Shown: positions 1 through 48,173 of the stretch, piece by piece
Position numbering within the stretch: position 1 is the stretch's first letter
Layout: each line of letters opens with the position of its first letter
IMG/VR virus record: IMGVR_UViG_3300048838_000916
Location: 1 to 48,173 of that record
DNA from: a virus
Strand: one strand, 5' to 3'
Length of the DNA stretch: 48,173 nt
The notes under the pieces: model-generated
What the model was told of the DNA's origin: nothing
Databases searched by the model: none
The model's input: the letters and a program-made list of their open reading frames with translations, nothing else
Program-made: the position numbers and the translations under genes

Positions 1-142
1 CATTTCACCAGAAAAGAAAAGCAATGGGAGATTTATACTGCAGTCTATTTTTGCTGAAACACCGATTTCACCAGTAATTGCGACAGACGGTAATCTAAAA
101 CTCCCGACAATAAAATCTTGAAACTTCCCGTGTACCAGCAAC
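1..142. repeat. Terminal overlap, left copy (matches 48032-48173)
   Basis: Bases 1-142 match 48032-48173. The first 126 are identical. Differences fall at 127 (C here, A there), 129 (C/T) and 135 (C/T). Joining the two ends gives one uninterrupted gene, so the overlap most likely marks circular closure of a ~48,031-bp genome rather than two separate repeats. Confidence 0.85.
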
Positions 143-276
143 GAAGGTAAATTAAAAGAGCATTCACTTCCTGTGGTCCCAGTAATACCTAAAAGGGGAA
201 GTGTAAATTCCCCTTCAGTACCAAGTCCACCAAGTAAAACTAATTGTGGGAGAGTGATGTCACCTTCGAAGCCCAT
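1..276 (-). CDS. Repeat-rich virion protein, N-terminal part (continues at 48031-47711)
   Basis: The gene starts with ATG at 276-274 and runs off the left edge. Joined to the right end it gives 198 codons. I do not recognise a named family. The protein is built from about nine short units of 19-22 residues with the pattern G-x-hydrophobic-x-[LIV]-P-x-[LI]-x-hydrophobic-x-G, for example GEFTLPLLGITG and GSFRLPSVAITG. This periodicity suggests stacked beta strands, as in a fibre or solenoid. It abuts the stop of the 277-750 gene upstream and belongs to the leftward late operon between tail-type genes. Upstream of the ATG there is only a weak ribosome site (GAAGGCGG). A structural role in the tail or an appendage is inferred from repeats and position only. 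Confidence 0.7.
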   Translation of the reverse strand, partial: MGFEGDITLPQLVLLGGLGTEGEFTLPLLGITGTTGSECSFNLPSLLVHGKFQDFIVGSFRLPSVAITGEIGVSAKIDCSINLPLLFFSGEM

Positions 277-750
277 TTAAGCCGCCTTCGGAACCGTCAC
301 ATTGAGAGAATTAACTACAGACTTTACCGTCGCAGTAAGGCTTGTGGTTGACATACGAAGCTCACCAGCCCCTACACCGCAAGCAAGGTCGATTCTGACT
401 GCTGAGGTAGAAAGTCCAGTAGTCATATCGTTAGCGTACAGCCGTGCCCATCCAGCAGTACCACTTGCATCAGGGATGATCGACCACTCTGTCGCACTTG
501 GTTTCGAACAAACGCCAGCAACGGCCGCATCCCAATTCAAGCCGTTCGTTGCAACCCCTCCAGTAAAAGAGCCACCGTTTACAGTAATCAGCCCAAGTAG
601 ATCACCAGTTTCAGCTGCGTCAGCATTAGCCGGTTGTGTGCCACTGTACACTGCAATAACAGCATTAGCAAAGACGTCCACAAATGAGCCATCCCCCGCG
701 CCACCACCAGCCAGCGCATTGACAGCGCCGGTAGAAAGTCTAACTGCCAT
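277..750 (-). CDS. Virion (tail-type) structural protein, 157 aa
   Basis: Starts at ATG 750 behind a clear ribosome site (TGGAGG, about 9 bases upstream) and ends next to the ATG of the following gene. The protein is rich in small residues (A, G, S, T, V) with almost no charge clusters, typical of a beta-rich capsid or tail protein. The N-terminal third contains SGTQPANADAAETGDLLGLI, a pattern I associate with small structural proteins of many tailed phages, but I cannot name the family. It lies between a propeller-like protein gene (753-1664) and the repeat protein gene across the genome join. The exact role in the particle is not evident. Confidence 0.75.
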   Translation of the reverse strand: MAVRLSTGAVNALAGGGAGDGSFVDVFANAVIAVYSGTQPANADAAETGDLLGLITVNGGSFTGGVATNGLNWDAAVAGVCSKPSATEWSIIPDASGTAGWARLYANDMTTGLSTSAVRIDLACGVGAGELRMSTTSLTATVKSVVNSLNVTVPKAA

Positions 751-752
751 GA

Positions 753-1664
753 TTATTCAACCTCCAAGGAAAAGAAATATTGTCCAGGAATAACAACCCC
801 AGCACCTGAAAGCGCTCTGTCAAACGACAAGCTTCGTGAAGTTTTATTCTCCACAAATCCTCTAGCATCTCCAAAACAAACGCCGTTGTCTGAAACCCAA
901 ACGGCTGTGACACCATAAAACTCAGTAGTAACACCATCCCCAACATCTGACCCGTCAATGGTAGTCATAGTTCCAGGAATGGCTTTTCTACTATAAACAA
1001 TCTTCTTTTGAAAGTTCTCTTTTGAGTACCCTTCCAAAAACACAACCCCATCATCGCAGGAAAGATACATCCCAGTCCCAACCGAAACGAAGTCATGCAC
1101 TTCCTTAAACGGTAAAAGACAGTTTGCAATATCAAAACAAGCTGGGTTTCCAGGTTCACTTTGACAAATCCCTTCAGGAGTTTGAACGAAAAATCTTCCA
1201 CCGTGTGCTTTTATTTTAGTAAACGACGTAACCATCCCAAGAATTCTTTTATCATCTTTCATCTGAGATGGGACGTTAGCTATCCAGTTGGAAACAGTAG
1301 TATCTGTCAATACTAATCGCACAAACCCGTTTGAACAATACACTTTCCCATGCATCATTTCAAAGTACATTGGAATGTCACCAACGTCAGAAGTCACAAG
1401 CACCACTGAGTCATCAAGTAATAATCTATAAAGATTCCCGCCAGAAATAAAAAAGCAAAATTCCCCTTTAGACCAAAGTGAATGAGCTCCGCCGTCATGA
1501 AGTTTTTCAATCCCAAATCTCCGCTTAAACGAACCATTATCGTCTATAATAATGTTCACCGCTTCGGCAAAAGGACACGCACCATCTTCACGGTACACCA
1601 GTCGATGCGCTTCAATTACATTGTTAAGTCCAAGGGACCTTCTAAACACTGGGGCAGTAGCCAT
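753..1664 (-). CDS. Putative tail-hub / DNA-stabilisation protein, 303 aa
   Basis: Starts at ATG 1664 with a CTGGAGG ribosome site, immediately after the adaptor gene stop. The N-terminal half has short strand-turn units (for example GSFKRRFGIEKLHDGGAHSL, and FCFFISGGNLYRL) that resemble the beta-propeller-like packaged-DNA stabilisation proteins of P22-type phages (gp10 family). The match is by pattern only, and the protein is shorter than P22 gp10 (about 470 aa). Gene order supports the idea: portal, scaffold, coat, small head proteins, adaptor, then this gene, much as in P22. Alternative: an unrelated tail-tube or appendage protein. Confidence 0.6.
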   Translation of the reverse strand: MATAPVFRRSLGLNNVIEAHRLVYREDGACPFAEAVNIIIDDNGSFKRRFGIEKLHDGGAHSLWSKGEFCFFISGGNLYRLLLDDSVVLVTSDVGDIPMYFEMMHGKVYCSNGFVRLVLTDTTVSNWIANVPSQMKDDKRILGMVTSFTKIKAHGGRFFVQTPEGICQSEPGNPACFDIANCLLPFKEVHDFVSVGTGMYLSCDDGVVFLEGYSKENFQKKIVYSRKAIPGTMTTIDGSDVGDGVTTEFYGVTAVWVSDNGVCFGDARGFVENKTSRSLSFDRALSGAGVVIPGQYFFSLEVE

Positions 1665-2330
1665 TTAATACCTCCAGTGAGAAGTTTTATTATGCTGCCT
1701 TCTCGCGCCGAGAAACTCTTTCCAAAGCTGAATCCCACGCATGAACTCTCCTTTAGAGTTGTTGGTGTTGTTCTTATTCCCGTCAACACCATCCTCTATG
1801 AAGTCATACAACATTGCAGCAACACCGTGCGCGACTATTTGCCGCTGAAGAAACTCTGGAATCACAGGGATTGGATCAGTTCCAAGGGAAATCCTCTCCG
1901 GCTCATCCTGAAAAATACAAAGGACGTCAGTTGGTACGGCAGGAATCTTCTGGTACCACACCACATTCCCAGCAAGAAACACACCCTCAATATCTCCAAC
2001 TTCTGTCAGTGGGTAGTAGTCAGTATACAGATCTTCCAACGCCGAGTAAATCTTTACATTCTTAGAAGGATCTCCAACCACCAATATCTTCCCAGCAAAG
2101 TTCATACTAAGTCCATCAACAGTAGCATAAGGATCAATAGTATCCGTCGTGAACTGTCCCATCTTCTTCAAAGAAGGAATCTCAACCCCAGGCTGCGCGC
2201 ACGCGGAAGCAATAACTTCGTTCACCCTCCGCACCAGCGCCGCTGGAAATTCCTCTCCTTCCTCAGGCGTAAAGAAAGAATCATCCTTCACTAGAAGATA
2301 TATCTCATCAATTATTTCTTGAAGTGTCAT
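1665..2330 (-). CDS. Head-tail adaptor-like protein, 221 aa
   Basis: The likely start is ATG 2330 (protein MTLQEIIDEI), preceded by GGAGTGAAGGA. A longer reading from 2369 would run through the palindrome at 2359-2383 and has no better ribosome site. The N-terminal ~60 residues are helical and acidic, followed by a mixed region and a helical C-terminus. Length, helical character and position after the coat and small head proteins fit the phage adaptor / head-completion proteins that plug the portal (P22 gp4-like or gp6-like). I see no motif that proves this. The next gene begins right after its stop. Confidence 0.55.
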   Translation of the reverse strand: MTLQEIIDEIYLLVKDDSFFTPEEGEEFPAALVRRVNEVIASACAQPGVEIPSLKKMGQFTTDTIDPYATVDGLSMNFAGKILVVGDPSKNVKIYSALEDLYTDYYPLTEVGDIEGVFLAGNVVWYQKIPAVPTDVLCIFQDEPERISLGTDPIPVIPEFLQRQIVAHGVAAMLYDFIEDGVDGNKNNTNNSKGEFMRGIQLWKEFLGARRQHNKTSHWRY

Positions 2331-2358
2331 TCCTTCACTCCTTCCTTGAGAAGATGGA

Positions 2359-2383
2359 AGAAAGGTCAATTAATGACCTTTCT
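2359..2383. repeat. 25-bp palindrome, copy 1
   Basis: Arms AGAAAGGTCA and TGACCTTTCT are perfect (10 bp) around the centre ATTAA. It lies between the 2401-2949 gene and the start of the adaptor gene. This is the reference copy of a 14-member family; its members share the arms but not the centre. Confidence 0.9.
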
Positions 2384-2400
2384 CCCTTTTGAATGTTAAA

Positions 2401-2949
2401 CTACTTTACAGGACCAACTCTCGACACTTTCAGATGAAGACGAGCCTTTCCTGCAGTGATTGCTGCATTAGAGGAAATCGCTGCGAAGATACAAGGAGTA
2501 TTGGTGTCCGCATTGACAATCAAGGTTCTTGGCATTGTAGCAACAGCAGACTTGTAGAAGCCGATAGTAGCTTCAGTCACATCAGTATTGTCTACAATAC
2601 CGTCGAGAGCAGAGTAGGTGATGTTATCACCGTTCACTGCATTGTTGGCGGCAATAGTTCCCTGACCAACGTCAAGGATTACAGTACCACCAACGAACCC
2701 TTCAACGATCTCGATCACTGCGTCTTCGATCATGTAACACAGGCCACACAAACCAAGGTCACCAGCAGGAGCGTACGTATTGTAGGGATTGAGGTTATCA
2801 GCGACAGGCACTTTCGGGAACGAAAAGAGCAGCGCACCATTGTCATCAGCTTCTTTACCAAAAACACCAGAGGTCAACCACACAGGGTTTTCGAGAGTCT
2901 GTTTCCTGAGATCAGGCCGACGGTAGTCAAGCAGGGCGATAGTTGCCAT
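2401..2949 (-). CDS. Head-associated protein, 182 aa
   Basis: Starts at ATG 2949 with AAAGGAG about 8 bases upstream. Not recognised as a named family. The N-terminus carries a short basic stretch (LLDYRRPDLRKQ), followed by a beta-rich, alanine- and valine-rich body (for example GFVGGTVILDVGQGTIAA). It follows the 131-aa protein gene and the coat gene in the same transcript, which favours a capsid decoration, minor head or early tail role. The gene ends just before palindrome copy 1. Confidence 0.7.
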   Translation of the reverse strand: MATIALLDYRRPDLRKQTLENPVWLTSGVFGKEADDNGALLFSFPKVPVADNLNPYNTYAPAGDLGLCGLCYMIEDAVIEIVEGFVGGTVILDVGQGTIAANNAVNGDNITYSALDGIVDNTDVTEATIGFYKSAVATMPRTLIVNADTNTPCIFAAISSNAAITAGKARLHLKVSRVGPVK

Positions 2950-2961
2950 TTATATTCTCCT

Positions 2962-3357
2962 TTAGTGGATGATGGAGTAGGTTGCCCAAATACGAACAAC
3001 GGGATTGACTACTGAGTCATTATCATTCGCAGTGATGGTGATAAGACCAGAAGCTGCCCCAAACCACTTCCCTACAGTGCTGACTTTATTCCCGGCAACC
3101 AGCGGCAGGGTAACAGCATTTGCCATAAAGTAGTCAGTATCAGCGACTTCCCCGTTCCCAGCGAAACCAACGAGCAGCGTACCATCTACGGACTGATCGT
3201 CGAATGGGGTAATGATCTCCAACCACACCGCCGTCACAAAGGCTTTCTTCGGCAGCTTCAACAGGTTGTAAGTATCGTCCGCAGCGAGCGTCACTGCTTC
3301 ACTACGAACGAGCCTTACGTTGTCGGCTGCTCTGTGTCCAAGAGCATTGATAGCCAT
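2962..3357 (-). CDS. Small head protein, possible decoration protein, 131 aa
   Basis: Starts at ATG 3357 behind a strong GGAGG. The protein is compact and beta-rich with few charges (for example VDGTLLVGFAGNGEV), a composition common in head decoration or stabilisation proteins. It is encoded directly downstream of the coat gene with only ~30 bp between, the usual place for such proteins. The decoration role is inferred from position and size; no family signature is visible. Confidence 0.65.
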   Translation of the reverse strand: MAINALGHRAADNVRLVRSEAVTLAADDTYNLLKLPKKAFVTAVWLEIITPFDDQSVDGTLLVGFAGNGEVADTDYFMANAVTLPLVAGNKVSTVGKWFGAASGLITITANDNDSVVNPVVRIWATYSIIH

Positions 3358-3388
3358 AGTCTAAGCCTCCAATTGGGCTTAAGGGTTA

Positions 3389-4456
3389 TTAGGCAGAAAC
3401 AGGAGCCGACCACACGGAACCAGTGATCATACCGAAGTCGTGTCCTTCGAACTTGACCTTACGTGCACCCCAGATACCGCCGCCACGAATCATGACGTAA
3501 CGCTCGGCATCACGGTAGTAAGGAACAAAGGCCATGGTGGTTGACTTGGAATCACCGGCTCCACCCCATGCCCATACCGCAGCCTGAGCGCCGCACAGAG
3601 CCACTCGGCGAACGCCTGCGCCGTCGTTGGTACCAGCATCCACGATCAGCGGAGCACGCTCGGTCTTGGAGATGATCAGACCGTTGTAAACGATCTCGGT
3701 CTCGGGCATTGCCAGCTTCTGAGCCGCCCGCAGAAGATCTCCCCACTCACCGACGTTGGTGTTCTGGCGAAGTTCTTCAAAGGTGTAGTTGTGCATGAAC
3801 ACTCGGTAGTGTGCCTTGCCTCCGATCATGATGGGGCGAATCTTGTACTGGTTCTGAGCAGTAGGAATCTCCGCACGCTGCTTCAGTTTGTCAAGGAAGC
3901 CCAGGTTGATGGTGTTGGCACTGGTAAGGGCGGATTCACTGGCAACACCATCAGCAATGATATGCCGATAGGTCGAAGGAGCGTCGATCGCCTGGGCAAA
4001 ATCACCACCAGCAATCTTGTAGCTGGAGTTACTGAACAGCAGGTTGATGATGTAATCGCTGAGCTTAGAAGCCCACCATTCCTGCAGCGCGTCCTTACCT
4101 TCCTGCATGAGGTTGTAAGGAACTCTCTGCTCTTCCATCTTACCGCCAGTGTCAACAGCGTGGTTCAGCTCTTCCACACGACACTTGAAGTTCCTGAAGC
4201 GCAGACGCTCTTCGTTACCTTCCACAGTGTTGTCACCAACAACACCTTCACCAGTCAAGGGCAGACGGATACCAAAGGTAATCTCGTCACCCTCGCCCTT
4301 GGCGAGTTCCTTCTTCATCTGGACAACGGCGTTGGCATCAGAACCAACGATAGCGTTAAACTCCACCGAAGGAAGGACAGCAGAGAACAATTCTCTTGCC
4401 CATTTTTTCCTGGTCAAGGGGTCATTCGTAAGAAAGCGAGTAGTAGGATCAGCCAT
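3389..4456 (-). CDS. Major capsid (coat) protein, N4-gp56-like, 355 aa
   Basis: Starts at ATG 4456 with CGGAGG upstream. The N-terminal part (LTRKKWARELFSAVLPSVEF, then KGEGDEITFGIRLPLTGEGV and GNEERLRFRNF) has the layout of the N4-gp56 family of major capsid proteins: a short helix, the KGdxxtf stretch, the LTGxGVxGd loop and EGNEExL. Length fits the family. The C-terminus contains the RDAERYVMIRGGG stretch. It follows the scaffold gene and palindrome copy 2, consistent with very high late expression. The HK97-type fold is known for the family rather than seen here. Confidence 0.85.
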   Translation of the reverse strand: MADPTTRFLTNDPLTRKKWARELFSAVLPSVEFNAIVGSDANAVVQMKKELAKGEGDEITFGIRLPLTGEGVVGDNTVEGNEERLRFRNFKCRVEELNHAVDTGGKMEEQRVPYNLMQEGKDALQEWWASKLSDYIINLLFSNSSYKIAGGDFAQAIDAPSTYRHIIADGVASESALTSANTINLGFLDKLKQRAEIPTAQNQYKIRPIMIGGKAHYRVFMHNYTFEELRQNTNVGEWGDLLRAAQKLAMPETEIVYNGLIISKTERAPLIVDAGTNDGAGVRRVALCGAQAAVWAWGGAGDSKSTTMAFVPYYRDAERYVMIRGGGIWGARKVKFEGHDFGMITGSVWSAPVSA

Positions 4457-4470
4457 AAAATGGTCCTCCG

Positions 4471-4495
4471 AGAAAGGTCAAAAGTTGACGTTTCT
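4471..4495. repeat. 25-bp palindrome, copy 2
   Basis: Left arm AGAAAGGTCA, centre AAAGT, right arm TGACGTTTCT (one mismatch). It lies between the scaffold stop and the ribosome site of the coat gene. Confidence 0.85.
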
Positions 4496-4506
4496 CTATT
4501 GAATTG

Positions 4507-5352
4507 TTACTTTAAGTCCCCGGACAAATACCGCTGGTAAATGTCCTTTGGAACTTTGACAAGGTCTTCTTCGCTCATATTGTCAATGCGAGAAGAAGTC
4601 CACCCACCACTTTCCTCGTTGGAGGCAGGGAGGTTGGAGATAGTTGCCGGTGCGGTCTTGGGCTTAGGCTCAGCTTTCGGTTGAGCTTTAGGGGTTTCAG
4701 GTTCCTCTTTCTTCTCCTCTTTAGAGGCAAAGTCCGGGTGAAACGCCTTGATTTTTTCGTACATAAAGCGGTAAGGATTGGGCATTGCCCAGATCTTTGC
4801 TGCGACTGCATCAATGTAGTCCTCAGCCTTACCGCCCTGCTGCTGCGCAGTAGCGAAAGCATACCCTTCAACCATGTCATCGAAGCGAGACTGTGACACG
4901 ATGGTGTCTACGTCCTCGAACTTCGGGTTTATTCTCATTGTCTCGAGGAGAGTTTCGAGCTGGATAGCGCGGAGGGTATTGGCCTTCTCTGCTTCCAGCT
5001 GCTCCTCTTCGTCAGGCTCCTCGATGTATCCTTTTTCTTTCAGTTCGCCTGTGGACTTCTCCACTTTGGATTGAAGTTCCCTAATACGACGGTTCTGTTC
5101 TCGGAGTAGGATACGAAGCTGAGATACTTCATCAGTACTCTTTGGTGCGTCTGAGGTAGGATCAGCTTCGGGTGTAGGATCAGTTTCAACAATAGCGTCT
5201 GGAGTTTCATCAACTTTCTCCTCAGCAGGGGTGTCAGGAACAGTTTCGACTTCGGTCTCTACCGTTACTTCGTCAGCCTCAACCTCAGGTGTCTCAATGG
5301 TTTCACCCTCAGGAACTACATCAAAAAGATCATTCAAATTTTCGCCAGCCAT
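4507..5352 (-). CDS. Scaffolding protein, 281 aa
   Basis: Start chosen at ATG 5352 (MAGENLNDLF), because GGGAGG sits 5-10 bases upstream; an ATG four codons earlier overlaps that ribosome site. The first ~90 residues are very acidic and rich in E, T, V and D. A coiled-coil-like charged segment follows (VSQLRILLREQNRRIRELQS), then a K/E/P-rich linker and a C-terminal tail ending DIYQRYLSGDLK. Acidic, extended, coiled-coil proteins between portal and coat genes are the typical scaffold. The role is assigned from composition and gene order. Confidence 0.8.
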   Translation of the reverse strand: MAGENLNDLFDVVPEGETIETPEVEADEVTVETEVETVPDTPAEEKVDETPDAIVETDPTPEADPTSDAPKSTDEVSQLRILLREQNRRIRELQSKVEKSTGELKEKGYIEEPDEEEQLEAEKANTLRAIQLETLLETMRINPKFEDVDTIVSQSRFDDMVEGYAFATAQQQGGKAEDYIDAVAAKIWAMPNPYRFMYEKIKAFHPDFASKEEKKEEPETPKAQPKAEPKPKTAPATISNLPASNEESGGWTSSRIDNMSEEDLVKVPKDIYQRYLSGDLK

Positions 5353-5367
5353 AATGCCTCCCACTTG

Positions 5368-7284
5368 TTAATTGGATTTGCTACGAGCTTTTGAAGCGTT
5401 GGTAGCTGCCTTTTCCTTTATGTCGATCTCGCGCTCTTGGAGCGCAAGCTCTGCTCTGCGGAACTCATCCTCTCTTTCCTGCTGTGCAGCTATCCATTGT
5501 TTGACCTGCTGCTTGACACTGAACGGGATATTGGAGTATTCCATGATCACATCAGGAGGAATGAGGTTGGGGTTGTTCATAGCGAAGTCAGTGAGCCACT
5601 GTGCTATCGCCATACGCATTGTAGTACTTTCGATTCCTTCCTCGACGTAGACATCGAACTCACCAGCGGTGATGTCGTTAAAACCCTGCACTTGTGGGTT
5701 GACTTGAGTGTTAACCTGAGCCAGCATCATCCCATTTTCCCCTTCAATCCGAACCATAGTTGGTTCGTCAACGTACTGCTGGATGAGGGAAAGAAGCTTC
5801 TTGGTTATGAGTTTCCGAGACTTACTGAAATTGTGGAACAAAACATACAGGACTGCGAATCCTGTTTCCTGCCTCATCCGCACTGTGACACCAGGCTCTC
5901 GGGAAGATGTCTGAATTCCCATCATTGAATCTTGTATACCACTGGAGTCTTTCATGCTTTGAACGAAAGTGTCCCCGAGCATGGTATATACTGGGCTGAT
6001 CTGCGGCTGCTCAGTAAACTTTACCCTTCCAAGCCCACCAGCAGTGAGTTCCATGTGGAAGGTAGGGTCACTCCCTCGCTTTTCGTACTCCTCGATGTTG
6101 GAGATTGCCCCACTCTCGTGCATCAAGATTCCCTTAGGAGCTGTCTGCAGGAGATGTACTAGCTGGCGTCGCATGGTGTTAAGACCCCTTTGAGGATCTT
6201 TCATCATAGTGATCGCGCCGAACCAGTTATTGAGGTTATCATCCTTATACGCACCAATGAAAACAAAGGGAAAGTCTTCGTGCCAGTAAGTATTTTCCCC
6301 GTGAGAAAGAACTTTTGCGCCGTCAATGATAGCGAAATACACAAACTTCTTAAATCCAGGGACAGGGTTTGGAACTTGCACTGGCTTCAGCCCATTCTGC
6401 AGAACATCTTCTCCCTTACTTATTGCATCGTTTATTTCTTCAAGGGAGTCAACATATTTTTTCCATTCTTTCTTTCGAATGGCTTCAGGCTGACCTGTGA
6501 ATGGGGAGACAATCCAAAAGACTTCTTCCGTCTGTCGGTACCAAAATTGCACGAGACGATATTTTTCAGCCGCTTCGTCCCAGAAAATGGGATAGTCTGA
6601 TGGGTTGGCGAGGCCGTTGCCAGCGACAGCATGTCTGTCGAAGTCAGGGAGAACCCTTTTGATGTCATCCTCATCCAGCCATACGTCAGTCCAAACATAC
6701 CTTGCGTCGGACATGTCGTATTCTTGGAAGTTAGGATCAATCCCAAAGCGGTGGCCTTTGTGGAAGCGAAACTTTATTTCTGGCTTAAAGGGATTGTCAG
6801 CGTCAACGTACAGCTCGACCAATCCCCTTCCAGCTTTAGCAACATAATCAAACGCTTCCATCTCGCGGTCACGCACTTCAAGCTTCTTTTGGAAATGCTT
6901 AAGCACGCCGTTCATCAGCTCAGTAAGGGGTTCGTCTTCTATCCCATGCGGAACCAGCTGCATATCATTCCGCACCTGCGAGGAAAGCCCCACCAGCATA
7001 TCAATCTTTGGTTTCACTTCATTGTAAACTTCACAAGGACGTTTCTGAGCTTCCAACGCCTGAAGTACTTCCAAAGGATCCTGTCTTCCAGCATAGAAGT
7101 CCAAGTCTTCCTTCGAAACCTTTCGAAATTCAGTCTCTGGAATGGAGGTTTCACACCTCTGAAGCCACTGGATCAACTTCCCATGCAGCGAAATGAGGTC
7201 ATCCTTCTCTTGCTCAGGACTCTTTGTCTCAGCCAATGACCCCACAAACTTCGGCCCGAATCCATTGTGTTGAATATGTCTCAT
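5368..7284 (-). CDS. Portal protein, P22-like, 638 aa
   Basis: Starts at ATG 7284, directly after the large-terminase stop (TAAATG), with AGGTGG upstream. The protein forms the dodecameric ring through which DNA enters and leaves the head. Family features of P22-type portals: an N-terminal helical region with DFYAGRQDPLE, followed by RPCEVYNEVKPKIDMLVG, a central domain with GRGLVELYVD and FRFHKGHRFGIDP, the segment MKDPQRGLNTMRRQLVHLLQ, and a C-terminal strongly helical charged region (from about residue 580: QQEREDEFRRAELALQERE) that matches the barrel found in P22 gp1. Length is close to P22 gp1 (about 725 aa). Confidence 0.85.
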   Translation of the reverse strand: MRHIQHNGFGPKFVGSLAETKSPEQEKDDLISLHGKLIQWLQRCETSIPETEFRKVSKEDLDFYAGRQDPLEVLQALEAQKRPCEVYNEVKPKIDMLVGLSSQVRNDMQLVPHGIEDEPLTELMNGVLKHFQKKLEVRDREMEAFDYVAKAGRGLVELYVDADNPFKPEIKFRFHKGHRFGIDPNFQEYDMSDARYVWTDVWLDEDDIKRVLPDFDRHAVAGNGLANPSDYPIFWDEAAEKYRLVQFWYRQTEEVFWIVSPFTGQPEAIRKKEWKKYVDSLEEINDAISKGEDVLQNGLKPVQVPNPVPGFKKFVYFAIIDGAKVLSHGENTYWHEDFPFVFIGAYKDDNLNNWFGAITMMKDPQRGLNTMRRQLVHLLQTAPKGILMHESGAISNIEEYEKRGSDPTFHMELTAGGLGRVKFTEQPQISPVYTMLGDTFVQSMKDSSGIQDSMMGIQTSSREPGVTVRMRQETGFAVLYVLFHNFSKSRKLITKKLLSLIQQYVDEPTMVRIEGENGMMLAQVNTQVNPQVQGFNDITAGEFDVYVEEGIESTTMRMAIAQWLTDFAMNNPNLIPPDVIMEYSNIPFSVKQQVKQWIAAQQEREDEFRRAELALQEREIDIKEKAATNASKARSKSN

Positions 7285-8748
7285 TTATACCACCTGGTAA
7301 GCAAAACGTCCATAGCGGGAAGAGTTAACAGCTGCCCGAGCGCGGTCGAGCTTTTTTGTGGGAGGGCTTACTTTCCCGCGATCAGTTACTTTTCCCGCCA
7401 TGGGCGTAAAGAAGAATTCAGAAATACACAGCGCATCAGCTATGTTGGGACTCATGACATTTCGGACTTTCATAGCCTTCTTTGATTCAATCTTGACGAT
7501 ACCCTTTCCATCTTCTCCATCGTCAAAGCGGATAGAGGAAAGTTCGTCGCAGAGGGTTTGGCCTAGCTTCCCAGAAGGGAAGGAGTACTGCGCGCGCATA
7601 CACTTCTCACGAACGCGCCACCAAAGCTCATCCCGAAGGCGGTAAAACTTTTCAGGCTGAAAGGACTTATTAGCTACGTTTACACCGATAGCTTTCCCGC
7701 GGAGACCATTCAGCACTAACCAATCCAGCACTGGCCCACCCACCCCAATCTCGTCAATACCAATACGGTCGGCTTCGAACGAAATAAACTCCTCTTTGCA
7801 TAGTTGTGAGAGGATGTTGGTGTTCATTTCCTTGTATTCGTCCCAAGGCTTAATGACATTTGAAACCCTAGGAAGGATGATGCTGGAGTCAATACCATAC
7901 CTTGCTACGTCAACACCAATAATCCTGGCGTCATCTTCATACTCAGGAATATCATTGTCCACACACTGCTGCGCCCAGTGAAGAGGGATGAGAGACATTT
8001 CATCGTTAAGCGGCGGCTCTCCGCAAACGCGGATTCTAAAGGTGTTTGATTCCTCGCCGTACTTAGTTTTGAAATACTCAATCATGTCTGCAGAAACATT
8101 GGAGCTTTTGCGCGAATCCCAGTGAATACGATTCCAAAGTTTCGCTTGGATTGGGTCATAATGTGAGTCGTAGAAGTACCCAGTATTCCGCGTCATGTTC
8201 CCAATAAGGAGAACACGGTTATTGTCCTGGGTCATTGCGCCTTCCAGTGGGATATACACTGGGTCTGGAATACCAGACGCCTCGTCACAGACGAACAGCA
8301 TATTCTCAGCGTGAAGGCCCGCGAGTGTTTCAGCTTGGTCCTCCGCAGAGCTCTTAACGCTGGCGGTTACTGCTCTAGCCCACCACTCTTTCGGAGCATC
8401 TTTGTGGAATATCTTATCACTTTGAATTACAAACTCATCAGCCAAGACTGATTGTCGTGTCCACTTAGAGAGCTCCGCCCAGAGAATATCATTCAACTGC
8501 CGCGCTGTAGGGGCGGTGCACATTATCTTTGGGTAAGGAAAGCACGTAAGGAACCACAGCACAATCCAAGACGCAAAAGCATCCTTCCCAGTACCATGAC
8601 CTGAGCGAATGGTGTGGCGTTTGTGCTGGGTAAAGGTGGCGAGAGCTTGAGCTTGCTGTGAACTTGGGCGAACTGAAATCGCCTCGGTAACAAATAGCAA
8701 TGGACTTTCTTGCCACGCTTTTAACTTATCTAATACAAAAGAATTCAC
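7285..8748 (-). CDS. terL: Terminase large subunit (packaging ATPase/nuclease), 487 aa
   Basis: Starts with GTG at 8748 behind AGAAGGAA; palindrome copy 3 lies just upstream. The N-terminal ATPase domain shows Walker A GHGTGKD (about residues 50-56) and Walker B LFVCDE (151-156). The C-terminal RNase-H-like nuclease domain shows acidic residues at D280 (IIGVDVARYG), D332 (RIGIDEIGVG) and D438 (SPNIADAL). These are the expected motor and headful or site-specific cleavage modules. Product and portal are encoded back to back, as usual. The subfamily, and therefore the packaging mode, cannot be decided from motifs alone. Confidence 0.93.
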   Translation of the reverse strand: MNSFVLDKLKAWQESPLLFVTEAISVRPSSQQAQALATFTQHKRHTIRSGHGTGKDAFASWIVLWFLTCFPYPKIMCTAPTARQLNDILWAELSKWTRQSVLADEFVIQSDKIFHKDAPKEWWARAVTASVKSSAEDQAETLAGLHAENMLFVCDEASGIPDPVYIPLEGAMTQDNNRVLLIGNMTRNTGYFYDSHYDPIQAKLWNRIHWDSRKSSNVSADMIEYFKTKYGEESNTFRIRVCGEPPLNDEMSLIPLHWAQQCVDNDIPEYEDDARIIGVDVARYGIDSSIILPRVSNVIKPWDEYKEMNTNILSQLCKEEFISFEADRIGIDEIGVGGPVLDWLVLNGLRGKAIGVNVANKSFQPEKFYRLRDELWWRVREKCMRAQYSFPSGKLGQTLCDELSSIRFDDGEDGKGIVKIESKKAMKVRNVMSPNIADALCISEFFFTPMAGKVTDRGKVSPPTKKLDRARAAVNSSRYGRFAYQVV

Positions 8749-8766
8749 TCTTATGCTTTCCTTCTA

Positions 8767-8791
8767 AGAAAGGTCAATAAATGACTTTTCT
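8767..8791. repeat. 25-bp palindrome, copy 3
   Basis: Left arm AGAAAGGTCA, centre ATAAA, right arm TGACTTTTCT (one change, wobble-compatible on the plus-sense RNA). It lies between the 73-aa gene and the terL ribosome site, touching the former's stop. Confidence 0.85.
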
Positions 8792-9012
8792 CATACTATT
8801 TGGTTTAAATAGCGTTTTCTTTTAATGTTTGCTTCGTATTTTATTTGCTCACTAAAATCAAGAAATGCTTCTTTTTCAATACCCGTAAGTGTATCTATAT
8901 ACTTTTCACAAAGGTTGTCAAGGATAATAATTTGCCTTGGTGTAATCCACGGTGCAAAACCTGCCATGTATGCATCGAAAGGATTGATTCTGCCACGTTC
9001 AGAGTATTTCAT
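8791..9012 (-). CDS. Hypothetical protein upstream of terL, 73 aa
   Basis: Start chosen at ATG 9012: it overlaps the preceding stop as ATGA and AGGAA lies about 7 bases upstream. The ATG at 9018 is only one base from that ribosome site. The protein is mixed charged and helical (PRQIIILDNLCEKYIDTL), with no transmembrane segment and no motif I recognise. Directly preceding terL, it could be a small packaging accessory protein, but this is only positional inference. Confidence 0.65.
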   Translation of the reverse strand: MKYSERGRINPFDAYMAGFAPWITPRQIIILDNLCEKYIDTLTGIEKEAFLDFSEQIKYEANIKRKRYLNQIV

Positions 9013-9323
9013 TTCCATTTCCTAGAAACAACCATCTCGACTGTTCCCCATAACCCTTTGAAGCCGTCAGCAGTTTCGATATAGGGCTGGATTTTGTATT
9101 TGCCTGCAGTGATTGCGGCCTCCGCAGGAACGGTATGCCGTAAGATATTGGGCTCGGTTGGAGTTGTTTCCCATGTTTCTTCTTCGATTGAGCCTGGACG
9201 TAGCACAAGAAGGTGCGACGCTGTGATTGCGGTATAGTCCACAGGGGTTCTTGTCTTATCGAATAGGATGCAGTCAACGAGTAGACCTTCAACACCTTCG
9301 TATATCTTTGCTGTTACTGACAT
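9009..9323 (-). CDS. Hypothetical virion-type protein, 104 aa
   Basis: Starts at ATG 9323 with CGGAGAGT upstream, two bases after the stop of the LamG-like gene. The sequence alternates strands and short turns (KIYEGVEGLLVDCILFDKTR, GKYKIQPYIETADGFKGLWG) like a small beta-sandwich, similar in style to baseplate or fibre-associated Ig-like proteins. No named family recognised. Its stop overlaps the next start. Confidence 0.65.
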   Translation of the reverse strand: MSVTAKIYEGVEGLLVDCILFDKTRTPVDYTAITASHLLVLRPGSIEEETWETTPTEPNILRHTVPAEAAITAGKYKIQPYIETADGFKGLWGTVEMVVSRKWK

Positions 9324-9325
9324 TG

Positions 9326-10708
9326 TTACTCTCCGAGTTCGTTAACTTCAAAATTTGCAATGCAGATAAGTTCTATTCTGGTTGTACCGTATGACTGAAA
9401 CTCTACGTCGAATGTACCAAAAGATTGCGCGGCGTGTTGATTGCTGCCGATGGTGTTTAACTCCGCTCGGATTTGGAGATCAGTGATAACTCCATTAAGA
9501 ACTGGAGTACCAAGCACCGGGACGCCCGCCGTCAAGCCCAGCACATCAAGTGTGTGGATCTGGGTAATTGACGGGGAGCCGAGGACAGGAGACCCGGTGA
9601 CCAGCCCGTCAGAGCCAAGCACATGAATCTGGCCGATGGATGGGGTGCCGAGCACTGGGTTACCCACAACGAGATCTACAGCCGTCAGTGCGTCAACGTC
9701 TGCGGCGTTCTCGGTCAGCAACGGCGTGCCGAGTACAGGCGGCCCAACGACAAGTGCGGTGGCAGTCAGGGAGTGATCCTGCCCGACTGCTGGCGTGCCA
9801 AGGACAGGGGCTGAGACTGTCAGCCCGTTTGCCGTCAATACATGCACCTGCCCAAGCGCGGGAGTGCCAATCACAGGTGCGGAAGTCGTGATGCCTGTTG
9901 CGGTCAGCGCGTGGACTTGGCCGAGCGCAGGGGTTCCGAGTAATGGGGAGCCGGTTACAAGGTCGGCGGCTGTGAGGTTGTCAGTGCCAGCACTAGCCCC
10001 GCCAAAATCAAAATACGCAACCGGGTTGACCTCTCGCACCAGCCCGCCGAGCATGGGGTCTGTTCGGTCTGCGAGAAGAGCTATTTCGGCGAGGGAGAGT
10101 GCACGGTTGTGGATACAAAAATCTGCAATTATCCCGTTAAATGTGCGCGTACCACTAGAATTGTTGAACATATAAAAAGCGCCACTGCGCCCTAGTTTTG
10201 TTCCGGTGGCCGAGTCGCGCTGCACTGCATCTTCGTAAAAAGCAAAAGAGGATGGCTGATATACAGCGCACAGGTGAGTAGGTCTGAACTGTAAAGACGA
10301 AGATAGAGCTATGTTATACCTATTGAATCCAAGAGATTCCGATTCAACTGAAAAACGAGCCAAGTTATTGTCTGAAAATAAAGAGCCTAACATTTCATCT
10401 GCGACGCGCCCATAACCTGTACCAAGGCCAGTAGACAACGCATACTCTTGCCAGCAAATCGTAACAGGCGTTGCCTCTGGTATAGTGGGCAGCATGGCCG
10501 ACAACTTCGCTCCAACTGAAAACGACTGTAAACAGTTGCGCCCAAGGAACTGTGTCCAACGCAAATCACCAGCAATAGCGCATCGCTGTGCATTGATAGA
10601 CGAGTCTTCGGCAACGCTCGATCCTGGTCTATTTCCGAGCAAACCGAAAATAAGCCCCTGCGCCAGCGGGTGACTATAATCTAGTGTAAATACGTCAGGC
10701 CGATGCAT
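9326..10708 (-). CDS. Tail fibre / receptor-binding candidate with LamG-like domain and ~28-aa repeats, 460 aa
   Basis: Starts at ATG 10708, overlapping the previous stop as TAATG; no strong ribosome site, so translation is probably coupled. Residues ~1-230 look like a concanavalin-A/LamG-type beta-sandwich (HPLAQGLIFGLLGN at the N-terminus, then FNGIIADFCIHNRALSLAEI, the usual ending of such phage domains). Residues ~240-415 contain about seven repeats of ~28 residues with the core VxGxPVLGTPxxGQxHxLTA (DNA about 9490-9990). The C-terminus is a short beta-type cap. A sugar-binding or adhesive role in host recognition is inferred. The repeats could serve as a spacer or a substrate for recombination. 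Confidence 0.75.
   Translation of the reverse strand: MHRPDVFTLDYSHPLAQGLIFGLLGNRPGSSVAEDSSINAQRCAIAGDLRWTQFLGRNCLQSFSVGAKLSAMLPTIPEATPVTICWQEYALSTGLGTGYGRVADEMLGSLFSDNNLARFSVESESLGFNRYNIALSSSLQFRPTHLCAVYQPSSFAFYEDAVQRDSATGTKLGRSGAFYMFNNSSGTRTFNGIIADFCIHNRALSLAEIALLADRTDPMLGGLVREVNPVAYFDFGGASAGTDNLTAADLVTGSPLLGTPALGQVHALTATGITTSAPVIGTPALGQVHVLTANGLTVSAPVLGTPAVGQDHSLTATALVVGPPVLGTPLLTENAADVDALTAVDLVVGNPVLGTPSIGQIHVLGSDGLVTGSPVLGSPSITQIHTLDVLGLTAGVPVLGTPVLNGVITDLQIRAELNTIGSNQHAAQSFGTFDVEFQSYGTTRIELICIANFEVNELGE
9490..9990 (-). repeat. Coding tandem repeats of ~84 bp (PVLGTP units)
   Basis: About seven in-frame units, each carrying the string [PS]P[VL][LI]GTP or GSP followed by [GT]Q[VID]H and a variable hydrophobic stretch. 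Units are diverged at the DNA level, one lacks the GQxH part (LLTENAADVDAL), and codon choice is GC-rich. Confidence 0.8.
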
Positions 10709-11148
10709 TAGGACGCCGTGCGGTTCGTGGTGTAGAGGGTCAGCGTCGATCCACTAGCCGGGAACGCTTGACCAAATCCGTTGTAGAGCAGGAATTTTGT
10801 CTTCTCCGGCAACAGTGGGATCATGCGTCCGGTAAGCCGTTGCGCAGTTGTGACGGCGCGGACGGGGATGCGGTCAATCAGTTTGTGAGTGCCGGGGTCA
10901 ACGGTGGCAGAGCCATCCTCGTAGTTCGTTCCGTCCGGAGCCGCGACCATGTAGATTTCGACATACCCGCCAGCGACAGGGGCCGTTCCGAACGTGACCT
11001 GCAATTCCAGCACGCCGAACATATCGAGGTTCGTGCCGTTGTCGACCTCAGTGCCAGCCGCAGACCGACTTGCGGCAGCAAGGGAGTTCAGTTCAGTGGA
11101 GAGGACATTCCCGCGAGAAGTATATGCAGCCCATTTTTCAGTCGCCAT
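10708..11148 (-). CDS. Hypothetical appendage-type protein, 146 aa
   Basis: Starts at ATG 11148 with GGAGGGG upstream. A beta-rich protein with GTNLDMFGVLELQVTFGTAP and VEIYMVAAPDGTNYEDGSAT, a pattern seen in small phage virion proteins encoded near fibre genes. It shares the high GC content of its cassette (hand count of one line, 10861-10920: 37 of 60). No catalytic motif; function inferred as structural from neighbours. Confidence 0.7.
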   Translation of the reverse strand: MATEKWAAYTSRGNVLSTELNSLAAASRSAAGTEVDNGTNLDMFGVLELQVTFGTAPVAGGYVEIYMVAAPDGTNYEDGSATVDPGTHKLIDRIPVRAVTTAQRLTGRMIPLLPEKTKFLLYNGFGQAFPASGSTLTLYTTNRTAS

Positions 11149-11538
11149 TTAGATCCCCTCCATCGCGTCAATGACGGCTTGGACTGTCACGCCAGCCGTG
11201 ACAGTCTGCTCGGCCAAGCACTTCAGCGCGGTAGCGGCTTCAACAGGCAACAACGCGTCGAGTATGGTCCTCGTGGACGCAAGCCCAGCATCAAGGCGCT
11301 CACGCTCCAGTAAAAACCAGCCGTATTTGACAACAGGATCGGTTACTACCTGGGCCTCGAATGACGCCAGCAAGGCGGCACCATCAGCAGGTCCGAGGGC
11401 GTCCATGACAGTGCCTATGCCAATCATGCGTTCGACAAGCACGGTCTTGGGCTCATTCAAGAGCGCCGCAATCTCGCCGGGACTTTTCTCTGACCAGCCA
11501 TTTGTGAGGATCGCCTCACGAATTTCTGCGTGTGTCAT
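11149..11538 (-). CDS. Hypothetical helical protein, 129 aa
   Basis: Starts at ATG 11538 with GTGAGG upstream. Mostly helical and alanine-rich (LGPADGAALLASFEAQVV, ILDALLPVEAATALKCLAEQ). No signal peptide, membrane segment or recognised domain. It lies between two beta-rich appendage-type genes and could be a chaperone or connector for them, which is speculation from context. Confidence 0.7.
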   Translation of the reverse strand: MTHAEIREAILTNGWSEKSPGEIAALLNEPKTVLVERMIGIGTVMDALGPADGAALLASFEAQVVTDPVVKYGWFLLERERLDAGLASTRTILDALLPVEAATALKCLAEQTVTAGVTVQAVIDAMEGI

Positions 11539-11545
11539 ATCAGCC

Positions 11546-11926
11546 TCACGCGCTCGGAAGCCGGATGTCGAAAGCTCCCAGAGTAAACGTGTTGCCAGCA
11601 GTCACCATCTGCGCAGCAGCAAGGGAGCCAGCAGCCAATAGCCGCGAATTAACCGTGTCTGTCAGCGCCCAATACTGCGCGTCATCACTTGTCCCGGTCG
11701 AGGTCGCAGTGACAGTGCCGTCAGTGATCTGGGCGACTGTCACCTTGCGCCCGTTGGGGCTGGCAGCAGCAGGAGCGCCGACGCTAGGCGTCAGCTTGTT
11801 GCCAACGGTGTAAGTGCTCGTCGCCTGTGCGTAAGTCGTGGGAATGGTGTGGCAGATGTCGAGGCGATTGGCCTCGGTGTCCAATATAGCAAGGGCTCCG
11901 TCTAAAACATGATCTCCAAGTGGCAT
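11546..11926 (-). CDS. Hypothetical virion protein, 126 aa
   Basis: Starts at ATG 11926 with GAGGA upstream. Sequence style (LDICHTIPTTYAQATSTYTV, then GRKVTVAQITDGTVTATSTG) matches small, threonine-rich beta proteins found near phage fibre genes, where a short repeated strand pattern dominates. Function not known. GC-rich like the next three genes (line 11641-11700: 36 of 60 by hand count). Confidence 0.7.
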   Translation of the reverse strand: MPLGDHVLDGALAILDTEANRLDICHTIPTTYAQATSTYTVGNKLTPSVGAPAAASPNGRKVTVAQITDGTVTATSTGTSDDAQYWALTDTVNSRLLAAGSLAAAQMVTAGNTFTLGAFDIRLPSA

Positions 11927-11937
11927 GATTTAATCCT

Positions 11938-12282
11938 CTACTTAAAAAATTCAAGTGTAACAGTTTGGACCGCTGATGCAATCACTCCAATAGTCACCGC
12001 ACCTTTAAGCTCAAAAATCCTCGGAAGAGTATTTACCATAAGAATTGGCGCTGAGCCATTGGTAACGTCAGCAGCAGGAACAGCGGCAGCTGTACCAAAA
12101 TTTATGTAAGCATTTCCAGTCACAGAAATTAGTACAAACTTCGCCCCAGTTGGAACAGTATGTACCTCTGCAACTCCAGCAGCCAGCAATCTACAGTCTA
12201 CCCACCCACCAGCAGACACCGCACCATCAATAGTCTTTTGGTTTGCGTCAGAAGCAAGCCTCAAAGCTTTAAGTGCACCCAT
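11938..12282 (-). CDS. Hypothetical virion-type protein, 114 aa
   Basis: Starts at ATG 12282 with GGAGC upstream, 9 bases after the small-terminase stop. Beta-rich with GWVDCRLLAAGVAEVHTVP and FVLISVTGNAYINFGT, resembling small trimerisation or decoration domains. Its base composition is like the genome average, unlike the GC-rich genes that follow, so the cassette border lies near its stop. No named family recognised. Confidence 0.65.
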   Translation of the reverse strand: MGALKALRLASDANQKTIDGAVSAGGWVDCRLLAAGVAEVHTVPTGAKFVLISVTGNAYINFGTAAAVPAADVTNGSAPILMVNTLPRIFELKGAVTIGVIASAVQTVTLEFFK

Positions 12283-12291
12283 TTTAAGCTC

Positions 12292-12762
12292 CTATAAATT
12301 TGGAATACCTTCAAGGTCTTCAGTGGAAACAATGCACATGTCATCACCTGAGCCAAGGACTGACTGAGAGTAAGTGGTGGTGGAGATTTCCTTCATTGCG
12401 ACCTTTTCTTTTTCGATCTGAACAAGGTACGAGACAAGGCCCTTTATCTCAGTGGGCTTTCCAATGTCAACATTCTCGCGGTCGGCGAGGACTTTAAAAA
12501 CCACAGCAAGATCTTTGATGTCAGCTGCCGCAATCTTCTCAGGCGTCATTGCGTCAAGCACCATCATCTGAAGTTCGGTGAGGCGGAGATTTCTGAGGTC
12601 CCGAGCTTTGAGTAAAAGTCCTTGCTTTTCCTGAAGATCGTTGAGACGTTTTTGAAGAGTAGGAATTGAAACGCCAGTAATCTCAGACATTTCTGACTGA
12701 GTTAGATTGCGCTCTGCAAGATCAAGGAGTGTTTCCACCGATAAGTCAACTTTCTTTGGCAT
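12292..12762 (-). CDS. Small terminase candidate / HTH protein, 156 aa
   Basis: First gene of the leftward block, ATG at 12762. The N-terminal ~45 residues form a helix-turn-helix (LAERNLTQSEMSEITGVSIP, then TLQKRLNDLQ). A helical middle and the stretch VVFKVLADRENVDIGKPTEI fit the oligomerisation region of small terminases. Small terminase recognises phage DNA and feeds it to the large subunit. Unusually, five other genes separate it from terL, and no purine-rich ribosome site precedes the ATG. Alternative: a late-operon regulator using the same DNA-binding fold. Confidence 0.6.
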   Translation of the reverse strand: MPKKVDLSVETLLDLAERNLTQSEMSEITGVSIPTLQKRLNDLQEKQGLLLKARDLRNLRLTELQMMVLDAMTPEKIAAADIKDLAVVFKVLADRENVDIGKPTEIKGLVSYLVQIEKEKVAMKEISTTTYSQSVLGSGDDMCIVSTEDLEGIPNL

Positions 12763-12768
12763 ACTTTA

Positions 12769-12797
12769 GCACTAAAAGGTTCAAAACAGTTTGTCAA
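12769..12797 (-). promoter_or_regulatory. Possible late promoter before the small terminase gene
   Basis: On the minus strand TTGACA (12797-12792) is followed after 17 bases by TAGTGC (12774-12769), a poor -10. If used, transcription would begin at about the A of the ATG (12762), giving a leaderless message. That would fit the missing ribosome site, but the weak -10 keeps this tentative. Confidence 0.3.
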
Positions 12798-12882
12798 TAC
12801 TTTTACTTAAAGTTTTGAAACTTTTTCTTTTAGAACTTCCCCGCGCCGTTCTCAGCACTTTCGATTCACTTCTCAGCTGGTT

Positions 12883-12897
12883 GGGCGGGCGGGTGGG
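12883..12897 (+). other. G-quadruplex motif with single-base loops
   Basis: Four GGG runs (12883, 12887, 12891, 12895) separated by C, C and T. One-base loops are the most stable class of G-quadruplex known. Located 33 bp before palindrome copy 4 in the control region. Confidence 0.8.
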
Positions 12898-12929
12898 ATT
12901 CTCCAATCTTACTTTTACAAGTTCGTCAA

Positions 12930-12954
12930 AGAAAAGTCAACTTTTGACCTTTCT
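12930..12954. repeat. 25-bp palindrome, copy 4
   Basis: Left arm AGAAAAGTCA (one change), centre ACTTT, right arm TGACCTTTCT. The only copy upstream of the first late gene, about 170 bp from its start. Confidence 0.85.
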
Positions 12955-13050
12955 TTCTTTCGAAAAGAAGGAGCTTTTTGAAAGAAAAGGCAGACAATTG
13001 GTCCAAATGTCGTGCTTTCTTTTTGGTGGGAGGATTTAATTGACGATGCG

Positions 13051-13119
13051 TATGCTTCCTCGCTGGTTTGGTGGAAGAACTTTGATGAAGACCTTTATGC
13101 TTCCTTGCGGGTTTGTTGC
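13051..13119. repeat. Direct repeat pair, 24 bp, 45 bp apart
   Basis: 13051-13074 and 13096-13119 share 20 of 24 bases, both beginning TATGCTTCCT. A second pair, CTGAGGGTCTA at 13216-13226 and 13260-13270, is exact and spaced 44 bp. The similar spacing (about four helical turns) could suit protein binding. Confidence 0.6.
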
Positions 13120-13285
13120 CAGTAGAATGCGGCGGGGTGAGATCTTTTTTCCTCCCTTTCCATTCCACCTCACTACTCTTCTAAGCTTTTCGTTTTAAAA
13201 TTTTACTTGCGGAGGCTGAGGGTCTAAGAAGGATGGCTTTAAAAAATTACTCGTGTATTCTGAGGGTCTAGTCATTCCCGCCGAT

Positions 13286-13313
13286 GGGGGGTGGGTTGGG
13301 GCTTGGGGGGGGG
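13286..13313 (+). other. G-quadruplex motif, long G runs
   Basis: G runs of 6, 3, 4 and 9 (13286-13291, 13293-13295, 13298-13301, 13305-13313) separated by 1-3 bases. A further G-rich stretch follows to about 13350. Confidence 0.75.
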
Positions 13314-13404
13314 TCTTCCGAGGTGGTGGGTGGTGGGTGCGGCGGGCGGTAGCACACTTATGGGAATAGTGCTACGCCGAGATTCCGGGCGAAATGGCGT
13401 TCAT

Positions 13405-13513
13405 TTGACAATAATCCGAGATTGTGATTGGATGTATTTGCGGTTGGGAGAGGAGGACAACCGAAACGGAAATCGAATTGATCCTTGACAAATGAATAGG
13501 TGAAAAGCATGGG
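13405..13513 (+). promoter_or_regulatory. Two further TTGACA boxes upstream of the early genes
   Basis: TTGACA at 13405-13410 and 13485-13490 precede a third at 13568 at intervals of 80 and 83 bp. Their -10 positions (TTGGAT and CATGGG at 17-base spacing) are weak, so they may be minor or activator-dependent promoters, or fortuitous. Confidence 0.3.
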
Positions 13514-13567
13514 ACGCACGACCACTGTAAACGGCGGCGGACCCATAACCCTCGGGCGGTGATTGAT

Positions 13568-13596
13568 TTGACAAGATGGAATAGGGATGTTATGAG
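13568..13596 (+). promoter_or_regulatory. Early promoter, sigma-70 type
   Basis: TTGACA (13568-13573), 17-base spacer, TATGAG (13591-13596, 4 of 6 to consensus). Transcription would start about 45 bases before the first early gene (13648). Best promoter match in the control region. Confidence 0.55.
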
Positions 13597-13647
13597 CTTT
13601 CTATTCCATCGCACAAATCAATAACCTGTAACAATTGGAGGTTTATC

Positions 13648-14058
13648 ATGGAAAAGGCAACAATTAAAACTTCTCGCAGTTACTCTAATGGTTCGGCTGA
13701 GGTGCGCGGGGTGGTTTGGGATGACATGAACAAGGTTGAAGTGCGTGAGGCGTGGAACGCGCAGGTTGTTTGTGCCGACCTCCCGACTGAGAGCCTTTAC
13801 GGGCTCGCCCTTTACGGATTGAGAATGGTCAATGACATTGTGAACAGCGATAAAAATCTCACGACTATTGAGGACAAGCTCGAATCCGCCCAACAGATTG
13901 TGGCTGACCTCGTGAAGGGGAAGTATGTCTGGGAAAAGGAACGCAAGGGCCGCTCGGCTGATGTCGTCAAGGTCAGTAAAAAGGCGCTCGAAAATCTCAC
14001 CCCGGAAGAAAGAAAGCACTGGGATGAAATGATCGCAAAGATGATGGCAAAGAAGTAA
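13648..14058 (+). CDS. First early gene, hypothetical 136 aa
   Basis: Starts at ATG 13648 with TTGGAGG 8 bases upstream. A charged, soluble protein: N-terminal TSRSYSNGSAEVRGVVWDD looks beta-type, the rest is helical with a very basic C-terminus (KHWDEMIAKMMAKK). No recognised domain. As the first gene after the best promoter in the window it may be a very early host-takeover protein, but that is inferred from position only. A GC-rich hairpin follows the stop. Confidence 0.75.
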   Translation: MEKATIKTSRSYSNGSAEVRGVVWDDMNKVEVREAWNAQVVCADLPTESLYGLALYGLRMVNDIVNSDKNLTTIEDKLESAQQIVADLVKGKYVWEKERKGRSADVVKVSKKALENLTPEERKHWDEMIAKMMAKK

Positions 14059-14072
14059 ATCCCTGAGAATGC

Positions 14073-14099
14073 GCGGGAGGGGAAACGCTCCTCTCCCGC
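14073..14099 (+). terminator. GC-rich hairpin after the first early gene
   Basis: GCGGGAG (14073-14079) pairs with CTCCCGC (14093-14099), and inner bases extend the stem. No U-rich tail follows, so it may attenuate or stabilise the message rather than terminate. Confidence 0.45.
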
Positions 14100-14148
14100 C
14101 CATGAATCAGCGATTAACCACAACCAAAAAGAAAAAAGGAGTATTACC

Positions 14149-14319
14149 ATGATTGCCTATTCAGTGCCATTGACATTCGAATCACTGTTTTACCTTGCAT
14201 CCGAGGTGAAAGTACATGGAACCCGCGAGATGAATGATGGAAGTATTGTCTGGGTAGTTCAACCTAGCAGTATGACACACACAACGTTCTGGGCACACCG
14301 GATTGAAATTCCTGAATGA
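14149..14319 (+). CDS. Small hypothetical protein, 56 aa
   Basis: ATG 14149 is preceded by AAAAAAGGAG at good spacing. The 56-residue product (starting MIAYSVPLTFESLF) has a hydrophobic N-terminal stretch but is not a clear membrane protein. It is followed after 14 bp by palindrome copy 5. No homologue recognised. The strong ribosome site is the main evidence that it is real. Confidence 0.6.
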   Translation: MIAYSVPLTFESLFYLASEVKVHGTREMNDGSIVWVVQPSSMTHTTFWAHRIEIPE

Positions 14320-14333
14320 ATAACCCCTTTGGG

Positions 14334-14358
14334 AGAAAGGTCAAAAAATGACCTTTCT
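14334..14358. repeat. 25-bp palindrome, copy 5
   Basis: Perfect arms AGAAAGGTCA/TGACCTTTCT with centre AAAAA. Flanking GGG and CCC extend the stem to 13 bp (14331-14361). It stands about 40 bp before the mirror-image element. Confidence 0.9.
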
Positions 14359-14395
14359 CCCATCTTTTCAATCCATTCAGTAGTTCTTTGACATC

Positions 14396-14540
14396 GCTGT
14401 ACTAGGTACTAGGTACTAGGTACTACCATATCGTGTGCTAGTGCTAGTGCTAGTATCCGTGGATGATGAAAATTCGGTGACCTTTTCCTTTCTGGGAAAA
14501 TAAAACGCTTAAATCCTTCCCAGAGTTCTTTCTTCTAAGC
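14396..14540 (+). repeat. Left arm of the mirror-image element
   Basis: Order: GCTGTACTA start; GTACTAG units of 7 bp (14399-14425); 10-12 bp spacer; CTAGTGCTAGTGCTAGTA (14438-14455, period 6); 22-bp spacer starting with CCGTGG; TGACCTTTTCCTTTCTGG (14478-14495); CTTCCC (14516-14521); TTCTAAGC (14533-14540). Each element has a partner in the right arm in inverted order. Confidence 0.85.
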
Positions 14541-14549
14541 TTTCTTCTT

Positions 14550-14582
<33 letters not shown>

Positions 14583-14660
14583 ATTTAAAGGCCAAAGTAG
14601 TTTGACTCTCAAAGGACTTAAAAGGACAAAGGAAGGGAGGATTTATACACCCGGCGAAAC

Positions 14661-14775
14661 GCTTAGAACAGAAGCGGGAAGCCAGAAAAGAAAAGGTCAC
14701 ACAATATTGGCACCACGGCGGTTACTAGCACTAGCACTAGGGCGGGGTGTGGTAGTAGGTAGTAGGTAGTACAGC
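14661..14775 (-). repeat. Right arm of the mirror-image element
   Basis: Read on the minus strand it repeats the left arm: GTACTACC-type 7-bp units (14772-14751), 10-bp spacer, CTAGTGCTAGTGCTAGTA (14740-14723, 18 of 18 identical to the left arm), 23-bp spacer with CCGTGG, TGACCTTTTCTTTTCTGG (14699-14682, 17 of 18), CTTCCC (14681-14676), TTCTAAGC (14668-14661). Confidence 0.85.
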
Positions 14776-14818
14776 CTGAAGGGATAACACTAAACACTGA
14801 AAGGAAAAGGAGAAAGAA

Positions 14819-15130
14819 ATGGAAACTGCTGAAATGTTCGCATTGGTTACTGATGCAATGAAATTGGTTGAGGAAACTGTACCGGGCCTTTTGCTGGCGG
14901 AGACAGAAGCACACCAGAATAGGTATGGAGATGTAATTAAATGTAAGTTTGATTCTGTACCACTGACCCCGCACCTTAAGGCAGCCTTTTCCAACATTTG
15001 GTATCAGATGGAAATATACCCCGCTGATAATGGGTATGGAATACGCCTTCAGTGTAGGTGGGAGCTTTTGACTGGTGGTGAGAACGGCACAACAGTGTTG
15101 GATCAGTTCGTTAGAACTGGAGGTGAGTGA
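14819..15130 (+). CDS. Hypothetical protein, 103 aa
   Basis: ATG 14819 follows AAGGAAAAGGAG. A soluble protein with a helical N-terminus (METAEMFALVTDAMKLVEET) and beta-type C-terminal half (YGIRLQCRWELLTGGENGTT). No domain recognised. First gene after the mirror-image element and overlapping the ribosome site of the next, so it probably heads the main early transcript. Confidence 0.7.
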   Translation: METAEMFALVTDAMKLVEETVPGLLLAETEAHQNRYGDVIKCKFDSVPLTPHLKAAFSNIWYQMEIYPADNGYGIRLQCRWELLTGGENGTTVLDQFVRTGGE

Positions 15131-15131
15131 A

Positions 15132-15353
15132 ATGGAAAGCGTTCTTTTTGTGCTAGTCAAGACAAAGAAAGGCCCAATCCTTAAACGCGAGGATATTTAC
15201 TGCACAACCCGCGCAGTGGATCACTCCCATAACTACGGACTGGTGGCGAATCAGGTCTTTCAGGATTACACCAGTGCAGTAGAGCTGGAAAAGAACTGCA
15301 CCTACACAGTGGAAGTGCGCCATCCTCAAGTAGTTTTGAGGTGCGAAACGTAA
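15132..15353 (+). CDS. Hypothetical protein, 73 aa
   Basis: Start chosen at ATG 15132, because GGAGGTG lies just upstream and the previous stop is adjacent. Short beta-rich protein (MESVLFVLVKTKKGPILKRE at the N-terminus, CTYTVEVRHPQVVLRCET at the C-terminus). No recognised family. The stop codon touches palindrome copy 6. Confidence 0.65.
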   Translation: MESVLFVLVKTKKGPILKREDIYCTTRAVDHSHNYGLVANQVFQDYTSAVELEKNCTYTVEVRHPQVVLRCET

Positions 15354-15377
15354 GAAAGGTCAGAAATTGACCTTTCT
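15353..15377. repeat. 25-bp palindrome, copy 6
   Basis: Perfect arms AGAAAGGTCA/TGACCTTTCT, centre GAAAT. Begins at the last base of the 73-aa gene's stop and is followed directly by a GGGAA repeat. Confidence 0.9.
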
Positions 15378-15381
15378 GGAA

Positions 15382-15399
15382 GGGAAGGGAAGGGAAGGG
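15382..15399 (+). other. GGGAA tandem repeat, G-quadruplex motif
   Basis: Four GGG runs separated by AA (15382-15399): both a pentanucleotide tandem repeat and a canonical G-quadruplex motif. It lies in the ~120-bp gap before the 70-aa gene, on the coding strand, so the early RNA could fold as well. Confidence 0.75.
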
Positions 15400-15498
15400 A
15401 ACTGTTAAATAATGTTTGACAGTAGTGTGATTTTGTGGCATTGTTATTTTGTGAATGAGAGATTTCTCCCAAACCCATCTAAATTGGAGGCGTTTGAA

Positions 15499-15711
15499 AT
15501 GAAAACTGACAACGAAGATTTTAACGACTTGGTGAGGCTTGTTGGAAGACTCTTTCCGCGCGCCGCTAGGTTACTGATGGAAGAGTCTTTCCCAAAGTTT
15601 CATGGAAGCGGCTGTATTTGGGGATTATTTTCCTGGGAAGATTCAATTCAAGGTGTGAAGTATTGGCTTGAAATTGCTGATAAAATTGATCCTGATATGG
15701 AGGGATGTTAG
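15499..15711 (+). CDS. Hypothetical protein, 70 aa
   Basis: ATG 15499 is preceded by TTGGAGG at optimal spacing, so it is preferred over an in-frame ATG at 15412. Small, mixed-charge helical protein (LVRLVGRLFPRAARLLMEES). No known domain. The next gene starts right after its stop. Confidence 0.65.
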   Translation: MKTDNEDFNDLVRLVGRLFPRAARLLMEESFPKFHGSGCIWGLFSWEDSIQGVKYWLEIADKIDPDMEGC

Positions 15712-15969
15712 ATGAAACTGGTAACAAAAGAAACTGACCAAGGTGGGAACCTTTACGCAGCTGAATGGGTGATTGATATTCACTGGGAAAAGCGTCTTCT
15801 GCAAATTGTTAAAAAACTTGGGGATAATCATATTTCACTGATGTGGTATTCATTTCCTAGTAATAAGGAAATAATGTTCTGGGATCACGATGTTGAACTC
15901 AGTGAAATTATGGACTTCGTCGCAAATCTCCCGGAAAAGAGGGATTTAGCTGAATTTAAACTTCCTTAA
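15712..15969 (+). CDS. Hypothetical protein, 85 aa
   Basis: ATG 15712 follows GGAGGGATGTTAG. An alpha/beta protein with WVIDIHWEKRLLQIVKKLGD and several aromatic residues. No motif recognised. Followed by a small hairpin and a 9-bp tandem repeat before the next small gene. Confidence 0.7.
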   Translation: MKLVTKETDQGGNLYAAEWVIDIHWEKRLLQIVKKLGDNHISLMWYSFPSNKEIMFWDHDVELSEIMDFVANLPEKRDLAEFKLP

Positions 15970-15990
15970 ATTAAATTCTCACACCGCGAG

Positions 15991-16009
15991 GGAACCAGCC
16001 TTTGGTTCC
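15991..16009 (+). terminator. Hairpin after the 85-aa gene
   Basis: GGAACCA (15991-15997) pairs with TGGTTCC (16003-16009) around GCCTT. There is no U run, so termination is doubtful; it may separate or stabilise messages. Confidence 0.35.
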
Positions 16010-16024
16010 TTCCCGGCATTGAGG

Positions 16025-16050
16025 CTTTAAACCCTTTAAACCCTTTAAAC
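16025..16050 (+). repeat. CTTTAAACC tandem repeat, three units
   Basis: Units at 16025-16033, 16034-16042 and 16043-16050 (the last lacking one base). Each contains the palindrome TTTAAA. It lies directly upstream of a very small membrane-protein gene. Confidence 0.8.
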
Positions 16051-16065
16051 TCGAGGTATAACGTG

Positions 16066-16152
16066 ATGGAATCAATCCTTTTAATCCTCATTTTGGCAGT
16101 AGCTTACCCCATTTCAGTAATTGCCCTTAAACTCTGGCGGCTTCTTTCGTGA
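16066..16152 (+). CDS. Tiny membrane protein, 28 aa
   Basis: ATG 16066 is preceded by TCGAGGT. The 28-residue product consists of one hydrophobic segment (ILLILILAVAYPISVIAL) and a short basic end (KLWRLLS), a typical single-span inner-membrane peptide. Its stop overlaps the GTG of the next gene (GTGA), which implies coupled translation and supports a real gene. Such small early phage membrane peptides often act on host membrane proteins, but nothing here identifies the target. Confidence 0.55.
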   Translation: MESILLILILAVAYPISVIALKLWRLLS

Positions 16153-16373
16153 GTACTCTTCAATTTGAAATCTCAAAGCACCCAAAGACTGGGAAGCGGT
16201 CGATTGAAATGGCTGAGATTACCCTCAGAATTAAGGGTAGAAAGGTTCAGATTTACATGGCGCACCACGTTCAGGTGGATATTGATGATATTAAGTGCAG
16301 CCGCACTTTCGAGCGCAGTGTGCCGCTTTTGCAACTCCTGTACTACATCATTGAAGAGGTGGAAAAGAGATGA
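16149..16373 (+). CDS. Hypothetical protein, 74 aa, GTG start
   Basis: GTG 16149 overlaps the preceding stop (GTGA), and its own stop overlaps the next ATG (ATGA). The protein alternates strands and basic residues (EITLRIKGRKVQIYMAHHVQ) and ends in a helix (LLQLLYYIIEEVEKR). No family recognised. Translation clearly depends on the chain of overlaps in this cluster. Confidence 0.65.
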   Translation: MSTLQFEISKHPKTGKRSIEMAEITLRIKGRKVQIYMAHHVQVDIDDIKCSRTFERSVPLLQLLYYIIEEVEKR

Positions 16374-16579
16374 AACGCTCTTTTAAAAGAGCTGGCATCA
16401 GTCCAGCACAAAAGGCCGCGAGAATTAAGAACTTTAGTATTTTTCGCTTACGTGGAGTATTAGCAACACTGAGAAATATCAAACACTTACACGCTGACAT
16501 TCCAGATGTAATAGCGGATATTCAAACTGCATCAGATTTTATCTTTACAGCTTTACACAACCTTAAGGAGAAAAATTAA
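16370..16579 (+). CDS. Basic helical protein, paralogue A, 69 aa
   Basis: ATG 16370 overlaps the previous stop as ATGA. The N-terminus MKRSFKRAGISPAQKAARIK is strongly basic, then helical. It is clearly related to the next gene, whose N-terminus is MKHSFKRATLSKAAKAARKR, followed by NF-[RS]-[LI]-[YF]-RL in both. The pair looks like a tandem duplication. A basic arm plus a helical body suggests nucleic-acid or acidic-protein binding, which is inferred. Confidence 0.7.
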   Translation: MKRSFKRAGISPAQKAARIKNFSIFRLRGVLATLRNIKHLHADIPDVIADIQTASDFIFTALHNLKEKN

Positions 16580-16879
16580 ATGAAACACTCCTTTAAAAGA
16601 GCAACACTTTCAAAAGCCGCGAAAGCTGCAAGGAAACGGAACTTTAGACTTTACCGCCTTTCTGGAATAATGGGAAACCTCGCGCAGATGGGATACGAAA
16701 TGAGGAATAACGCCCTTGCTCTTTCACTGATCGATAACGCTATGAATGCAGTGCATGAACTTAAAACTTACATAAAAGACGGTGAACCAGTTACCCCGCA
16801 AATCAGCATCAACGATGCCTTACTTCTGTACGGGCTTGATAGAAAACTTTCTGAAACCTACACCACCAAGGAACAATAA
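16580..16879 (+). CDS. Basic helical protein, paralogue B, 99 aa
   Basis: ATG 16580 follows AAGGAG. Same basic N-terminus and helical core as the upstream paralogue, ending with a C-terminal extension of about 30 residues (from around DGEPVTPQISINDALLLYG) not present in paralogue A. The function of neither copy is known. Confidence 0.7.
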   Translation: MKHSFKRATLSKAAKAARKRNFRLYRLSGIMGNLAQMGYEMRNNALALSLIDNAMNAVHELKTYIKDGEPVTPQISINDALLLYGLDRKLSETYTTKEQ

Positions 16880-16880
16880 A

Positions 16881-17210
16881 ATGCCTGAATTCATCACCGT
16901 CAAAGCAGCTTATGGGAAGGAATTAAACTCCGAGAAAGAGGTCCTTCAGCACTACCTCGACGGAAAAGACTTTATGATCCTTTCCCTTCACCACGGCGCG
17001 GGTTCCTACTTAAACATCCTCGATTGCGAAAGAGCAAAGAAGCCCATTTCCCTTGAGGTAAGGTTTGGTAAGAAAAGTCAAAAAGTGACCATTCTTGATA
17101 CCAGTGATGCGACAGAGTTAAAAAGGAAACTCGAAAGGAAAGCTAAAAGAGGTAAGAATGTGGTAGTTTTTGGAGAATCTTATATGAAGCAGGATGAAGG
17201 AGTGATGTAA
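16881..17210 (+). CDS. Hypothetical protein, 109 aa
   Basis: Start chosen at ATG 16881 (MPEFITVKAAYGKEL) with AAGGAAC upstream. Contains LQHYLDGKDFMILSLHHGAG and a basic C-terminal stretch (LKRKLERKAKRGKNVVVFG). Palindrome copy 7 lies inside the gene and encodes KKSQKVTIL. No family recognised. Confidence 0.7.
   Translation: MPEFITVKAAYGKELNSEKEVLQHYLDGKDFMILSLHHGAGSYLNILDCERAKKPISLEVRFGKKSQKVTILDTSDATELKRKLERKAKRGKNVVVFGESYMKQDEGVM
17071..17095. repeat. 25-bp palindrome, copy 7 (inside a gene)
   Basis: Left arm AGAAAAGTCA, centre AAAAG, right arm TGACCATTCT. One of three copies located within coding sequence. Confidence 0.85.
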
Positions 17211-17773
17211 TGGGACATACTATAGAGTTTGATTTCATCTCAAAGGAAGGCCTTCGCTGCGTAGGACTTGCGCTGACCCACGGTCATCGCTGTGGGTATG
17301 TCGGAGTTCCAAGAGGGCATGTTCTTTATGGGATTGAGTATTCGGCTACTCTCCCAGACGCTGTTTCTTTCGTGACTGAGGAAATTATGGAAAATGCTGA
17401 TCTTTCACACAGGGGATCAATCCCAGTTTTCTGCGCCGCGCTGACAGGGGAAATGAATCGCCTTGACGTAGTGATTGATGTACACGGTTCGCTGACATAC
17501 TCCGACGGCGGAGAAGGAACGCTATATCCTGTCCCAGAAAACGCCCTTTGGTGGTTCGGCTTTGACTGCGCTCATGCTGGAGATGGAAAGGATTTCAGCA
17601 TTATGGATGAAGAGACAAAAGAAATGTGCAACAGTGGTTTTAGGTATTACTCTGCAGGTCTGATTCGTTCTAAGGAATTCGTAATGCAGCACTGCAAACT
17701 TCTCGCTCGACAGCTTTGGTATGTCAACAGTATGGTGGGGCAAAGTGCCCTTCCTTCTTTAGAGGAGAAATGA
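17210..17773 (+). CDS. Conserved phage protein of unknown function, 187 aa
   Basis: ATG 17210 overlaps the previous TAA (TAATG). The protein has a pattern I associate with a conserved phage and prophage protein: repeated GY-VGVPRGHVLYG, DVHGSLTYSDGGEG and ALWWFGFDCAHAGDG. No catalytic assignment is known to me. Several His, Cys and Asp residues (THGHRCG, DCAHAGD) could bind a metal, but this is only suggestive. It is followed by a zinc-ribbon-like protein. Confidence 0.7.
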   Translation: MGHTIEFDFISKEGLRCVGLALTHGHRCGYVGVPRGHVLYGIEYSATLPDAVSFVTEEIMENADLSHRGSIPVFCAALTGEMNRLDVVIDVHGSLTYSDGGEGTLYPVPENALWWFGFDCAHAGDGKDFSIMDEETKEMCNSGFRYYSAGLIRSKEFVMQHCKLLARQLWYVNSMVGQSALPSLEEK

Positions 17774-17774
17774 A

Positions 17775-18083
17775 ATGCCAAAGAACCCTGAGCTTGTAAA
17801 GCTTGCTGAAGGTCTTTCAAAGGAACTTTTCAACCTCACGCCCTCTGAGGCTTTTCAGCAAGGAATTTGCATTTCCTGTAAAAAGCCAATTTTTTGCAGT
17901 GAAGCTCAAAAGGCTGAAAAGGAAGGGCATATTTACTCTTGCGCTGGGCAGAATGAGTATCGCATAACAGCCCTCTGTGAATATTGCTTTGACAAGGCTT
18001 TTGAAGGATTTGAAGACTATGAAATTGATCCTGATCAGTGGGAAGAAGAACCTGAAACTACACTTAATGGAGAAGTAAAATGA
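17775..18083 (+). CDS. Small zinc-ribbon-like protein, 102 aa
   Basis: ATG 17775 follows AGAGGAGAA. Two Cys pairs (CISCKKPIFC near residue 32 and CEYCFDK near 68) with a third Cys between could bind one zinc ion. The C-terminus is very acidic (DYEIDPDQWEEEPE). The stop overlaps the next ATG. The zinc site is inferred from spacing only. Confidence 0.65.
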   Translation: MPKNPELVKLAEGLSKELFNLTPSEAFQQGICISCKKPIFCSEAQKAEKEGHIYSCAGQNEYRITALCEYCFDKAFEGFEDYEIDPDQWEEEPETTLNGEVK

Positions 18084-18280
18084 AACTGAACATCGGCACA
18101 CCTCTTGGCAGCACCAACCGCAGAATCAACATTAGAAACATGACAACGCATTTTCTTCTGAAATTGTATTACAGTAAAACTCGCCCGGTGTGGGTCAAAG
18201 GCGGAAGGGTCATGCGGTCTCTTACAAAAGACCAGCATCGTGCGATTCATAACCTTCTGAGATTGCGGGCGGTGAAGTAA
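18080..18280 (+). CDS. Basic hypothetical protein, 66 aa
   Basis: ATG 18080 overlaps the previous stop (ATGA), and its TAA overlaps the next ATG (TAATG). Very basic (many R and K, e.g. STNRRINIRNMTTHFLLKLY), which suggests nucleic-acid binding, but no fold is recognised. Confidence 0.6.
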   Translation: MKLNIGTPLGSTNRRINIRNMTTHFLLKLYYSKTRPVWVKGGRVMRSLTKDQHRAIHNLLRLRAVK

Positions 18281-18750
18281 TGCAAATCACAATAAACACA
18301 AATGACCTTCTTGGGAACGAAACCACAATTCGAGACGAAGTAATTGAGCAAATCTCAAATGCGTTACTTATCCGTCTACGAAAGACCGTTGAGGAACAAG
18401 TAATTACCATCATCCAGGAGCAATTAGTCCAACAAGCTCAACTTATCATGACTGATCTTGTTAATCTTCATCTTGATTCTGAGATCACAGTAACCGACCG
18501 TTACGGGAGTAAAGAAGAATCTTACACAATTCGAAATAAAATTGCGTCACTTATTGCGGGTCAGCTGGTGTATAAAAAGTCAAACTACTCCAGTGACCGA
18601 AATGCCTTTACTGGGGCAATTGACGAGTTGGTAAATCGGGAACTTAAAAAGTTCCAAACTGAATTCAACTCAATGGTAACAAAGGATTTACTTAAACTTT
18701 GTCTTGACGAGGCGACAACAAAATTGAAACTTGCGTGTGGAGTAAAGTAA
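18280..18750 (+). CDS. Helical hypothetical protein, 156 aa
   Basis: ATG 18280 by TAATG overlap. Long amphipathic helices (NALLIRLRKTVEEQVITIIQ) suggest a coiled-coil or oligomeric protein. No catalytic motif. It is the last gene before thyX with a one-base gap. Confidence 0.65.
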   Translation: MQITINTNDLLGNETTIRDEVIEQISNALLIRLRKTVEEQVITIIQEQLVQQAQLIMTDLVNLHLDSEITVTDRYGSKEESYTIRNKIASLIAGQLVYKKSNYSSDRNAFTGAIDELVNRELKKFQTEFNSMVTKDLLKLCLDEATTKLKLACGVK

Positions 18751-18751
18751 G

Positions 18752-19393
18752 ATGATAAAGATCATAAAACCTGCAGTTTTCCCCATCATAACTCCTTCTC
18801 AACACACAGCCCTTCAAATCTTTGAGGCTTGTGCTCGCACTTGCTACCAGTCTTTTGAAAAGCAGAAGGAAGGGTCAGCCGAAAGGCTGCTCCTTCACTG
18901 CATAGAAAGTGGGCATCACTCCACCCTCGAGCATCTTTCCCTCACCGTTCGCTTTATCACCTCAAGGGGTGTAACCCACGAACTCGTAAGACATCGCCTT
19001 TGCGCCTTCTCTCAGGAATCAACCCGCTACGTTAAGTACGACACAGCCGCAGAGTTTATTGAACCCTACTGGTATCAAACAGCAACTGCGCACGCACAAC
19101 AGCTTTGGATTTCCGCAATGACTTCAGCAATTTCGTACTATACATTACAACTTAAAAATGGTCTTTCTCCCCAAGCCGCGAGAGGAGTTCTTCCCAACGA
19201 CTTAAAAACTGACATCGTTGTCACTGCGAACATCCGGGAGTGGCGTCACATTCTTTCCATGCGCCTAGAAAAGGATGCTCACCCTGACATGCGCTTGATA
19301 ATGCAACCTCTCGCACAGCATTTCGTCGAAAGGCTCCCTCTTTTCTTTTCAGATCTTGAAGTGATTAAGAAACGCTACCACGAGGTGCTTTAA
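18752..19393 (+). CDS. thyX: Flavin-dependent thymidylate synthase, 213 aa
   Basis: Makes dTMP from dUMP using methylene-tetrahydrofolate, FAD and NADPH. The diagnostic ThyX motif is present at residues 80-93 as RHRLCAFSQESTRY (RHR-x7-S-x-R-Y), preceded by IESGHHSTLEH (substrate and flavin contacts) and followed by REWRHILSMRLEKDAHPDMR, the family's C-terminal signature. Length is typical. The start ATG 18752 follows GGAG. In a phage this supplies dTMP for replication and lowers the dUMP/dUTP pool, which fits the UDG domain on the polymerase. Confidence 0.95.
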   Translation: MIKIIKPAVFPIITPSQHTALQIFEACARTCYQSFEKQKEGSAERLLLHCIESGHHSTLEHLSLTVRFITSRGVTHELVRHRLCAFSQESTRYVKYDTAAEFIEPYWYQTATAHAQQLWISAMTSAISYYTLQLKNGLSPQAARGVLPNDLKTDIVVTANIREWRHILSMRLEKDAHPDMRLIMQPLAQHFVERLPLFFSDLEVIKKRYHEVL

Positions 19394-19567
19394 ATGTCCC
19401 TTTCTCAACGCGAAACCATAATGCTAAACTTTCTCGAGTACCTCCTCGATTACTCCCGGCGCGTTGCCCAGCGACAAGTCCGTCAAAGTGACACCGCTCG
19501 CCTAGCTGCAATACGCTCCCTAATTGCTGAACTCAACCGCGAGGAATCAAAAAATGGCAACTCTTAA
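19394..19567 (+). CDS. Small helical protein, 57 aa
   Basis: ATG 19394 directly follows the thyX stop. The product (MSLSQRETIMLNFLEYLLDY at the N-terminus) is amphipathic and arginine-rich. The reading frame overlaps the next gene by 14 bases. No strong ribosome site is visible, so translation may depend on coupling to thyX. Confidence 0.5.
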   Translation: MSLSQRETIMLNFLEYLLDYSRRVAQRQVRQSDTARLAAIRSLIAELNREESKNGNS

Positions 19568-19805
19568 CTCCGGCACTCTCCAAGCTCTCGAAAAGAAAAT
19601 CCTTGACTTTAAAAGGGAACCAAAAACTGTTCCATACGGTTTCCCAGTGTCTCTCATCACCGACCTCCTCGAGACAGTGCGGCACCAAAAGAACGTAAAG
19701 AAAAAATACCAACGCCTTTCTGAAATGCGCGGTCAGGTTATTATAGAAATCTTCTCCATCACCTCTCGCGCAGTAGACCGAACCACGGAGGAACTTTCAG
19801 AATGA
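19554..19805 (+). CDS. Hypothetical protein, 83 aa
   Basis: Start chosen at ATG 19554 with GCGAGG upstream. Mostly helical (ALEKKILDFKREPKTV, LLETVRHQKNVKKKYQRLSE), resembling a short coiled coil. The stop overlaps the ATG of the next gene. No domain recognised. Confidence 0.6.
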   Translation: MATLNSGTLQALEKKILDFKREPKTVPYGFPVSLITDLLETVRHQKNVKKKYQRLSEMRGQVIIEIFSITSRAVDRTTEELSE

Positions 19806-20149
19806 ACCCTCTCACCAAGACAACCATCTACGCCACAATCCTCGGCGTCACTGTTCTTTCAGCCCGCTACGCCTGCGCTGAAGACTTAAAGGATTTCCCT
19901 TGGAGAAAAGAAGCCCAGGTAAACTCAGTCACACCCAAGGACTTCCTTTACAAACTCACAGGCACTTCTTCCCTTACTGGCGAGCGCGTGGTTGCCTACC
20001 TCAACCCTCTTCCAGAAGACCCCTCCCGCCTCGAGGGTCTCATCCACGACAACACTTACATCTACCCAATCCAAGCCATTTGGAACGGAAAAGGCACTGC
20101 CCTTGCAAAATCCCTTATCACCACTTACCAACTGGAGGTAATAGAGTGA
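19802..20149 (+). CDS. Exported small protein, 115 aa
   Basis: ATG 19802 overlaps the previous stop (ATGA) behind GGAGGAAC. The N-terminus (TTIYATILGVTVLSARYACA) looks like a Sec signal peptide with possible cleavage after ACA, followed by a soluble ~90-residue domain with LTGERVVAYLNPLPEDPSRL. Export to the periplasm or anchoring in the inner membrane is predicted. Its presence in an early operon suggests superinfection exclusion or envelope remodelling, which is inference only. Confidence 0.65.
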   Translation: MNPLTKTTIYATILGVTVLSARYACAEDLKDFPWRKEAQVNSVTPKDFLYKLTGTSSLTGERVVAYLNPLPEDPSRLEGLIHDNTYIYPIQAIWNGKGTALAKSLITTYQLEVIE

Positions 20150-20394
20150 GAACCATTGACATCCTAGAGCAACTCGACAACGACCTAGCTTATGATGAAA
20201 CTGCAATACTTGAGTGCGGCACCGAAAAGACTGCAAAAGCCCTCTACATGCAGTACTCCCGCGCCATTCGTAAGTACAACTTCACCCCATTCATCAAAGT
20301 TTCCCGTAGCGGTAAAACCCTCACCTTCTTTCGCCCTTCCGAACGCCCTGTTCCAGTAATCCAAAAGGAAGAAAAAGGGAAGGAGGCTATTTAA
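20146..20394 (+). CDS. Small protein of a local family, 82 aa, GTG start
   Basis: Start chosen at GTG 20146, which overlaps the previous stop (GTGA) behind GGAGGT. A longer reading has no ribosome site. The product (VRTIDILEQLDNDLAYDETA...) ends with VSRSGKTLTFFR, which resembles part of the next gene (LSRQGSSVTISM) and of the 21852 gene. The three may be diverged copies of one small alpha/beta domain. Function unknown. Confidence 0.6.
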   Translation: MRTIDILEQLDNDLAYDETAILECGTEKTAKALYMQYSRAIRKYNFTPFIKVSRSGKTLTFFRPSERPVPVIQKEEKGKEAI

Positions 20395-20395
20395 A

Positions 20396-20833
20396 ATGGC
20401 TGCAACTCACACCGCAAACATCTTAAAAGCCTGCGCCGAGCTAAACCCAGGAGAATCCTTTGTTTATACATTCCCCACTGAAAAGATCGCACACAACGAG
20501 TATTGTTATTTCCGCACCTCTCTGCGAGCGGCTCTGCAGAAGTTTCCTGCGGCGAAAAACCTCACTCTTTCTCGTCAAGGTTCATCAGTTACCATCTCCA
20601 TGGGAGTACCTGATATTCTCTACCCTACTCCCAAACGGGTCAAAACCTCTGAACTTTTTATCGAAATGGAAGAAAAGTCAAAAGATGACCTTTCTGAAAA
20701 GCCGCACCCTCACCAAGGGATTTTAGACCGCATAAATTCTGACCTCGCGGAGGGTTTAATCTCTCCTTCTGAAGCGGCAGAGGCAATTAACTCCATTCTA
20801 ACTTGCACTCCCTCAAACTCACAGGAGCTATAA
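20396..20833 (+). CDS. Local family protein with helical tail, 145 aa
   Basis: ATG 20396 follows GGGAAGGAGG. The N-terminal ~75 residues (ILKACAELNPGESFVYTFPT, then TLSRQGSSVTISM) resemble the 20146 product. The C-terminal ~40 residues form a short helical hairpin (ILDRINSDLAEGLISPSEAA) like SHOCT-type tails. Palindrome copy 8 lies within the gene and encodes EKSKDDLSE. The role is unknown; the tail may mediate self-association. Confidence 0.65.
   Translation: MAATHTANILKACAELNPGESFVYTFPTEKIAHNEYCYFRTSLRAALQKFPAAKNLTLSRQGSSVTISMGVPDILYPTPKRVKTSELFIEMEEKSKDDLSEKPHPHQGILDRINSDLAEGLISPSEAAEAINSILTCTPSNSQEL
20671..20695. repeat. 25-bp palindrome, copy 8 (inside a gene)
   Basis: Left arm AGAAAAGTCA, centre AAAGA, right arm TGACCTTTCT. 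Lies in the linker region between the two parts of the 145-aa protein. Confidence 0.85.
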
Positions 20834-20838
20834 CCGCC

Positions 20839-21252
20839 ATGAGTGACGAAAGGGTTTTTACTGAGGAAGAACTTTCCCTGATGCAGAAGCTAGGTCTTAC
20901 ACCTGAGAAGGTCGCCGCTCTCGCCAAGGCCGCCGATAAACAAGTCCAGCGCGACGCTAAGCGAAAACAAAGCTGCTTCCTTACAGAGTATTACCTCGCG
21001 CACATAGACACTTGTAAACTATGCGGCTCGAAAACGGTAACTTACTTTAAGATGCAAAAAGAACTTACTGTAGCAGGTGGAATACTCCATAGCGTAGTGG
21101 TGTCCCAGGAAGAGTTCGCCGCCGCCACTGTTCAGCAAGAACGAAATGACTTTCACTTAACTTGTTCTTGCTGCAGTAAAGTCCTTGGCCTTCTGGAAAA
21201 GGAAGAACTCATAAAGCTTTGCATCACACTTCAAAGGAGGACGATTAAATGA
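20839..21252 (+). CDS. Zinc-finger-like protein, 137 aa
   Basis: Start chosen at ATG 20839 (MSDERVFTEE), preceded by CAGGAGC. A helical N-terminus is followed by two Cys clusters, CKLCGSK near residue 58 and CSCCSK near 112, which would make one four-Cys zinc site. Otherwise unrecognised. The stop overlaps the following ATG. Confidence 0.65.
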   Translation: MSDERVFTEEELSLMQKLGLTPEKVAALAKAADKQVQRDAKRKQSCFLTEYYLAHIDTCKLCGSKTVTYFKMQKELTVAGGILHSVVVSQEEFAAATVQQERNDFHLTCSCCSKVLGLLEKEELIKLCITLQRRTIK

Positions 21253-21686
21253 AAACCGAAAGATTTGAAACTATCGAAGATCTCTGCGCCGCGGTGCTTA
21301 AGTTAGAAACACCCAGAATCCAAGAAGTAAGCAACGGCATTGGACCTTACGAGTATTGGGGAGATAAAGGAACCGACATTCAGATTGACGGCGAGGTCGA
21401 AGAACTGGAGGACGTTAAGTTCGAGCTTTCTGTTCCAAAAGGAACCTTTCTTACGGGAGATGAATTCAGTGACTTTATCGCGGAGTATCTCGTTGAGCTT
21501 GACGACGCAGTATGCACCGCGCAGGTAGCTGCCCAAAAGAAAGCCGCTCTCACCGCCGAAGAGTACGGTAAACCAGACTACTCCGACATCATAAAGCTTG
21601 AGTACCAAATTGCAGTACTCACGTACCCAAACTCGGTAGAAGTATTTAAGCTCGCTTTTACCTTTTCCTGGGTTGATGGGAGGTAA
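21249..21686 (+). CDS. Acidic hypothetical protein, 145 aa
   Basis: ATG 21249 overlaps the previous stop behind AAAGGAGG. An acidic alpha/beta protein (for example IDGEVEELEDVKFELSVPKG). No catalytic motif or membrane segment. Acidic early phage proteins are sometimes DNA mimics or inhibitors of host DNA-binding proteins; nothing specific supports this here. Confidence 0.65.
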   Translation: MKTERFETIEDLCAAVLKLETPRIQEVSNGIGPYEYWGDKGTDIQIDGEVEELEDVKFELSVPKGTFLTGDEFSDFIAEYLVELDDAVCTAQVAAQKKAALTAEEYGKPDYSDIIKLEYQIAVLTYPNSVEVFKLAFTFSWVDGR

Positions 21687-21691
21687 TGAAG

Positions 21692-21868
21692 ATGGGAGAA
21701 ATATCAGAAATGATCCTTGAAGGAATTCTTTGTGAGTTATGTGGAGTTTACATCGATGATAGCTCCCAAGGCATTCCTCGCAAGTGCAAAAACTGTCGAA
21801 GACAAACCCAAGGCGAGAGACGTAAAAAGAAAACCAAAAAGGAGAATAAAAGTGGCCACAATCTATGA
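21692..21868 (+). CDS. Small zinc-ribbon protein, 58 aa
   Basis: Start chosen at ATG 21692: GGGAGGT is 6-9 bases upstream, whereas the in-frame ATG at 21686 is only a few bases from it. Contains CELCGVYIDD...CKNC (two CxxC pairs ~16 residues apart), a typical single zinc ribbon, and a lysine/arginine-rich tail (RRKKKTKKENK). Nucleic-acid binding is likely from this make-up. The 3' end overlaps the next gene. Confidence 0.65.
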   Translation: MGEISEMILEGILCELCGVYIDDSSQGIPRKCKNCRRQTQGERRKKKTKKENKSGHNL

Positions 21869-22286
21869 TGCTCTTTTTCTTCAAGCCCTCGACCTCTCCC
21901 CTGGGGAGCAAATCTACATCCCCTGTGAGGATAAACAGGAACAGAAAAAGACTGAAAAGGTAATAAAAGAAGCCATGTCTGGTGCCCCGGTTGATGTCCA
22001 GCTGAAGCTGCGCGTTGTTAGGACCTTTAAGGACAAAAAGCTTTGGGTCGTGATAGCCAGAAAGAACCCCCTTCACGAGGAATTCTTCACCAAGGTCCGC
22101 ACTGCCTCCGGGGACTGGACAGTAAAGCGCACCAACCTCGGTACTGATGCAACGCGCCTTAGGATGCTGGAGGCTATGATCGAAGACGGCCTTACCGAGG
22201 AGGAAATAAAGGAGCACCTTGGGGAGATTTCTGAAATTGAAAGGAAGCTTTTCTTTCCCACCATTAAAGAAGAGGAGGAACTTTAA
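21852..22286 (+). CDS. Local family protein with helical tail, 144 aa, GTG start
   Basis: Start chosen at GTG 21852 behind AAAAGGAG. The N-terminus (VATIYDALFLQALDLSPGEQ) resembles the 20396 product (the L-x-PGE string), and the C-terminus has the same type of helical hairpin (MIEDGLTEEEIKEHLG). Hence probably a paralogue with a SHOCT-like oligomerisation tail. A longer reading upstream would overlap the zinc-ribbon gene in another frame without a ribosome site. Confidence 0.65.
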   Translation: MATIYDALFLQALDLSPGEQIYIPCEDKQEQKKTEKVIKEAMSGAPVDVQLKLRVVRTFKDKKLWVVIARKNPLHEEFFTKVRTASGDWTVKRTNLGTDATRLRMLEAMIEDGLTEEEIKEHLGEISEIERKLFFPTIKEEEEL

Positions 22287-22712
22287 ATGGAACGCAAGCG
22301 TTTATGTGACTATAAAATACTTTATAGAGTAGCTCACTATGGAGGACAGTCCACAATAAAGTTTTTATCAACATTACATACTACATACAACCCAAACTTA
22401 TGCTTTGATCGTTACGTAGTACTTAAAGAAACAAAGCACACTTACGTAATAACAGAATTATTTTATCCGTTTCTCGAAGATGGTGATTTCTTTGATCCTA
22501 TTACTGATTCAGTATATACCAAAACAAAGCGCATTTACAAAACAGCGACCAATCGTTTTGCCTGGGAAACTAAAGAAGCCGCTATGGCGGACTACATTAG
22601 AAAGCAAAAGTGGCGGCGTCAAAGACTTATCCAAGAGTTAGAAGAGTGTAATGCGATAAGTCTAAAAGCAGAACGATACAACGCTGGAGACGATAAAGAC
22701 AATGTCTACTAA
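22287..22712 (+). CDS. Hypothetical protein, 141 aa
   Basis: ATG 22287 follows AGAGGAGG. Rich in tyrosine, threonine and basic residues (LYRVAHYGGQSTIKFLSTLH), with a helical basic C-terminus (DYIRKQKWRRQRLIQELEEC). More AT-rich than its neighbours, suggesting a separate origin. No family recognised. It overlaps the ligase gene by 11 bases. Confidence 0.6.
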   Translation: MERKRLCDYKILYRVAHYGGQSTIKFLSTLHTTYNPNLCFDRYVVLKETKHTYVITELFYPFLEDGDFFDPITDSVYTKTKRIYKTATNRFAWETKEAAMADYIRKQKWRRQRLIQELEECNAISLKAERYNAGDDKDNVY

Positions 22713-23547
22713 AGCCCGTCCAGAACGTACTGGAATCATGCTCGCCCACCCAGCATCGGAGCGCAGGGTAGCACAGCTAGGCGAAAGATACTTCCTCCAG
22801 CCAAAGCTCAACGGCGAACGCTGCTGGGTAGAGTGGTTCAACCGAGAAACCCCAATGCTGATCTCAAGCTACGGTAACGAGTTCACTCTCCCACACATAA
22901 CCGCAGCTCTTATCCAGCAAAACCTTCAAGGCATCCGCCTTGATGGAGAACTCTACATCCACGGAGAGCCATTTGAAACTATCCACTCAATTGCTTCGGC
23001 ATCTCGAAAAGAGCTTCATAGCAGAACTGAAGAAATGCAGTTCCATATTTTCGACTTTAAAATGCCGCGCCCGCAGTACGAACGACTCGTCTACCTTTTC
23101 AACAGAACTTTTCGACCACCTCTCCACTTTGTCGATACCAGATTACTGGTCAGCGGAGATTGGCGCGAACCCTTACAGGAGTACATCGACAATGGATACG
23201 AAGGAATCATTCTCCGAGGCTACGCCGCAGAATACACTGAAAAGCGCACCCCCTTCCTCCTCAAATACAAACCCACCGAGGAAGATCACTATCGCATACT
23301 CGACGTCGTCGAAGGAGAGGGGTGGTGTCAAGGAATGCTTGGCGCTTTTATCGTCACTGGAGAAGACAATACTCCATTCAGAGTGGGCAGTGGAAAGCTT
23401 CTCACTAAAGCTCGAAGAAAATCTCTCTGGGAAATTCGTCATACGCTTACCGGAAAAATCCTCAGAGTAAAACACGAAGCCCTCACAACAGTGAATGGAA
23501 TCCCAAAATGTGCTGTTGCCCTCGACGTTATTGGAGTAAATCTTTAA
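22702..23547 (+). CDS. ATP-dependent DNA ligase, 281 aa
   Basis: Seals nicks using ATP. Nucleotidyltransferase motifs are visible in order: motif I QPKLNGER with the adenylated lysine at K35, motif III LDGELY (80-85), motif IV EGIILR (167-172), motif V LLKYK (186-190), then a C-terminal OB-fold-like part. The compact size fits minimal phage ligases. ATG 22702 follows GGAGACG within the end of the previous gene. Likely acts in replication and recombination together with the polymerase. Confidence 0.9.
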   Translation: MSTKARPERTGIMLAHPASERRVAQLGERYFLQPKLNGERCWVEWFNRETPMLISSYGNEFTLPHITAALIQQNLQGIRLDGELYIHGEPFETIHSIASASRKELHSRTEEMQFHIFDFKMPRPQYERLVYLFNRTFRPPLHFVDTRLLVSGDWREPLQEYIDNGYEGIILRGYAAEYTEKRTPFLLKYKPTEEDHYRILDVVEGEGWCQGMLGAFIVTGEDNTPFRVGSGKLLTKARRKSLWEIRHTLTGKILRVKHEALTTVNGIPKCAVALDVIGVNL

Positions 23548-23550
23548 AGG

Positions 23551-23575
23551 AGAAAGGTCACTTATTGACCATTCT
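23551..23575. repeat. 25-bp palindrome, copy 9
   Basis: Left arm AGAAAGGTCA, centre CTTAT, right arm TGACCATTCT. It lies 34 bp upstream of the -35 box of the promoter at 23609, making it a plausible operator for the ribbon-helix-helix gene. Confidence 0.85.
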
Positions 23576-23608
23576 TGAAAATAAAAGTGAAAAACTTTTA
23601 AAAAAGTG

Positions 23609-23636
23609 TTGACAGATGATTAGAACCGTGTATGGT
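23609..23636 (+). promoter_or_regulatory. Sigma-70-type promoter before the RHH gene
   Basis: TTGACA (23609-23614), 16-base spacer, TATGGT (23631-23636). One of the best promoter matches in the window, starting an internal early transcript after palindrome copy 9. Confidence 0.6.
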
Positions 23637-23695
23637 TTATTTACGTTGTTCATTGGAACATGCACCATTCAAAGTGGGAGGGAGGCAGGTATGTA

Positions 23696-23893
23696 ATGAA
23701 GCGACTTTATTGCCGAGTGAGCGATGACGAATACACTGACTTTAAAGTCGCCATTGCTCAGAGCGGCCTCACCGTCGAAGCGGCTATCCGTAAAGGATTA
23801 AACATCTTACTTTTTAACCCTAAAACCCTGGAGAAAGATCATGTCCGAAGTAGTAGAAGTGAAGAAGACCAAGAAGCTGGCCAAGGAAATTGA
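23696..23893 (+). CDS. Ribbon-helix-helix-like DNA-binding protein, 65 aa
   Basis: ATG 23696 is preceded by GGGAGG. The product starts MKRLYCRVSDDEYTDFKVAI, a short strand followed by a helix, then GLTVEAAIRKGLNILL, a second helix: the Arc/MetJ/CopG layout. RHH proteins bind palindromic or tandem sites as dimers. With its own promoter and a palindrome copy just upstream, it is the best visible candidate for the factor that reads the 14 palindromes, but this is inference. The C-terminus overlaps the next gene. Confidence 0.6.
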   Translation: MKRLYCRVSDDEYTDFKVAIAQSGLTVEAAIRKGLNILLFNPKTLEKDHVRSSRSEEDQEAGQGN

Positions 23894-24218
23894 AGGTTCC
23901 GTAGTCCGCATTTCTGTTGATGGCGGCGCTCCCATGGAGTTTGACTTCGCCTCCCTGCCCAAAGAAATTCGCGTGAAGTTTGGTCCCTTCGGTCTGGGAC
24001 ACAAGCTGGGTGACAGTGCTGCTGGTAAAAGCGGAGCCGAAGCTGAAGAGTCCATCAACAAAGTCTGGGAAGGTCTCATGAGTGGCGACTGGACAACCCG
24101 CGCCCCGGCAGCTCCCAAGCTCACCAAGAAGAACATCGCGGAAGGCCTCGGCAATCTCAGCGGCGACGAAGCAGAAGCTGCTCGCGCCCTCCTCGCCAAG
24201 CTTGGTATCAACATTTAA
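23841..24218 (+). CDS. Hypothetical protein, 125 aa
   Basis: ATG 23841 follows CTGGAG, inside the end of the RHH gene. A soluble, lysine- and alanine-rich protein (for example KKTKKLAKEIEGSVV at the start and GLGNLSGDEAEAARALLAK at the end), with strongly biased, GC-rich codon use, which suggests high expression. No domain known to me. A terminator-like hairpin follows. Confidence 0.7.
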   Translation: MSEVVEVKKTKKLAKEIEGSVVRISVDGGAPMEFDFASLPKEIRVKFGPFGLGHKLGDSAAGKSGAEAEESINKVWEGLMSGDWTTRAPAAPKLTKKNIAEGLGNLSGDEAEAARALLAKLGINI

Positions 24219-24227
24219 CTGTACTTT

Positions 24228-24258
24228 AGGGGCTGTCGAAATACCACTTCAGCCCCTT
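24228..24258 (+). terminator. Terminator-like hairpin after the 125-aa gene
   Basis: AGGGGCTG (24228-24235) pairs with CAGCCCCT (24250-24257) around a 14-base loop; only a short T pair follows. Likely end or processing point of the RHH transcript. Confidence 0.5.
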
Positions 24259-24393
24259 AAAGTCTAACCTTTACAATCTCTAACTTTTGTTTTAGTTTAA
24301 TCCTTTAACCGCCCAGCACCAGCATAAAGCTGACGAAGTTGCACCAACGTGATGTGATTTCCTGGGTTAACCATAACGAGAGAGAGAAATAAA

Positions 24394-24585
24394 ATGAAAC
24401 ATCTCATCCTTACTATTTCCTACCAGCATTTTGCGATCCCGTACACAGAGGAAATAGCAAAAGCCCTCCCAACAATTCTTTCAGTATCAAAAGTCTCGCA
24501 CAAGACTGGTGATATTTACACCAAAGACAACGTTCGTCCTGAGCTTTCCATCTCCATTGCTGAGGTCGAGAATGGAAACAACTAA
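24394..24585 (+). CDS. Hypothetical protein, 63 aa
   Basis: ATG 24394 follows GAGAGAGA. Product begins MKHLILTISYQHFAIPYTEE; alpha/beta type, no membrane segment. It overlaps the start of the nuclease gene. No family recognised. Confidence 0.6.
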   Translation: MKHLILTISYQHFAIPYTEEIAKALPTILSVSKVSHKTGDIYTKDNVRPELSISIAEVENGNN

Positions 24586-25489
24586 CTCCAAAATCCACAT
24601 CGACCACTCCCGTCGCAGTTGCGCCAGTTCTTGCCTCCGCAAGTTCTACTGGCAATACATCCGTAACCTCGCTCCTGCCCAGGGTTCTAATGCCCTCCGC
24701 TACGGAAGCACTTGGCACGGATTCCTCGATGGCTTTTACACTGAGGTAATGGAGAGTGGTTGGTCCAACCCGCACTCTGCATTTGAAGCAGCCTTCAAGG
24801 AAGGAAAGGAAACCTGGGAAAAGGAATCCTCCATCCAGGAATTCTACTCCGACGACTACCGCACCTTCGACAACTGCACAAAGGCGTTCCTTGAGTACAA
24901 CAACTATTACCAAGCTGACAGAGAAATGCTGAAGGTTCTTGCAGTCGAAAAGGCCTTCTCTATTGAGTTCCCAAACTTCATCTTTGACGGCAAGCTCGAT
25001 CTTCAGATAGAATTAAACGGTGTCAACTGGCTGATGGAGCACAAGACCACTGGTCAGTATCTCACCACCCAGATAGAACGCATGAACCGAGCAGCCCAGA
25101 CCATCGGCTACTGGAACGCTTGCCGAATCCTCGGCTTCGACATGGAAGGAATCCTCATTAACTTCCACCAGCTTACTTCTCGAAAGCTGAAAAGCGGCGA
25201 GTGGGGCAGTACCACAATGACCTTCCAGCGTACTCCTCAACTCTACACAGCACAGAACGTAAAGGACTGGGAAGAGCACTTCACCTCAGTAGTGCGTCAA
25301 ATCGAAGATTGCCTTGAAACTGAAAAGTGGCCCAAGAACTACGACTCATGCTACCAGTACGGACGCTGCGGTTTCCTCGGACTCTGCGACCAGTACCGAG
25401 ACTATGGTGATGAAAACCTTTCAGGCTACATCGAAAAGAAGTGGGATGTAAAGAAGACTGTAAAAGAGGTGATCTATGCCAAGTTGTAA
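24572..25489 (+). CDS. RecB-like PD-(D/E)XK nuclease with predicted Fe-S cluster, 305 aa
   Basis: Start chosen at ATG 24572 with GAGGTCGAGA upstream. Core nuclease residues: D143 (FDGKLDLQ) and E156-x-K158 (LMEHKTT), the D...ExK signature. Cys21 near the N-terminus and Cys260, Cys266, Cys272 at the C-terminus (CYQYGRCGFLGLC) match the four ligands of the 4Fe-4S cluster in AddB/Cas4-type nucleases. It is followed at once by a Sak4-like ATPase, so it probably resects DNA ends to make single strands for annealing. Confidence 0.85.
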   Translation: METTNSKIHIDHSRRSCASSCLRKFYWQYIRNLAPAQGSNALRYGSTWHGFLDGFYTEVMESGWSNPHSAFEAAFKEGKETWEKESSIQEFYSDDYRTFDNCTKAFLEYNNYYQADREMLKVLAVEKAFSIEFPNFIFDGKLDLQIELNGVNWLMEHKTTGQYLTTQIERMNRAAQTIGYWNACRILGFDMEGILINFHQLTSRKLKSGEWGSTTMTFQRTPQLYTAQNVKDWEEHFTSVVRQIEDCLETEKWPKNYDSCYQYGRCGFLGLCDQYRDYGDENLSGYIEKKWDVKKTVKEVIYAKL

Positions 25490-26213
25490 AGACCTTACCG
25501 CTGACACCACCTACCTCAAGTGTATGGTTGTCGGTAAAGCAGGAACAGGAAAAAGTGTATTCGCTTCCTCCTTCCCAATGCCAGCGTTCCTTTTCGACTT
25601 CGACAAAGGAGCCTTAACCTATCGCGGAAAGGATGTTGATTACGAACAGTTCCAGCTCAACTCTAAAGGCTGGGTCGAGTTCGAGAAGGTCTTCTCCCAA
25701 GTGGAAAAGGACGTCCTCGCTGGGAAGTACAAAACCGTCATCTTCGACAGCGCCTCCACCCTCACTGACCTCGCAATGGAACGAGCCATGATGCTCGACC
25801 CCAAGCGCAGTGCCACTGGCGGTCCCCTTTGGAACGTCCACTACCAGATGGTACGCAACCTCGTGGAAGGAAGAATCCACAAATTCGTAAACCTTCCGTG
25901 CAACCTCGTCCTTACTGCTCACGTTGACATCGTAACAGATGCTGAAAGCGGCGCAGTAATTGACGCACGACCCCTCCTTACAGGCCAGCTCTCCACCAAG
26001 GTCCCAGGCCTTTTCGACGAAGTGTACTTCGCCACTTCCCAGACAAAAGGCGCGGCCACTAACTTCTTCCTCCAAACTGTCCCCAAAGGCATGTTCGGAG
26101 CACGATCTCGCATCAGCGGAAAGGAACGCCACCTCCCAGACTTCGTTCCCAACGACTACAACGAGATCATTCGATTGGCAAATGCCTCGGCCCAAGCAAA
26201 CGTAAAAAGCTAG
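25476..26213 (+). CDS. Sak4-like RecA-fold single-strand annealing ATPase, 245 aa
   Basis: ATG 25476 overlaps the nuclease end behind AGAGGTG. Walker A GKAGTGKS at residues 20-27 and Walker B-like KTVIFDSAST, with the AAA_24 layout (FLFDFDKGALTYRG after Walker A, NLVLTAHVDIVTD later). AAA_24 proteins next to an exonuclease and an SSB-like protein are Sak4-type recombinases that anneal single strands. The family assignment is by motif and context; other RecA-like ATPases are possible. Confidence 0.8.
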   Translation: MPSCKDLTADTTYLKCMVVGKAGTGKSVFASSFPMPAFLFDFDKGALTYRGKDVDYEQFQLNSKGWVEFEKVFSQVEKDVLAGKYKTVIFDSASTLTDLAMERAMMLDPKRSATGGPLWNVHYQMVRNLVEGRIHKFVNLPCNLVLTAHVDIVTDAESGAVIDARPLLTGQLSTKVPGLFDEVYFATSQTKGAATNFFLQTVPKGMFGARSRISGKERHLPDFVPNDYNEIIRLANASAQANVKS

Positions 26214-26221
26214 GAGGACTT

Positions 26222-26521
26222 ATGTTTGAGCAAGAAACAGAGAAAGAAATTATTGCGAAAGGTTTAACTGCACCACGACTTTGTCCTGCTGACATTGACG
26301 CAGTGGTTGTATCAGAGTCTTTCACTATCCTTCCAAGTGGTAAGACAATGATTTGTGAACTCATTCTTCGCAATGGATTTTCAGTCACAGGTGAATCTTC
26401 GTGCGTAAGTAAAGAAAACTTTAACATCGAAATCGGGCAGAGAATTTCTCGTGAAAATGCTCGTGACAAAGTATGGATGCTTGAAGGATATTCTTTACAG
26501 GAAAAATTGTACAGAAGTTAA
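26222..26521 (+). CDS. Gp49 family protein (N4 Gp49 / Sf6 gene 66 type), 99 aa
   Basis: ATG 26222 follows TAGGAGG. The product matches the layout of the phage Gp49/Sf6-66 family: AKGLTAPRLCPADIDAVVVS, then ICELILRNGFSVTGESSCVS and ISRENARDKVWMLEGYSL. The family's role is not established as far as I know. In this genome it sits between the annealing ATPase and the SSB-like gene, so a link to recombination or replication is plausible. Confidence 0.8.
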   Translation: MFEQETEKEIIAKGLTAPRLCPADIDAVVVSESFTILPSGKTMICELILRNGFSVTGESSCVSKENFNIEIGQRISRENARDKVWMLEGYSLQEKLYRS

Positions 26522-26581
26522 TCTCAAACCCTAACCCTCTAACCCAGTAAGCACTACCACTTACCACCAAGGAGCATTACC

Positions 26582-27097
26582 ATGTCTACCTCCAAGCCCG
26601 GCGATTTCGATTACCCTGGTACCCCCGGCGAAGGCGCAGTTGCAAACATCAGCACAGACTTCAATCTCGAAGACGAGTACAAAGCTGATCCTATCGTCCC
26701 CGCTGGAACCTACTTCGCCAACGTCACGAAAGTCTGGTACGACAACGAGAAGAACACCATTTGCTGGAAGCTCGTGTTGGACGGCAACGAAGCTGTTATG
26801 TCCGACGGCGAGACCCCTGTCGACGGCGTTGCACTGACCTACAAGAACTGGCTCCCCAACCCCGGAGACGAGAGCATCCCCAACTCCTCCGGCAAGTCCA
26901 CCAAGCGTCAGACCAAGATCAACATGCTGAAGAAATTCGCCGATGACCTTCGCATCGACATGTCCACTCCTCAGATGATCCAGGACGCCCTCCTGAATCA
27001 CGAGTGGGTCGGCATCCGCTGCGTCCTCGTCGTCACCCTGCGCGAATATGAAGGCAAGATCTTCAACGACATCAAGAGCATCAAGGCCGAGGCGTAA
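26582..27097 (+). CDS. DUF669 / SSB-like protein, 171 aa
   Basis: ATG 26582 follows AAGGAG. An acidic N-terminus, then PIVPAGTYFANVTKVWYDNE and ICWKLVLDGNEAVM, with VDGVALTYKNWLPNPGDE and a C-terminal REYEGKIFNDIKSIKAEA. This resembles the DUF669 family found beside phage recombination ATPases, which may act as single-stranded-DNA-binding proteins. GC-rich, highly biased codons suggest strong expression. The assignment is by pattern and context. Confidence 0.65.
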   Translation: MSTSKPGDFDYPGTPGEGAVANISTDFNLEDEYKADPIVPAGTYFANVTKVWYDNEKNTICWKLVLDGNEAVMSDGETPVDGVALTYKNWLPNPGDESIPNSSGKSTKRQTKINMLKKFADDLRIDMSTPQMIQDALLNHEWVGIRCVLVVTLREYEGKIFNDIKSIKAEA

Positions 27098-27118
27098 ACT
27101 TTAAGTCTAATCCCAACC

Positions 27119-27143
27119 AGAAAAGTCAATAATTGACCTTTCT
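27119..27143. repeat. 25-bp palindrome, copy 10
   Basis: Left arm AGAAAAGTCA, centre ATAAT, right arm TGACCTTTCT. Followed within 8 bp by a terminator-like hairpin. Confidence 0.9.
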
Positions 27144-27150
27144 CCAACCG

Positions 27151-27188
27151 GGCCGTGGGACTAAGTGATTGGTTCCGCGGCCTTTCTT
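27151..27188 (+). terminator. Rho-independent terminator candidate
   Basis: GGCCGTGGGA (27151-27160) pairs with TTCCGCGGCC (27173-27182), with G-U wobbles, and TTTCTT follows. It would end the recombination-gene transcript before the 103-aa membrane protein gene. Confidence 0.65.
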
Positions 27189-27199
27189 AGGAGTAAAAG

Positions 27200-27511
27200 A
27201 TGGATATTGAACAGCTGAAAATGATCCTTGACGCGGCGTCTGTAGCTGGTGCTGGCGGGAAGGAACTCTTTTATGTGTTTATGGGTGTGAGTGTACTAAA
27301 GACTTTTATCACAGCTTGTGTTATACTTGTACTTATATTCTTTGCAGTGAAAATTATCGGTAGACTCATCACTGACAACAGTGAAGCAGAAAAGCTTAGA
27401 ATGGCCGCCGGTGTAAGTCATAGCTGGAGAGAGAATGAACTTGACCTTGCGTGTTATATCCTAAAGAAGTATTTCAAGGAAGAAGTTGAAAAGCAAGGAG
27501 GCGTGTGGTAA
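27200..27511 (+). CDS. Small membrane protein, 103 aa
   Basis: ATG 27200 follows TTAGGAG. One clear transmembrane helix (LKTFITACVILVLIFFAVKI, residues ~33-52) flanked by a helical N-terminus and a charged C-terminal part. The TAA overlaps the next ATG. An inner-membrane location is expected; function unknown. It precedes the pyrophosphohydrolase gene in a tight string. Confidence 0.7.
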   Translation: MDIEQLKMILDAASVAGAGGKELFYVFMGVSVLKTFITACVILVLIFFAVKIIGRLITDNSEAEKLRMAAGVSHSWRENELDLACYILKKYFKEEVEKQGGVW

Positions 27512-27858
27512 TGGCAAAAACTCTTCGAATGCGTCAAGACGAAATACATTCCAACGCCAAGGCTCATGGCTGGTGGGACGGAGTAAGTCCTGAGGATAAG
27601 TTGAAACTCATCCCAGAGAAGCTCCTTCTCATAATTGCTGAAGTCGCCGAGGCTACAGAGGAATACCGCGATGGGAGAATGGATACTTACATTGGCGCTG
27701 GTGGAAAACCTGAAGGATTTTGGGTCGAGGTGGCTGATGCTGTTATCCGTGTGCTTGATTTGGCTGGGGCTATGGATGTTGATCTCGAGCATATTATTGA
27801 GTTGAAGCATGAATACAACAAGACTAGACCTTATCGCCATGGAGGGAAAGTGATATGA
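27511..27858 (+). CDS. MazG-like NTP pyrophosphohydrolase, 115 aa
   Basis: Start chosen at ATG 27511, which overlaps the previous TAA and has AAGGAGG upstream. The all-alpha NTP-pyrophosphatase motifs are visible: E44-x-x-E47 (AEVAEATEE) and E73-x-x-D76 (WVEVADAVIR), binding magnesium. Such enzymes hydrolyse non-canonical or excess NTPs/dNTPs, or lower ppGpp in phages. The stop overlaps the next ATG. Confidence 0.75.
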   Translation: MAKTLRMRQDEIHSNAKAHGWWDGVSPEDKLKLIPEKLLLIIAEVAEATEEYRDGRMDTYIGAGGKPEGFWVEVADAVIRVLDLAGAMDVDLEHIIELKHEYNKTRPYRHGGKVI

Positions 27859-28148
27859 GTTCTGAAGCTTTTGAAAAAATGGTGGCTACTAAAGGTGACC
27901 CATTCGATATGCAGGTGGGTGGAAATCACTACAAACAGTACGCAATTCAACCTTATGAGTTCTTCTATAAGAACAACATCCCGCATCACAAAGCTGCAAT
28001 CATCCGTCGAATTCTTCGTTTCGATCATGAGACAGGAAAGGGGCTGGTTGATCTTGATAAGATAACTCACGAAGTAGAACTGATTAAAAAACTTTGGCGC
28101 GAAGAAAAGGAGGTAGAAGAAAATGCTACTCCATCAGATAAGAGTTAA
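27855..28148 (+). CDS. DUF3310 family protein, 97 aa
   Basis: ATG 27855 overlaps the previous stop behind GGAGGG. The sequence has the family pattern VGGNHYKQYAIQPYEFFYKN, then AAIIRRILRF and GLVDLDKITHEVELI. DUF3310 (SaV-like) proteins are common in phage replication regions and are sometimes reported as nucleotide kinases, which I do not see motif evidence for. It overlaps the following small gene. Confidence 0.8.
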   Translation: MSSEAFEKMVATKGDPFDMQVGGNHYKQYAIQPYEFFYKNNIPHHKAAIIRRILRFDHETGKGLVDLDKITHEVELIKKLWREEKEVEENATPSDKS

Positions 28149-28368
28149 TTACAACGATCTCACCCCGCTCGAAAAGCTGAATCACATCGCCGCTTATCGA
28201 GCGAAACGACTAAAGGAACTTGAAACCCCCGATGCTGTGAAGGTAAAGTCCAAAGTCTCCATCGGCACCGGTCCCAAAAAGGAAAAGAAGGCTTCCCTTT
28301 CTCCTGAGGAAAAAGCCCTGTTGAAGAAGCTCGGACTCTCTCTTAAAGCACTTAAAAACGTGGAGTAA
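28123..28368 (+). CDS. Hypothetical protein, 81 aa
   Basis: ATG 28123 lies within the previous gene behind GGAGGTAG. A basic, lysine-rich middle (VKVKSKVSIGTGPKKEKK) and a short helical end (LSPEEKALLKKLGLSLKALK). The C-terminal part resembles a similar short motif in the 20839 product (LSLMQKLGLTPEKVAALAK), possibly a small protein-interaction element. No named family. Confidence 0.6.
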   Translation: MLLHQIRVNYNDLTPLEKLNHIAAYRAKRLKELETPDAVKVKSKVSIGTGPKKEKKASLSPEEKALLKKLGLSLKALKNVE

Positions 28369-28373
28369 TTTAA

Positions 28374-28751
28374 ATGCCATTCGTCTATGTCCTCTCCCCT
28401 TATACCTCTCCCTCTGAAGTTGAGATGAATGTGCGGGCGCATTTTGCTGCGTGCGCGGTGGCTGAGCTGATGGAGAAGCCTCAGTTTAATGGGTATGTTT
28501 TCTTCTCTCCCATCATTCACTATCACCAAGTAGCAGTGCGCTCGAAGGGTCTTCCACGCGACGCCAGCTTTTGGTGGAACATAAACCTCACCTTCATGCG
28601 AATGGCTACCCACGCAGTTGTGCTGCAGATGCCTGGATGGAAAGAGTCAAATGGCATCCGAAAGGAGCTTCACTGGTTTACCAACAACCAAGAACTCTCC
28701 AATGCCCCGGCTGAGATCATATACTACAACACTAACTGGGAGAATTTCTAA
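28374..28751 (+). CDS. DUF1937 protein, deoxyribosyltransferase-like, 125 aa
   Basis: ATG 28374 follows GGAG. The sequence pattern FVYVLSPYT, then FFSPIIHYHQVA, LPRDASFWWNINLTFMRMA and MPGWKESNGIRKELHW is that of DUF1937, a Rossmann-like family related to nucleoside 2-deoxyribosyltransferases. A role in nucleotide metabolism is therefore likely, but the exact reaction is unknown. The TAA overlaps the next ATG. Confidence 0.75.
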   Translation: MPFVYVLSPYTSPSEVEMNVRAHFAACAVAELMEKPQFNGYVFFSPIIHYHQVAVRSKGLPRDASFWWNINLTFMRMATHAVVLQMPGWKESNGIRKELHWFTNNQELSNAPAEIIYYNTNWENF

Positions 28752-30097
28752 TGGAAACTGTACGCCCTCAGCTGGAAGTGTTTTACGTTTCCCCACTCAA
28801 GATCAAAGTCAACAAAGACCTCCCGCGCTTTCGTGAGGAAATGGGTGATGTTGATGATCTTGCTCTTTCACTGGTAGAAAAAGGTCAGCTTCAGCCAATC
28901 GTCATCAACAGGGAAATGGAATTGATTGCTGGTGGTCGCCGTTTAGCAGCTTGCCTAAAGGCACAGATAGACGTCCTCTGCATCTTCAACGACGCGGTCG
29001 ATTCACTGACCATGCGGGAGCTTGAAATTGAAGAAAACATACAGCGGAAACAATTCACCCCTGCCGAGGAATTCAAAGCCATTGCCGAGATTCATGCCCT
29101 TAAGCAACAGCGATTTGGAGGCACTATCCAAGGACGCAAGGGCGGCCACACTTTACAGGACACGGCTAATCTCCTGGGAAAATCAAAGGCAAAGGTTATC
29201 GAAGCTCTCTCCCTCGCTGACGCGGTCAACCGATTCCCTGAGCTTAAGAACTGCAAGAAAGCATCAGAAATTAAAAAGGCTGTCAAAGCAATCGAATCAG
29301 TCGCTAATCGCGCGGAAAAGTCTGCAGGATATCAAGCTGAAATTATTGCTATGCAGCAGACTGAACGGCTCCCTTATGAAGTGTACAAATGCTCAGCAGA
29401 GGAGTTCTATTCTAAGCTCGAGCCAGAAAGCGTTGACATACTACTCGCGGACCCTCCTTACGGAATCGACATTGATAAGACTGCCACTTCTGTTGGAGGA
29501 ATTACAGGCGGCACTAACTCTGCTGGATTCACTTTCGATGATAGTACCGAACGAGCTCTCGTACTCTATCGCGAGCTTGCAGAAAGAAGCATCATATTTA
29601 CAAAACCTTCTTCCCATGCTTATGTGTTCTGTGGGCCTGAACACTTCTGGGCAGTGCGAGAAATGTTCAAGTCGGTTGGCTGGCTGTGTTATCCAAAGCC
29701 CATCATCTGGATCAAGCGAGAAGTCGGACAGTGTAATGTCCCCCATGCCTGGCCAGCATCTTGCTATGAAATGCTTATGTACGCTAGACGAGTTGACTCC
29801 ACCCTCGTTAAACAAGGACAGCCTGACTGGATCGATTGTCCTCCAATCCAAGCAGGAGCTAAGCGACATCCGACAGAAAAACCAATCGCGCTCCTTAGGA
29901 ATCTTCTCCAGCGGGTTGCCCTTCCGGGCGCGGTAGTGGTTGACCCGTTCATGGGCTCTGGCTCTGCAATCGAAGCCGCTTGCATAGAACAGTGTTTCGC
30001 AAAAGGCTGCGACATCCTTGAAGAAAGCTACAATGTTACCATCGAACGTCTTGTTGAATGGAGCCGTAACCAGCAGCTCATCAACGCAATGTGTTAA
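28751..30097 (+). CDS. ParB-like domain fused to DNA methyltransferase, 448 aa
   Basis: ATG 28751 by TAATG overlap, with GGGAG upstream. Residues ~1-130 are a ParB/Srx-type domain (GGRRLAA at 61-67, EENIQRKQFTPAEEFKAIAE). Residues ~215-448 are an amino-methyltransferase: catalytic DPPYG at 234-238 (N4-C or N6-A type), SAM-binding VVDPFMGSGSAIEAA around D398, an order (IV before I) typical of the beta class. No restriction enzyme partner was seen nearby. Likely protects phage DNA from host restriction, or marks it. The ParB part may supply DNA targeting. Confidence 0.85.
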   Translation: METVRPQLEVFYVSPLKIKVNKDLPRFREEMGDVDDLALSLVEKGQLQPIVINREMELIAGGRRLAACLKAQIDVLCIFNDAVDSLTMRELEIEENIQRKQFTPAEEFKAIAEIHALKQQRFGGTIQGRKGGHTLQDTANLLGKSKAKVIEALSLADAVNRFPELKNCKKASEIKKAVKAIESVANRAEKSAGYQAEIIAMQQTERLPYEVYKCSAEEFYSKLEPESVDILLADPPYGIDIDKTATSVGGITGGTNSAGFTFDDSTERALVLYRELAERSIIFTKPSSHAYVFCGPEHFWAVREMFKSVGWLCYPKPIIWIKREVGQCNVPHAWPASCYEMLMYARRVDSTLVKQGQPDWIDCPPIQAGAKRHPTEKPIALLRNLLQRVALPGAVVVDPFMGSGSAIEAACIEQCFAKGCDILEESYNVTIERLVEWSRNQQLINAMC

Positions 30098-30110
30098 GTA
30101 GGAGTCCATC

Positions 30111-33100
30111 ATGCTAAACCTCGTCAATACCACAGGGCCTGCCAACGCGCGCATAATGCTCGTTGGTGAGGCTCCAGGTAAAGAAGAGCAGATGACTGGC
30201 GAACCATTTGCTGGTACCAACGGGAGAGTCCTTAACCAGCTTCTCTCAGCTGCCGGCTTGTTCAAACAGTCCTGCCTTCTCACCAACGTAGCTCGCCAGA
30301 TGCCCCCAGGAAAGAACATCTCTCTTTTCTTTGAGGATCGCCTATGCACTCAGCCCAAACCCATGCTCCGTGAGTGGATGCACATGCTTGCGGCTGACAT
30401 TCAAACCTATAAGCCCAACGTCATTGTTGCCCTCGGTCGCACCGCTCTCTGGGCACTCACCGGCTTCACCAAGATTTCCCAATTCCGCGGGTATCTTTGT
30501 GAGTGCTCCCTCGTTCCTGGCTTCAAAGTCCTTCCAACCTTTCACCCCCGCTATGTCATTGAGAATTGGAAAGAATCCTTCACAGTGGTGATGGACCTTC
30601 GAAAGGCTGTGCGCGAAAGCACTACCCCAGAAATGCCTCCAGACACTCGCACCTTAATCCCCGAAGCTTCTCTCGATGAATGGATTAAGTATTGTGACTT
30701 CCTTGCTGAGCAAGAATGTCCAGTCGCATTTGACATTGAAACCACAGGAAATCGCTGCCACACCCACCGAGTAGGGTTCGCGCACAATGCAAACTTTGGT
30801 ATGTCAATCGGAATCCTCAATGGTCTTTACCCAAAGTACTCAACCCAAGACGAAGTTGCCTTCTGGGACTCCGTCACAAACGTACTGAACCACTGCCCAG
30901 TGATTCTTCAAAACGGCTCCTTCGACATCGGAGCTATCTTCCACCACGTTGGAGTGCTCCCTAAAAAGCTCTTCTTCGACACCCACATCGCAGCACACGT
31001 CTGCTGGCCCGAAACTCCTCGAAGCCTGTCCTATCTCGCTTCGATGTTTCTCAATGTCCCAGCATGGAAGCACACTGGTGGCGACGACAACGGCCTTTAC
31101 AACGCCGCCGACTGCGCTAACACCTTCGGCATTTACCAAGGACTTCAAAACGAAATAGAAGCTCAAGGTCTCACGGAAGTCTTTATGTTTGAGCTGTCCC
31201 AGATCTACCCCGCCGTTATGCTCCAGCTCCAAGGCATCCTCATCGACGAAGACCGTAGGCAAAAAATCGCTTGCTTCGCGCAGGAGGAAATGGATGAAAT
31301 CCAGGAAGGACTCAATCGTATCCTTAAGAAAGACATCAACATGCGGTCTCCAAAGCAAATGCAGCAACTCCTGTATATTGACCTCGGACTTCCCGTCCAG
31401 TACAAACGTCGCAAGTCTGCGAATGACGCTCGTACTGTTACTACAGATGCGACGGCACTTGCTAATCTCGAGCGTACCTGTAAGCACCCTGCTCTTGCTC
31501 TCATCATGCGATATAAGAAACTTGACAAATTGGTATCAAATTTCTTGGACATTGAAGTCTCTCCCGAGGGTCGTGTATACACTTGTTACAACATTACAGG
31601 CGCGACAATGCGCCGAGAAAACAAAGGATTCGTAGTTGACGACGAAGATTCCTACCGCTCCTTTGGCCGCTGGAGTTCCTCCGGCTCCATCATTCTCCCA
31701 TACGGCCCAGGCAACCTTCAAAACATCCCCAAGGCTGCCCGAAAAATATTCGTACCTCCCAAGGGATACCTTCTCCTCCAGGCTGACTATAAACAAGCAG
31801 AAGCTGTCGTCGTCGCATACCTCATCAACGATGTAAAGCTGAAGAAACTCTTCCAAGATTCCTTCGGAAAGAGCGATGAAGAGTGTGTCGCTAATGGCTG
31901 GGACGTACACAAAATAACTGCTGCGCCAATGTTCGGATGCTCAGTTCTTGACGTCACAAAAGAACAGCGGACTGTAGGTAAAACCATCCGCCATGCCTGT
32001 GTTGATAAGGATACCGAAGTCTTGACAAAACGCGGGTGGGTAAAGATCTCCACCTTCAACAAAGAAACAGACGAGGTTGCCCAGTACTGGGAAGACGGTA
32101 CCATCTCATTTACAAAACCAATTGAAACAGTACAATATCCGTACAACGGAGTACTATACGAATTCAAGCAACCTTCTCTACACCAAGTAGTATCACCCGG
32201 CCACCGAATGCTTGTAACAAATAGAAAGAACAAGAAAAATTACGTACGCCTCAGCCAGGATGTATTTGACACTCGTAATGCTGATTACAAAATCCCAATC
32301 GCAGGTCAATACAAACCTGAGGTAGTATGTGATTTCTCTGAATCAGTTTTTCGCTTGTTCGTCGCAATCCAAGCAGATGGTTCTTACCGCCAGCGTGGAA
32401 TGAAAAAGGAAATAACCTTTCATATCCAGAAGGAACGAAAGCTCATTCGTCTTCGACAGCTTCTTGTTGACGCTGAAATCATGTTCACCGAAACAGTACG
32501 TCCTGATGGAATCCAGCATGACTTCTACATCGGAGGAAGTAACGAACCAAACGTCAGCCTTTTCGCACTCATCTCTCAGACAGAAAAAATGTTTGGGCCT
32601 TGGGTGCTTAATCTCACTTCCTCGCAGATGTCAGCAATGGTTGACGAAACGCGCTGGTGGGATTCACGACGTAACGAATCTGGAAACAGCTGGCAATACT
32701 ACTCTCAATACAAAGAAAACTGCGACTGGGTAGCTACGATGTGTCACCTCTCCGGGCGCAAAGGTACTGTATCAGCAACACACCCAACAGTATACACAAC
32801 AAACATATCTGACGTAGATGCGGTATGTTTTGATAAGTCTGAACGGAACTACGTACCATACAGTGATTGCATTTACTCTATGCAAGTTCCGTCGTCATAC
32901 TATCTAATCCGCAAAGGGAGTATCATCAGTGTCACTGGTAACACTAACTATTCAGCTGGGCCGGACGTTGTTGCTAATAGACTAGGTATCACCAGAAAGG
33001 AAGCTAAGTCCTATCTTGACCGCTACCATGCTGGAACTCCACAACTCCATCTTTGGCACCAGCGAATCCAGGATGAGCTACAACGTACCAGAGTTCTTAC

Positions 33101-33455
33101 AAACCTCTTTGGAAGAAAGCATCGCTTCCTTGACCGTTGGGGAGACTCTCTCTTTCGAAGTGCCTATTCATTCATCCCTCAAAGTACTGTTGGAGATCTC
33201 CTTAACCACGCACTCATCAATATCTATAACAATCTCAACTCCTGGTGCCACCTCGCACTACAGCTTCACGACGCAGTGTACGTCTATGTAAAGCCTACTG
33301 ATCTCCCTGACGCAATCCACGCCCTCAGAGAGAACATGATCATCCCTCTTCAAACCGAGCAGGGCGAGGAATTCACCATCGACGTAGACTTCTCCGTCGG
33401 CGAGACCTGGGGTGAAATGGAAACTGTTTCTTGGCACCCCAAGAAAAGTCAATAA
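30111..33455 (+). CDS. UDG - family A DNA polymerase fusion containing an intein, 1114 aa
   Basis: ATG 30111 follows TAGGAG. Domains: residues ~1-165 uracil-DNA glycosylase-like (GEAPGKEEQMTGEPFAGTNG; FHPRYV at the end; N-terminal Fe-S cysteines of family 4 missing); ~200-380 a 3'-5' exonuclease (Exo I D208 in FDIETTG, Exo II NGSFD, Exo III YNAAD); ~480-1114 the polymerase palm and fingers (motif A D559 in ADYKQAE; motif B RTVGKTIRHA interrupted after residue 629; motif C LHDAVYV with D1054 but Ala instead of the usual Glu). A 315-residue intein occupies 630-944, so the mature protein would be ~799 aa. The main replicative polymerase is inferred. Confidence 0.9.
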   Translation: MLNLVNTTGPANARIMLVGEAPGKEEQMTGEPFAGTNGRVLNQLLSAAGLFKQSCLLTNVARQMPPGKNISLFFEDRLCTQPKPMLREWMHMLAADIQTYKPNVIVALGRTALWALTGFTKISQFRGYLCECSLVPGFKVLPTFHPRYVIENWKESFTVVMDLRKAVRESTTPEMPPDTRTLIPEASLDEWIKYCDFLAEQECPVAFDIETTGNRCHTHRVGFAHNANFGMSIGILNGLYPKYSTQDEVAFWDSVTNVLNHCPVILQNGSFDIGAIFHHVGVLPKKLFFDTHIAAHVCWPETPRSLSYLASMFLNVPAWKHTGGDDNGLYNAADCANTFGIYQGLQNEIEAQGLTEVFMFELSQIYPAVMLQLQGILIDEDRRQKIACFAQEEMDEIQEGLNRILKKDINMRSPKQMQQLLYIDLGLPVQYKRRKSANDARTVTTDATALANLERTCKHPALALIMRYKKLDKLVSNFLDIEVSPEGRVYTCYNITGATMRRENKGFVVDDEDSYRSFGRWSSSGSIILPYGPGNLQNIPKAARKIFVPPKGYLLLQADYKQAEAVVVAYLINDVKLKKLFQDSFGKSDEECVANGWDVHKITAAPMFGCSVLDVTKEQRTVGKTIRHACVDKDTEVLTKRGWVKISTFNKETDEVAQYWEDGTISFTKPIETVQYPYNGVLYEFKQPSLHQVVSPGHRMLVTNRKNKKNYVRLSQDVFDTRNADYKIPIAGQYKPEVVCDFSESVFRLFVAIQADGSYRQRGMKKEITFHIQKERKLIRLRQLLVDAEIMFTETVRPDGIQHDFYIGGSNEPNVSLFALISQTEKMFGPWVLNLTSSQMSAMVDETRWWDSRRNESGNSWQYYSQYKENCDWVATMCHLSGRKGTVSATHPTVYTTNISDVDAVCFDKSERNYVPYSDCIYSMQVPSSYYLIRKGSIISVTGNTNYSAGPDVVANRLGITRKEAKSYLDRYHAGTPQLHLWHQRIQDELQRTRVLTNLFGRKHRFLDRWGDSLFRSAYSFIPQSTVGDLLNHALINIYNNLNSWCHLALQLHDAVYVYVKPTDLPDAIHALRENMIIPLQTEQGEEFTIDVDFSVGETWGEMETVSWHPKKSQ
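31998..32942 (+). other. Intein within polymerase motif B, 315 residues
   Basis: Begins with Cys630 (CVDKDTEVLTKRGWVKI), has the block-B-like HQVVSPGHRMLV, and ends IYSMQVPSSYYLIRKGSIIS then VTGN944, followed by Thr as the +1 residue. The penultimate residue is Gly instead of the usual His. The middle contains LFVAIQADGSYRQRG and a second similar stretch, a degenerate LAGLIDADG homing-endonuclease core. Removal would join IRHA to TNYSAGP and restore motif B (R-x3-K-x6-Y). Confidence 0.9.
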
Positions 33456-33466
33456 TTGACCTTTCT
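33442..33466. repeat. 25-bp palindrome, copy 11
   Basis: Left arm AGAAAAGTCA, centre ATAAT, right arm TGACCTTTCT. The polymerase stop codon (33453-33455) lies in its centre, and the ribosome site of the next gene follows at once. Confidence 0.9.
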
Positions 33467-33478
33467 GGGAGGAACCAA

Positions 33479-34681
33479 ATGAGACACTTAAATAACTGGA
33501 TAGACGCGTATTGTGATTATACTAATGACACCGAAAGTCATCCAATGTTTAATCGCTGGGTGGCATTTAGTGTTATCTCTGCGGCACTGAGAAAGAAAGT
33601 AAAGTTTGAATTGGGTCGAATCAAAATTTACCCTAACCTTTATGTAGTGCTGGTAGCCGAGCCAGGGGTAGCAAGGAAGTCTCAAGCTATTTCCTACGGC
33701 AAAGGCATTATGAAAGCTATACCTGAGATCAACGTAGCCTCTGATGCAGTAACCCGCGAGGCTTTGCTGGAAGAGTGCGCGCAGGTAGCTACGGATTCGA
33801 TCCTTCCTACTGGGACAATCCTTCGCCACTCCTCACTCACCATTTGTTCAACAGAGTTTGAAACATTCTTGGGACAGAAAAATGACAACACCAAAATGCT
33901 CGTATTACTTACAGAGTTTTTTGACTGCGGAGACGAAGAGTTTAAGTACAGAACAAAAACCCAAGGAGAAACAGTTGTCCCAAGTATTTTCTTGTCAATT
34001 CTCGGAGCAACAACGCCGGAGAGTCTCGCCTCTTCTTTGCCAGTTATTGCGATCGGGGGTGGACTCACGTCTCGTATACTCTTTGTTTATGCAAGGGGAA
34101 AAAGTAAGAAAGTCCCAATCCCTGTAATCACCCCTGAGATGACCCGCATTAAAGGGCTTCTGGAAAAAGATCTTTTCCAAATCTCACAAATCGCGGGGTC
34201 ATACCGCTTCAACAAAGCAGCGGAACAAGAGTGGATTAAATGGTACAACGCTCTTGAAATCGAAGACACAGGACGAATCTGCCCAGACCCTTCCTTCAAC
34301 GGTTGGTACTCTCGCAAACACGTATTCGTCTGTAAGATGTGTCAGATAAATGCCGCCGCTACGTCAGGTGCTACAATGGAAATAACTCCAGAACTTCTTC
34401 ATCGCTCAATCCAAGACGTCGAGGAAGTGGAACAATCAATGGGGAGAGTATTCAACGCGATTGGAAGATCGAACATAACTTCTGAAGTTGATACTGTTCT
34501 TTCCCTGGTGAGACAGCACAAAACAATCTCTGAGAAGCAGTTGCTCTCAATCGTCTGGCGTGATATGGATGCCCTGAAGTTCGACAATGTAATTAAAACT
34601 GCGATGAAGACTGGGAAGGTGAAAAGAACTTACGTCGCGCAGGGAGGAGAGCCGGGGATAGCTTACACTTGGTGTGAGTGA
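33479..34681 (+). CDS. DUF3987-type ATPase / helicase-like protein, 400 aa
   Basis: Start chosen at ATG 33479 behind GGGAGG; a longer reading would overlap the polymerase stop and palindrome. The sequence has the DUF3987 layout: NRWVAFSVISAALRKKV, then an unusual Walker A LVAEPGVARKSQAI (60-71), SLTICSTEFETFLG, and PSIFLSILGATTPESL. Family members are often annotated as primase/helicase-associated. The P-loop departs from GxxxxGKS, so ATPase activity is not certain. Last early gene, ending at the bidirectional terminator. Confidence 0.75.
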   Translation: MRHLNNWIDAYCDYTNDTESHPMFNRWVAFSVISAALRKKVKFELGRIKIYPNLYVVLVAEPGVARKSQAISYGKGIMKAIPEINVASDAVTREALLEECAQVATDSILPTGTILRHSSLTICSTEFETFLGQKNDNTKMLVLLTEFFDCGDEEFKYRTKTQGETVVPSIFLSILGATTPESLASSLPVIAIGGGLTSRILFVYARGKSKKVPIPVITPEMTRIKGLLEKDLFQISQIAGSYRFNKAAEQEWIKWYNALEIEDTGRICPDPSFNGWYSRKHVFVCKMCQINAAATSGATMEITPELLHRSIQDVEEVEQSMGRVFNAIGRSNITSEVDTVLSLVRQHKTISEKQLLSIVWRDMDALKFDNVIKTAMKTGKVKRTYVAQGGEPGIAYTWCE

Positions 34682-34683
34682 TT

Positions 34684-34722
34684 AAAAGAAAAAAGGGAGG
34701 ACCTAAATCCTCCCTTTCTTTT
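34684..34722. terminator. Bidirectional terminator between converging blocks
   Basis: AGGGAGGA (34694-34701) pairs with TCCTCCCT (34708-34715) around CCTAAA. On the plus strand TTTCTTTTC follows; on the minus strand the complementary A-rich side gives TTTTTTCTTTT. It sits between the stops of the two opposing genes. Confidence 0.85.
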
Positions 34723-35087
34723 CAAAAGTTACTCCCCACCCCAAAGAGTGCACCAATTCTAACCCCCAGATACCCAGCTGTTGCTGTAATTTTCCAACTC
34801 GTAGACCCAACATCTATTTTATACTGCTCATCAGCCCACTTCCTTTCAGTAGCGTTTTTAGCTTTCCTGCATCTCCAATCATGTCTACAAGATGCAACTG
34901 GATGCCGATGTCTTTGAATAATAAATTGCAGTAAATACGGAACACTTGACCCGTCCCATTCAAACTCAGCCGGAATAATATCCTGCGTGTTATTCATCCC
35001 TGGACAATAATGCGGCATCGTAAGTACACGATTCAACGGCCTTTCCAGTACCGTTCGCATATATACAACACTATCATCTCGAATCAT
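34722..35087 (-). CDS. DUF1353 family protein, 121 aa
   Basis: Start chosen at ATG 35087, which overlaps the endolysin stop (ATGA) behind AAGGAG; a longer reading has no ribosome site. The pattern IPAEFEWDGSSVPYLLQF, then CRHDWRCRKA, matches DUF1353, a small phage family of unknown function often found near lysis or tail genes. A cluster of H and C residues may bind zinc. Last late gene before the terminator. Confidence 0.75.
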   Translation of the reverse strand: MIRDDSVVYMRTVLERPLNRVLTMPHYCPGMNNTQDIIPAEFEWDGSSVPYLLQFIIQRHRHPVASCRHDWRCRKAKNATERKWADEQYKIDVGSTSWKITATAGYLGVRIGALFGVGSNF

Positions 35088-35518
35088 TTCGGGTACTCCT
35101 TCCAAGGAAGCTGAAAGTGCGGACCATCTAAAATACTTTTCCAGTCTCCTCCCCACTCAATTCGGACTCCAAGCTCTCTAGCAGCTTCCTTCATCGCGTT
35201 TGCTATAGGGTAATACTGATCCCAGTCATCAATGTTTAAGATACCGTCTTCGTCAAAATCCCCATTCACTGGATACGGTAACAGATCTACAGCATGCCCA
35301 GTCAAGTGCCGCGAGTTAAGTGTTTTACTTTTTCCTTTTGCGAGTAACTGCTGTTGCCTTTGCTGTGTACGTAATCCCTCATTTACCAGAAAATCTTGAG
35401 CAGTCAACTCCAACGCTCTCCTAACCACCTTCACCAGATCAGGATGAACACCTTTCAGATTATTCAAAGATCGTTTACTAAAGACAAAGTCATTCACCTT
35501 GCTTCGAGGATAATCCAT
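35084..35518 (-). CDS. Endolysin, L-Ala-D-Glu peptidase (M15, T5-like), 144 aa
   Basis: Start chosen at ATG 35518 with GGAGGGG upstream (rather than seven codons earlier). Zinc ligands fit H71 and D78 (SRHLTGHAVD) and H134 (DGPHF), catalytic D131. A loop DFDEDGILNIDD (87-98) matches a calcium-binding EF-hand, as in the T5 endolysin, which needs Ca2+. It cuts the peptide cross-bridge of peptidoglycan between L-Ala and D-Glu. No signal peptide, so a holin is needed; the gene just upstream is a candidate. Confidence 0.9.
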   Translation of the reverse strand: MDYPRSKVNDFVFSKRSLNNLKGVHPDLVKVVRRALELTAQDFLVNEGLRTQQRQQQLLAKGKSKTLNSRHLTGHAVDLLPYPVNGDFDEDGILNIDDWDQYYPIANAMKEAARELGVRIEWGGDWKSILDGPHFQLPWKEYPK

Positions 35519-35891
35519 TCTTAACCCCTCCAATCCCATTGTTCACATTAGCTACCATCAGCAGCAGATTGTCCAGCTTCTGATTCTGAATTCTGTCATT
35601 TTCAATGGTGATCCTTTGGTACTCCACAATCCTTGTCTGGCATTCCTGCCTGCATATAGTACATTCATTCTTTTGTACTGACTGCATCTCAATCGCATGT
35701 TGCTTATCACTCATCTTTTTGAAGTCCTCCCTCAAACCAGTGATAGCGTCATCCAGCGTTTTCATGTTCCTCGAAAAACTCCACTTCATCGTGGCAGCCA
35801 CAATCCCACTCGCTCCAATCCCCAACGCTACTGCAAGCGCGACAACCTGTGCGGAGGTAATTACAACAAAAGGCTCAACAGGTGCGGACAT
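35490..35891 (-). CDS. Holin candidate with one N-terminal transmembrane helix, 133 aa
   Basis: ATG 35891 follows GGAGGAG. A hydrophobic segment (ITSAQVVALAVALGIGASGI, residues ~11-30) is followed by a long charged, coiled-coil-like cytoplasmic part (ITGLREDFKKMSDKQHAIEM), with one CxxC pair. This layout resembles single-span lysis or XhlA-like membrane proteins. Its place immediately before the endolysin supports a holin or lysis regulator. A second holin or spanin was not recognised. Confidence 0.6.
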   Translation of the reverse strand: MSAPVEPFVVITSAQVVALAVALGIGASGIVAATMKWSFSRNMKTLDDAITGLREDFKKMSDKQHAIEMQSVQKNECTICRQECQTRIVEYQRITIENDRIQNQKLDNLLLMVANVNNGIGGVKNGLSSKQGE

Positions 35892-35974
35892 CCTCTCCTC
35901 CAGCGCTTAAAAAGTTCCATCCATACTTAATCCCTACCCACAAAGTCAAAGATTGTCAACAGTTTTTTAATGGG

Positions 35975-35999
35975 AGAAAAGTCAATAGTTGACCTTTCT
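35975..35999. repeat. 25-bp palindrome, copy 12
   Basis: Left arm AGAAAAGTCA, centre ATAGT, right arm TGACCTTTCT; flanking TGGG and CCCA extend the pairing to 14 bp. It separates the 1719-aa virion gene from the lysis genes, suggesting independent control of lysis. Confidence 0.9.
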
Positions 36000-36009
36000 C
36001 CCATTCTGT

Positions 36010-39000
36010 TTATTCTTTTTCTTTCGTGGAAGGAATTGCCCAGAAGTATCTAAACTCCTGAGGAAGGAACCCTTCTTCGCGGTAGCGTTCTGGGATGTCG
36101 TCCGCGGCTATCCTCATTCCTTTATGGATCATCTGAGGAATTGGACCCTGCCCCCTGAACCAGTTGTTGAGGAAGTCACCAGCAATACCGAATTCACTTT
36201 CTTCCCCACCATACACTTTACCTTCCTTGGTATCCCACAGTGCTCGGGCGATTGGTGAAAGACCTACAATAGGTTCTCCATTCTGGGATGTACCGACAAA
36301 AGGTAAGTGGGCAATGTGGTGAGAATAATCATGTCCCATCGCTGCACCACCACCAAGCACCACACCAGCATAAAGCATCTCCCGCATGGACTGCCTCACC
36401 GAGAACTGACCAAGGAAGTCTCTCTCACTTGCAAGAGCGTCTGTGATAATTCCTTTCTTGAATTCGTACTCTCCCTTGCGGATGAAGTCTTTAAGGGTTT
36501 TCATTTCCTCAAACGCTTTATCCCACGTCCAGTTTGTTCCCTTCGCACTTTTAAATGCTTCAGTTACAGCTCTACCTGACTGGTGCAGTGTTATCAACCG
36601 CCGTTCAAAGATTTTAAACGCCGTTGACTGAAAGAGCATCGTTGCTCTGACCAAAGGACTCTTAGCCCAGGAAGGGTTAAGTACACCACCAAGGAAGTTG
36701 TTCTTTAAGATCGTGTCGTAGATCGCATAGCTTGCGTCCCTGCCAGTAAGTCCTCGCTTCGCGGCCATTTCACCAGCCGCAAGGAAAGAGTGTACTCGGT
36801 CGTAGCTTTCAACAGCGTTTACCATGAATCCTGCTTTGTGGTTAACTTGTTGAAGCATGTTGTCAAACCAACCTACTTGGCTGGCCGGGGTAAGCTCAAG
36901 ATCATCAAGGACGTTGATTCTTCTTGCTTGGTTAGTGAAGCTTTTAGCAGCGTCGTCGTAGAACTTTTTACTGATCTTAGAAGTATCAATCCCAAGCTTT
37001 GAAAGATACTTTGCGCTTTCAGGAGCCATTAACTTGTTTCGTGCGGCGGTAGTTACTGCGGTACCCATGTGACTTACAGCTTCCTTAAAGCCAAGCGAAC
37101 CCCATGTGCCGATGTTCTTAAAGAAGTGTTTGTATGCTACACTGGGAGAACCACCAAGCAATCTCAACACTTCAAAGGAAGTATATCGATCCATCCACTT
37201 ATCAACCATCATTTGCTCAGCTGGAAGACTCGCGTCCTTGATAGCGTTCCACATTCCGCGCATGGCGGAGTTATTCTGCACAGTGCTTGATTGCATGTGC
37301 TTGTACCAAGATGAATCCTTCGGACCATTCTTGTTCCAAAATGCTCTCCATCCAAGTGTCTTCTCAGCCATTGGTACGTAACTCTGAATAGAGTGATACA
37401 CATCCGGGACCATAGGCTGCGCACCAACAAGTCTAGAGTGAAACTGGTTATACGGTACTGTCGTAACTGGTAAATCAATCCCAACGCTCTTTGCGTACTC
37501 AGCAGCTCTAGCTTCCTGCCAACTTGGATGCCAGCTATAGTGCATGTATGGTCTGTCAGTGATAACGTTAAGTCCACTAGCAACTGCACTTTCTTCATAG
37601 CTTTTCATCATAGCTTTAACGTGGGTCGCCGCTACTTTCTCTTCGCTAGTTAAAAGGTCTTTAAGCCACGGGTAATACTGATGATCGGCCGTGTCGTTTG
37701 CTGCAAGAAAGATCCTTGTTGAAGGGAACTTCTGCGCCGCCTGCTTTGTGAGCACTTCATGCTGCGCAGTAAACTTCTCATAAGCAGGACCAACCTTCTC
37801 CCTCAACGCGGTGTTGAATGCTTCAAGTTCCTTAAGCTTAAATGCATACTTTGTTTGCAGTGCTTCTTTCGCAACGGCGTCGAGCTTAGGATCTTTCATC
37901 GCTTTCTCAAGCACAGGAAGAGCTTTATTAAGTTGCCGAAGCTTTGTAGTCACAATACCGTGAGTAGTTACAACACCGCTGTACTCCTCAGCAAGAGGCT
38001 TAAACATTGCCGCCACTTCCCTCGCTGCAGACGCCCCGCCTTTAACGTCTTTCATAATGTTGTGTAACACTGTAAAAGAGTTTTCAATATTATTTGTCCA
38101 AGCTGTCTGCATAGCAGCAAGATGAACTGCTGGATTAGCTCCAGTGTTGTAATGAATAGCTCCCCTACCCCAAGGTCCCATGAGCCTTTCTATTCCAAGT
38201 GGAAGAGCCTTCACAGTTTTCACCGCGCCGGCAGTACTTCCATAAAGCTCTTTTGCAAGTGCCGCAAAGTTCGGAGTTATCATTCTTCTTGGAAGTGTTT
38301 TAGACGTCCCAACAACTTTCGCAACGTATCCAGCTTCGTCAGCTTCTTTGATGAGTTTCGCGAAGACCTTCTGACTTTCAGCGTGAGAAATACTCGCTAG
38401 CTTTTTGGACTGTGCGATTGTACTGAACCATGCTTTCGGGAGAGCTTTAATACCCCTCGCTGCAGCTTCACCAATAGCACTTGCTACTGAGGCATGAGAG
38501 TCATCTGGGAGCCCAAGCACAGCGGCAGTAGATAACGTCCCAATAACACCAGCTGGAATAAGCGTCTTAAGAATTGAACTATCTCCAGTAGTCATCCCAC
38601 CAAAGTCAGCCAAGTCATCAGCCACAGGAGTAATAACCTCAAGCTCTTTCTCAACAATAGGCTTAACCATTTTACGCCAAGTCTCAAAAGCACGATGGGT
38701 ATCTATCTTCTCGTCAGGCACCCCGGCTTTTGCAAGCGTATTGTATATCTTCTCGGCTTCGGCCGCCCTGAACTCAGGACTTTCAAGACTCTTAAGATAA
38801 CTAGCCTCGTCAAGTTCTCCTTTAGTAAACCTCTGAAAGTCAGACATTTCCTGCGAAGCGTCAGCAACTTTCTGCTCAGCTCTTACTGTTCTAGGATTAA
38901 CTTTCTCAGTAGGAGTAGCAACGCCTTTTGCTTTTGCAGCGCGTAGTTGTGCGACTCTTTCTTCAGGAACAGCGACACCAAGCCTTCTGGATTTATCCCC

Positions 39001-41169
39001 AAGATACGAAAGCACTGCTCTTGCCTGTTCGTCCCACGCTTCGTCAGCAAGGTCATCCGCAAGCACCATTGCTTCTTTACCTTTAGGTGCAATGCCTCTT
39101 CCAATCTCACGAAGGATTTCAGCAGAACTTCTTACGGCGTTTTGCTCAGCCACCGCGCGCGAGGCAAGCTCTTCACCAGCTTCTTGTGCTTCCCTTTTCA
39201 ACACAAGTACTTTAGCGGCTTTCCCAGATTCTGCCGCAGCTCCAGCACCTTCGTACCCGATCACATTATCAGGAGGAAGGACCGTAGTCTTTGGCTTAGC
39301 AACAGCAATGGCGTCTTCAGTTTTCTTCAATGCCCCTGAAAGTGCCCTCGTCTTTGCCATTCCCTCCAACGCTTCTTCCAGTGACTTTCCACCATTCAAA
39401 ACCTGATCAGTAACCAGCACAGCCTGCTCGTCATCGAGGCTTTTGAAAATCTTTTCCTGCGTTTTTCTGTTCAACCCAAAGATAGGATTCCCTTCAGGTG
39501 TCTTTCCAACCACGGTTTTCTTTGGAAGTTCTTTCGTCGAGAGTCCAAATATCCCACCACCTCCAGCACCGCCAGAAGGATTCTCGACTCTCGACACCAC
39601 ACTCCACTGACCCTTTGGACCAAATACTCCAGAAGGCGGGAGCATTTGCTGACCTTGACCAGCAGGAAGTCCAAACTGCTGCCCAGAAGGAAGCGCGAGC
39701 TGTGTCCCAGTCTCCCGAGCCTGCCCAAAAGGATAACCTTCAAAAGCCCCACCTTGCTGGTGTAAAGGAGTACCAATCTGGTCATCAAACCAGGGTTGGT
39801 CTAGCTTTGAATTAACAGTTGCAGGTTTATACCCTTCTCCCTGCCACTGCGGTGTACCGAGGTCATCAAAGTTCGAAAGGGTTCTGATGGTAGGTTTTGC
39901 TGGATCCTTAAAGATAGTCCCTTGGTTCGCTTCGCCTTCCCAGCCAAACGGCCGACCTTCGACAGGAGACTTAAGCTTAAGTCCCTCATCCAACGCATTA
40001 CGCTCCATTTGAATAACACTTTCAACAGCGTAGTCGTCAGTGTATTTCTTCATGAAGTTTGCGTCATCGGCGTTGAGCTTATCAAACCAAGCCTTCCTCT
40101 CTCCTTTACTCGCAACGTTCGTCAGGAGGTTGCTCATCTCTCCAAGAGCTTTCTTCTCAGCCTTCCTCGCCGCAGCTACTGCCATGATATTCGAAGCTGA
40201 CTGATCCGACATAAACTTTCGCATGGTAGCTTCAGTAACCGCACCGCGCTCCGCTGCCATCTTCAGCACACCAGTACCCTGCTTAGCAATCCCTCGCATA
40301 GCGCCAACACCGGTCAGCAATTCCACACCAATCCCTGTAAGCGCCTGCTTAACCGGCTCGTCTTCCCGCGCTTTGTACCAGTCAGTTTTCTTTACAGCGT
40401 TCCCGAGATAAGTTGCTGGGACACTCGCCGCAGCAGCCATAAGGACTGTCCCTAAAAGCTTAGCTTGCGGCGGCCCAACTCTAGCAAGAGTCCCACCAAT
40501 ACCTTGCAACCCTTTCACACCAGTGGCAAGAAGAGCCTTTCCAATAGCATTTCCAACGGGCTTCTTCAGCACATGAAAAGCAGCATCACCTCCGGCCCAC
40601 CAAGCCGCCGCTTCCCCATACCCAGTCAGTCTATCCTCAATCGGCTTTTCCTTTTCCCTCTGCAGCCATTCATCATACCCAGGAGCCGCAGCAACATTCT
40701 TCCCACCAAAGAGCGCAGTGTCCCGTTTAAACTTATACCGATGAATATCATCTTCAACAGTCGCCCCTTCCAGGTTAGGTGACGCCGTTCCTTTAACCGT
40801 TGCTTGATACGCAAGATCCATAAGCTGATTCTCATCAGCACCGGCGTATTCTTTATTCCTCAGAAGCTGCTTGTAATTATCTCTAACCACAGGCATAAGT
40901 TCCCTGCGCGGATCGTCTTCGTCAAACGCCGCGTTAACAGCTGCAAAGGCCGTAGGGTGCTTCGAGGCCTCGATCTTCTTTCCAGCTGGAAGTTGCGCCG
41001 CAAAAAACTGCGAAACACCTTCACCAATCTTCTTTTCGTCAAAAGATAATTCTACTTTCTTTTCGAAAGTCTCATTGAGCTTTTGCTTTCGCGCGCGGAG
41101 TTCTTTAAAAATACCACTATCTCCCTCACCGAAGTTGGGCTCAAGGCCCGACATGCTCATTCTACTCAT
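36010..41169 (-). CDS. Giant virion protein (ejection / large polyvalent type), 1719 aa
   Basis: ATG 41169 follows AAAGGAG. Layout: charged helical N-terminus; two hydrophobic or amphipathic stretches at roughly 195-265 (VGNAIGKALLATGVKGLQGI and AKLLGTVLMAAAASVPATYL); a low-complexity P/G/Q-rich region in the middle; another hydrophobic stretch (LIPAGVIGTLSTAAVLGLP); long helical region; and a C-terminal part with LNPSWAKSPLVRATMLFQST resembling the C-terminal domains of large phage polyvalent or internal virion proteins. Likely packaged in the head and ejected with DNA to form a channel. RNA polymerase motifs (as in N4 vRNAP) were not found. No enzyme motif recognised. Confidence 0.75.
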   Translation of the reverse strand: MSRMSMSGLEPNFGEGDSGIFKELRARKQKLNETFEKKVELSFDEKKIGEGVSQFFAAQLPAGKKIEASKHPTAFAAVNAAFDEDDPRRELMPVVRDNYKQLLRNKEYAGADENQLMDLAYQATVKGTASPNLEGATVEDDIHRYKFKRDTALFGGKNVAAAPGYDEWLQREKEKPIEDRLTGYGEAAAWWAGGDAAFHVLKKPVGNAIGKALLATGVKGLQGIGGTLARVGPPQAKLLGTVLMAAAASVPATYLGNAVKKTDWYKAREDEPVKQALTGIGVELLTGVGAMRGIAKQGTGVLKMAAERGAVTEATMRKFMSDQSASNIMAVAAARKAEKKALGEMSNLLTNVASKGERKAWFDKLNADDANFMKKYTDDYAVESVIQMERNALDEGLKLKSPVEGRPFGWEGEANQGTIFKDPAKPTIRTLSNFDDLGTPQWQGEGYKPATVNSKLDQPWFDDQIGTPLHQQGGAFEGYPFGQARETGTQLALPSGQQFGLPAGQGQQMLPPSGVFGPKGQWSVVSRVENPSGGAGGGGIFGLSTKELPKKTVVGKTPEGNPIFGLNRKTQEKIFKSLDDEQAVLVTDQVLNGGKSLEEALEGMAKTRALSGALKKTEDAIAVAKPKTTVLPPDNVIGYEGAGAAAESGKAAKVLVLKREAQEAGEELASRAVAEQNAVRSSAEILREIGRGIAPKGKEAMVLADDLADEAWDEQARAVLSYLGDKSRRLGVAVPEERVAQLRAAKAKGVATPTEKVNPRTVRAEQKVADASQEMSDFQRFTKGELDEASYLKSLESPEFRAAEAEKIYNTLAKAGVPDEKIDTHRAFETWRKMVKPIVEKELEVITPVADDLADFGGMTTGDSSILKTLIPAGVIGTLSTAAVLGLPDDSHASVASAIGEAAARGIKALPKAWFSTIAQSKKLASISHAESQKVFAKLIKEADEAGYVAKVVGTSKTLPRRMITPNFAALAKELYGSTAGAVKTVKALPLGIERLMGPWGRGAIHYNTGANPAVHLAAMQTAWTNNIENSFTVLHNIMKDVKGGASAAREVAAMFKPLAEEYSGVVTTHGIVTTKLRQLNKALPVLEKAMKDPKLDAVAKEALQTKYAFKLKELEAFNTALREKVGPAYEKFTAQHEVLTKQAAQKFPSTRIFLAANDTADHQYYPWLKDLLTSEEKVAATHVKAMMKSYEESAVASGLNVITDRPYMHYSWHPSWQEARAAEYAKSVGIDLPVTTVPYNQFHSRLVGAQPMVPDVYHSIQSYVPMAEKTLGWRAFWNKNGPKDSSWYKHMQSSTVQNNSAMRGMWNAIKDASLPAEQMMVDKWMDRYTSFEVLRLLGGSPSVAYKHFFKNIGTWGSLGFKEAVSHMGTAVTTAARNKLMAPESAKYLSKLGIDTSKISKKFYDDAAKSFTNQARRINVLDDLELTPASQVGWFDNMLQQVNHKAGFMVNAVESYDRVHSFLAAGEMAAKRGLTGRDASYAIYDTILKNNFLGGVLNPSWAKSPLVRATMLFQSTAFKIFERRLITLHQSGRAVTEAFKSAKGTNWTWDKAFEEMKTLKDFIRKGEYEFKKGIITDALASERDFLGQFSVRQSMREMLYAGVVLGGGAAMGHDYSHHIAHLPFVGTSQNGEPIVGLSPIARALWDTKEGKVYGGEESEFGIAGDFLNNWFRGQGPIPQMIHKGMRIAADDIPERYREEGFLPQEFRYFWAIPSTKEKE

Positions 41170-41184
41170 TTACTTCTCCTTTAG

Positions 41185-41209
41185 AGAAAGGTCATTAATT
41201 GACTTTTCT
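41185..41209. repeat. 25-bp palindrome, copy 13
   Basis: Left arm AGAAAGGTCA, centre TTAAT, right arm TGACTTTTCT. The stop of the 290-aa gene (41195-41197) lies within it, and the ribosome site of the giant gene follows. Confidence 0.85.
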
Positions 41210-42067
41210 TACTTTGCGCCGTAACGAGTTACGTTGGGTGCGGGGCTTCGCTGTTGGGGAAGGGATACCAAAGAGGTCGTTGGCGGCATAAGCTGGACGG
41301 AAGACCATGCTCTTTACTCCTTCGTTCAACGCACCGAGAGTAACGTCTAAAGGCTCAATTCCAGTTGTGTTGTAACTTCTGAAGTCCTTAGGTTGAAGCC
41401 AATCAGGAATACTACTGTCATTTACTGGTGCGTTGGGAACATTGTCGAAGTAGATTCCAGTTTCATCAACAATCTTTCCCTGAGGTTTCGCAACACTGTC
41501 ACCTTTACCAAGGTACTCACCAGCCATTCCCTTGGTGATGTCACCCTCTTCAAGTCCAAACTCATCTCCAATCACTTGCGTTTCCATTGCGAGTCTTCTG
41601 GTGTTGAGTTTGTCTGCTACTTCGCCGTATTTATTGTAGCGGTCCTTGGTCATTCCAAAGATGTCTTTGTCTAAGTCCAACGCGCCTTTTCTAAGTGTTA
41701 AGTCTCCAACCCCAAGTTCCATCTGGTTGTCAAGCTGTCTTCCAAAAAGAGTGTTCCTTGTTTTGTCTACTCCAATCTTTCCCCTTTCCACTTCGAGTCC
41801 AGCGTCCTGCGCTCGCACGGTTGCAGCTCTATCGGCGGCTTTGTCCAAAAGGGCATCCATTGTTCTCATTGTCTTGATATCCCGCGACGTCCCAGACAAA
41901 AGATTGGTGTCCTTGAAAGCACTCCCAGTTGGTTCAAAGTCCTTCGTGAACTTCGCCACTCTATCAGCTGCCCCCGCCCTTTCCTGCTGCATTCGTGCAG
42001 TATCCTGCTCGTCAAAGTCAAAGTCATTCAGCTCAACATTCATTCCCTTTTTCTTTTTCGTCGCCAT
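41195..42067 (-). CDS. Virion protein, helical, 290 aa
   Basis: Start chosen at ATG 42067 (MATKKKKG), with AAGGAG upstream; a further upstream TTG has no ribosome site. A lysine-rich N-terminus, long helical middle (ADRVAKFTKDFEPTGSAFKD, DRAATVRAQDAGLEVERGKI) and a basic end (RTQRNSLRRKVRKVN). It lies between a helical tail-type protein and the giant gene, so it may be an ejection or internal protein; this is inferred from position. Confidence 0.65.
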   Translation of the reverse strand: MATKKKKGMNVELNDFDFDEQDTARMQQERAGAADRVAKFTKDFEPTGSAFKDTNLLSGTSRDIKTMRTMDALLDKAADRAATVRAQDAGLEVERGKIGVDKTRNTLFGRQLDNQMELGVGDLTLRKGALDLDKDIFGMTKDRYNKYGEVADKLNTRRLAMETQVIGDEFGLEEGDITKGMAGEYLGKGDSVAKPQGKIVDETGIYFDNVPNAPVNDSSIPDWLQPKDFRSYNTTGIEPLDVTLGALNEGVKSMVFRPAYAANDLFGIPSPTAKPRTQRNSLRRKVRKVN

Positions 42068-42077
42068 GCTTTTCTCC

Positions 42078-43337
42078 TTACTCAACTTCTCTTGAGATGG
42101 TCATGTTTTCAGAACGACTCTGTTGTTCGCTGTAACTGTGCCCGTACTGATAACTAAATCCCACTTGCTCTCCAGTGTTATGACTCGCACTGACGCCAGC
42201 CTGAACATGAAGTGCTCCCATACCACTCGCCATTAACTGTGCATGGAAGTTACTATCAGCTTCTGCAATTCTCTGACCCAGTTCGTTGTTGGCAATTTGT
42301 GCTTCGACCCGCAGCTTTTCATTCTCGATTGCTACCTTCGAGTCAACTTCGTACACCATTACTTCTGCTTTAATGCTTTCAACAGCAGCACCAATTTTAG
42401 CTTTCATCCCCTCAACCAGTGCAACATACGCCCGCACTGTTGAGTCAAACACATCTGCTTCAGTTTTATACACCAACGCCGCAGCTTTGTATCCTTCGAT
42501 CTGACCTTGAAACGCCGCCACTTCTGCAGTGATTCTACTGATCTCAGCTTCAACCTGCTTCACCCAAGCATCTACAGCGGCACTGTAAAACTCAATCTTC
42601 GCTGTGTTCTTCTTGATGTTGTAATCCATCTGCGTTGCAATGTACTGCGCCGCAACTTCTACAGCTTTATGGAAATTAGCCTGCACCAATTCCATATTTT
42701 TAGCGGCGATGTTGGACGCCACCTCTGCAGCACCTTTACTGTACTCCCGTTCAAGCTGCAGAAGCTTCGCACTTTCAATCTCTTCTGGACAGTCCCATCC
42801 CCGCGCCGCAGCTTCTGACAACAGTACCAACCTTCGAGCAGTAACGTCTTCTGAAAGCGCCGTGGTTGCCGTAAGATACATCTCATCGAACAATGCCTGC
42901 GGAATTGCACTTTCCCCATTCAACAACCAAAAGGCCAGTTTGTCAACTAATTCTGCGGTAAGAGCGAAAACTCCTTCTTCCCACTCAAACGCTGAGGGGT
43001 CAGGTTTTCCTTCTGGCTCAGTGTATGAAACCGAAAAGCTTGGAAGTGCCGCATTAAAAACAGCATCAAACGAGGCGGTAAAGTCTGGGATATTCGCATC
43101 AATGTCAGAGGTTTCAATTCCGCTTGAAGGAATATCCATGACTATAATAGGCGTTAATGCTCCACGCATTGCGTCTAATGCAGACGCAAAGTCAGCTGTC
43201 GCAGTATCAATCATATCTTGCACAAGTGCAAAGCGATGGTCAACAAGTGACTTTGTGTCTACTCCTGGTTCGTCTTTTTCATCCTTCCAGTTAATAGTGC
43301 CAGCGGCAGTTGGAAGCTTAAATTCTAAGTCAGACAT
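42078..43337 (-). CDS. Helical virion protein, 419 aa
   Basis: Start chosen at ATG 43337 (MSDLEFKLPT), preceded by GGAGG; a TTG two codons earlier lies within the spacer. An N-terminal segment with EPEGKPDPSAFEWEEGVFAL is followed by ~200 residues of continuous helix (for example VKQVEAEISRITAEVAAFQG), consistent with a coiled coil and a tail-fibre shaft or internal virion protein. The C-terminus is polar (YSEQQSRSENMTISREVE). Family not recognised. Confidence 0.65.
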   Translation of the reverse strand: MSDLEFKLPTAAGTINWKDEKDEPGVDTKSLVDHRFALVQDMIDTATADFASALDAMRGALTPIIVMDIPSSGIETSDIDANIPDFTASFDAVFNAALPSFSVSYTEPEGKPDPSAFEWEEGVFALTAELVDKLAFWLLNGESAIPQALFDEMYLTATTALSEDVTARRLVLLSEAAARGWDCPEEIESAKLLQLEREYSKGAAEVASNIAAKNMELVQANFHKAVEVAAQYIATQMDYNIKKNTAKIEFYSAAVDAWVKQVEAEISRITAEVAAFQGQIEGYKAAALVYKTEADVFDSTVRAYVALVEGMKAKIGAAVESIKAEVMVYEVDSKVAIENEKLRVEAQIANNELGQRIAEADSNFHAQLMASGMGALHVQAGVSASHNTGEQVGFSYQYGHSYSEQQSRSENMTISREVE

Positions 43338-43348
43338 AATCAATCCTC

Positions 43349-44050
43349 CTAGATCATTCCAAAAGAAATGACGTCAGCTTGAGTCATTCCTAGTGCGATG
43401 ATAGCTGTATTAAATGCTTCTGAGACGTCGGTTGAGTTAACTAATCCACCGGATAGTGATTGCTCAGCAGTGGCGTATCGAACTTCCCATGTCTCGCCAA
43501 TACTCATTGCTATCAGCAATCCGCGGTCAGGATCTTTTGTATAGCTTTTTCTGTTATCAAGATAAAACGCGACAGGCTCAAACACTCCGCGCCTGATGAT
43601 CGTCCCGCAAAGAGATGCAATCTGCCCTGTTGATTCCTGACGGTAGAGAATATCCCCTCCATCCATCATCACCCCGCAATCGTCATTTGATTGAAGGATG
43701 CCGAGATCCCAGTTTGTTTCATTCTCAGGATCAGAGTTCTTTGGAATGATATAGTTGAAAGTCTTGGCGCTACCGGAACGAATGGAGGTTTCATCCGCGC
43801 TGTAGCCTCCAGGCATCCCAACTGCGACTTCGCTACACTCCTCAGTAGGTGGGACATGGGTGAGAGTTGCGGACTCCGCTTCCCCTCGCATATCGTTCAC
43901 TTCGGACTGCTTGAGAACCGCGCCGGTTGTCAGGATTAAATCACCGGCCCAGGCGACTGACTCCGGTGTATAGGTGCAAGCTCTGCGCAGGAGCTCATGA
44001 CTCCTGATGCAGGACTCAGCAAATCCGCGCTCTACTGATGTTACACTCAT
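43349..44050 (-). CDS. Virion-type protein, 233 aa
   Basis: ATG 44050 overlaps the previous stop (ATGA) with AGGAT upstream. Mixed beta and helix with several cysteines (RRACTYTPESVAWAGDLILT). No family recognised. Cotranscribed with tail-type genes on both sides, so a structural role is likely. Confidence 0.6.
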   Translation of the reverse strand: MSVTSVERGFAESCIRSHELLRRACTYTPESVAWAGDLILTTGAVLKQSEVNDMRGEAESATLTHVPPTEECSEVAVGMPGGYSADETSIRSGSAKTFNYIIPKNSDPENETNWDLGILQSNDDCGVMMDGGDILYRQESTGQIASLCGTIIRRGVFEPVAFYLDNRKSYTKDPDRGLLIAMSIGETWEVRYATAEQSLSGGLVNSTDVSEAFNTAIIALGMTQADVISFGMI

Positions 44051-44514
44051 AGTCTATCCTTCGAGATGAAATCGACACCACAAACGCAGGTGTACCGGTG
44101 ACGGTAGCCAGCTTTTCCAGCCGCGCACTTTCCACAAACGACTGAATACTCAACCGCCTCTTTACACTTTGGGCAGACAATCGCCGCGAGTTGCTCGCTC
44201 CCGAGGATGCTCCTTGTTTCGGCTTCCTCGTTCTGTTGTCTCGCTGCCTCAAACGCCTCTTCCCTGCGCTGGTTGTGAATCTCAAGCTTCAGTGCATAGG
44301 CCCTACCATCGACCCACATTAACTCTCGACCGTCGGTTGTGAGGTATTTGTCATGAATGTTTGCGACTTCCTCAAAGCCGTCTGTGAGAAGTGCATCAAT
44401 AATGTCTTGATGGTTCTTACTGACAGCCGCTTGCCACTCAGACACCAGCTCTTCGACTTCGACTTGTGAAAGAGAAAGCAGTTTTTGTTTTAGTTTTTCT
44501 TTTTCTGTGATCAT
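44047..44514 (-). CDS. Zinc-ribbon protein, 155 aa
   Basis: ATG 44514 has only a modest AGGGATT upstream. N-terminal ~110 residues are helical (KLKQKLLSLSQVEVEELVSE). The C-terminal part has CPKC...CGKC followed by CVCG, a double zinc-ribbon arrangement. Position among tail genes is unusual for such a protein; it may assist assembly or be a regulatory factor. Function unknown. Confidence 0.65.
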   Translation of the reverse strand: MITEKEKLKQKLLSLSQVEVEELVSEWQAAVSKNHQDIIDALLTDGFEEVANIHDKYLTTDGRELMWVDGRAYALKLEIHNQRREEAFEAARQQNEEAETRSILGSEQLAAIVCPKCKEAVEYSVVCGKCAAGKAGYRHRYTCVCGVDFISKDRL

Positions 44515-44523
44515 AATTAATCC

Positions 44524-47217
44524 CTATGGATACCATCTACTACCGAATGCCTTTCTGCGAACTCCGTTTTCTGCTGCCCACCATATAATATAGAATCCAG
44601 AAGCATCCCATGCGCTATACCATGTATTTGGAGTCATTGACCCATATGAATAACTCATGTTTGTTGAGTAATTATAGGTACACACGGCCCACGGTCTATT
44701 AACTCTAACAACGTAAGGCCAGGGCAAACTACCAGAAGTTGGAGCAGCACAACCAGTGCCACTTGGCATCGGGTCGCAAAGAACACTAACACTTGCAACA
44801 GCGCCACAACCATCAACCCACGAAGCTGTATAGTAATAACCTGGCGTAGCGCCAGATGGCATCCGTAGAATAATCCCGCTGCTCGAACTACTCACATACT
44901 CAAGCTCACCCGTGTATTCTACTTCGAAAGTAAGGCTATGCGAAAAATAGCCAGTAGCTCCTTGTGCTAATTTACTAGGTCCTGTAGCAACCCCGGTTCC
45001 ACCTGTTGTATCACTCGCTGAAAGCGAATCTCCACAAGCATCGGAAACATTCACGGACGAGTAGCAACCGCCCGAGGCATCCGCGTAAACCGTTCGCGTC
45101 AGTGCGAGTTGCGACTTTGAAAGAACAGCCCCACCTGAGTTTCTGAAAATGACATTCGTTCCGAGCCAATCAAACGGCGGACATCCTCCAATAAATGTAA
45201 GCTGGAGTGTTTCGCCAACTTCAATGACTCCGTACTCAGCGCTCCACTCCATAGTCTCCTCGCAAAGACATGGATCATTCATAAACCTGCGCTCGCACTT
45301 AACCACACCACCATCGACATTAGACGCAGGGTACGACACACCGCCAACAAGCACCTTCACTTCGTGCTCTTCGTCAACGTCTTCTGGAACTTGCGCTATG
45401 AAACCTAGTCGTGTACTCCAATTTCCAGTTGCATCTGGCATTGAGTGATAACCAAGCGGGGCAAGTACAGTCATGTTCTCGGTGTACTCGTGGCCGTGTG
45501 CGAGAATCCACTCGTCAGAGTCTCCGCCCATAAGGGTAAAGTAAACGACCTCACCAGGACTTTGGCCAGCAACCGGGACCGAGCAAAGAGCGCAGGAGTT
45601 ACCGACTGCAGTAGCATTGGACCATAGCACTCCGCCGTCCAAGTGCCAAAGACCGTCGAACAGAAAGTAGAACCCATCCACCACACCAGGCGAATCGAAG
45701 TTTGGCGGAACAGTCCCGAGTGCAAGGTAAAACCGCTTGCTGTTTTTCAAGTCCTCACGGAAGAACTTCGCCCACTGCTGGTACGGGGTCCATTGCCCTG
45801 GGCATTCACCAAGGTAACCTTCTGGGTCAGTGTAAACGCCACACGTTCCAGCACAGTCAGCCGACCAAGTGCACGACGGACCATTTTGCTGTACTTCCTC
45901 GTCTTCAAAGAAGAAATTGTCGCAGAGGTAGTCAGCCTCACAGTGAAGCATTGCGCCAAAAAGCCCATCCCATGACTGCACTGCGATTTGCTGAGAAATC
46001 TCACCTTCAACAGAGAGGTCTGAAAACTCAATTGCGCCAGTTGAAAGGGCGATCTCGATCTTGATAAAACGCGGGGCGAGAATCCATGTCAGCGAATCAC
46101 CGGCGTAGTCAAGACACCCTGCGACAATCTGAGAGATACCGTTCCCACCCCAACACCTATCTTCTTTCGTACCAGAAAAGTACATACTCGGCGCGAGGGC
46201 AAGAATTGTTACCCTCCCCTCCTCAACATCCAGTGGAAAAGCGCACAGTGACGCGAAGCGGTACAGGTCTTTAGTGTGATTGAAATACGGATCGCCAGCG
46301 GGGTTATCCAGTTTGTTCCGATAAATCCCTGGTATCGTGTCGGAGTTCCCAAAGAAATCATCATCACTTCCGATGTCCACATGGTAGCCAATGGTCTTGT
46401 TTGGGGAGAAGTACGAGCCAGTGCACTTACGGTGAATCCAGCATGGATTTGGATGCAGGACCGCAACCGACAACTCTCCGGATTCGGCAAGCGAAAGCGT
46501 GTTCAGTTCGAAATACTTAAGATCAACGTCAATTCCTTCTGGCCCATTCGAAAGCTCAACCACCCGCACCGAAACATCCTGACCCTTGTCGCTGTGAATA
46601 ATCGAGAACTTGTCCTGCCCAATGACCGTAATGCGAGAAGAAGGATTCGTATTTGCTGGCAGCTTGATTGTACCCTTCTCCTGACCCTCACCGATTATCA
46701 CCCCGCAATTCTGGGACAGGACATATCTTGTCGCAGGATCATCGTTGAAGCACCCTGCAATCATGCCCGGAGCGTTGAGTGCAAAGCCAGGGTAAACAAA
46801 CGACTCTGTTATCCCATCGGAAGCCGTTACTGTTGCAGCAAACTTAGTCAGTATAACTACAGGATTTCCATCCCTGTCTTGCCTAACTTCAACCCAAAAA
46901 TACCCTTGCGACGTAATCACATAAAAAGTTTTAACGACCTCTTCCTCAGAAGAGTCAACAATTGACCTTTCTTCAATCACCCTTTGTCTAATAGGAGAAT
47001 AAAGTTGAACACTTTCTTCGCCGTAAAAATACTGACCAAATACACTAGTACCAGTTTCTTCAAAGAACATCGCAAAGCGATCTTGTTTTAGTCCTGCTTC
47101 TTTACACCTTCGTACGAATGCTTTGAATTTTGAAAGTACAACAGGAAGATGCCAGCGAGCGGCGTCTTCGTTACCCTGGAGAAATATTCGGGTATTACTG
47201 TTGTCGAACATTTTCAC
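44524..47217 (-). CDS. Large cysteine-rich tail/appendage protein, 897 aa
   Basis: GTG 47217 overlaps the previous stop (GTGA) behind GGAG. A long, acidic, beta-rich protein with many cysteines (e.g. CTWSADCAGTCGVYTDPEGY, CLCEETMEWSAEYGVIEVGE), Ig-like stretches (LQLTFIGGCPPFDWLGTNV) and several GW/GG turns. The Cys pairs could form disulfides in the particle outside the cell. A host-recognition or appendage role is inferred. Palindrome copy 14 lies near the 5' end of the gene. Confidence 0.7.
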   Translation of the reverse strand: MKMFDNSNTRIFLQGNEDAARWHLPVVLSKFKAFVRRCKEAGLKQDRFAMFFEETGTSVFGQYFYGEESVQLYSPIRQRVIEERSIVDSSEEEVVKTFYVITSQGYFWVEVRQDRDGNPVVILTKFAATVTASDGITESFVYPGFALNAPGMIAGCFNDDPATRYVLSQNCGVIIGEGQEKGTIKLPANTNPSSRITVIGQDKFSIIHSDKGQDVSVRVVELSNGPEGIDVDLKYFELNTLSLAESGELSVAVLHPNPCWIHRKCTGSYFSPNKTIGYHVDIGSDDDFFGNSDTIPGIYRNKLDNPAGDPYFNHTKDLYRFASLCAFPLDVEEGRVTILALAPSMYFSGTKEDRCWGGNGISQIVAGCLDYAGDSLTWILAPRFIKIEIALSTGAIEFSDLSVEGEISQQIAVQSWDGLFGAMLHCEADYLCDNFFFEDEEVQQNGPSCTWSADCAGTCGVYTDPEGYLGECPGQWTPYQQWAKFFREDLKNSKRFYLALGTVPPNFDSPGVVDGFYFLFDGLWHLDGGVLWSNATAVGNSCALCSVPVAGQSPGEVVYFTLMGGDSDEWILAHGHEYTENMTVLAPLGYHSMPDATGNWSTRLGFIAQVPEDVDEEHEVKVLVGGVSYPASNVDGGVVKCERRFMNDPCLCEETMEWSAEYGVIEVGETLQLTFIGGCPPFDWLGTNVIFRNSGGAVLSKSQLALTRTVYADASGGCYSSVNVSDACGDSLSASDTTGGTGVATGPSKLAQGATGYFSHSLTFEVEYTGELEYVSSSSSGIILRMPSGATPGYYYTASWVDGCGAVASVSVLCDPMPSGTGCAAPTSGSLPWPYVVRVNRPWAVCTYNYSTNMSYSYGSMTPNTWYSAWDASGFYIIWWAAENGVRRKAFGSRWYP
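46948..46972. repeat. 25-bp palindrome, copy 14 (inside a gene)
   Basis: Left arm AGAAGAGTCA (two changes), centre ACAAT, right arm TGACCTTTCT. It lies about 245 bp into the 897-aa tail protein gene, encoding part of a serine- and glutamate-rich stretch (EERSIVDSSEE). Confidence 0.75.
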
Positions 47218-47702
47218 TTTCTACGCTCCGGGCCGGGGATGAAGATGAGATCAGCGGAGTCTACAGAGAAGTCAGCTCCGCCGACGTTGGCGATCTTGAC
47301 CTTGAGGTAACGGCTACGCTGGTCAGAGCGCAGGGCCACCTTGGTTCCGTCTTCGTTGCCCATGTCTTCGGTCAGGTAATCCTGCGTCATGCCTTTCTCG
47401 TCAGTGATGGACACCTGCATCTGTCCGTCGAATCGTCCACCCAGGAGCATCGAGCGCGGAGACTTCTGACCTTGGTAGCCGAAGTCAGCAATAGGAAGAA
47501 CAGCATAAGCATTGATAGAAATAGGAGTTGAAACTTCACCCTCAACTATAAACCCATCATTATCTCCAGTACTCTCAAAAATTCCAGCACTCGTAGCAAA
47601 CAACAATTTCCCATTGAAGAAAGTTGTGCTGTTCGCTGAGTGTCCGGTAAATTGTGCAGGAGCGAAATTATGTATATTAAGTAAAAGCGTTTGTCGTGCC
47701 AT
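47214..47702 (-). CDS. Virion protein, 162 aa
   Basis: ATG 47702 follows AAGGGAA. Beta-rich with small residues and several polar turns (TTFFNGKLLFATSAGIFEST, then GGRFDGQMQVSITDEKG). Probably structural, between the repeat protein and the large tail protein; family not recognised. Confidence 0.65.
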   Translation of the reverse strand: MARQTLLLNIHNFAPAQFTGHSANSTTFFNGKLLFATSAGIFESTGDNDGFIVEGEVSTPISINAYAVLPIADFGYQGQKSPRSMLLGGRFDGQMQVSITDEKGMTQDYLTEDMGNEDGTKVALRSDQRSRYLKVKIANVGGADFSVDSADLIFIPGPERRK

Positions 47703-47710
47703 ACTTTCCC

Positions 47711-48173
47711 TTAGATGTTTCTACGCGCATTAGAGTATCGTAAGACAACATCACTTTCGTTACCGTAGTTATTTGCGGCAGTTGAGATACACACACCTTT
47801 GATAAGTAATAATGGTATTAACACTTCACCAGTTATTATATTAAGTGCTTTACCAACAGCACCAGCAATTGTAATACTTGGTACTTTAATACTCCCAGAC
47901 ATCCACTGAATTTCTTCAATCTCGCCACCTAACTGGAAAAGAGGTAATCTAACAGCACCATTAATCGTACCTTGCTGCTGAAGCTGTCCAAATACTGAAA
48001 GACAGAACAAGTCTATGATTCCTTCAGTCTGCATTTCACCAGAAAAGAAAAGCAATGGGAGATTTATACTGCAGTCTATTTTTGCTGAAACACCGATTTC
48101 ACCAGTAATTGCGACAGACGGTAATCTAAAACTCCCGACAATAAAATCTTGAAACTTACTGTGTATCAGCAAC
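47711..48173 (-). CDS. Repeat-rich virion protein, C-terminal part (continues at 276-1)
   Basis: Reading from the window's right edge, this is the remaining part of the 198-codon gene that starts at 276. The repeat pattern continues (for example GSIKVPSITIAGAVG and GEVLIPLLLIKG), ending RYSNARRNI. Bases 48032-48173 duplicate 1-142. Two of the terminal differences change residues (V to I, G to S). Confidence 0.7.
   Translation of the reverse strand, partial: LLIHSKFQDFIVGSFRLPSVAITGEIGVSAKIDCSINLPLLFFSGEMQTEGIIDLFCLSVFGQLQQQGTINGAVRLPLFQLGGEIEEIQWMSGSIKVPSITIAGAVGKALNIITGEVLIPLLLIKGVCISTAANNYGNESDVVLRYSNARRNI
48032..48173. repeat. Terminal overlap, right copy (matches 1-142)
   Basis: Pairs with the left copy. 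The three mismatches cluster in the last 20 bases of the window, as expected for a contig end from a mixed population, or for a slightly diverged copy. Confidence 0.85.

What the first reader, a model, noticed from the sequence alone, without database searches (positions are those of the whole stretch)
2359..46972. Genome-wide family of 14 copies of a 25-bp palindrome
Seen directly: arms AGAAARGTCA and TGACCTTTCT around a 5-bp centre at 2359, 4471, 8767, 12930, 14334, 15353, 17071, 20671, 23551, 27119, 33442, 35975, 41185 and 46948. Eleven lie at gene junctions, usually just before a ribosome site; the rest lie in genes. Copies are spread over both transcription blocks, about one per 3.4 kb. 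At arm position 6 about half the copies have A opposite C on the RNA, so base pairing is not consistently preserved. That favours recognition as double-stranded DNA by a dimeric protein over an RNA hairpin. Dispersed operators of a single regulator, comparable in idea to the stoperators of mycobacteriophage L5, or a nucleoid or packaging-related protein are possible. I know of no described family with this sequence.
Basis: partly seen in the sequence, partly recalled or inferred. Interest (0 to 1): 0.85.

Follow-up and report, generated by a model that had tools for sequence, protein, structure and literature searches.

The report
Docking sites for a phage ParB-methyltransferase
This bacterial virus carries 14 evenly spaced copies of a 25-letter mirror-image DNA signal, and comparison with about 40 related viruses indicates that the signal is read by the virus's own hybrid protein, half chromosome-partition clamp (ParB) and half DNA-methylating enzyme, a kind of protein whose DNA target was not known.

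Summary
In detail: 14 palindromes at the stated coordinates, chance expectation 0.02, no intermediate copies. They belong to a clade-wide system. Nearly every relative with enough sequence has its own family of about 5-18 palindromes with the same centre of symmetry, often at the same gene junctions, but with different sequence. Sites lie mostly between a stop codon and the next ribosome site and are spaced more evenly than chance in 29 of 30 genomes. Base pairing on the RNA is not preserved, so they are double-stranded DNA sites. Palindrome divergence tracks divergence of the HTH (partial rho 0.65-0.67, p 0.0005) but not of the ParB or methyltransferase domains of the same protein. Residue 146 of the recognition helix is the best predictor of one arm base, and a lysine/arginine rule held in nine further genomes or fragments. 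ParB-methyltransferase fusions are catalogued in phages with no known DNA target (PMC12704722). CTP-driven clamping and spreading of methylation are inferred, not shown.

The parts
2359..2383 (.). palindrome, upstream of gene 1665-2330 (-); the junction most often occupied in relatives
4471..4495 (.). palindrome, 14 bp before the major capsid gene start (-)
8767..8791 (.). palindrome, 18 bp before the terminase large subunit gene start (-)
12930..12954 (.). palindrome, upstream of the TerS-like gene 12292-12762 (-), poorly annotated stretch
14334..14358 (.). palindrome in the control region before the rightward block
15353..15377 (.). palindrome in the control region, 34 bp before 15412
17071..17095 (.). 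palindrome inside gene 16881-17210, conserved in G001
20671..20695 (.). palindrome inside gene 20396-20833, conserved in G001
23551..23575 (.). palindrome just after the ligase stop codon
27119..27143 (.). palindrome after gene 26582-27097
33442..33466 (.). palindrome overlapping the DNA polymerase stop codon, 12 bp before the primase-like gene
35975..35999 (.). palindrome just after the 1719-aa gene (-)
41185..41209 (.). palindrome 15 bp before the 1719-aa gene (-)
46948..46972 (.). palindrome inside gene 44524-47211 (-)
28751..30097 (+). ParB-HTH-N6/N4 methyltransferase fusion (448 aa), inferred reader of the palindromes
29144..29245 (+). helix-turn-helix of that protein (residues 132-165), the stretch whose divergence tracks the palindrome
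29186..29188 (+). codon of Lys146 at the start of the recognition helix, best single predictor of an arm base

Best explanation
The palindromes are the phage's own dispersed docking sites, comparable to parS, NBS or OB sites, for the ParB-HTH-methyltransferase protein encoded at 28751-30097. Supported here by sequence comparison: the HTH domain of that protein reads the palindrome, and each phage lineage re-tunes site and HTH together. Inferred from ParB, Noc and KorB: a dimer docks at a palindrome, its ParB fold closes on an NTP (CTP in ParB) and the clamp slides onto neighbouring DNA; sites every 3-5 kb between genes then spread the protein over the whole phage genome. More speculative: the attached methyltransferase domain marks the genome chemically, for example against host restriction, or the bound protein shapes transcription or folding of the genome.
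For: 1) Co-variation: palindrome distance against HTH distance, Spearman 0.77 in 31 genomes and 0.64 in 27 close ones, against 0.49/0.10 for the ParB domain and 0.50/0.08 for the methyltransferase domain of the same protein; partial correlation HTH given methyltransferase 0.67/0.65, permutation p 0.0005; reverse partials about 0. 2) Thirteen other conserved proteins mostly correlate less, and the partial for the ParB-HTH stays 0.40-0.61; the N-terminal (HTH) third of TerS gives 0.20. 3) Of 3531 residue/arm-position pairs the strongest is residue 146 with arm position 7: K or R goes with G in 20 of 21 genomes, other residues 0 of 6 (p 2e-5). By inspection it is the GKSK position matching R173 of Caulobacter ParB, which reads guanine 1 of parS (PMC7383237). 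4) K goes with a purine and R with a pyrimidine at arm position 6 (K 16 of 16, of which G030 is a tie; R 5 of 7); the rule then held in genomes not used to find it, R in L250, L253, L260, L274, L286, G021 and K in L258, L272, L277, and in G025 against G030, whose HTHs differ by K to R. 5) Association: clear palindromes in about 34 genomes with the fusion and weaker ones in a few more; none in five relatives or podoviruses without it (G027, G028, L241, L242, L244). Desulfofustis phage MD01 (OP947158) shares the replication module with the fusion but not the structural genes, and has nine 27-bp palindromes of its own. 6) Residues 6-192 match Noc and ParB structures, ParB boxes II and III are conserved, the model (pLDDT 86) matches ParB, Noc and N6-methyltransferases.
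Against: No binding, CTPase or methylation experiment exists. Sequence homology to ParB weakens beyond residue 125, so the HTH match rests on structure prediction and pattern. The sites are longer than parS (25 against 16 bp) with half-sites further apart. Three distant genomes with a related fusion (G047, G050, G051) show no palindrome family. Exceptions to the residue rules: G012, G008, L243. The methyltransferase catalytic motif is DPPY or DPPF in 21 of 39 proteins but DPIY/DPLY in 16 and DFPY in 2, while the palindromes persist, so methylation may not be the conserved task. Permutation tests do not fully correct for shared ancestry.
Confidence: 0.75

Rival explanations
1. Same reader, different task: the ParB-HTH-methyltransferase works as a KorB- or Noc-like silencer, roadblock or genome organiser, and methylation is incidental or lost.
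For: Sites sit at gene junctions just before ribosome sites in both transcription blocks; the methyltransferase catalytic motif is altered in about half the proteins while ParB boxes stay intact; KorB represses at up to 1.5 kb by sliding (PMC11790492); two sites lie just upstream of the fusion gene in G022.
Against: No -10/-35 signature at a fixed distance from the sites. SAM-binding motif I is kept in nearly all members, which argues for a used methyltransferase fold.
Confidence: 0.35
2. Stoperator-like operators of a separate phage repressor in a temperate, L5-like immunity system.
For: Dispersed sites at gene ends with lineage-specific consensus, as in Cluster A mycobacteriophages (PMC6550527).
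Against: No integrase and no ParA found, the related Desulfofustis phage MD01 is predicted lytic (PMC10370329), the sites are symmetric and not oriented, no other conserved protein tracks the palindrome as the ParB-HTH does.
Confidence: 0.06
3. Partition (segregation) sites of an extrachromosomal prophage.
For: ParB-type protein with palindromic sites.
Against: No ParA family (PF13614) in 21 genomes; canonical C-terminal dimerisation domain absent; sites spread over the whole genome instead of clustering.
Confidence: 0.04
4. RNA hairpins (terminators or processing sites) in front of ribosome sites.
For: Position just upstream of ribosome sites, inverted repeat of 10 bp.
Against: Sense-strand mispairs are A.C at least as often as G.U (122 against 88); several copies lie inside genes; arms diverge in step with a DNA-binding HTH.
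Confidence: 0.02
5. Docking sites of a host protein whose specificity differs between hosts.
For: Site sequence differs between lineages and hosts are unknown.
Against: Site divergence follows one phage domain and a specificity residue within it.
Confidence: 0.02

Closest known systems
ParB-CTPase fold fused to N6/N4 methyltransferase (phage orphan ParB-like proteins, PMC12704722)
   Same: Same domain combination: ParB fold plus PF01555 methyltransferase, phage-enriched, no ParA.
   Different: That survey gives no DNA target and no palindromes; here a genome-wide set of sites is linked to the HTH that reads it.
Noc and its NBS sites (Bacillus, PMC8429893)
   Same: ParB-family clamp without ParA and 16-bp nucleation sites from which it associates with neighbouring DNA; closest structure match for residues 6-192.
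   Different: 25-bp sites, methyltransferase in place of the C-terminal domain, phage genome, no membrane helix sought.
KorB and OB operators of plasmid RK2 (PMC11790492)
   Same: ParB-family clamp loaded at operators near genes of a small replicon.
   Different: KorB lacks a methyltransferase; OB is 16 bp in that paper; a KorA-like partner was not sought here.
Stoperators of Cluster A mycobacteriophages (PMC6550527, PMC9283540)
   Different: Asymmetric, oriented sites of a monomeric immunity repressor in temperate phages.
ParB/parS chromosome partition
   Same: Boxes II and III, HTH, specificity position matching R173 by inspection (PMC7383237).
   Different: No ParA, no C-terminal dimerisation domain, 25-bp sites spread evenly.

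Membership tests
ParB-CTPase clamp family | ParB N-domain with boxes II and III (GxRR..A; ENxxR) | tested here: met
   PF02195 above cut-off; boxes conserved in nearly all homologs; phmmer to Noc/ParB structures E 1e-8 to 1e-9; Foldseek to ParB/Noc
ParB-CTPase clamp family | HTH that recognises a palindromic site | tested here: met
   HTH in the model; co-variation with the palindrome and specificity residue; binding itself not tested
ParB-CTPase clamp family | CTP (or other NTP) binding, hydrolysis and sliding | not testable with these tools
   needs biochemistry
ParABS partition system | ParA partner | tested here: not met
   PF13614 absent from 21 genomes
ParABS partition system | C-terminal dimerisation domain | tested here: not met
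   that place is taken by a methyltransferase fold
N6/N4 DNA methyltransferase | SAM motif I and catalytic motif IV (D/S)PP(Y/F) | tested here: inconclusive
   window has DPPY and DPFMGSGS; 16 of 39 homologs have DPIY/DPLY, 2 have DFPY
L5-type stoperator system | asymmetric site, one orientation relative to transcription | tested here: not met
   sites are symmetric, imperfect arms lie on either side
L5-type stoperator system | temperate phage with integrase or parA | tested here: not met
RNA hairpin or terminator | base pairs conserved on the RNA strand | tested here: not met
   A.C 122 against G.U 88
KorB-OB regulon | co-regulator KorA and repression of promoters | not tested
   no KorA search, no transcript data

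The most novel reading that the evidence does not exclude
Self-marking of a viral genome by a sliding clamp: a ParB ring is loaded at evenly spaced sites that exist only on the phage genome, slides between them and carries a DNA methyltransferase along, so that phage DNA is modified by address instead of by a short methylation motif, and each lineage recodes the address.
Probability: 0.3. Interest if true: 0.95.

Novelty: new variant of a known kind. Interest (0 to 1): 0.86.

Why it matters
ParB-methyltransferase fusions are frequent in phages and their role is an open question (PMC12704722). This work supplies a candidate DNA target, a genome-wide map of it in about 40 phages, and a residue-to-base rule that predicts the site from the HTH, so the question can be tested with one purified protein and short oligonucleotides. 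It also gives a natural series of co-evolved ParB-type HTHs and sites, of use for studying specificity and for orthogonal DNA tags.

Tried and rejected
1) The conserved 156-aa HTH protein (12292-12762): first candidate, but it is TerS-like (next to TerL in G020), lacks the HTH in G014, G019 and L023, and its HTH third does not track the palindrome. 2) The product near 23696: no family match. 3) Early-gene paralogues of 23841-24218: same position in most genomes but not similar between genomes that share a palindrome. 4) Promoters: no hexamer at a fixed distance. 5) RNA hairpin. 6) Lysogeny or partition: no integrase, no ParA. 7) Host assignment: bacterial-genome hits with full flanks were phage-sized contigs of 47-57 kb inside bins, so no host was taken from them. 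8) High-GC phages: the unrestricted palindrome search is misled by codon bias; restricting it to intergenic positions cured this.
Full report
Observation. All 14 palindromes are present at the reported coordinates; shuffles give 0.02 matches. A weight matrix separates them sharply from the rest of the window (34 bits and more against 3). Against the close relative G001 the arms are under strong constraint: 13 of 240 arm bases differ, against 120 of 480 flanking bases and 15 of 60 centre bases.

What the genome is. The window is a virus record of 48,173 bases with a podovirus-like portal, large terminase, major capsid protein, family A DNA polymerase, Sak4, exonuclease and ligase. Named phages are distant: portal about 24% and capsid up to 35% identical. 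IMG/VR holds many relatives.

A clade-wide system. De novo searches for repeated palindromes with shuffled controls found that nearly all near-complete relatives carry their own family with the same centre of symmetry: AGAAAGGTCA arms in the window, G019, G022 and G023; AAACGTCA in G011; AAATACACA in G012; AGTTTGAATA in G031; GAGTAGGTCA in G033; ATCAATGTCA in G020; AGTTCGGTCA in G040; AGATAGTTCA in G041; CCTATGGTAA in G048; and others. Desulfofustis phage MD01, whose structural genes are unrelated by the searches used but whose replication module matches, has nine copies of TGCTATGTCCCAAnTTGGGACATAGCA. Junctions are reused although the sequence differs: the junction upstream of the homologue of 1665-2330 holds a site in 12 genomes.

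Placement. In 17 genomes 125 of 167 site centres are intergenic against 12.6 expected. At same-strand junctions the site usually ends 8-30 bp before the start codon. Spacing is more even than random in 29 of 30 genomes, Stouffer z -8.0. Sense-strand mispairs are A.C at least as often as G.U. No promoter element occurs at a fixed distance. No integrase and no ParA were found.

The 156-aa HTH protein was examined first and set aside as TerS-like. The 448-aa product of 28751-30097 has ParB boxes, a ParB-like HTH (GHTLQDTANLLGKSKAKVIEALSLADAV) and an N6/N4 methyltransferase. Residues 6-192 match Noc and ParB chains in the PDB; the AlphaFold2 model (pLDDT 86, pTM 0.68) matches N6-adenine methyltransferases and ParB/Noc structures. 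Formal sequence homology to ParB is strong only to about residue 125, so the equivalence of the HTHs is an inference from structure and pattern.

Co-variation. Palindrome distance follows HTH distance (rho 0.77 in 31 genomes, 0.64 in 27 close ones), not the ParB or methyltransferase domain once the HTH is accounted for. Thirteen other conserved proteins do worse, or leave a strong ParB-HTH partial. The best of 3531 residue/position pairs is residue 146 with arm position 7: K or R with G in 20 of 21, other residues 0 of 6. In Caulobacter ParB the residue at the matching place, R173 of GKSR, reads guanine 1 of parS, and Q at that place in Noc reads adenine (PMC7383237). K or R at 146 also predicts purine or pyrimidine at arm position 6; this held in nine further genomes or fragments, and G025 and G030 differ in the HTH by K to R and in the site accordingly. 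The tests are permutation tests on related genomes and do not fully remove shared ancestry, but the contrast between domains of one protein is hard to explain by ancestry alone.

Controls. Five relatives or podoviruses without the fusion (G027, G028, L241, L242, L244) show no palindrome family; G026 and G021, which have it, do. Three distant genomes with a related fusion show none (G047, G050, G051).

How it probably works. Supported by comparison: the palindromes are the specific DNA target of the HTH of the phage ParB-methyltransferase. Inferred from ParB, Noc and KorB (PMC12704722, PMC8429893, PMC11790492): docking loads a clamp that slides on neighbouring DNA; sites every few kilobases cover the genome. 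Open: whether the methyltransferase then marks the phage DNA, or whether the bound protein silences or organises it. The altered catalytic motif in 18 of 39 homologues warns against assuming methylation in all members.

Relation to known systems. The fusion type is catalogued as phage-enriched with unknown role and no reported target (PMC12704722). It is a member of the ParB-fold family by its N-domain, not a ParABS partition system, and not a stoperator system. I found no paper describing these palindromes in the library searched; that library lacks most subscription journals. My gene calls are from a simple script, relatives are metagenomic contigs, and hosts are unknown.

Noticed in passing
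30111-33455: DNA polymerase gene of 1114 aa (about 800 in relatives) has an N-terminal uracil-DNA glycosylase domain (PF03167) fused to exonuclease and polymerase A domains, and an insertion around residues 630-945 that hits phage profiles of unrelated enzymes such as inteins give; probably an intein, also in G001.
   Followed up: partly
12292-12762: 156-aa HTH protein at the head of the leftward block is TerS-like; its HTH varies strongly and is missing in some relatives while the C-terminal part is conserved.
   Followed up: partly
13648-14058: First rightward gene: in most relatives this place holds a fast-evolving early paralogue of the conserved 125-aa protein at 23841-24218, often followed by a palindrome; both are of unknown function.
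   Followed up: partly
about 15378-15402 and 14400-14430: Short tandem repeats (ggaag-type; ggtacta) next to the two control-region palindromes.
   Followed up: no
L052-L054 (G011), L058-L059 (G016), L215-L217 (G022), L218-L220 (G023): Where one arm of a site is degenerate, the sequence just outside it often reads ACTG or ACTT, perhaps an extended half-site.
   Followed up: no
L062, L063, L064: Phage-sized contigs of this group (47-57 kb) sit inside bacterial and archaeal metagenome bins of GTDB.
   Followed up: no
28751-30097 and homologues: Methyltransferase motif IV is DPPY or DPPF in 21 of 39 homologues, DPIY/DPLY in 16 and DFPY in 2, while ParB boxes are nearly invariant.
   Followed up: partly

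Follow-up and report, generated by a model that had tools for sequence, protein, structure and literature searches.

The window, by which we mean the whole 48,173-nucleotide viral record analyzed here, carries a gene for a protein with UDG, 3'-5' exonuclease and family-A DNA polymerase (DNA_pol_A) domains, all three recognized by Pfam, and the DNA_pol_A match is broken in two by an in-frame insert (Table 1). The PF00476 match runs on the DNA from 31278 to 32000 (profile positions 11 to 217) and resumes from 32949 to 33416 (profile positions 219 to 381); the first segment ends at residue 630 of the open reading frame (ORF), and the second begins a few codons past the far end of the insert. Subtracting the 315-aa insert from the 1114-aa ORF gives a predicted spliced product of 799 aa. 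The G+C content of the insert is 44.1%, versus 50.7% for the N-extein, a difference compatible with a foreign origin. The ORF directly upstream of the polymerase encodes ParB-like and DNA methyltransferase domains. The first and last 142 nt of the record form a direct repeat with 139 identical positions, which suggests a nearly complete genome that is terminally redundant or circular. In profile searches of this record for polymerases, one family-A match was recovered, the one split by the insert, and neither a family-B polymerase nor a second family-A match was found.

Table 1. Positions, in window coordinates, of the features discussed in the text
Feature	Position	Strand	Length or remarks
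ORF with ParB-like and DNA methyltransferase domains	28751-30097		
UDG / 3'-5' exonuclease / family-A DNA polymerase ORF carrying the intein	30111-33455	+	1114 aa
N-extein, aa 1-629	30111-31997	+	C-terminal end ...RTVGKTIRHA (motif B)
Intein, C1 to N315 (ORF residues 630-944)	31998-32942	+	315 aa; tblastn 1-315 to inteins of unrelated genes; empty sites
Intein block A	31998-32036	+	CVDKDTEVLTKRG; Cys1 nucleophile invariant
Intein block B	32193-32213	+	SPGHRML; H69 invariant
LAGLIDADG-type endonuclease domain (predicted)	32328-32825	+	~aa 111-276
First LAGLIDADG helix and acid D127	32340-32381	+	..VAIQADG
Second LAGLIDADG helix and acid D222	32619-32666	+	..ETRWWDS
Intein block F	32868-32915	+	CIYSMQVPSSYYLIRK; F:4 = Ser294, Cys in compared family relatives
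Intein block G	32922-32942	+	IISVTGN; Gly penultimate, Asn terminal
C-extein including stop	32943-33455	+	starts at +1 Thr, TNYSAGPD...; motif C LQLHDAV
Palindrome copies 1-7	2359-2383, 4471-4495, 8767-8791, 12930-12954, 14334-14358, 15353-15377, 17071-17095		25 bp
Palindrome copies 8-14	20671-20695, 23551-23575, 27119-27143, 33442-33466, 35975-35999, 41185-41209, 46948-46972		25 bp
Inverted repeat arms	14406-14459 and 14719-14772		54 nt each, 259 nt apart
Terminal direct repeat	1-142 and 48032-48173		142 nt

Identity and boundaries of the insert

When the insert was used as a tblastn query, phage primase, NAMPT, RNR, RtcB and primase-helicase genes were matched across residues 1 to 315 (best E value, 4e-29; 125 records with coverage of at least 80%). 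Because these matches in phage genes span the entire insert, its ends are right to the residue, and because they begin and end at identical residues in unrelated proteins, the insert is an intein and not a chance resemblance. Four related contigs (L004 to L007), whose polymerases are ~52% identical to the exteins, read RHA/TNYSAG or near variants across the same point, with no insert. The original prediction of an intein at this place, running from a Cys to an Asn followed by Thr, is thus borne out at both ends, and the empty alleles are uninterrupted. As the insert lies in frame within a probably essential gene, one might instead take it for an additional domain of the polymerase and no intein at all. 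However, its full-length homology to segments of unrelated proteins, and the existence of ~52%-identical relatives that lack it at one exact point, reduce the probability of such a domain to almost nothing.

The features that define a class 1 intein are present: an invariant Cys at position 1 (where Cys or Ser is expected), the invariant block B His (H69), a C-terminal Asn or Gln followed by Cys, Ser or Thr at +1 (here N315 and Thr), and exact absence from homologous hosts (L004 to L007). Two less stringent features are missing, namely, the penultimate His that is usual in class 1 inteins but dispensable (here Gly314) and the assisting, less conserved Asp or Cys at block F position 4 (F:4; here Ser294). 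A class 3 intein, which has no nucleophile at position 1 and has Cys at F:4, was ruled out by Cys1 together with the Ser at F:4. In one of the intein-free relatives (L006) the +1 residue is Asn, which could not act as a nucleophile. The NCBIfam model TIGR01445 (intein_Nterm) matched at the correct location with 20.0 to 22.5 bits (E values from 0.001 to 9e-6), under its curated cutoff of 24.5 bits, and a Pfam search of the polymerase ORF returned zero intein matches; standard intein models may overlook elements like this one. Matches to spike glycoproteins in the PDB (E values of 0.37 and above) were set aside as chance.

Our preferred reading, to which we assign a probability of roughly 90%, is that of a class 1, LAGLIDADG-bearing homing intein located in motif B of the only recognized polymerase of this virus, such that splicing is required for replication. 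In the proposed sequence of events, Cys1 would attack the Ala-Cys bond, the N-extein would be transferred to Thr+1, and Asn315 would then cyclize and the exteins ligate, yielding the 799-aa polymerase with its O-helix intact.

Insertion point within the O-helix

In an alignment with Taq polymerase, RTVGKTI is motif B (R...K), and the insert is placed after RTVGKTIRHA, five residues past the invariant motif B Lys (K+5), at a point that we take to correspond to G763/L764 of the E. coli enzyme. Because NYS, on the C-terminal side of the insert, is part of the same O-helix, this helix is broken in the precursor, and, given its known role, the unspliced precursor should be without a working O-helix and so unable to polymerize. 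The Taq alignment confirms the earlier placement in motif B, and the role of the O-helix lends support to the accompanying expectation that unspliced protein should be inactive.

The original prediction had also proposed looking for other inteins at the same insertion point. Two occupy it: one from a 43-kb viral contig (L002), found in the viral contig search, which is 93% identical to the window intein, and a very different one from L121 (IMGVR_UViG_3300029922_000014). The latter lies at NFG/SLYG, the identical K+5 point, and reads NFG/CVPLDTE...VTGN/SLYG; it has Cys rather than Ser at F:4. Because the L121 and window inteins are alike over the first 53 residues only (34% identity; E value, 0.008), the K+5 point was probably invaded separately, and the L121 intein looks like such a separate invasion. 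A second position in motif B of phage family-A polymerases, K-A/C, one residue past the Lys (K+1) and four before the window site, is occupied in Lactococcus phage KSY1 gp096, Salmonella phage Ent2 gp37 and viral contig L123. The KSY1 and Ent2 PolA proteins are annotated as intein containing (the Ent2 annotation lists splicing domains only), and in the annotated phage collection it was only in records of these two phages that polymerase and intein aligned jointly. L123 and L121 emerged from two viral contig scans; the L123 intein is 31% identical to that of the window and ends in Gly-Gln rather than Gly-Asn. Pattern scans for motif B inteins returned chiefly TerL inteins or chance matches, the only polymerases being L113 (the contig of L002), L121, L123 and L124, a 79,232-base viral contig with the same PolA intein sequence as KSY1. 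In the intein tree, most forks were open and derivation from the K+1 site was neither favored nor disfavored; L123 was among the rows nearest to the window intein.

Taken together, the alignments show the O-helix as a repeated target of inteins, at two positions four residues apart, one of which (K+5) is occupied by very different inteins in the window and in L121. We found no paper describing the K+5 site, although the literature was covered in part and this is no proof of absence. Few inteins have been described in phage family-A polymerases, and the present case is a further one, with its position known exactly. What is new is the K+5 position and one altered helper residue; otherwise, this is an ordinary mobile element of its phage family. 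In Caulobacter phage Kuura (OQ067476.1, 25619-28855), a relative of the UDG-polymerase was matched in two pieces, and three small hypothetical proteins are annotated beneath the match; an intron or an insertion is possible there.

Splicing residues

Across 19 related inteins, C1, H69, G314, N315, D127, W221 and D222 are invariant, and all relatives aligned over the C terminus have a Gly-Asn end. Since G314 is invariant among these 19, the penultimate Gly is a family trait. Class 1 inteins of this kind in A1 mycobacteriophage primases (Michley/Turj99), staphylococcal phage NAMPT (Stab23), RNR and RtcB are, like the window intein, of a 315-residue scale, align with it end to end in the same block order and share its LAGLIDADG-type core (ADG...WDG) and terminal [TSC]GN; they differ in identity (27 to 31%), in host gene and in having Cys, not Ser, at F:4. 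PI-SceI, PI-PfuI and TliVMA, whose structures have been solved, likewise have a two-motif LAGLIDADG endonuclease set into a Hint splicing domain, as in our model of the window intein, but are larger, are 11 to 16% identical to it and have a penultimate His. The penultimate Gly had been expected to slow cleavage. We find this difficult to maintain given that the residue is family-wide and that in the Bethlehem RDF intein, a phage class 1 intein from a different host gene, splicing was complete with the native penultimate Gly, whereas the G316H variant was slowed, needing >5 h to reach approximately half splicing (PMC5050341).

A feature that escaped the original prediction is the residue at F:4, which is Ser in the window and in L002 and Cys in all compared family relatives. 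This position is usually Asp or Cys, assists the acyl shifts and is less conserved (PMC4031507, PMC10663303); a Ser here might slow splicing. Furthermore, the window intein lacks the usual helpers of C-terminal cleavage, since His is missing both from block F and from the penultimate position. These missing helpers, and the location of the insert within the active site of the only recognized polymerase, could be read as a regulatory switch, in which slow or conditional splicing times the activation of the polymerase during infection. Apart from these two features, however, nothing speaks for timed splicing; fast splicing is compatible with a penultimate Gly (PMC5050341), a residue found throughout the family, conditional splicing is shown by no relative or experiment, and the intein-free relatives do without it. 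We therefore consider such a switch improbable, and slightly more so its specific form, in which the F:4 Ser and the absence of both C-terminal His helpers would make splicing slow or responsive to conditions, so that the sole polymerase is stored inactive and released by splicing. A more drastic consequence of having S294 instead of the family's Cys would be that splicing has been lost and the polymerase is now a pseudogene. This seems very unlikely, as the reading frame through the intein and both exteins is uninterrupted and conserved between two divergent genomes (dN/dS, 0.04 to 0.07) and no second polymerase was found in the record. If the intein does splice, polymerase activity could report splicing yield, and, F:4 being naturally Ser, the role of this position could be probed with a one-residue change.

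Endonuclease domain, selection and distribution

An AlphaFold model of the intein, built on six sequences and of moderate confidence (pLDDT, 72.6), has helices at residues 115 to 127 and 208 to 220, with strands and helices in LAGLIDADG (alpha-beta-beta-alpha) order. In this model, each of the two helices is followed by an acidic residue; D127 closes the first, D222 comes after the second, and both are invariant. The top Foldseek match of the model was the TliVMA intein (E value, 1.4e-12), and VIA-align gave Z scores of 19.2 for TliVMA, 17.2 for PI-SceI, 16.2 for PI-PfuI and 12.8 for I-DmoI, the last over 150 residues (model residues 113 to 275). The I-DmoI alignment starts with model residue 113 at I-DmoI residue 7, which would put D127 at I-DmoI position 21, the catalytic Asp of that enzyme.

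Between the window and L002, the N-extein had a dN/dS of 0.036 and the C-extein one of 0.035, the latter calculated on the shared part because the L002 polymerase terminates a few codons sooner; the values were 0.044 in the splicing parts and 0.068 (0.028 to 0.144) in the endonuclease region. The endonuclease region is thus under purifying selection, which could partly reflect folding required for splicing. The original prediction saw a degenerate core and an endonuclease that may have lost activity. We saw no sequence signs of such decay, with D127 and D222 kept and invariant, a predicted two-motif LAGLIDADG fold and a low dN/dS. The intein may nevertheless splice while its endonuclease no longer cuts, having been retained since precise loss from motif B is hard. 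The motifs are indeed not textbook ones (AIQADG and WWDS, the second with Ser where most relatives have Gly), and the allele was found in two contigs only among the viral contig scans. Against this, both acids are retained, the predicted fold is intact and the upper bound on dN/dS is 0.144, and we regard a dead endonuclease as unlikely, if a more serious contender than a switch or a pseudogene. In the preferred reading of a homing intein, the inner domain most likely cleaves intein-free alleles of the insertion site, and the intein would be copied into the cut alleles by repair during coinfection; the window intein thus probably homes.

Because the surroundings of the intein in the window and L002 are collinear, at 85 to 93% nucleotide identity, the two inteins were probably passed on together with the rest of the genome; the intein and the genes beside it seem to have reached both by vertical descent, and a recent homing event was not caught. 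A scan of genome contigs gave as its sole match a distant polymerase on a Dehalococcoidia MAG contig (L087). Searches seeded with single intein relatives added few loci, and that seeded with the Staphylococcus NAMPT intein added none.

Two further repeat families were noted. A 25-bp palindrome, AGAAARGTCAnnnnnTGACCTTTCT, occurs in 14 copies genome-wide against a chance expectation of 0, with three further copies in a related contig (L003); L004 to L007 had no convincing copy, with one 3-mismatch match in L006. These palindromes are possibly binding sites for a protein, forming an operator- or stoperator-like network, or else intergenic hairpins. One copy (33442-33466) overlaps the polymerase stop codon, the same place at which the L002 polymerase ends a few codons earlier. 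Finally, a pair of inverted repeat arms is made up of CTAGTA-like units.
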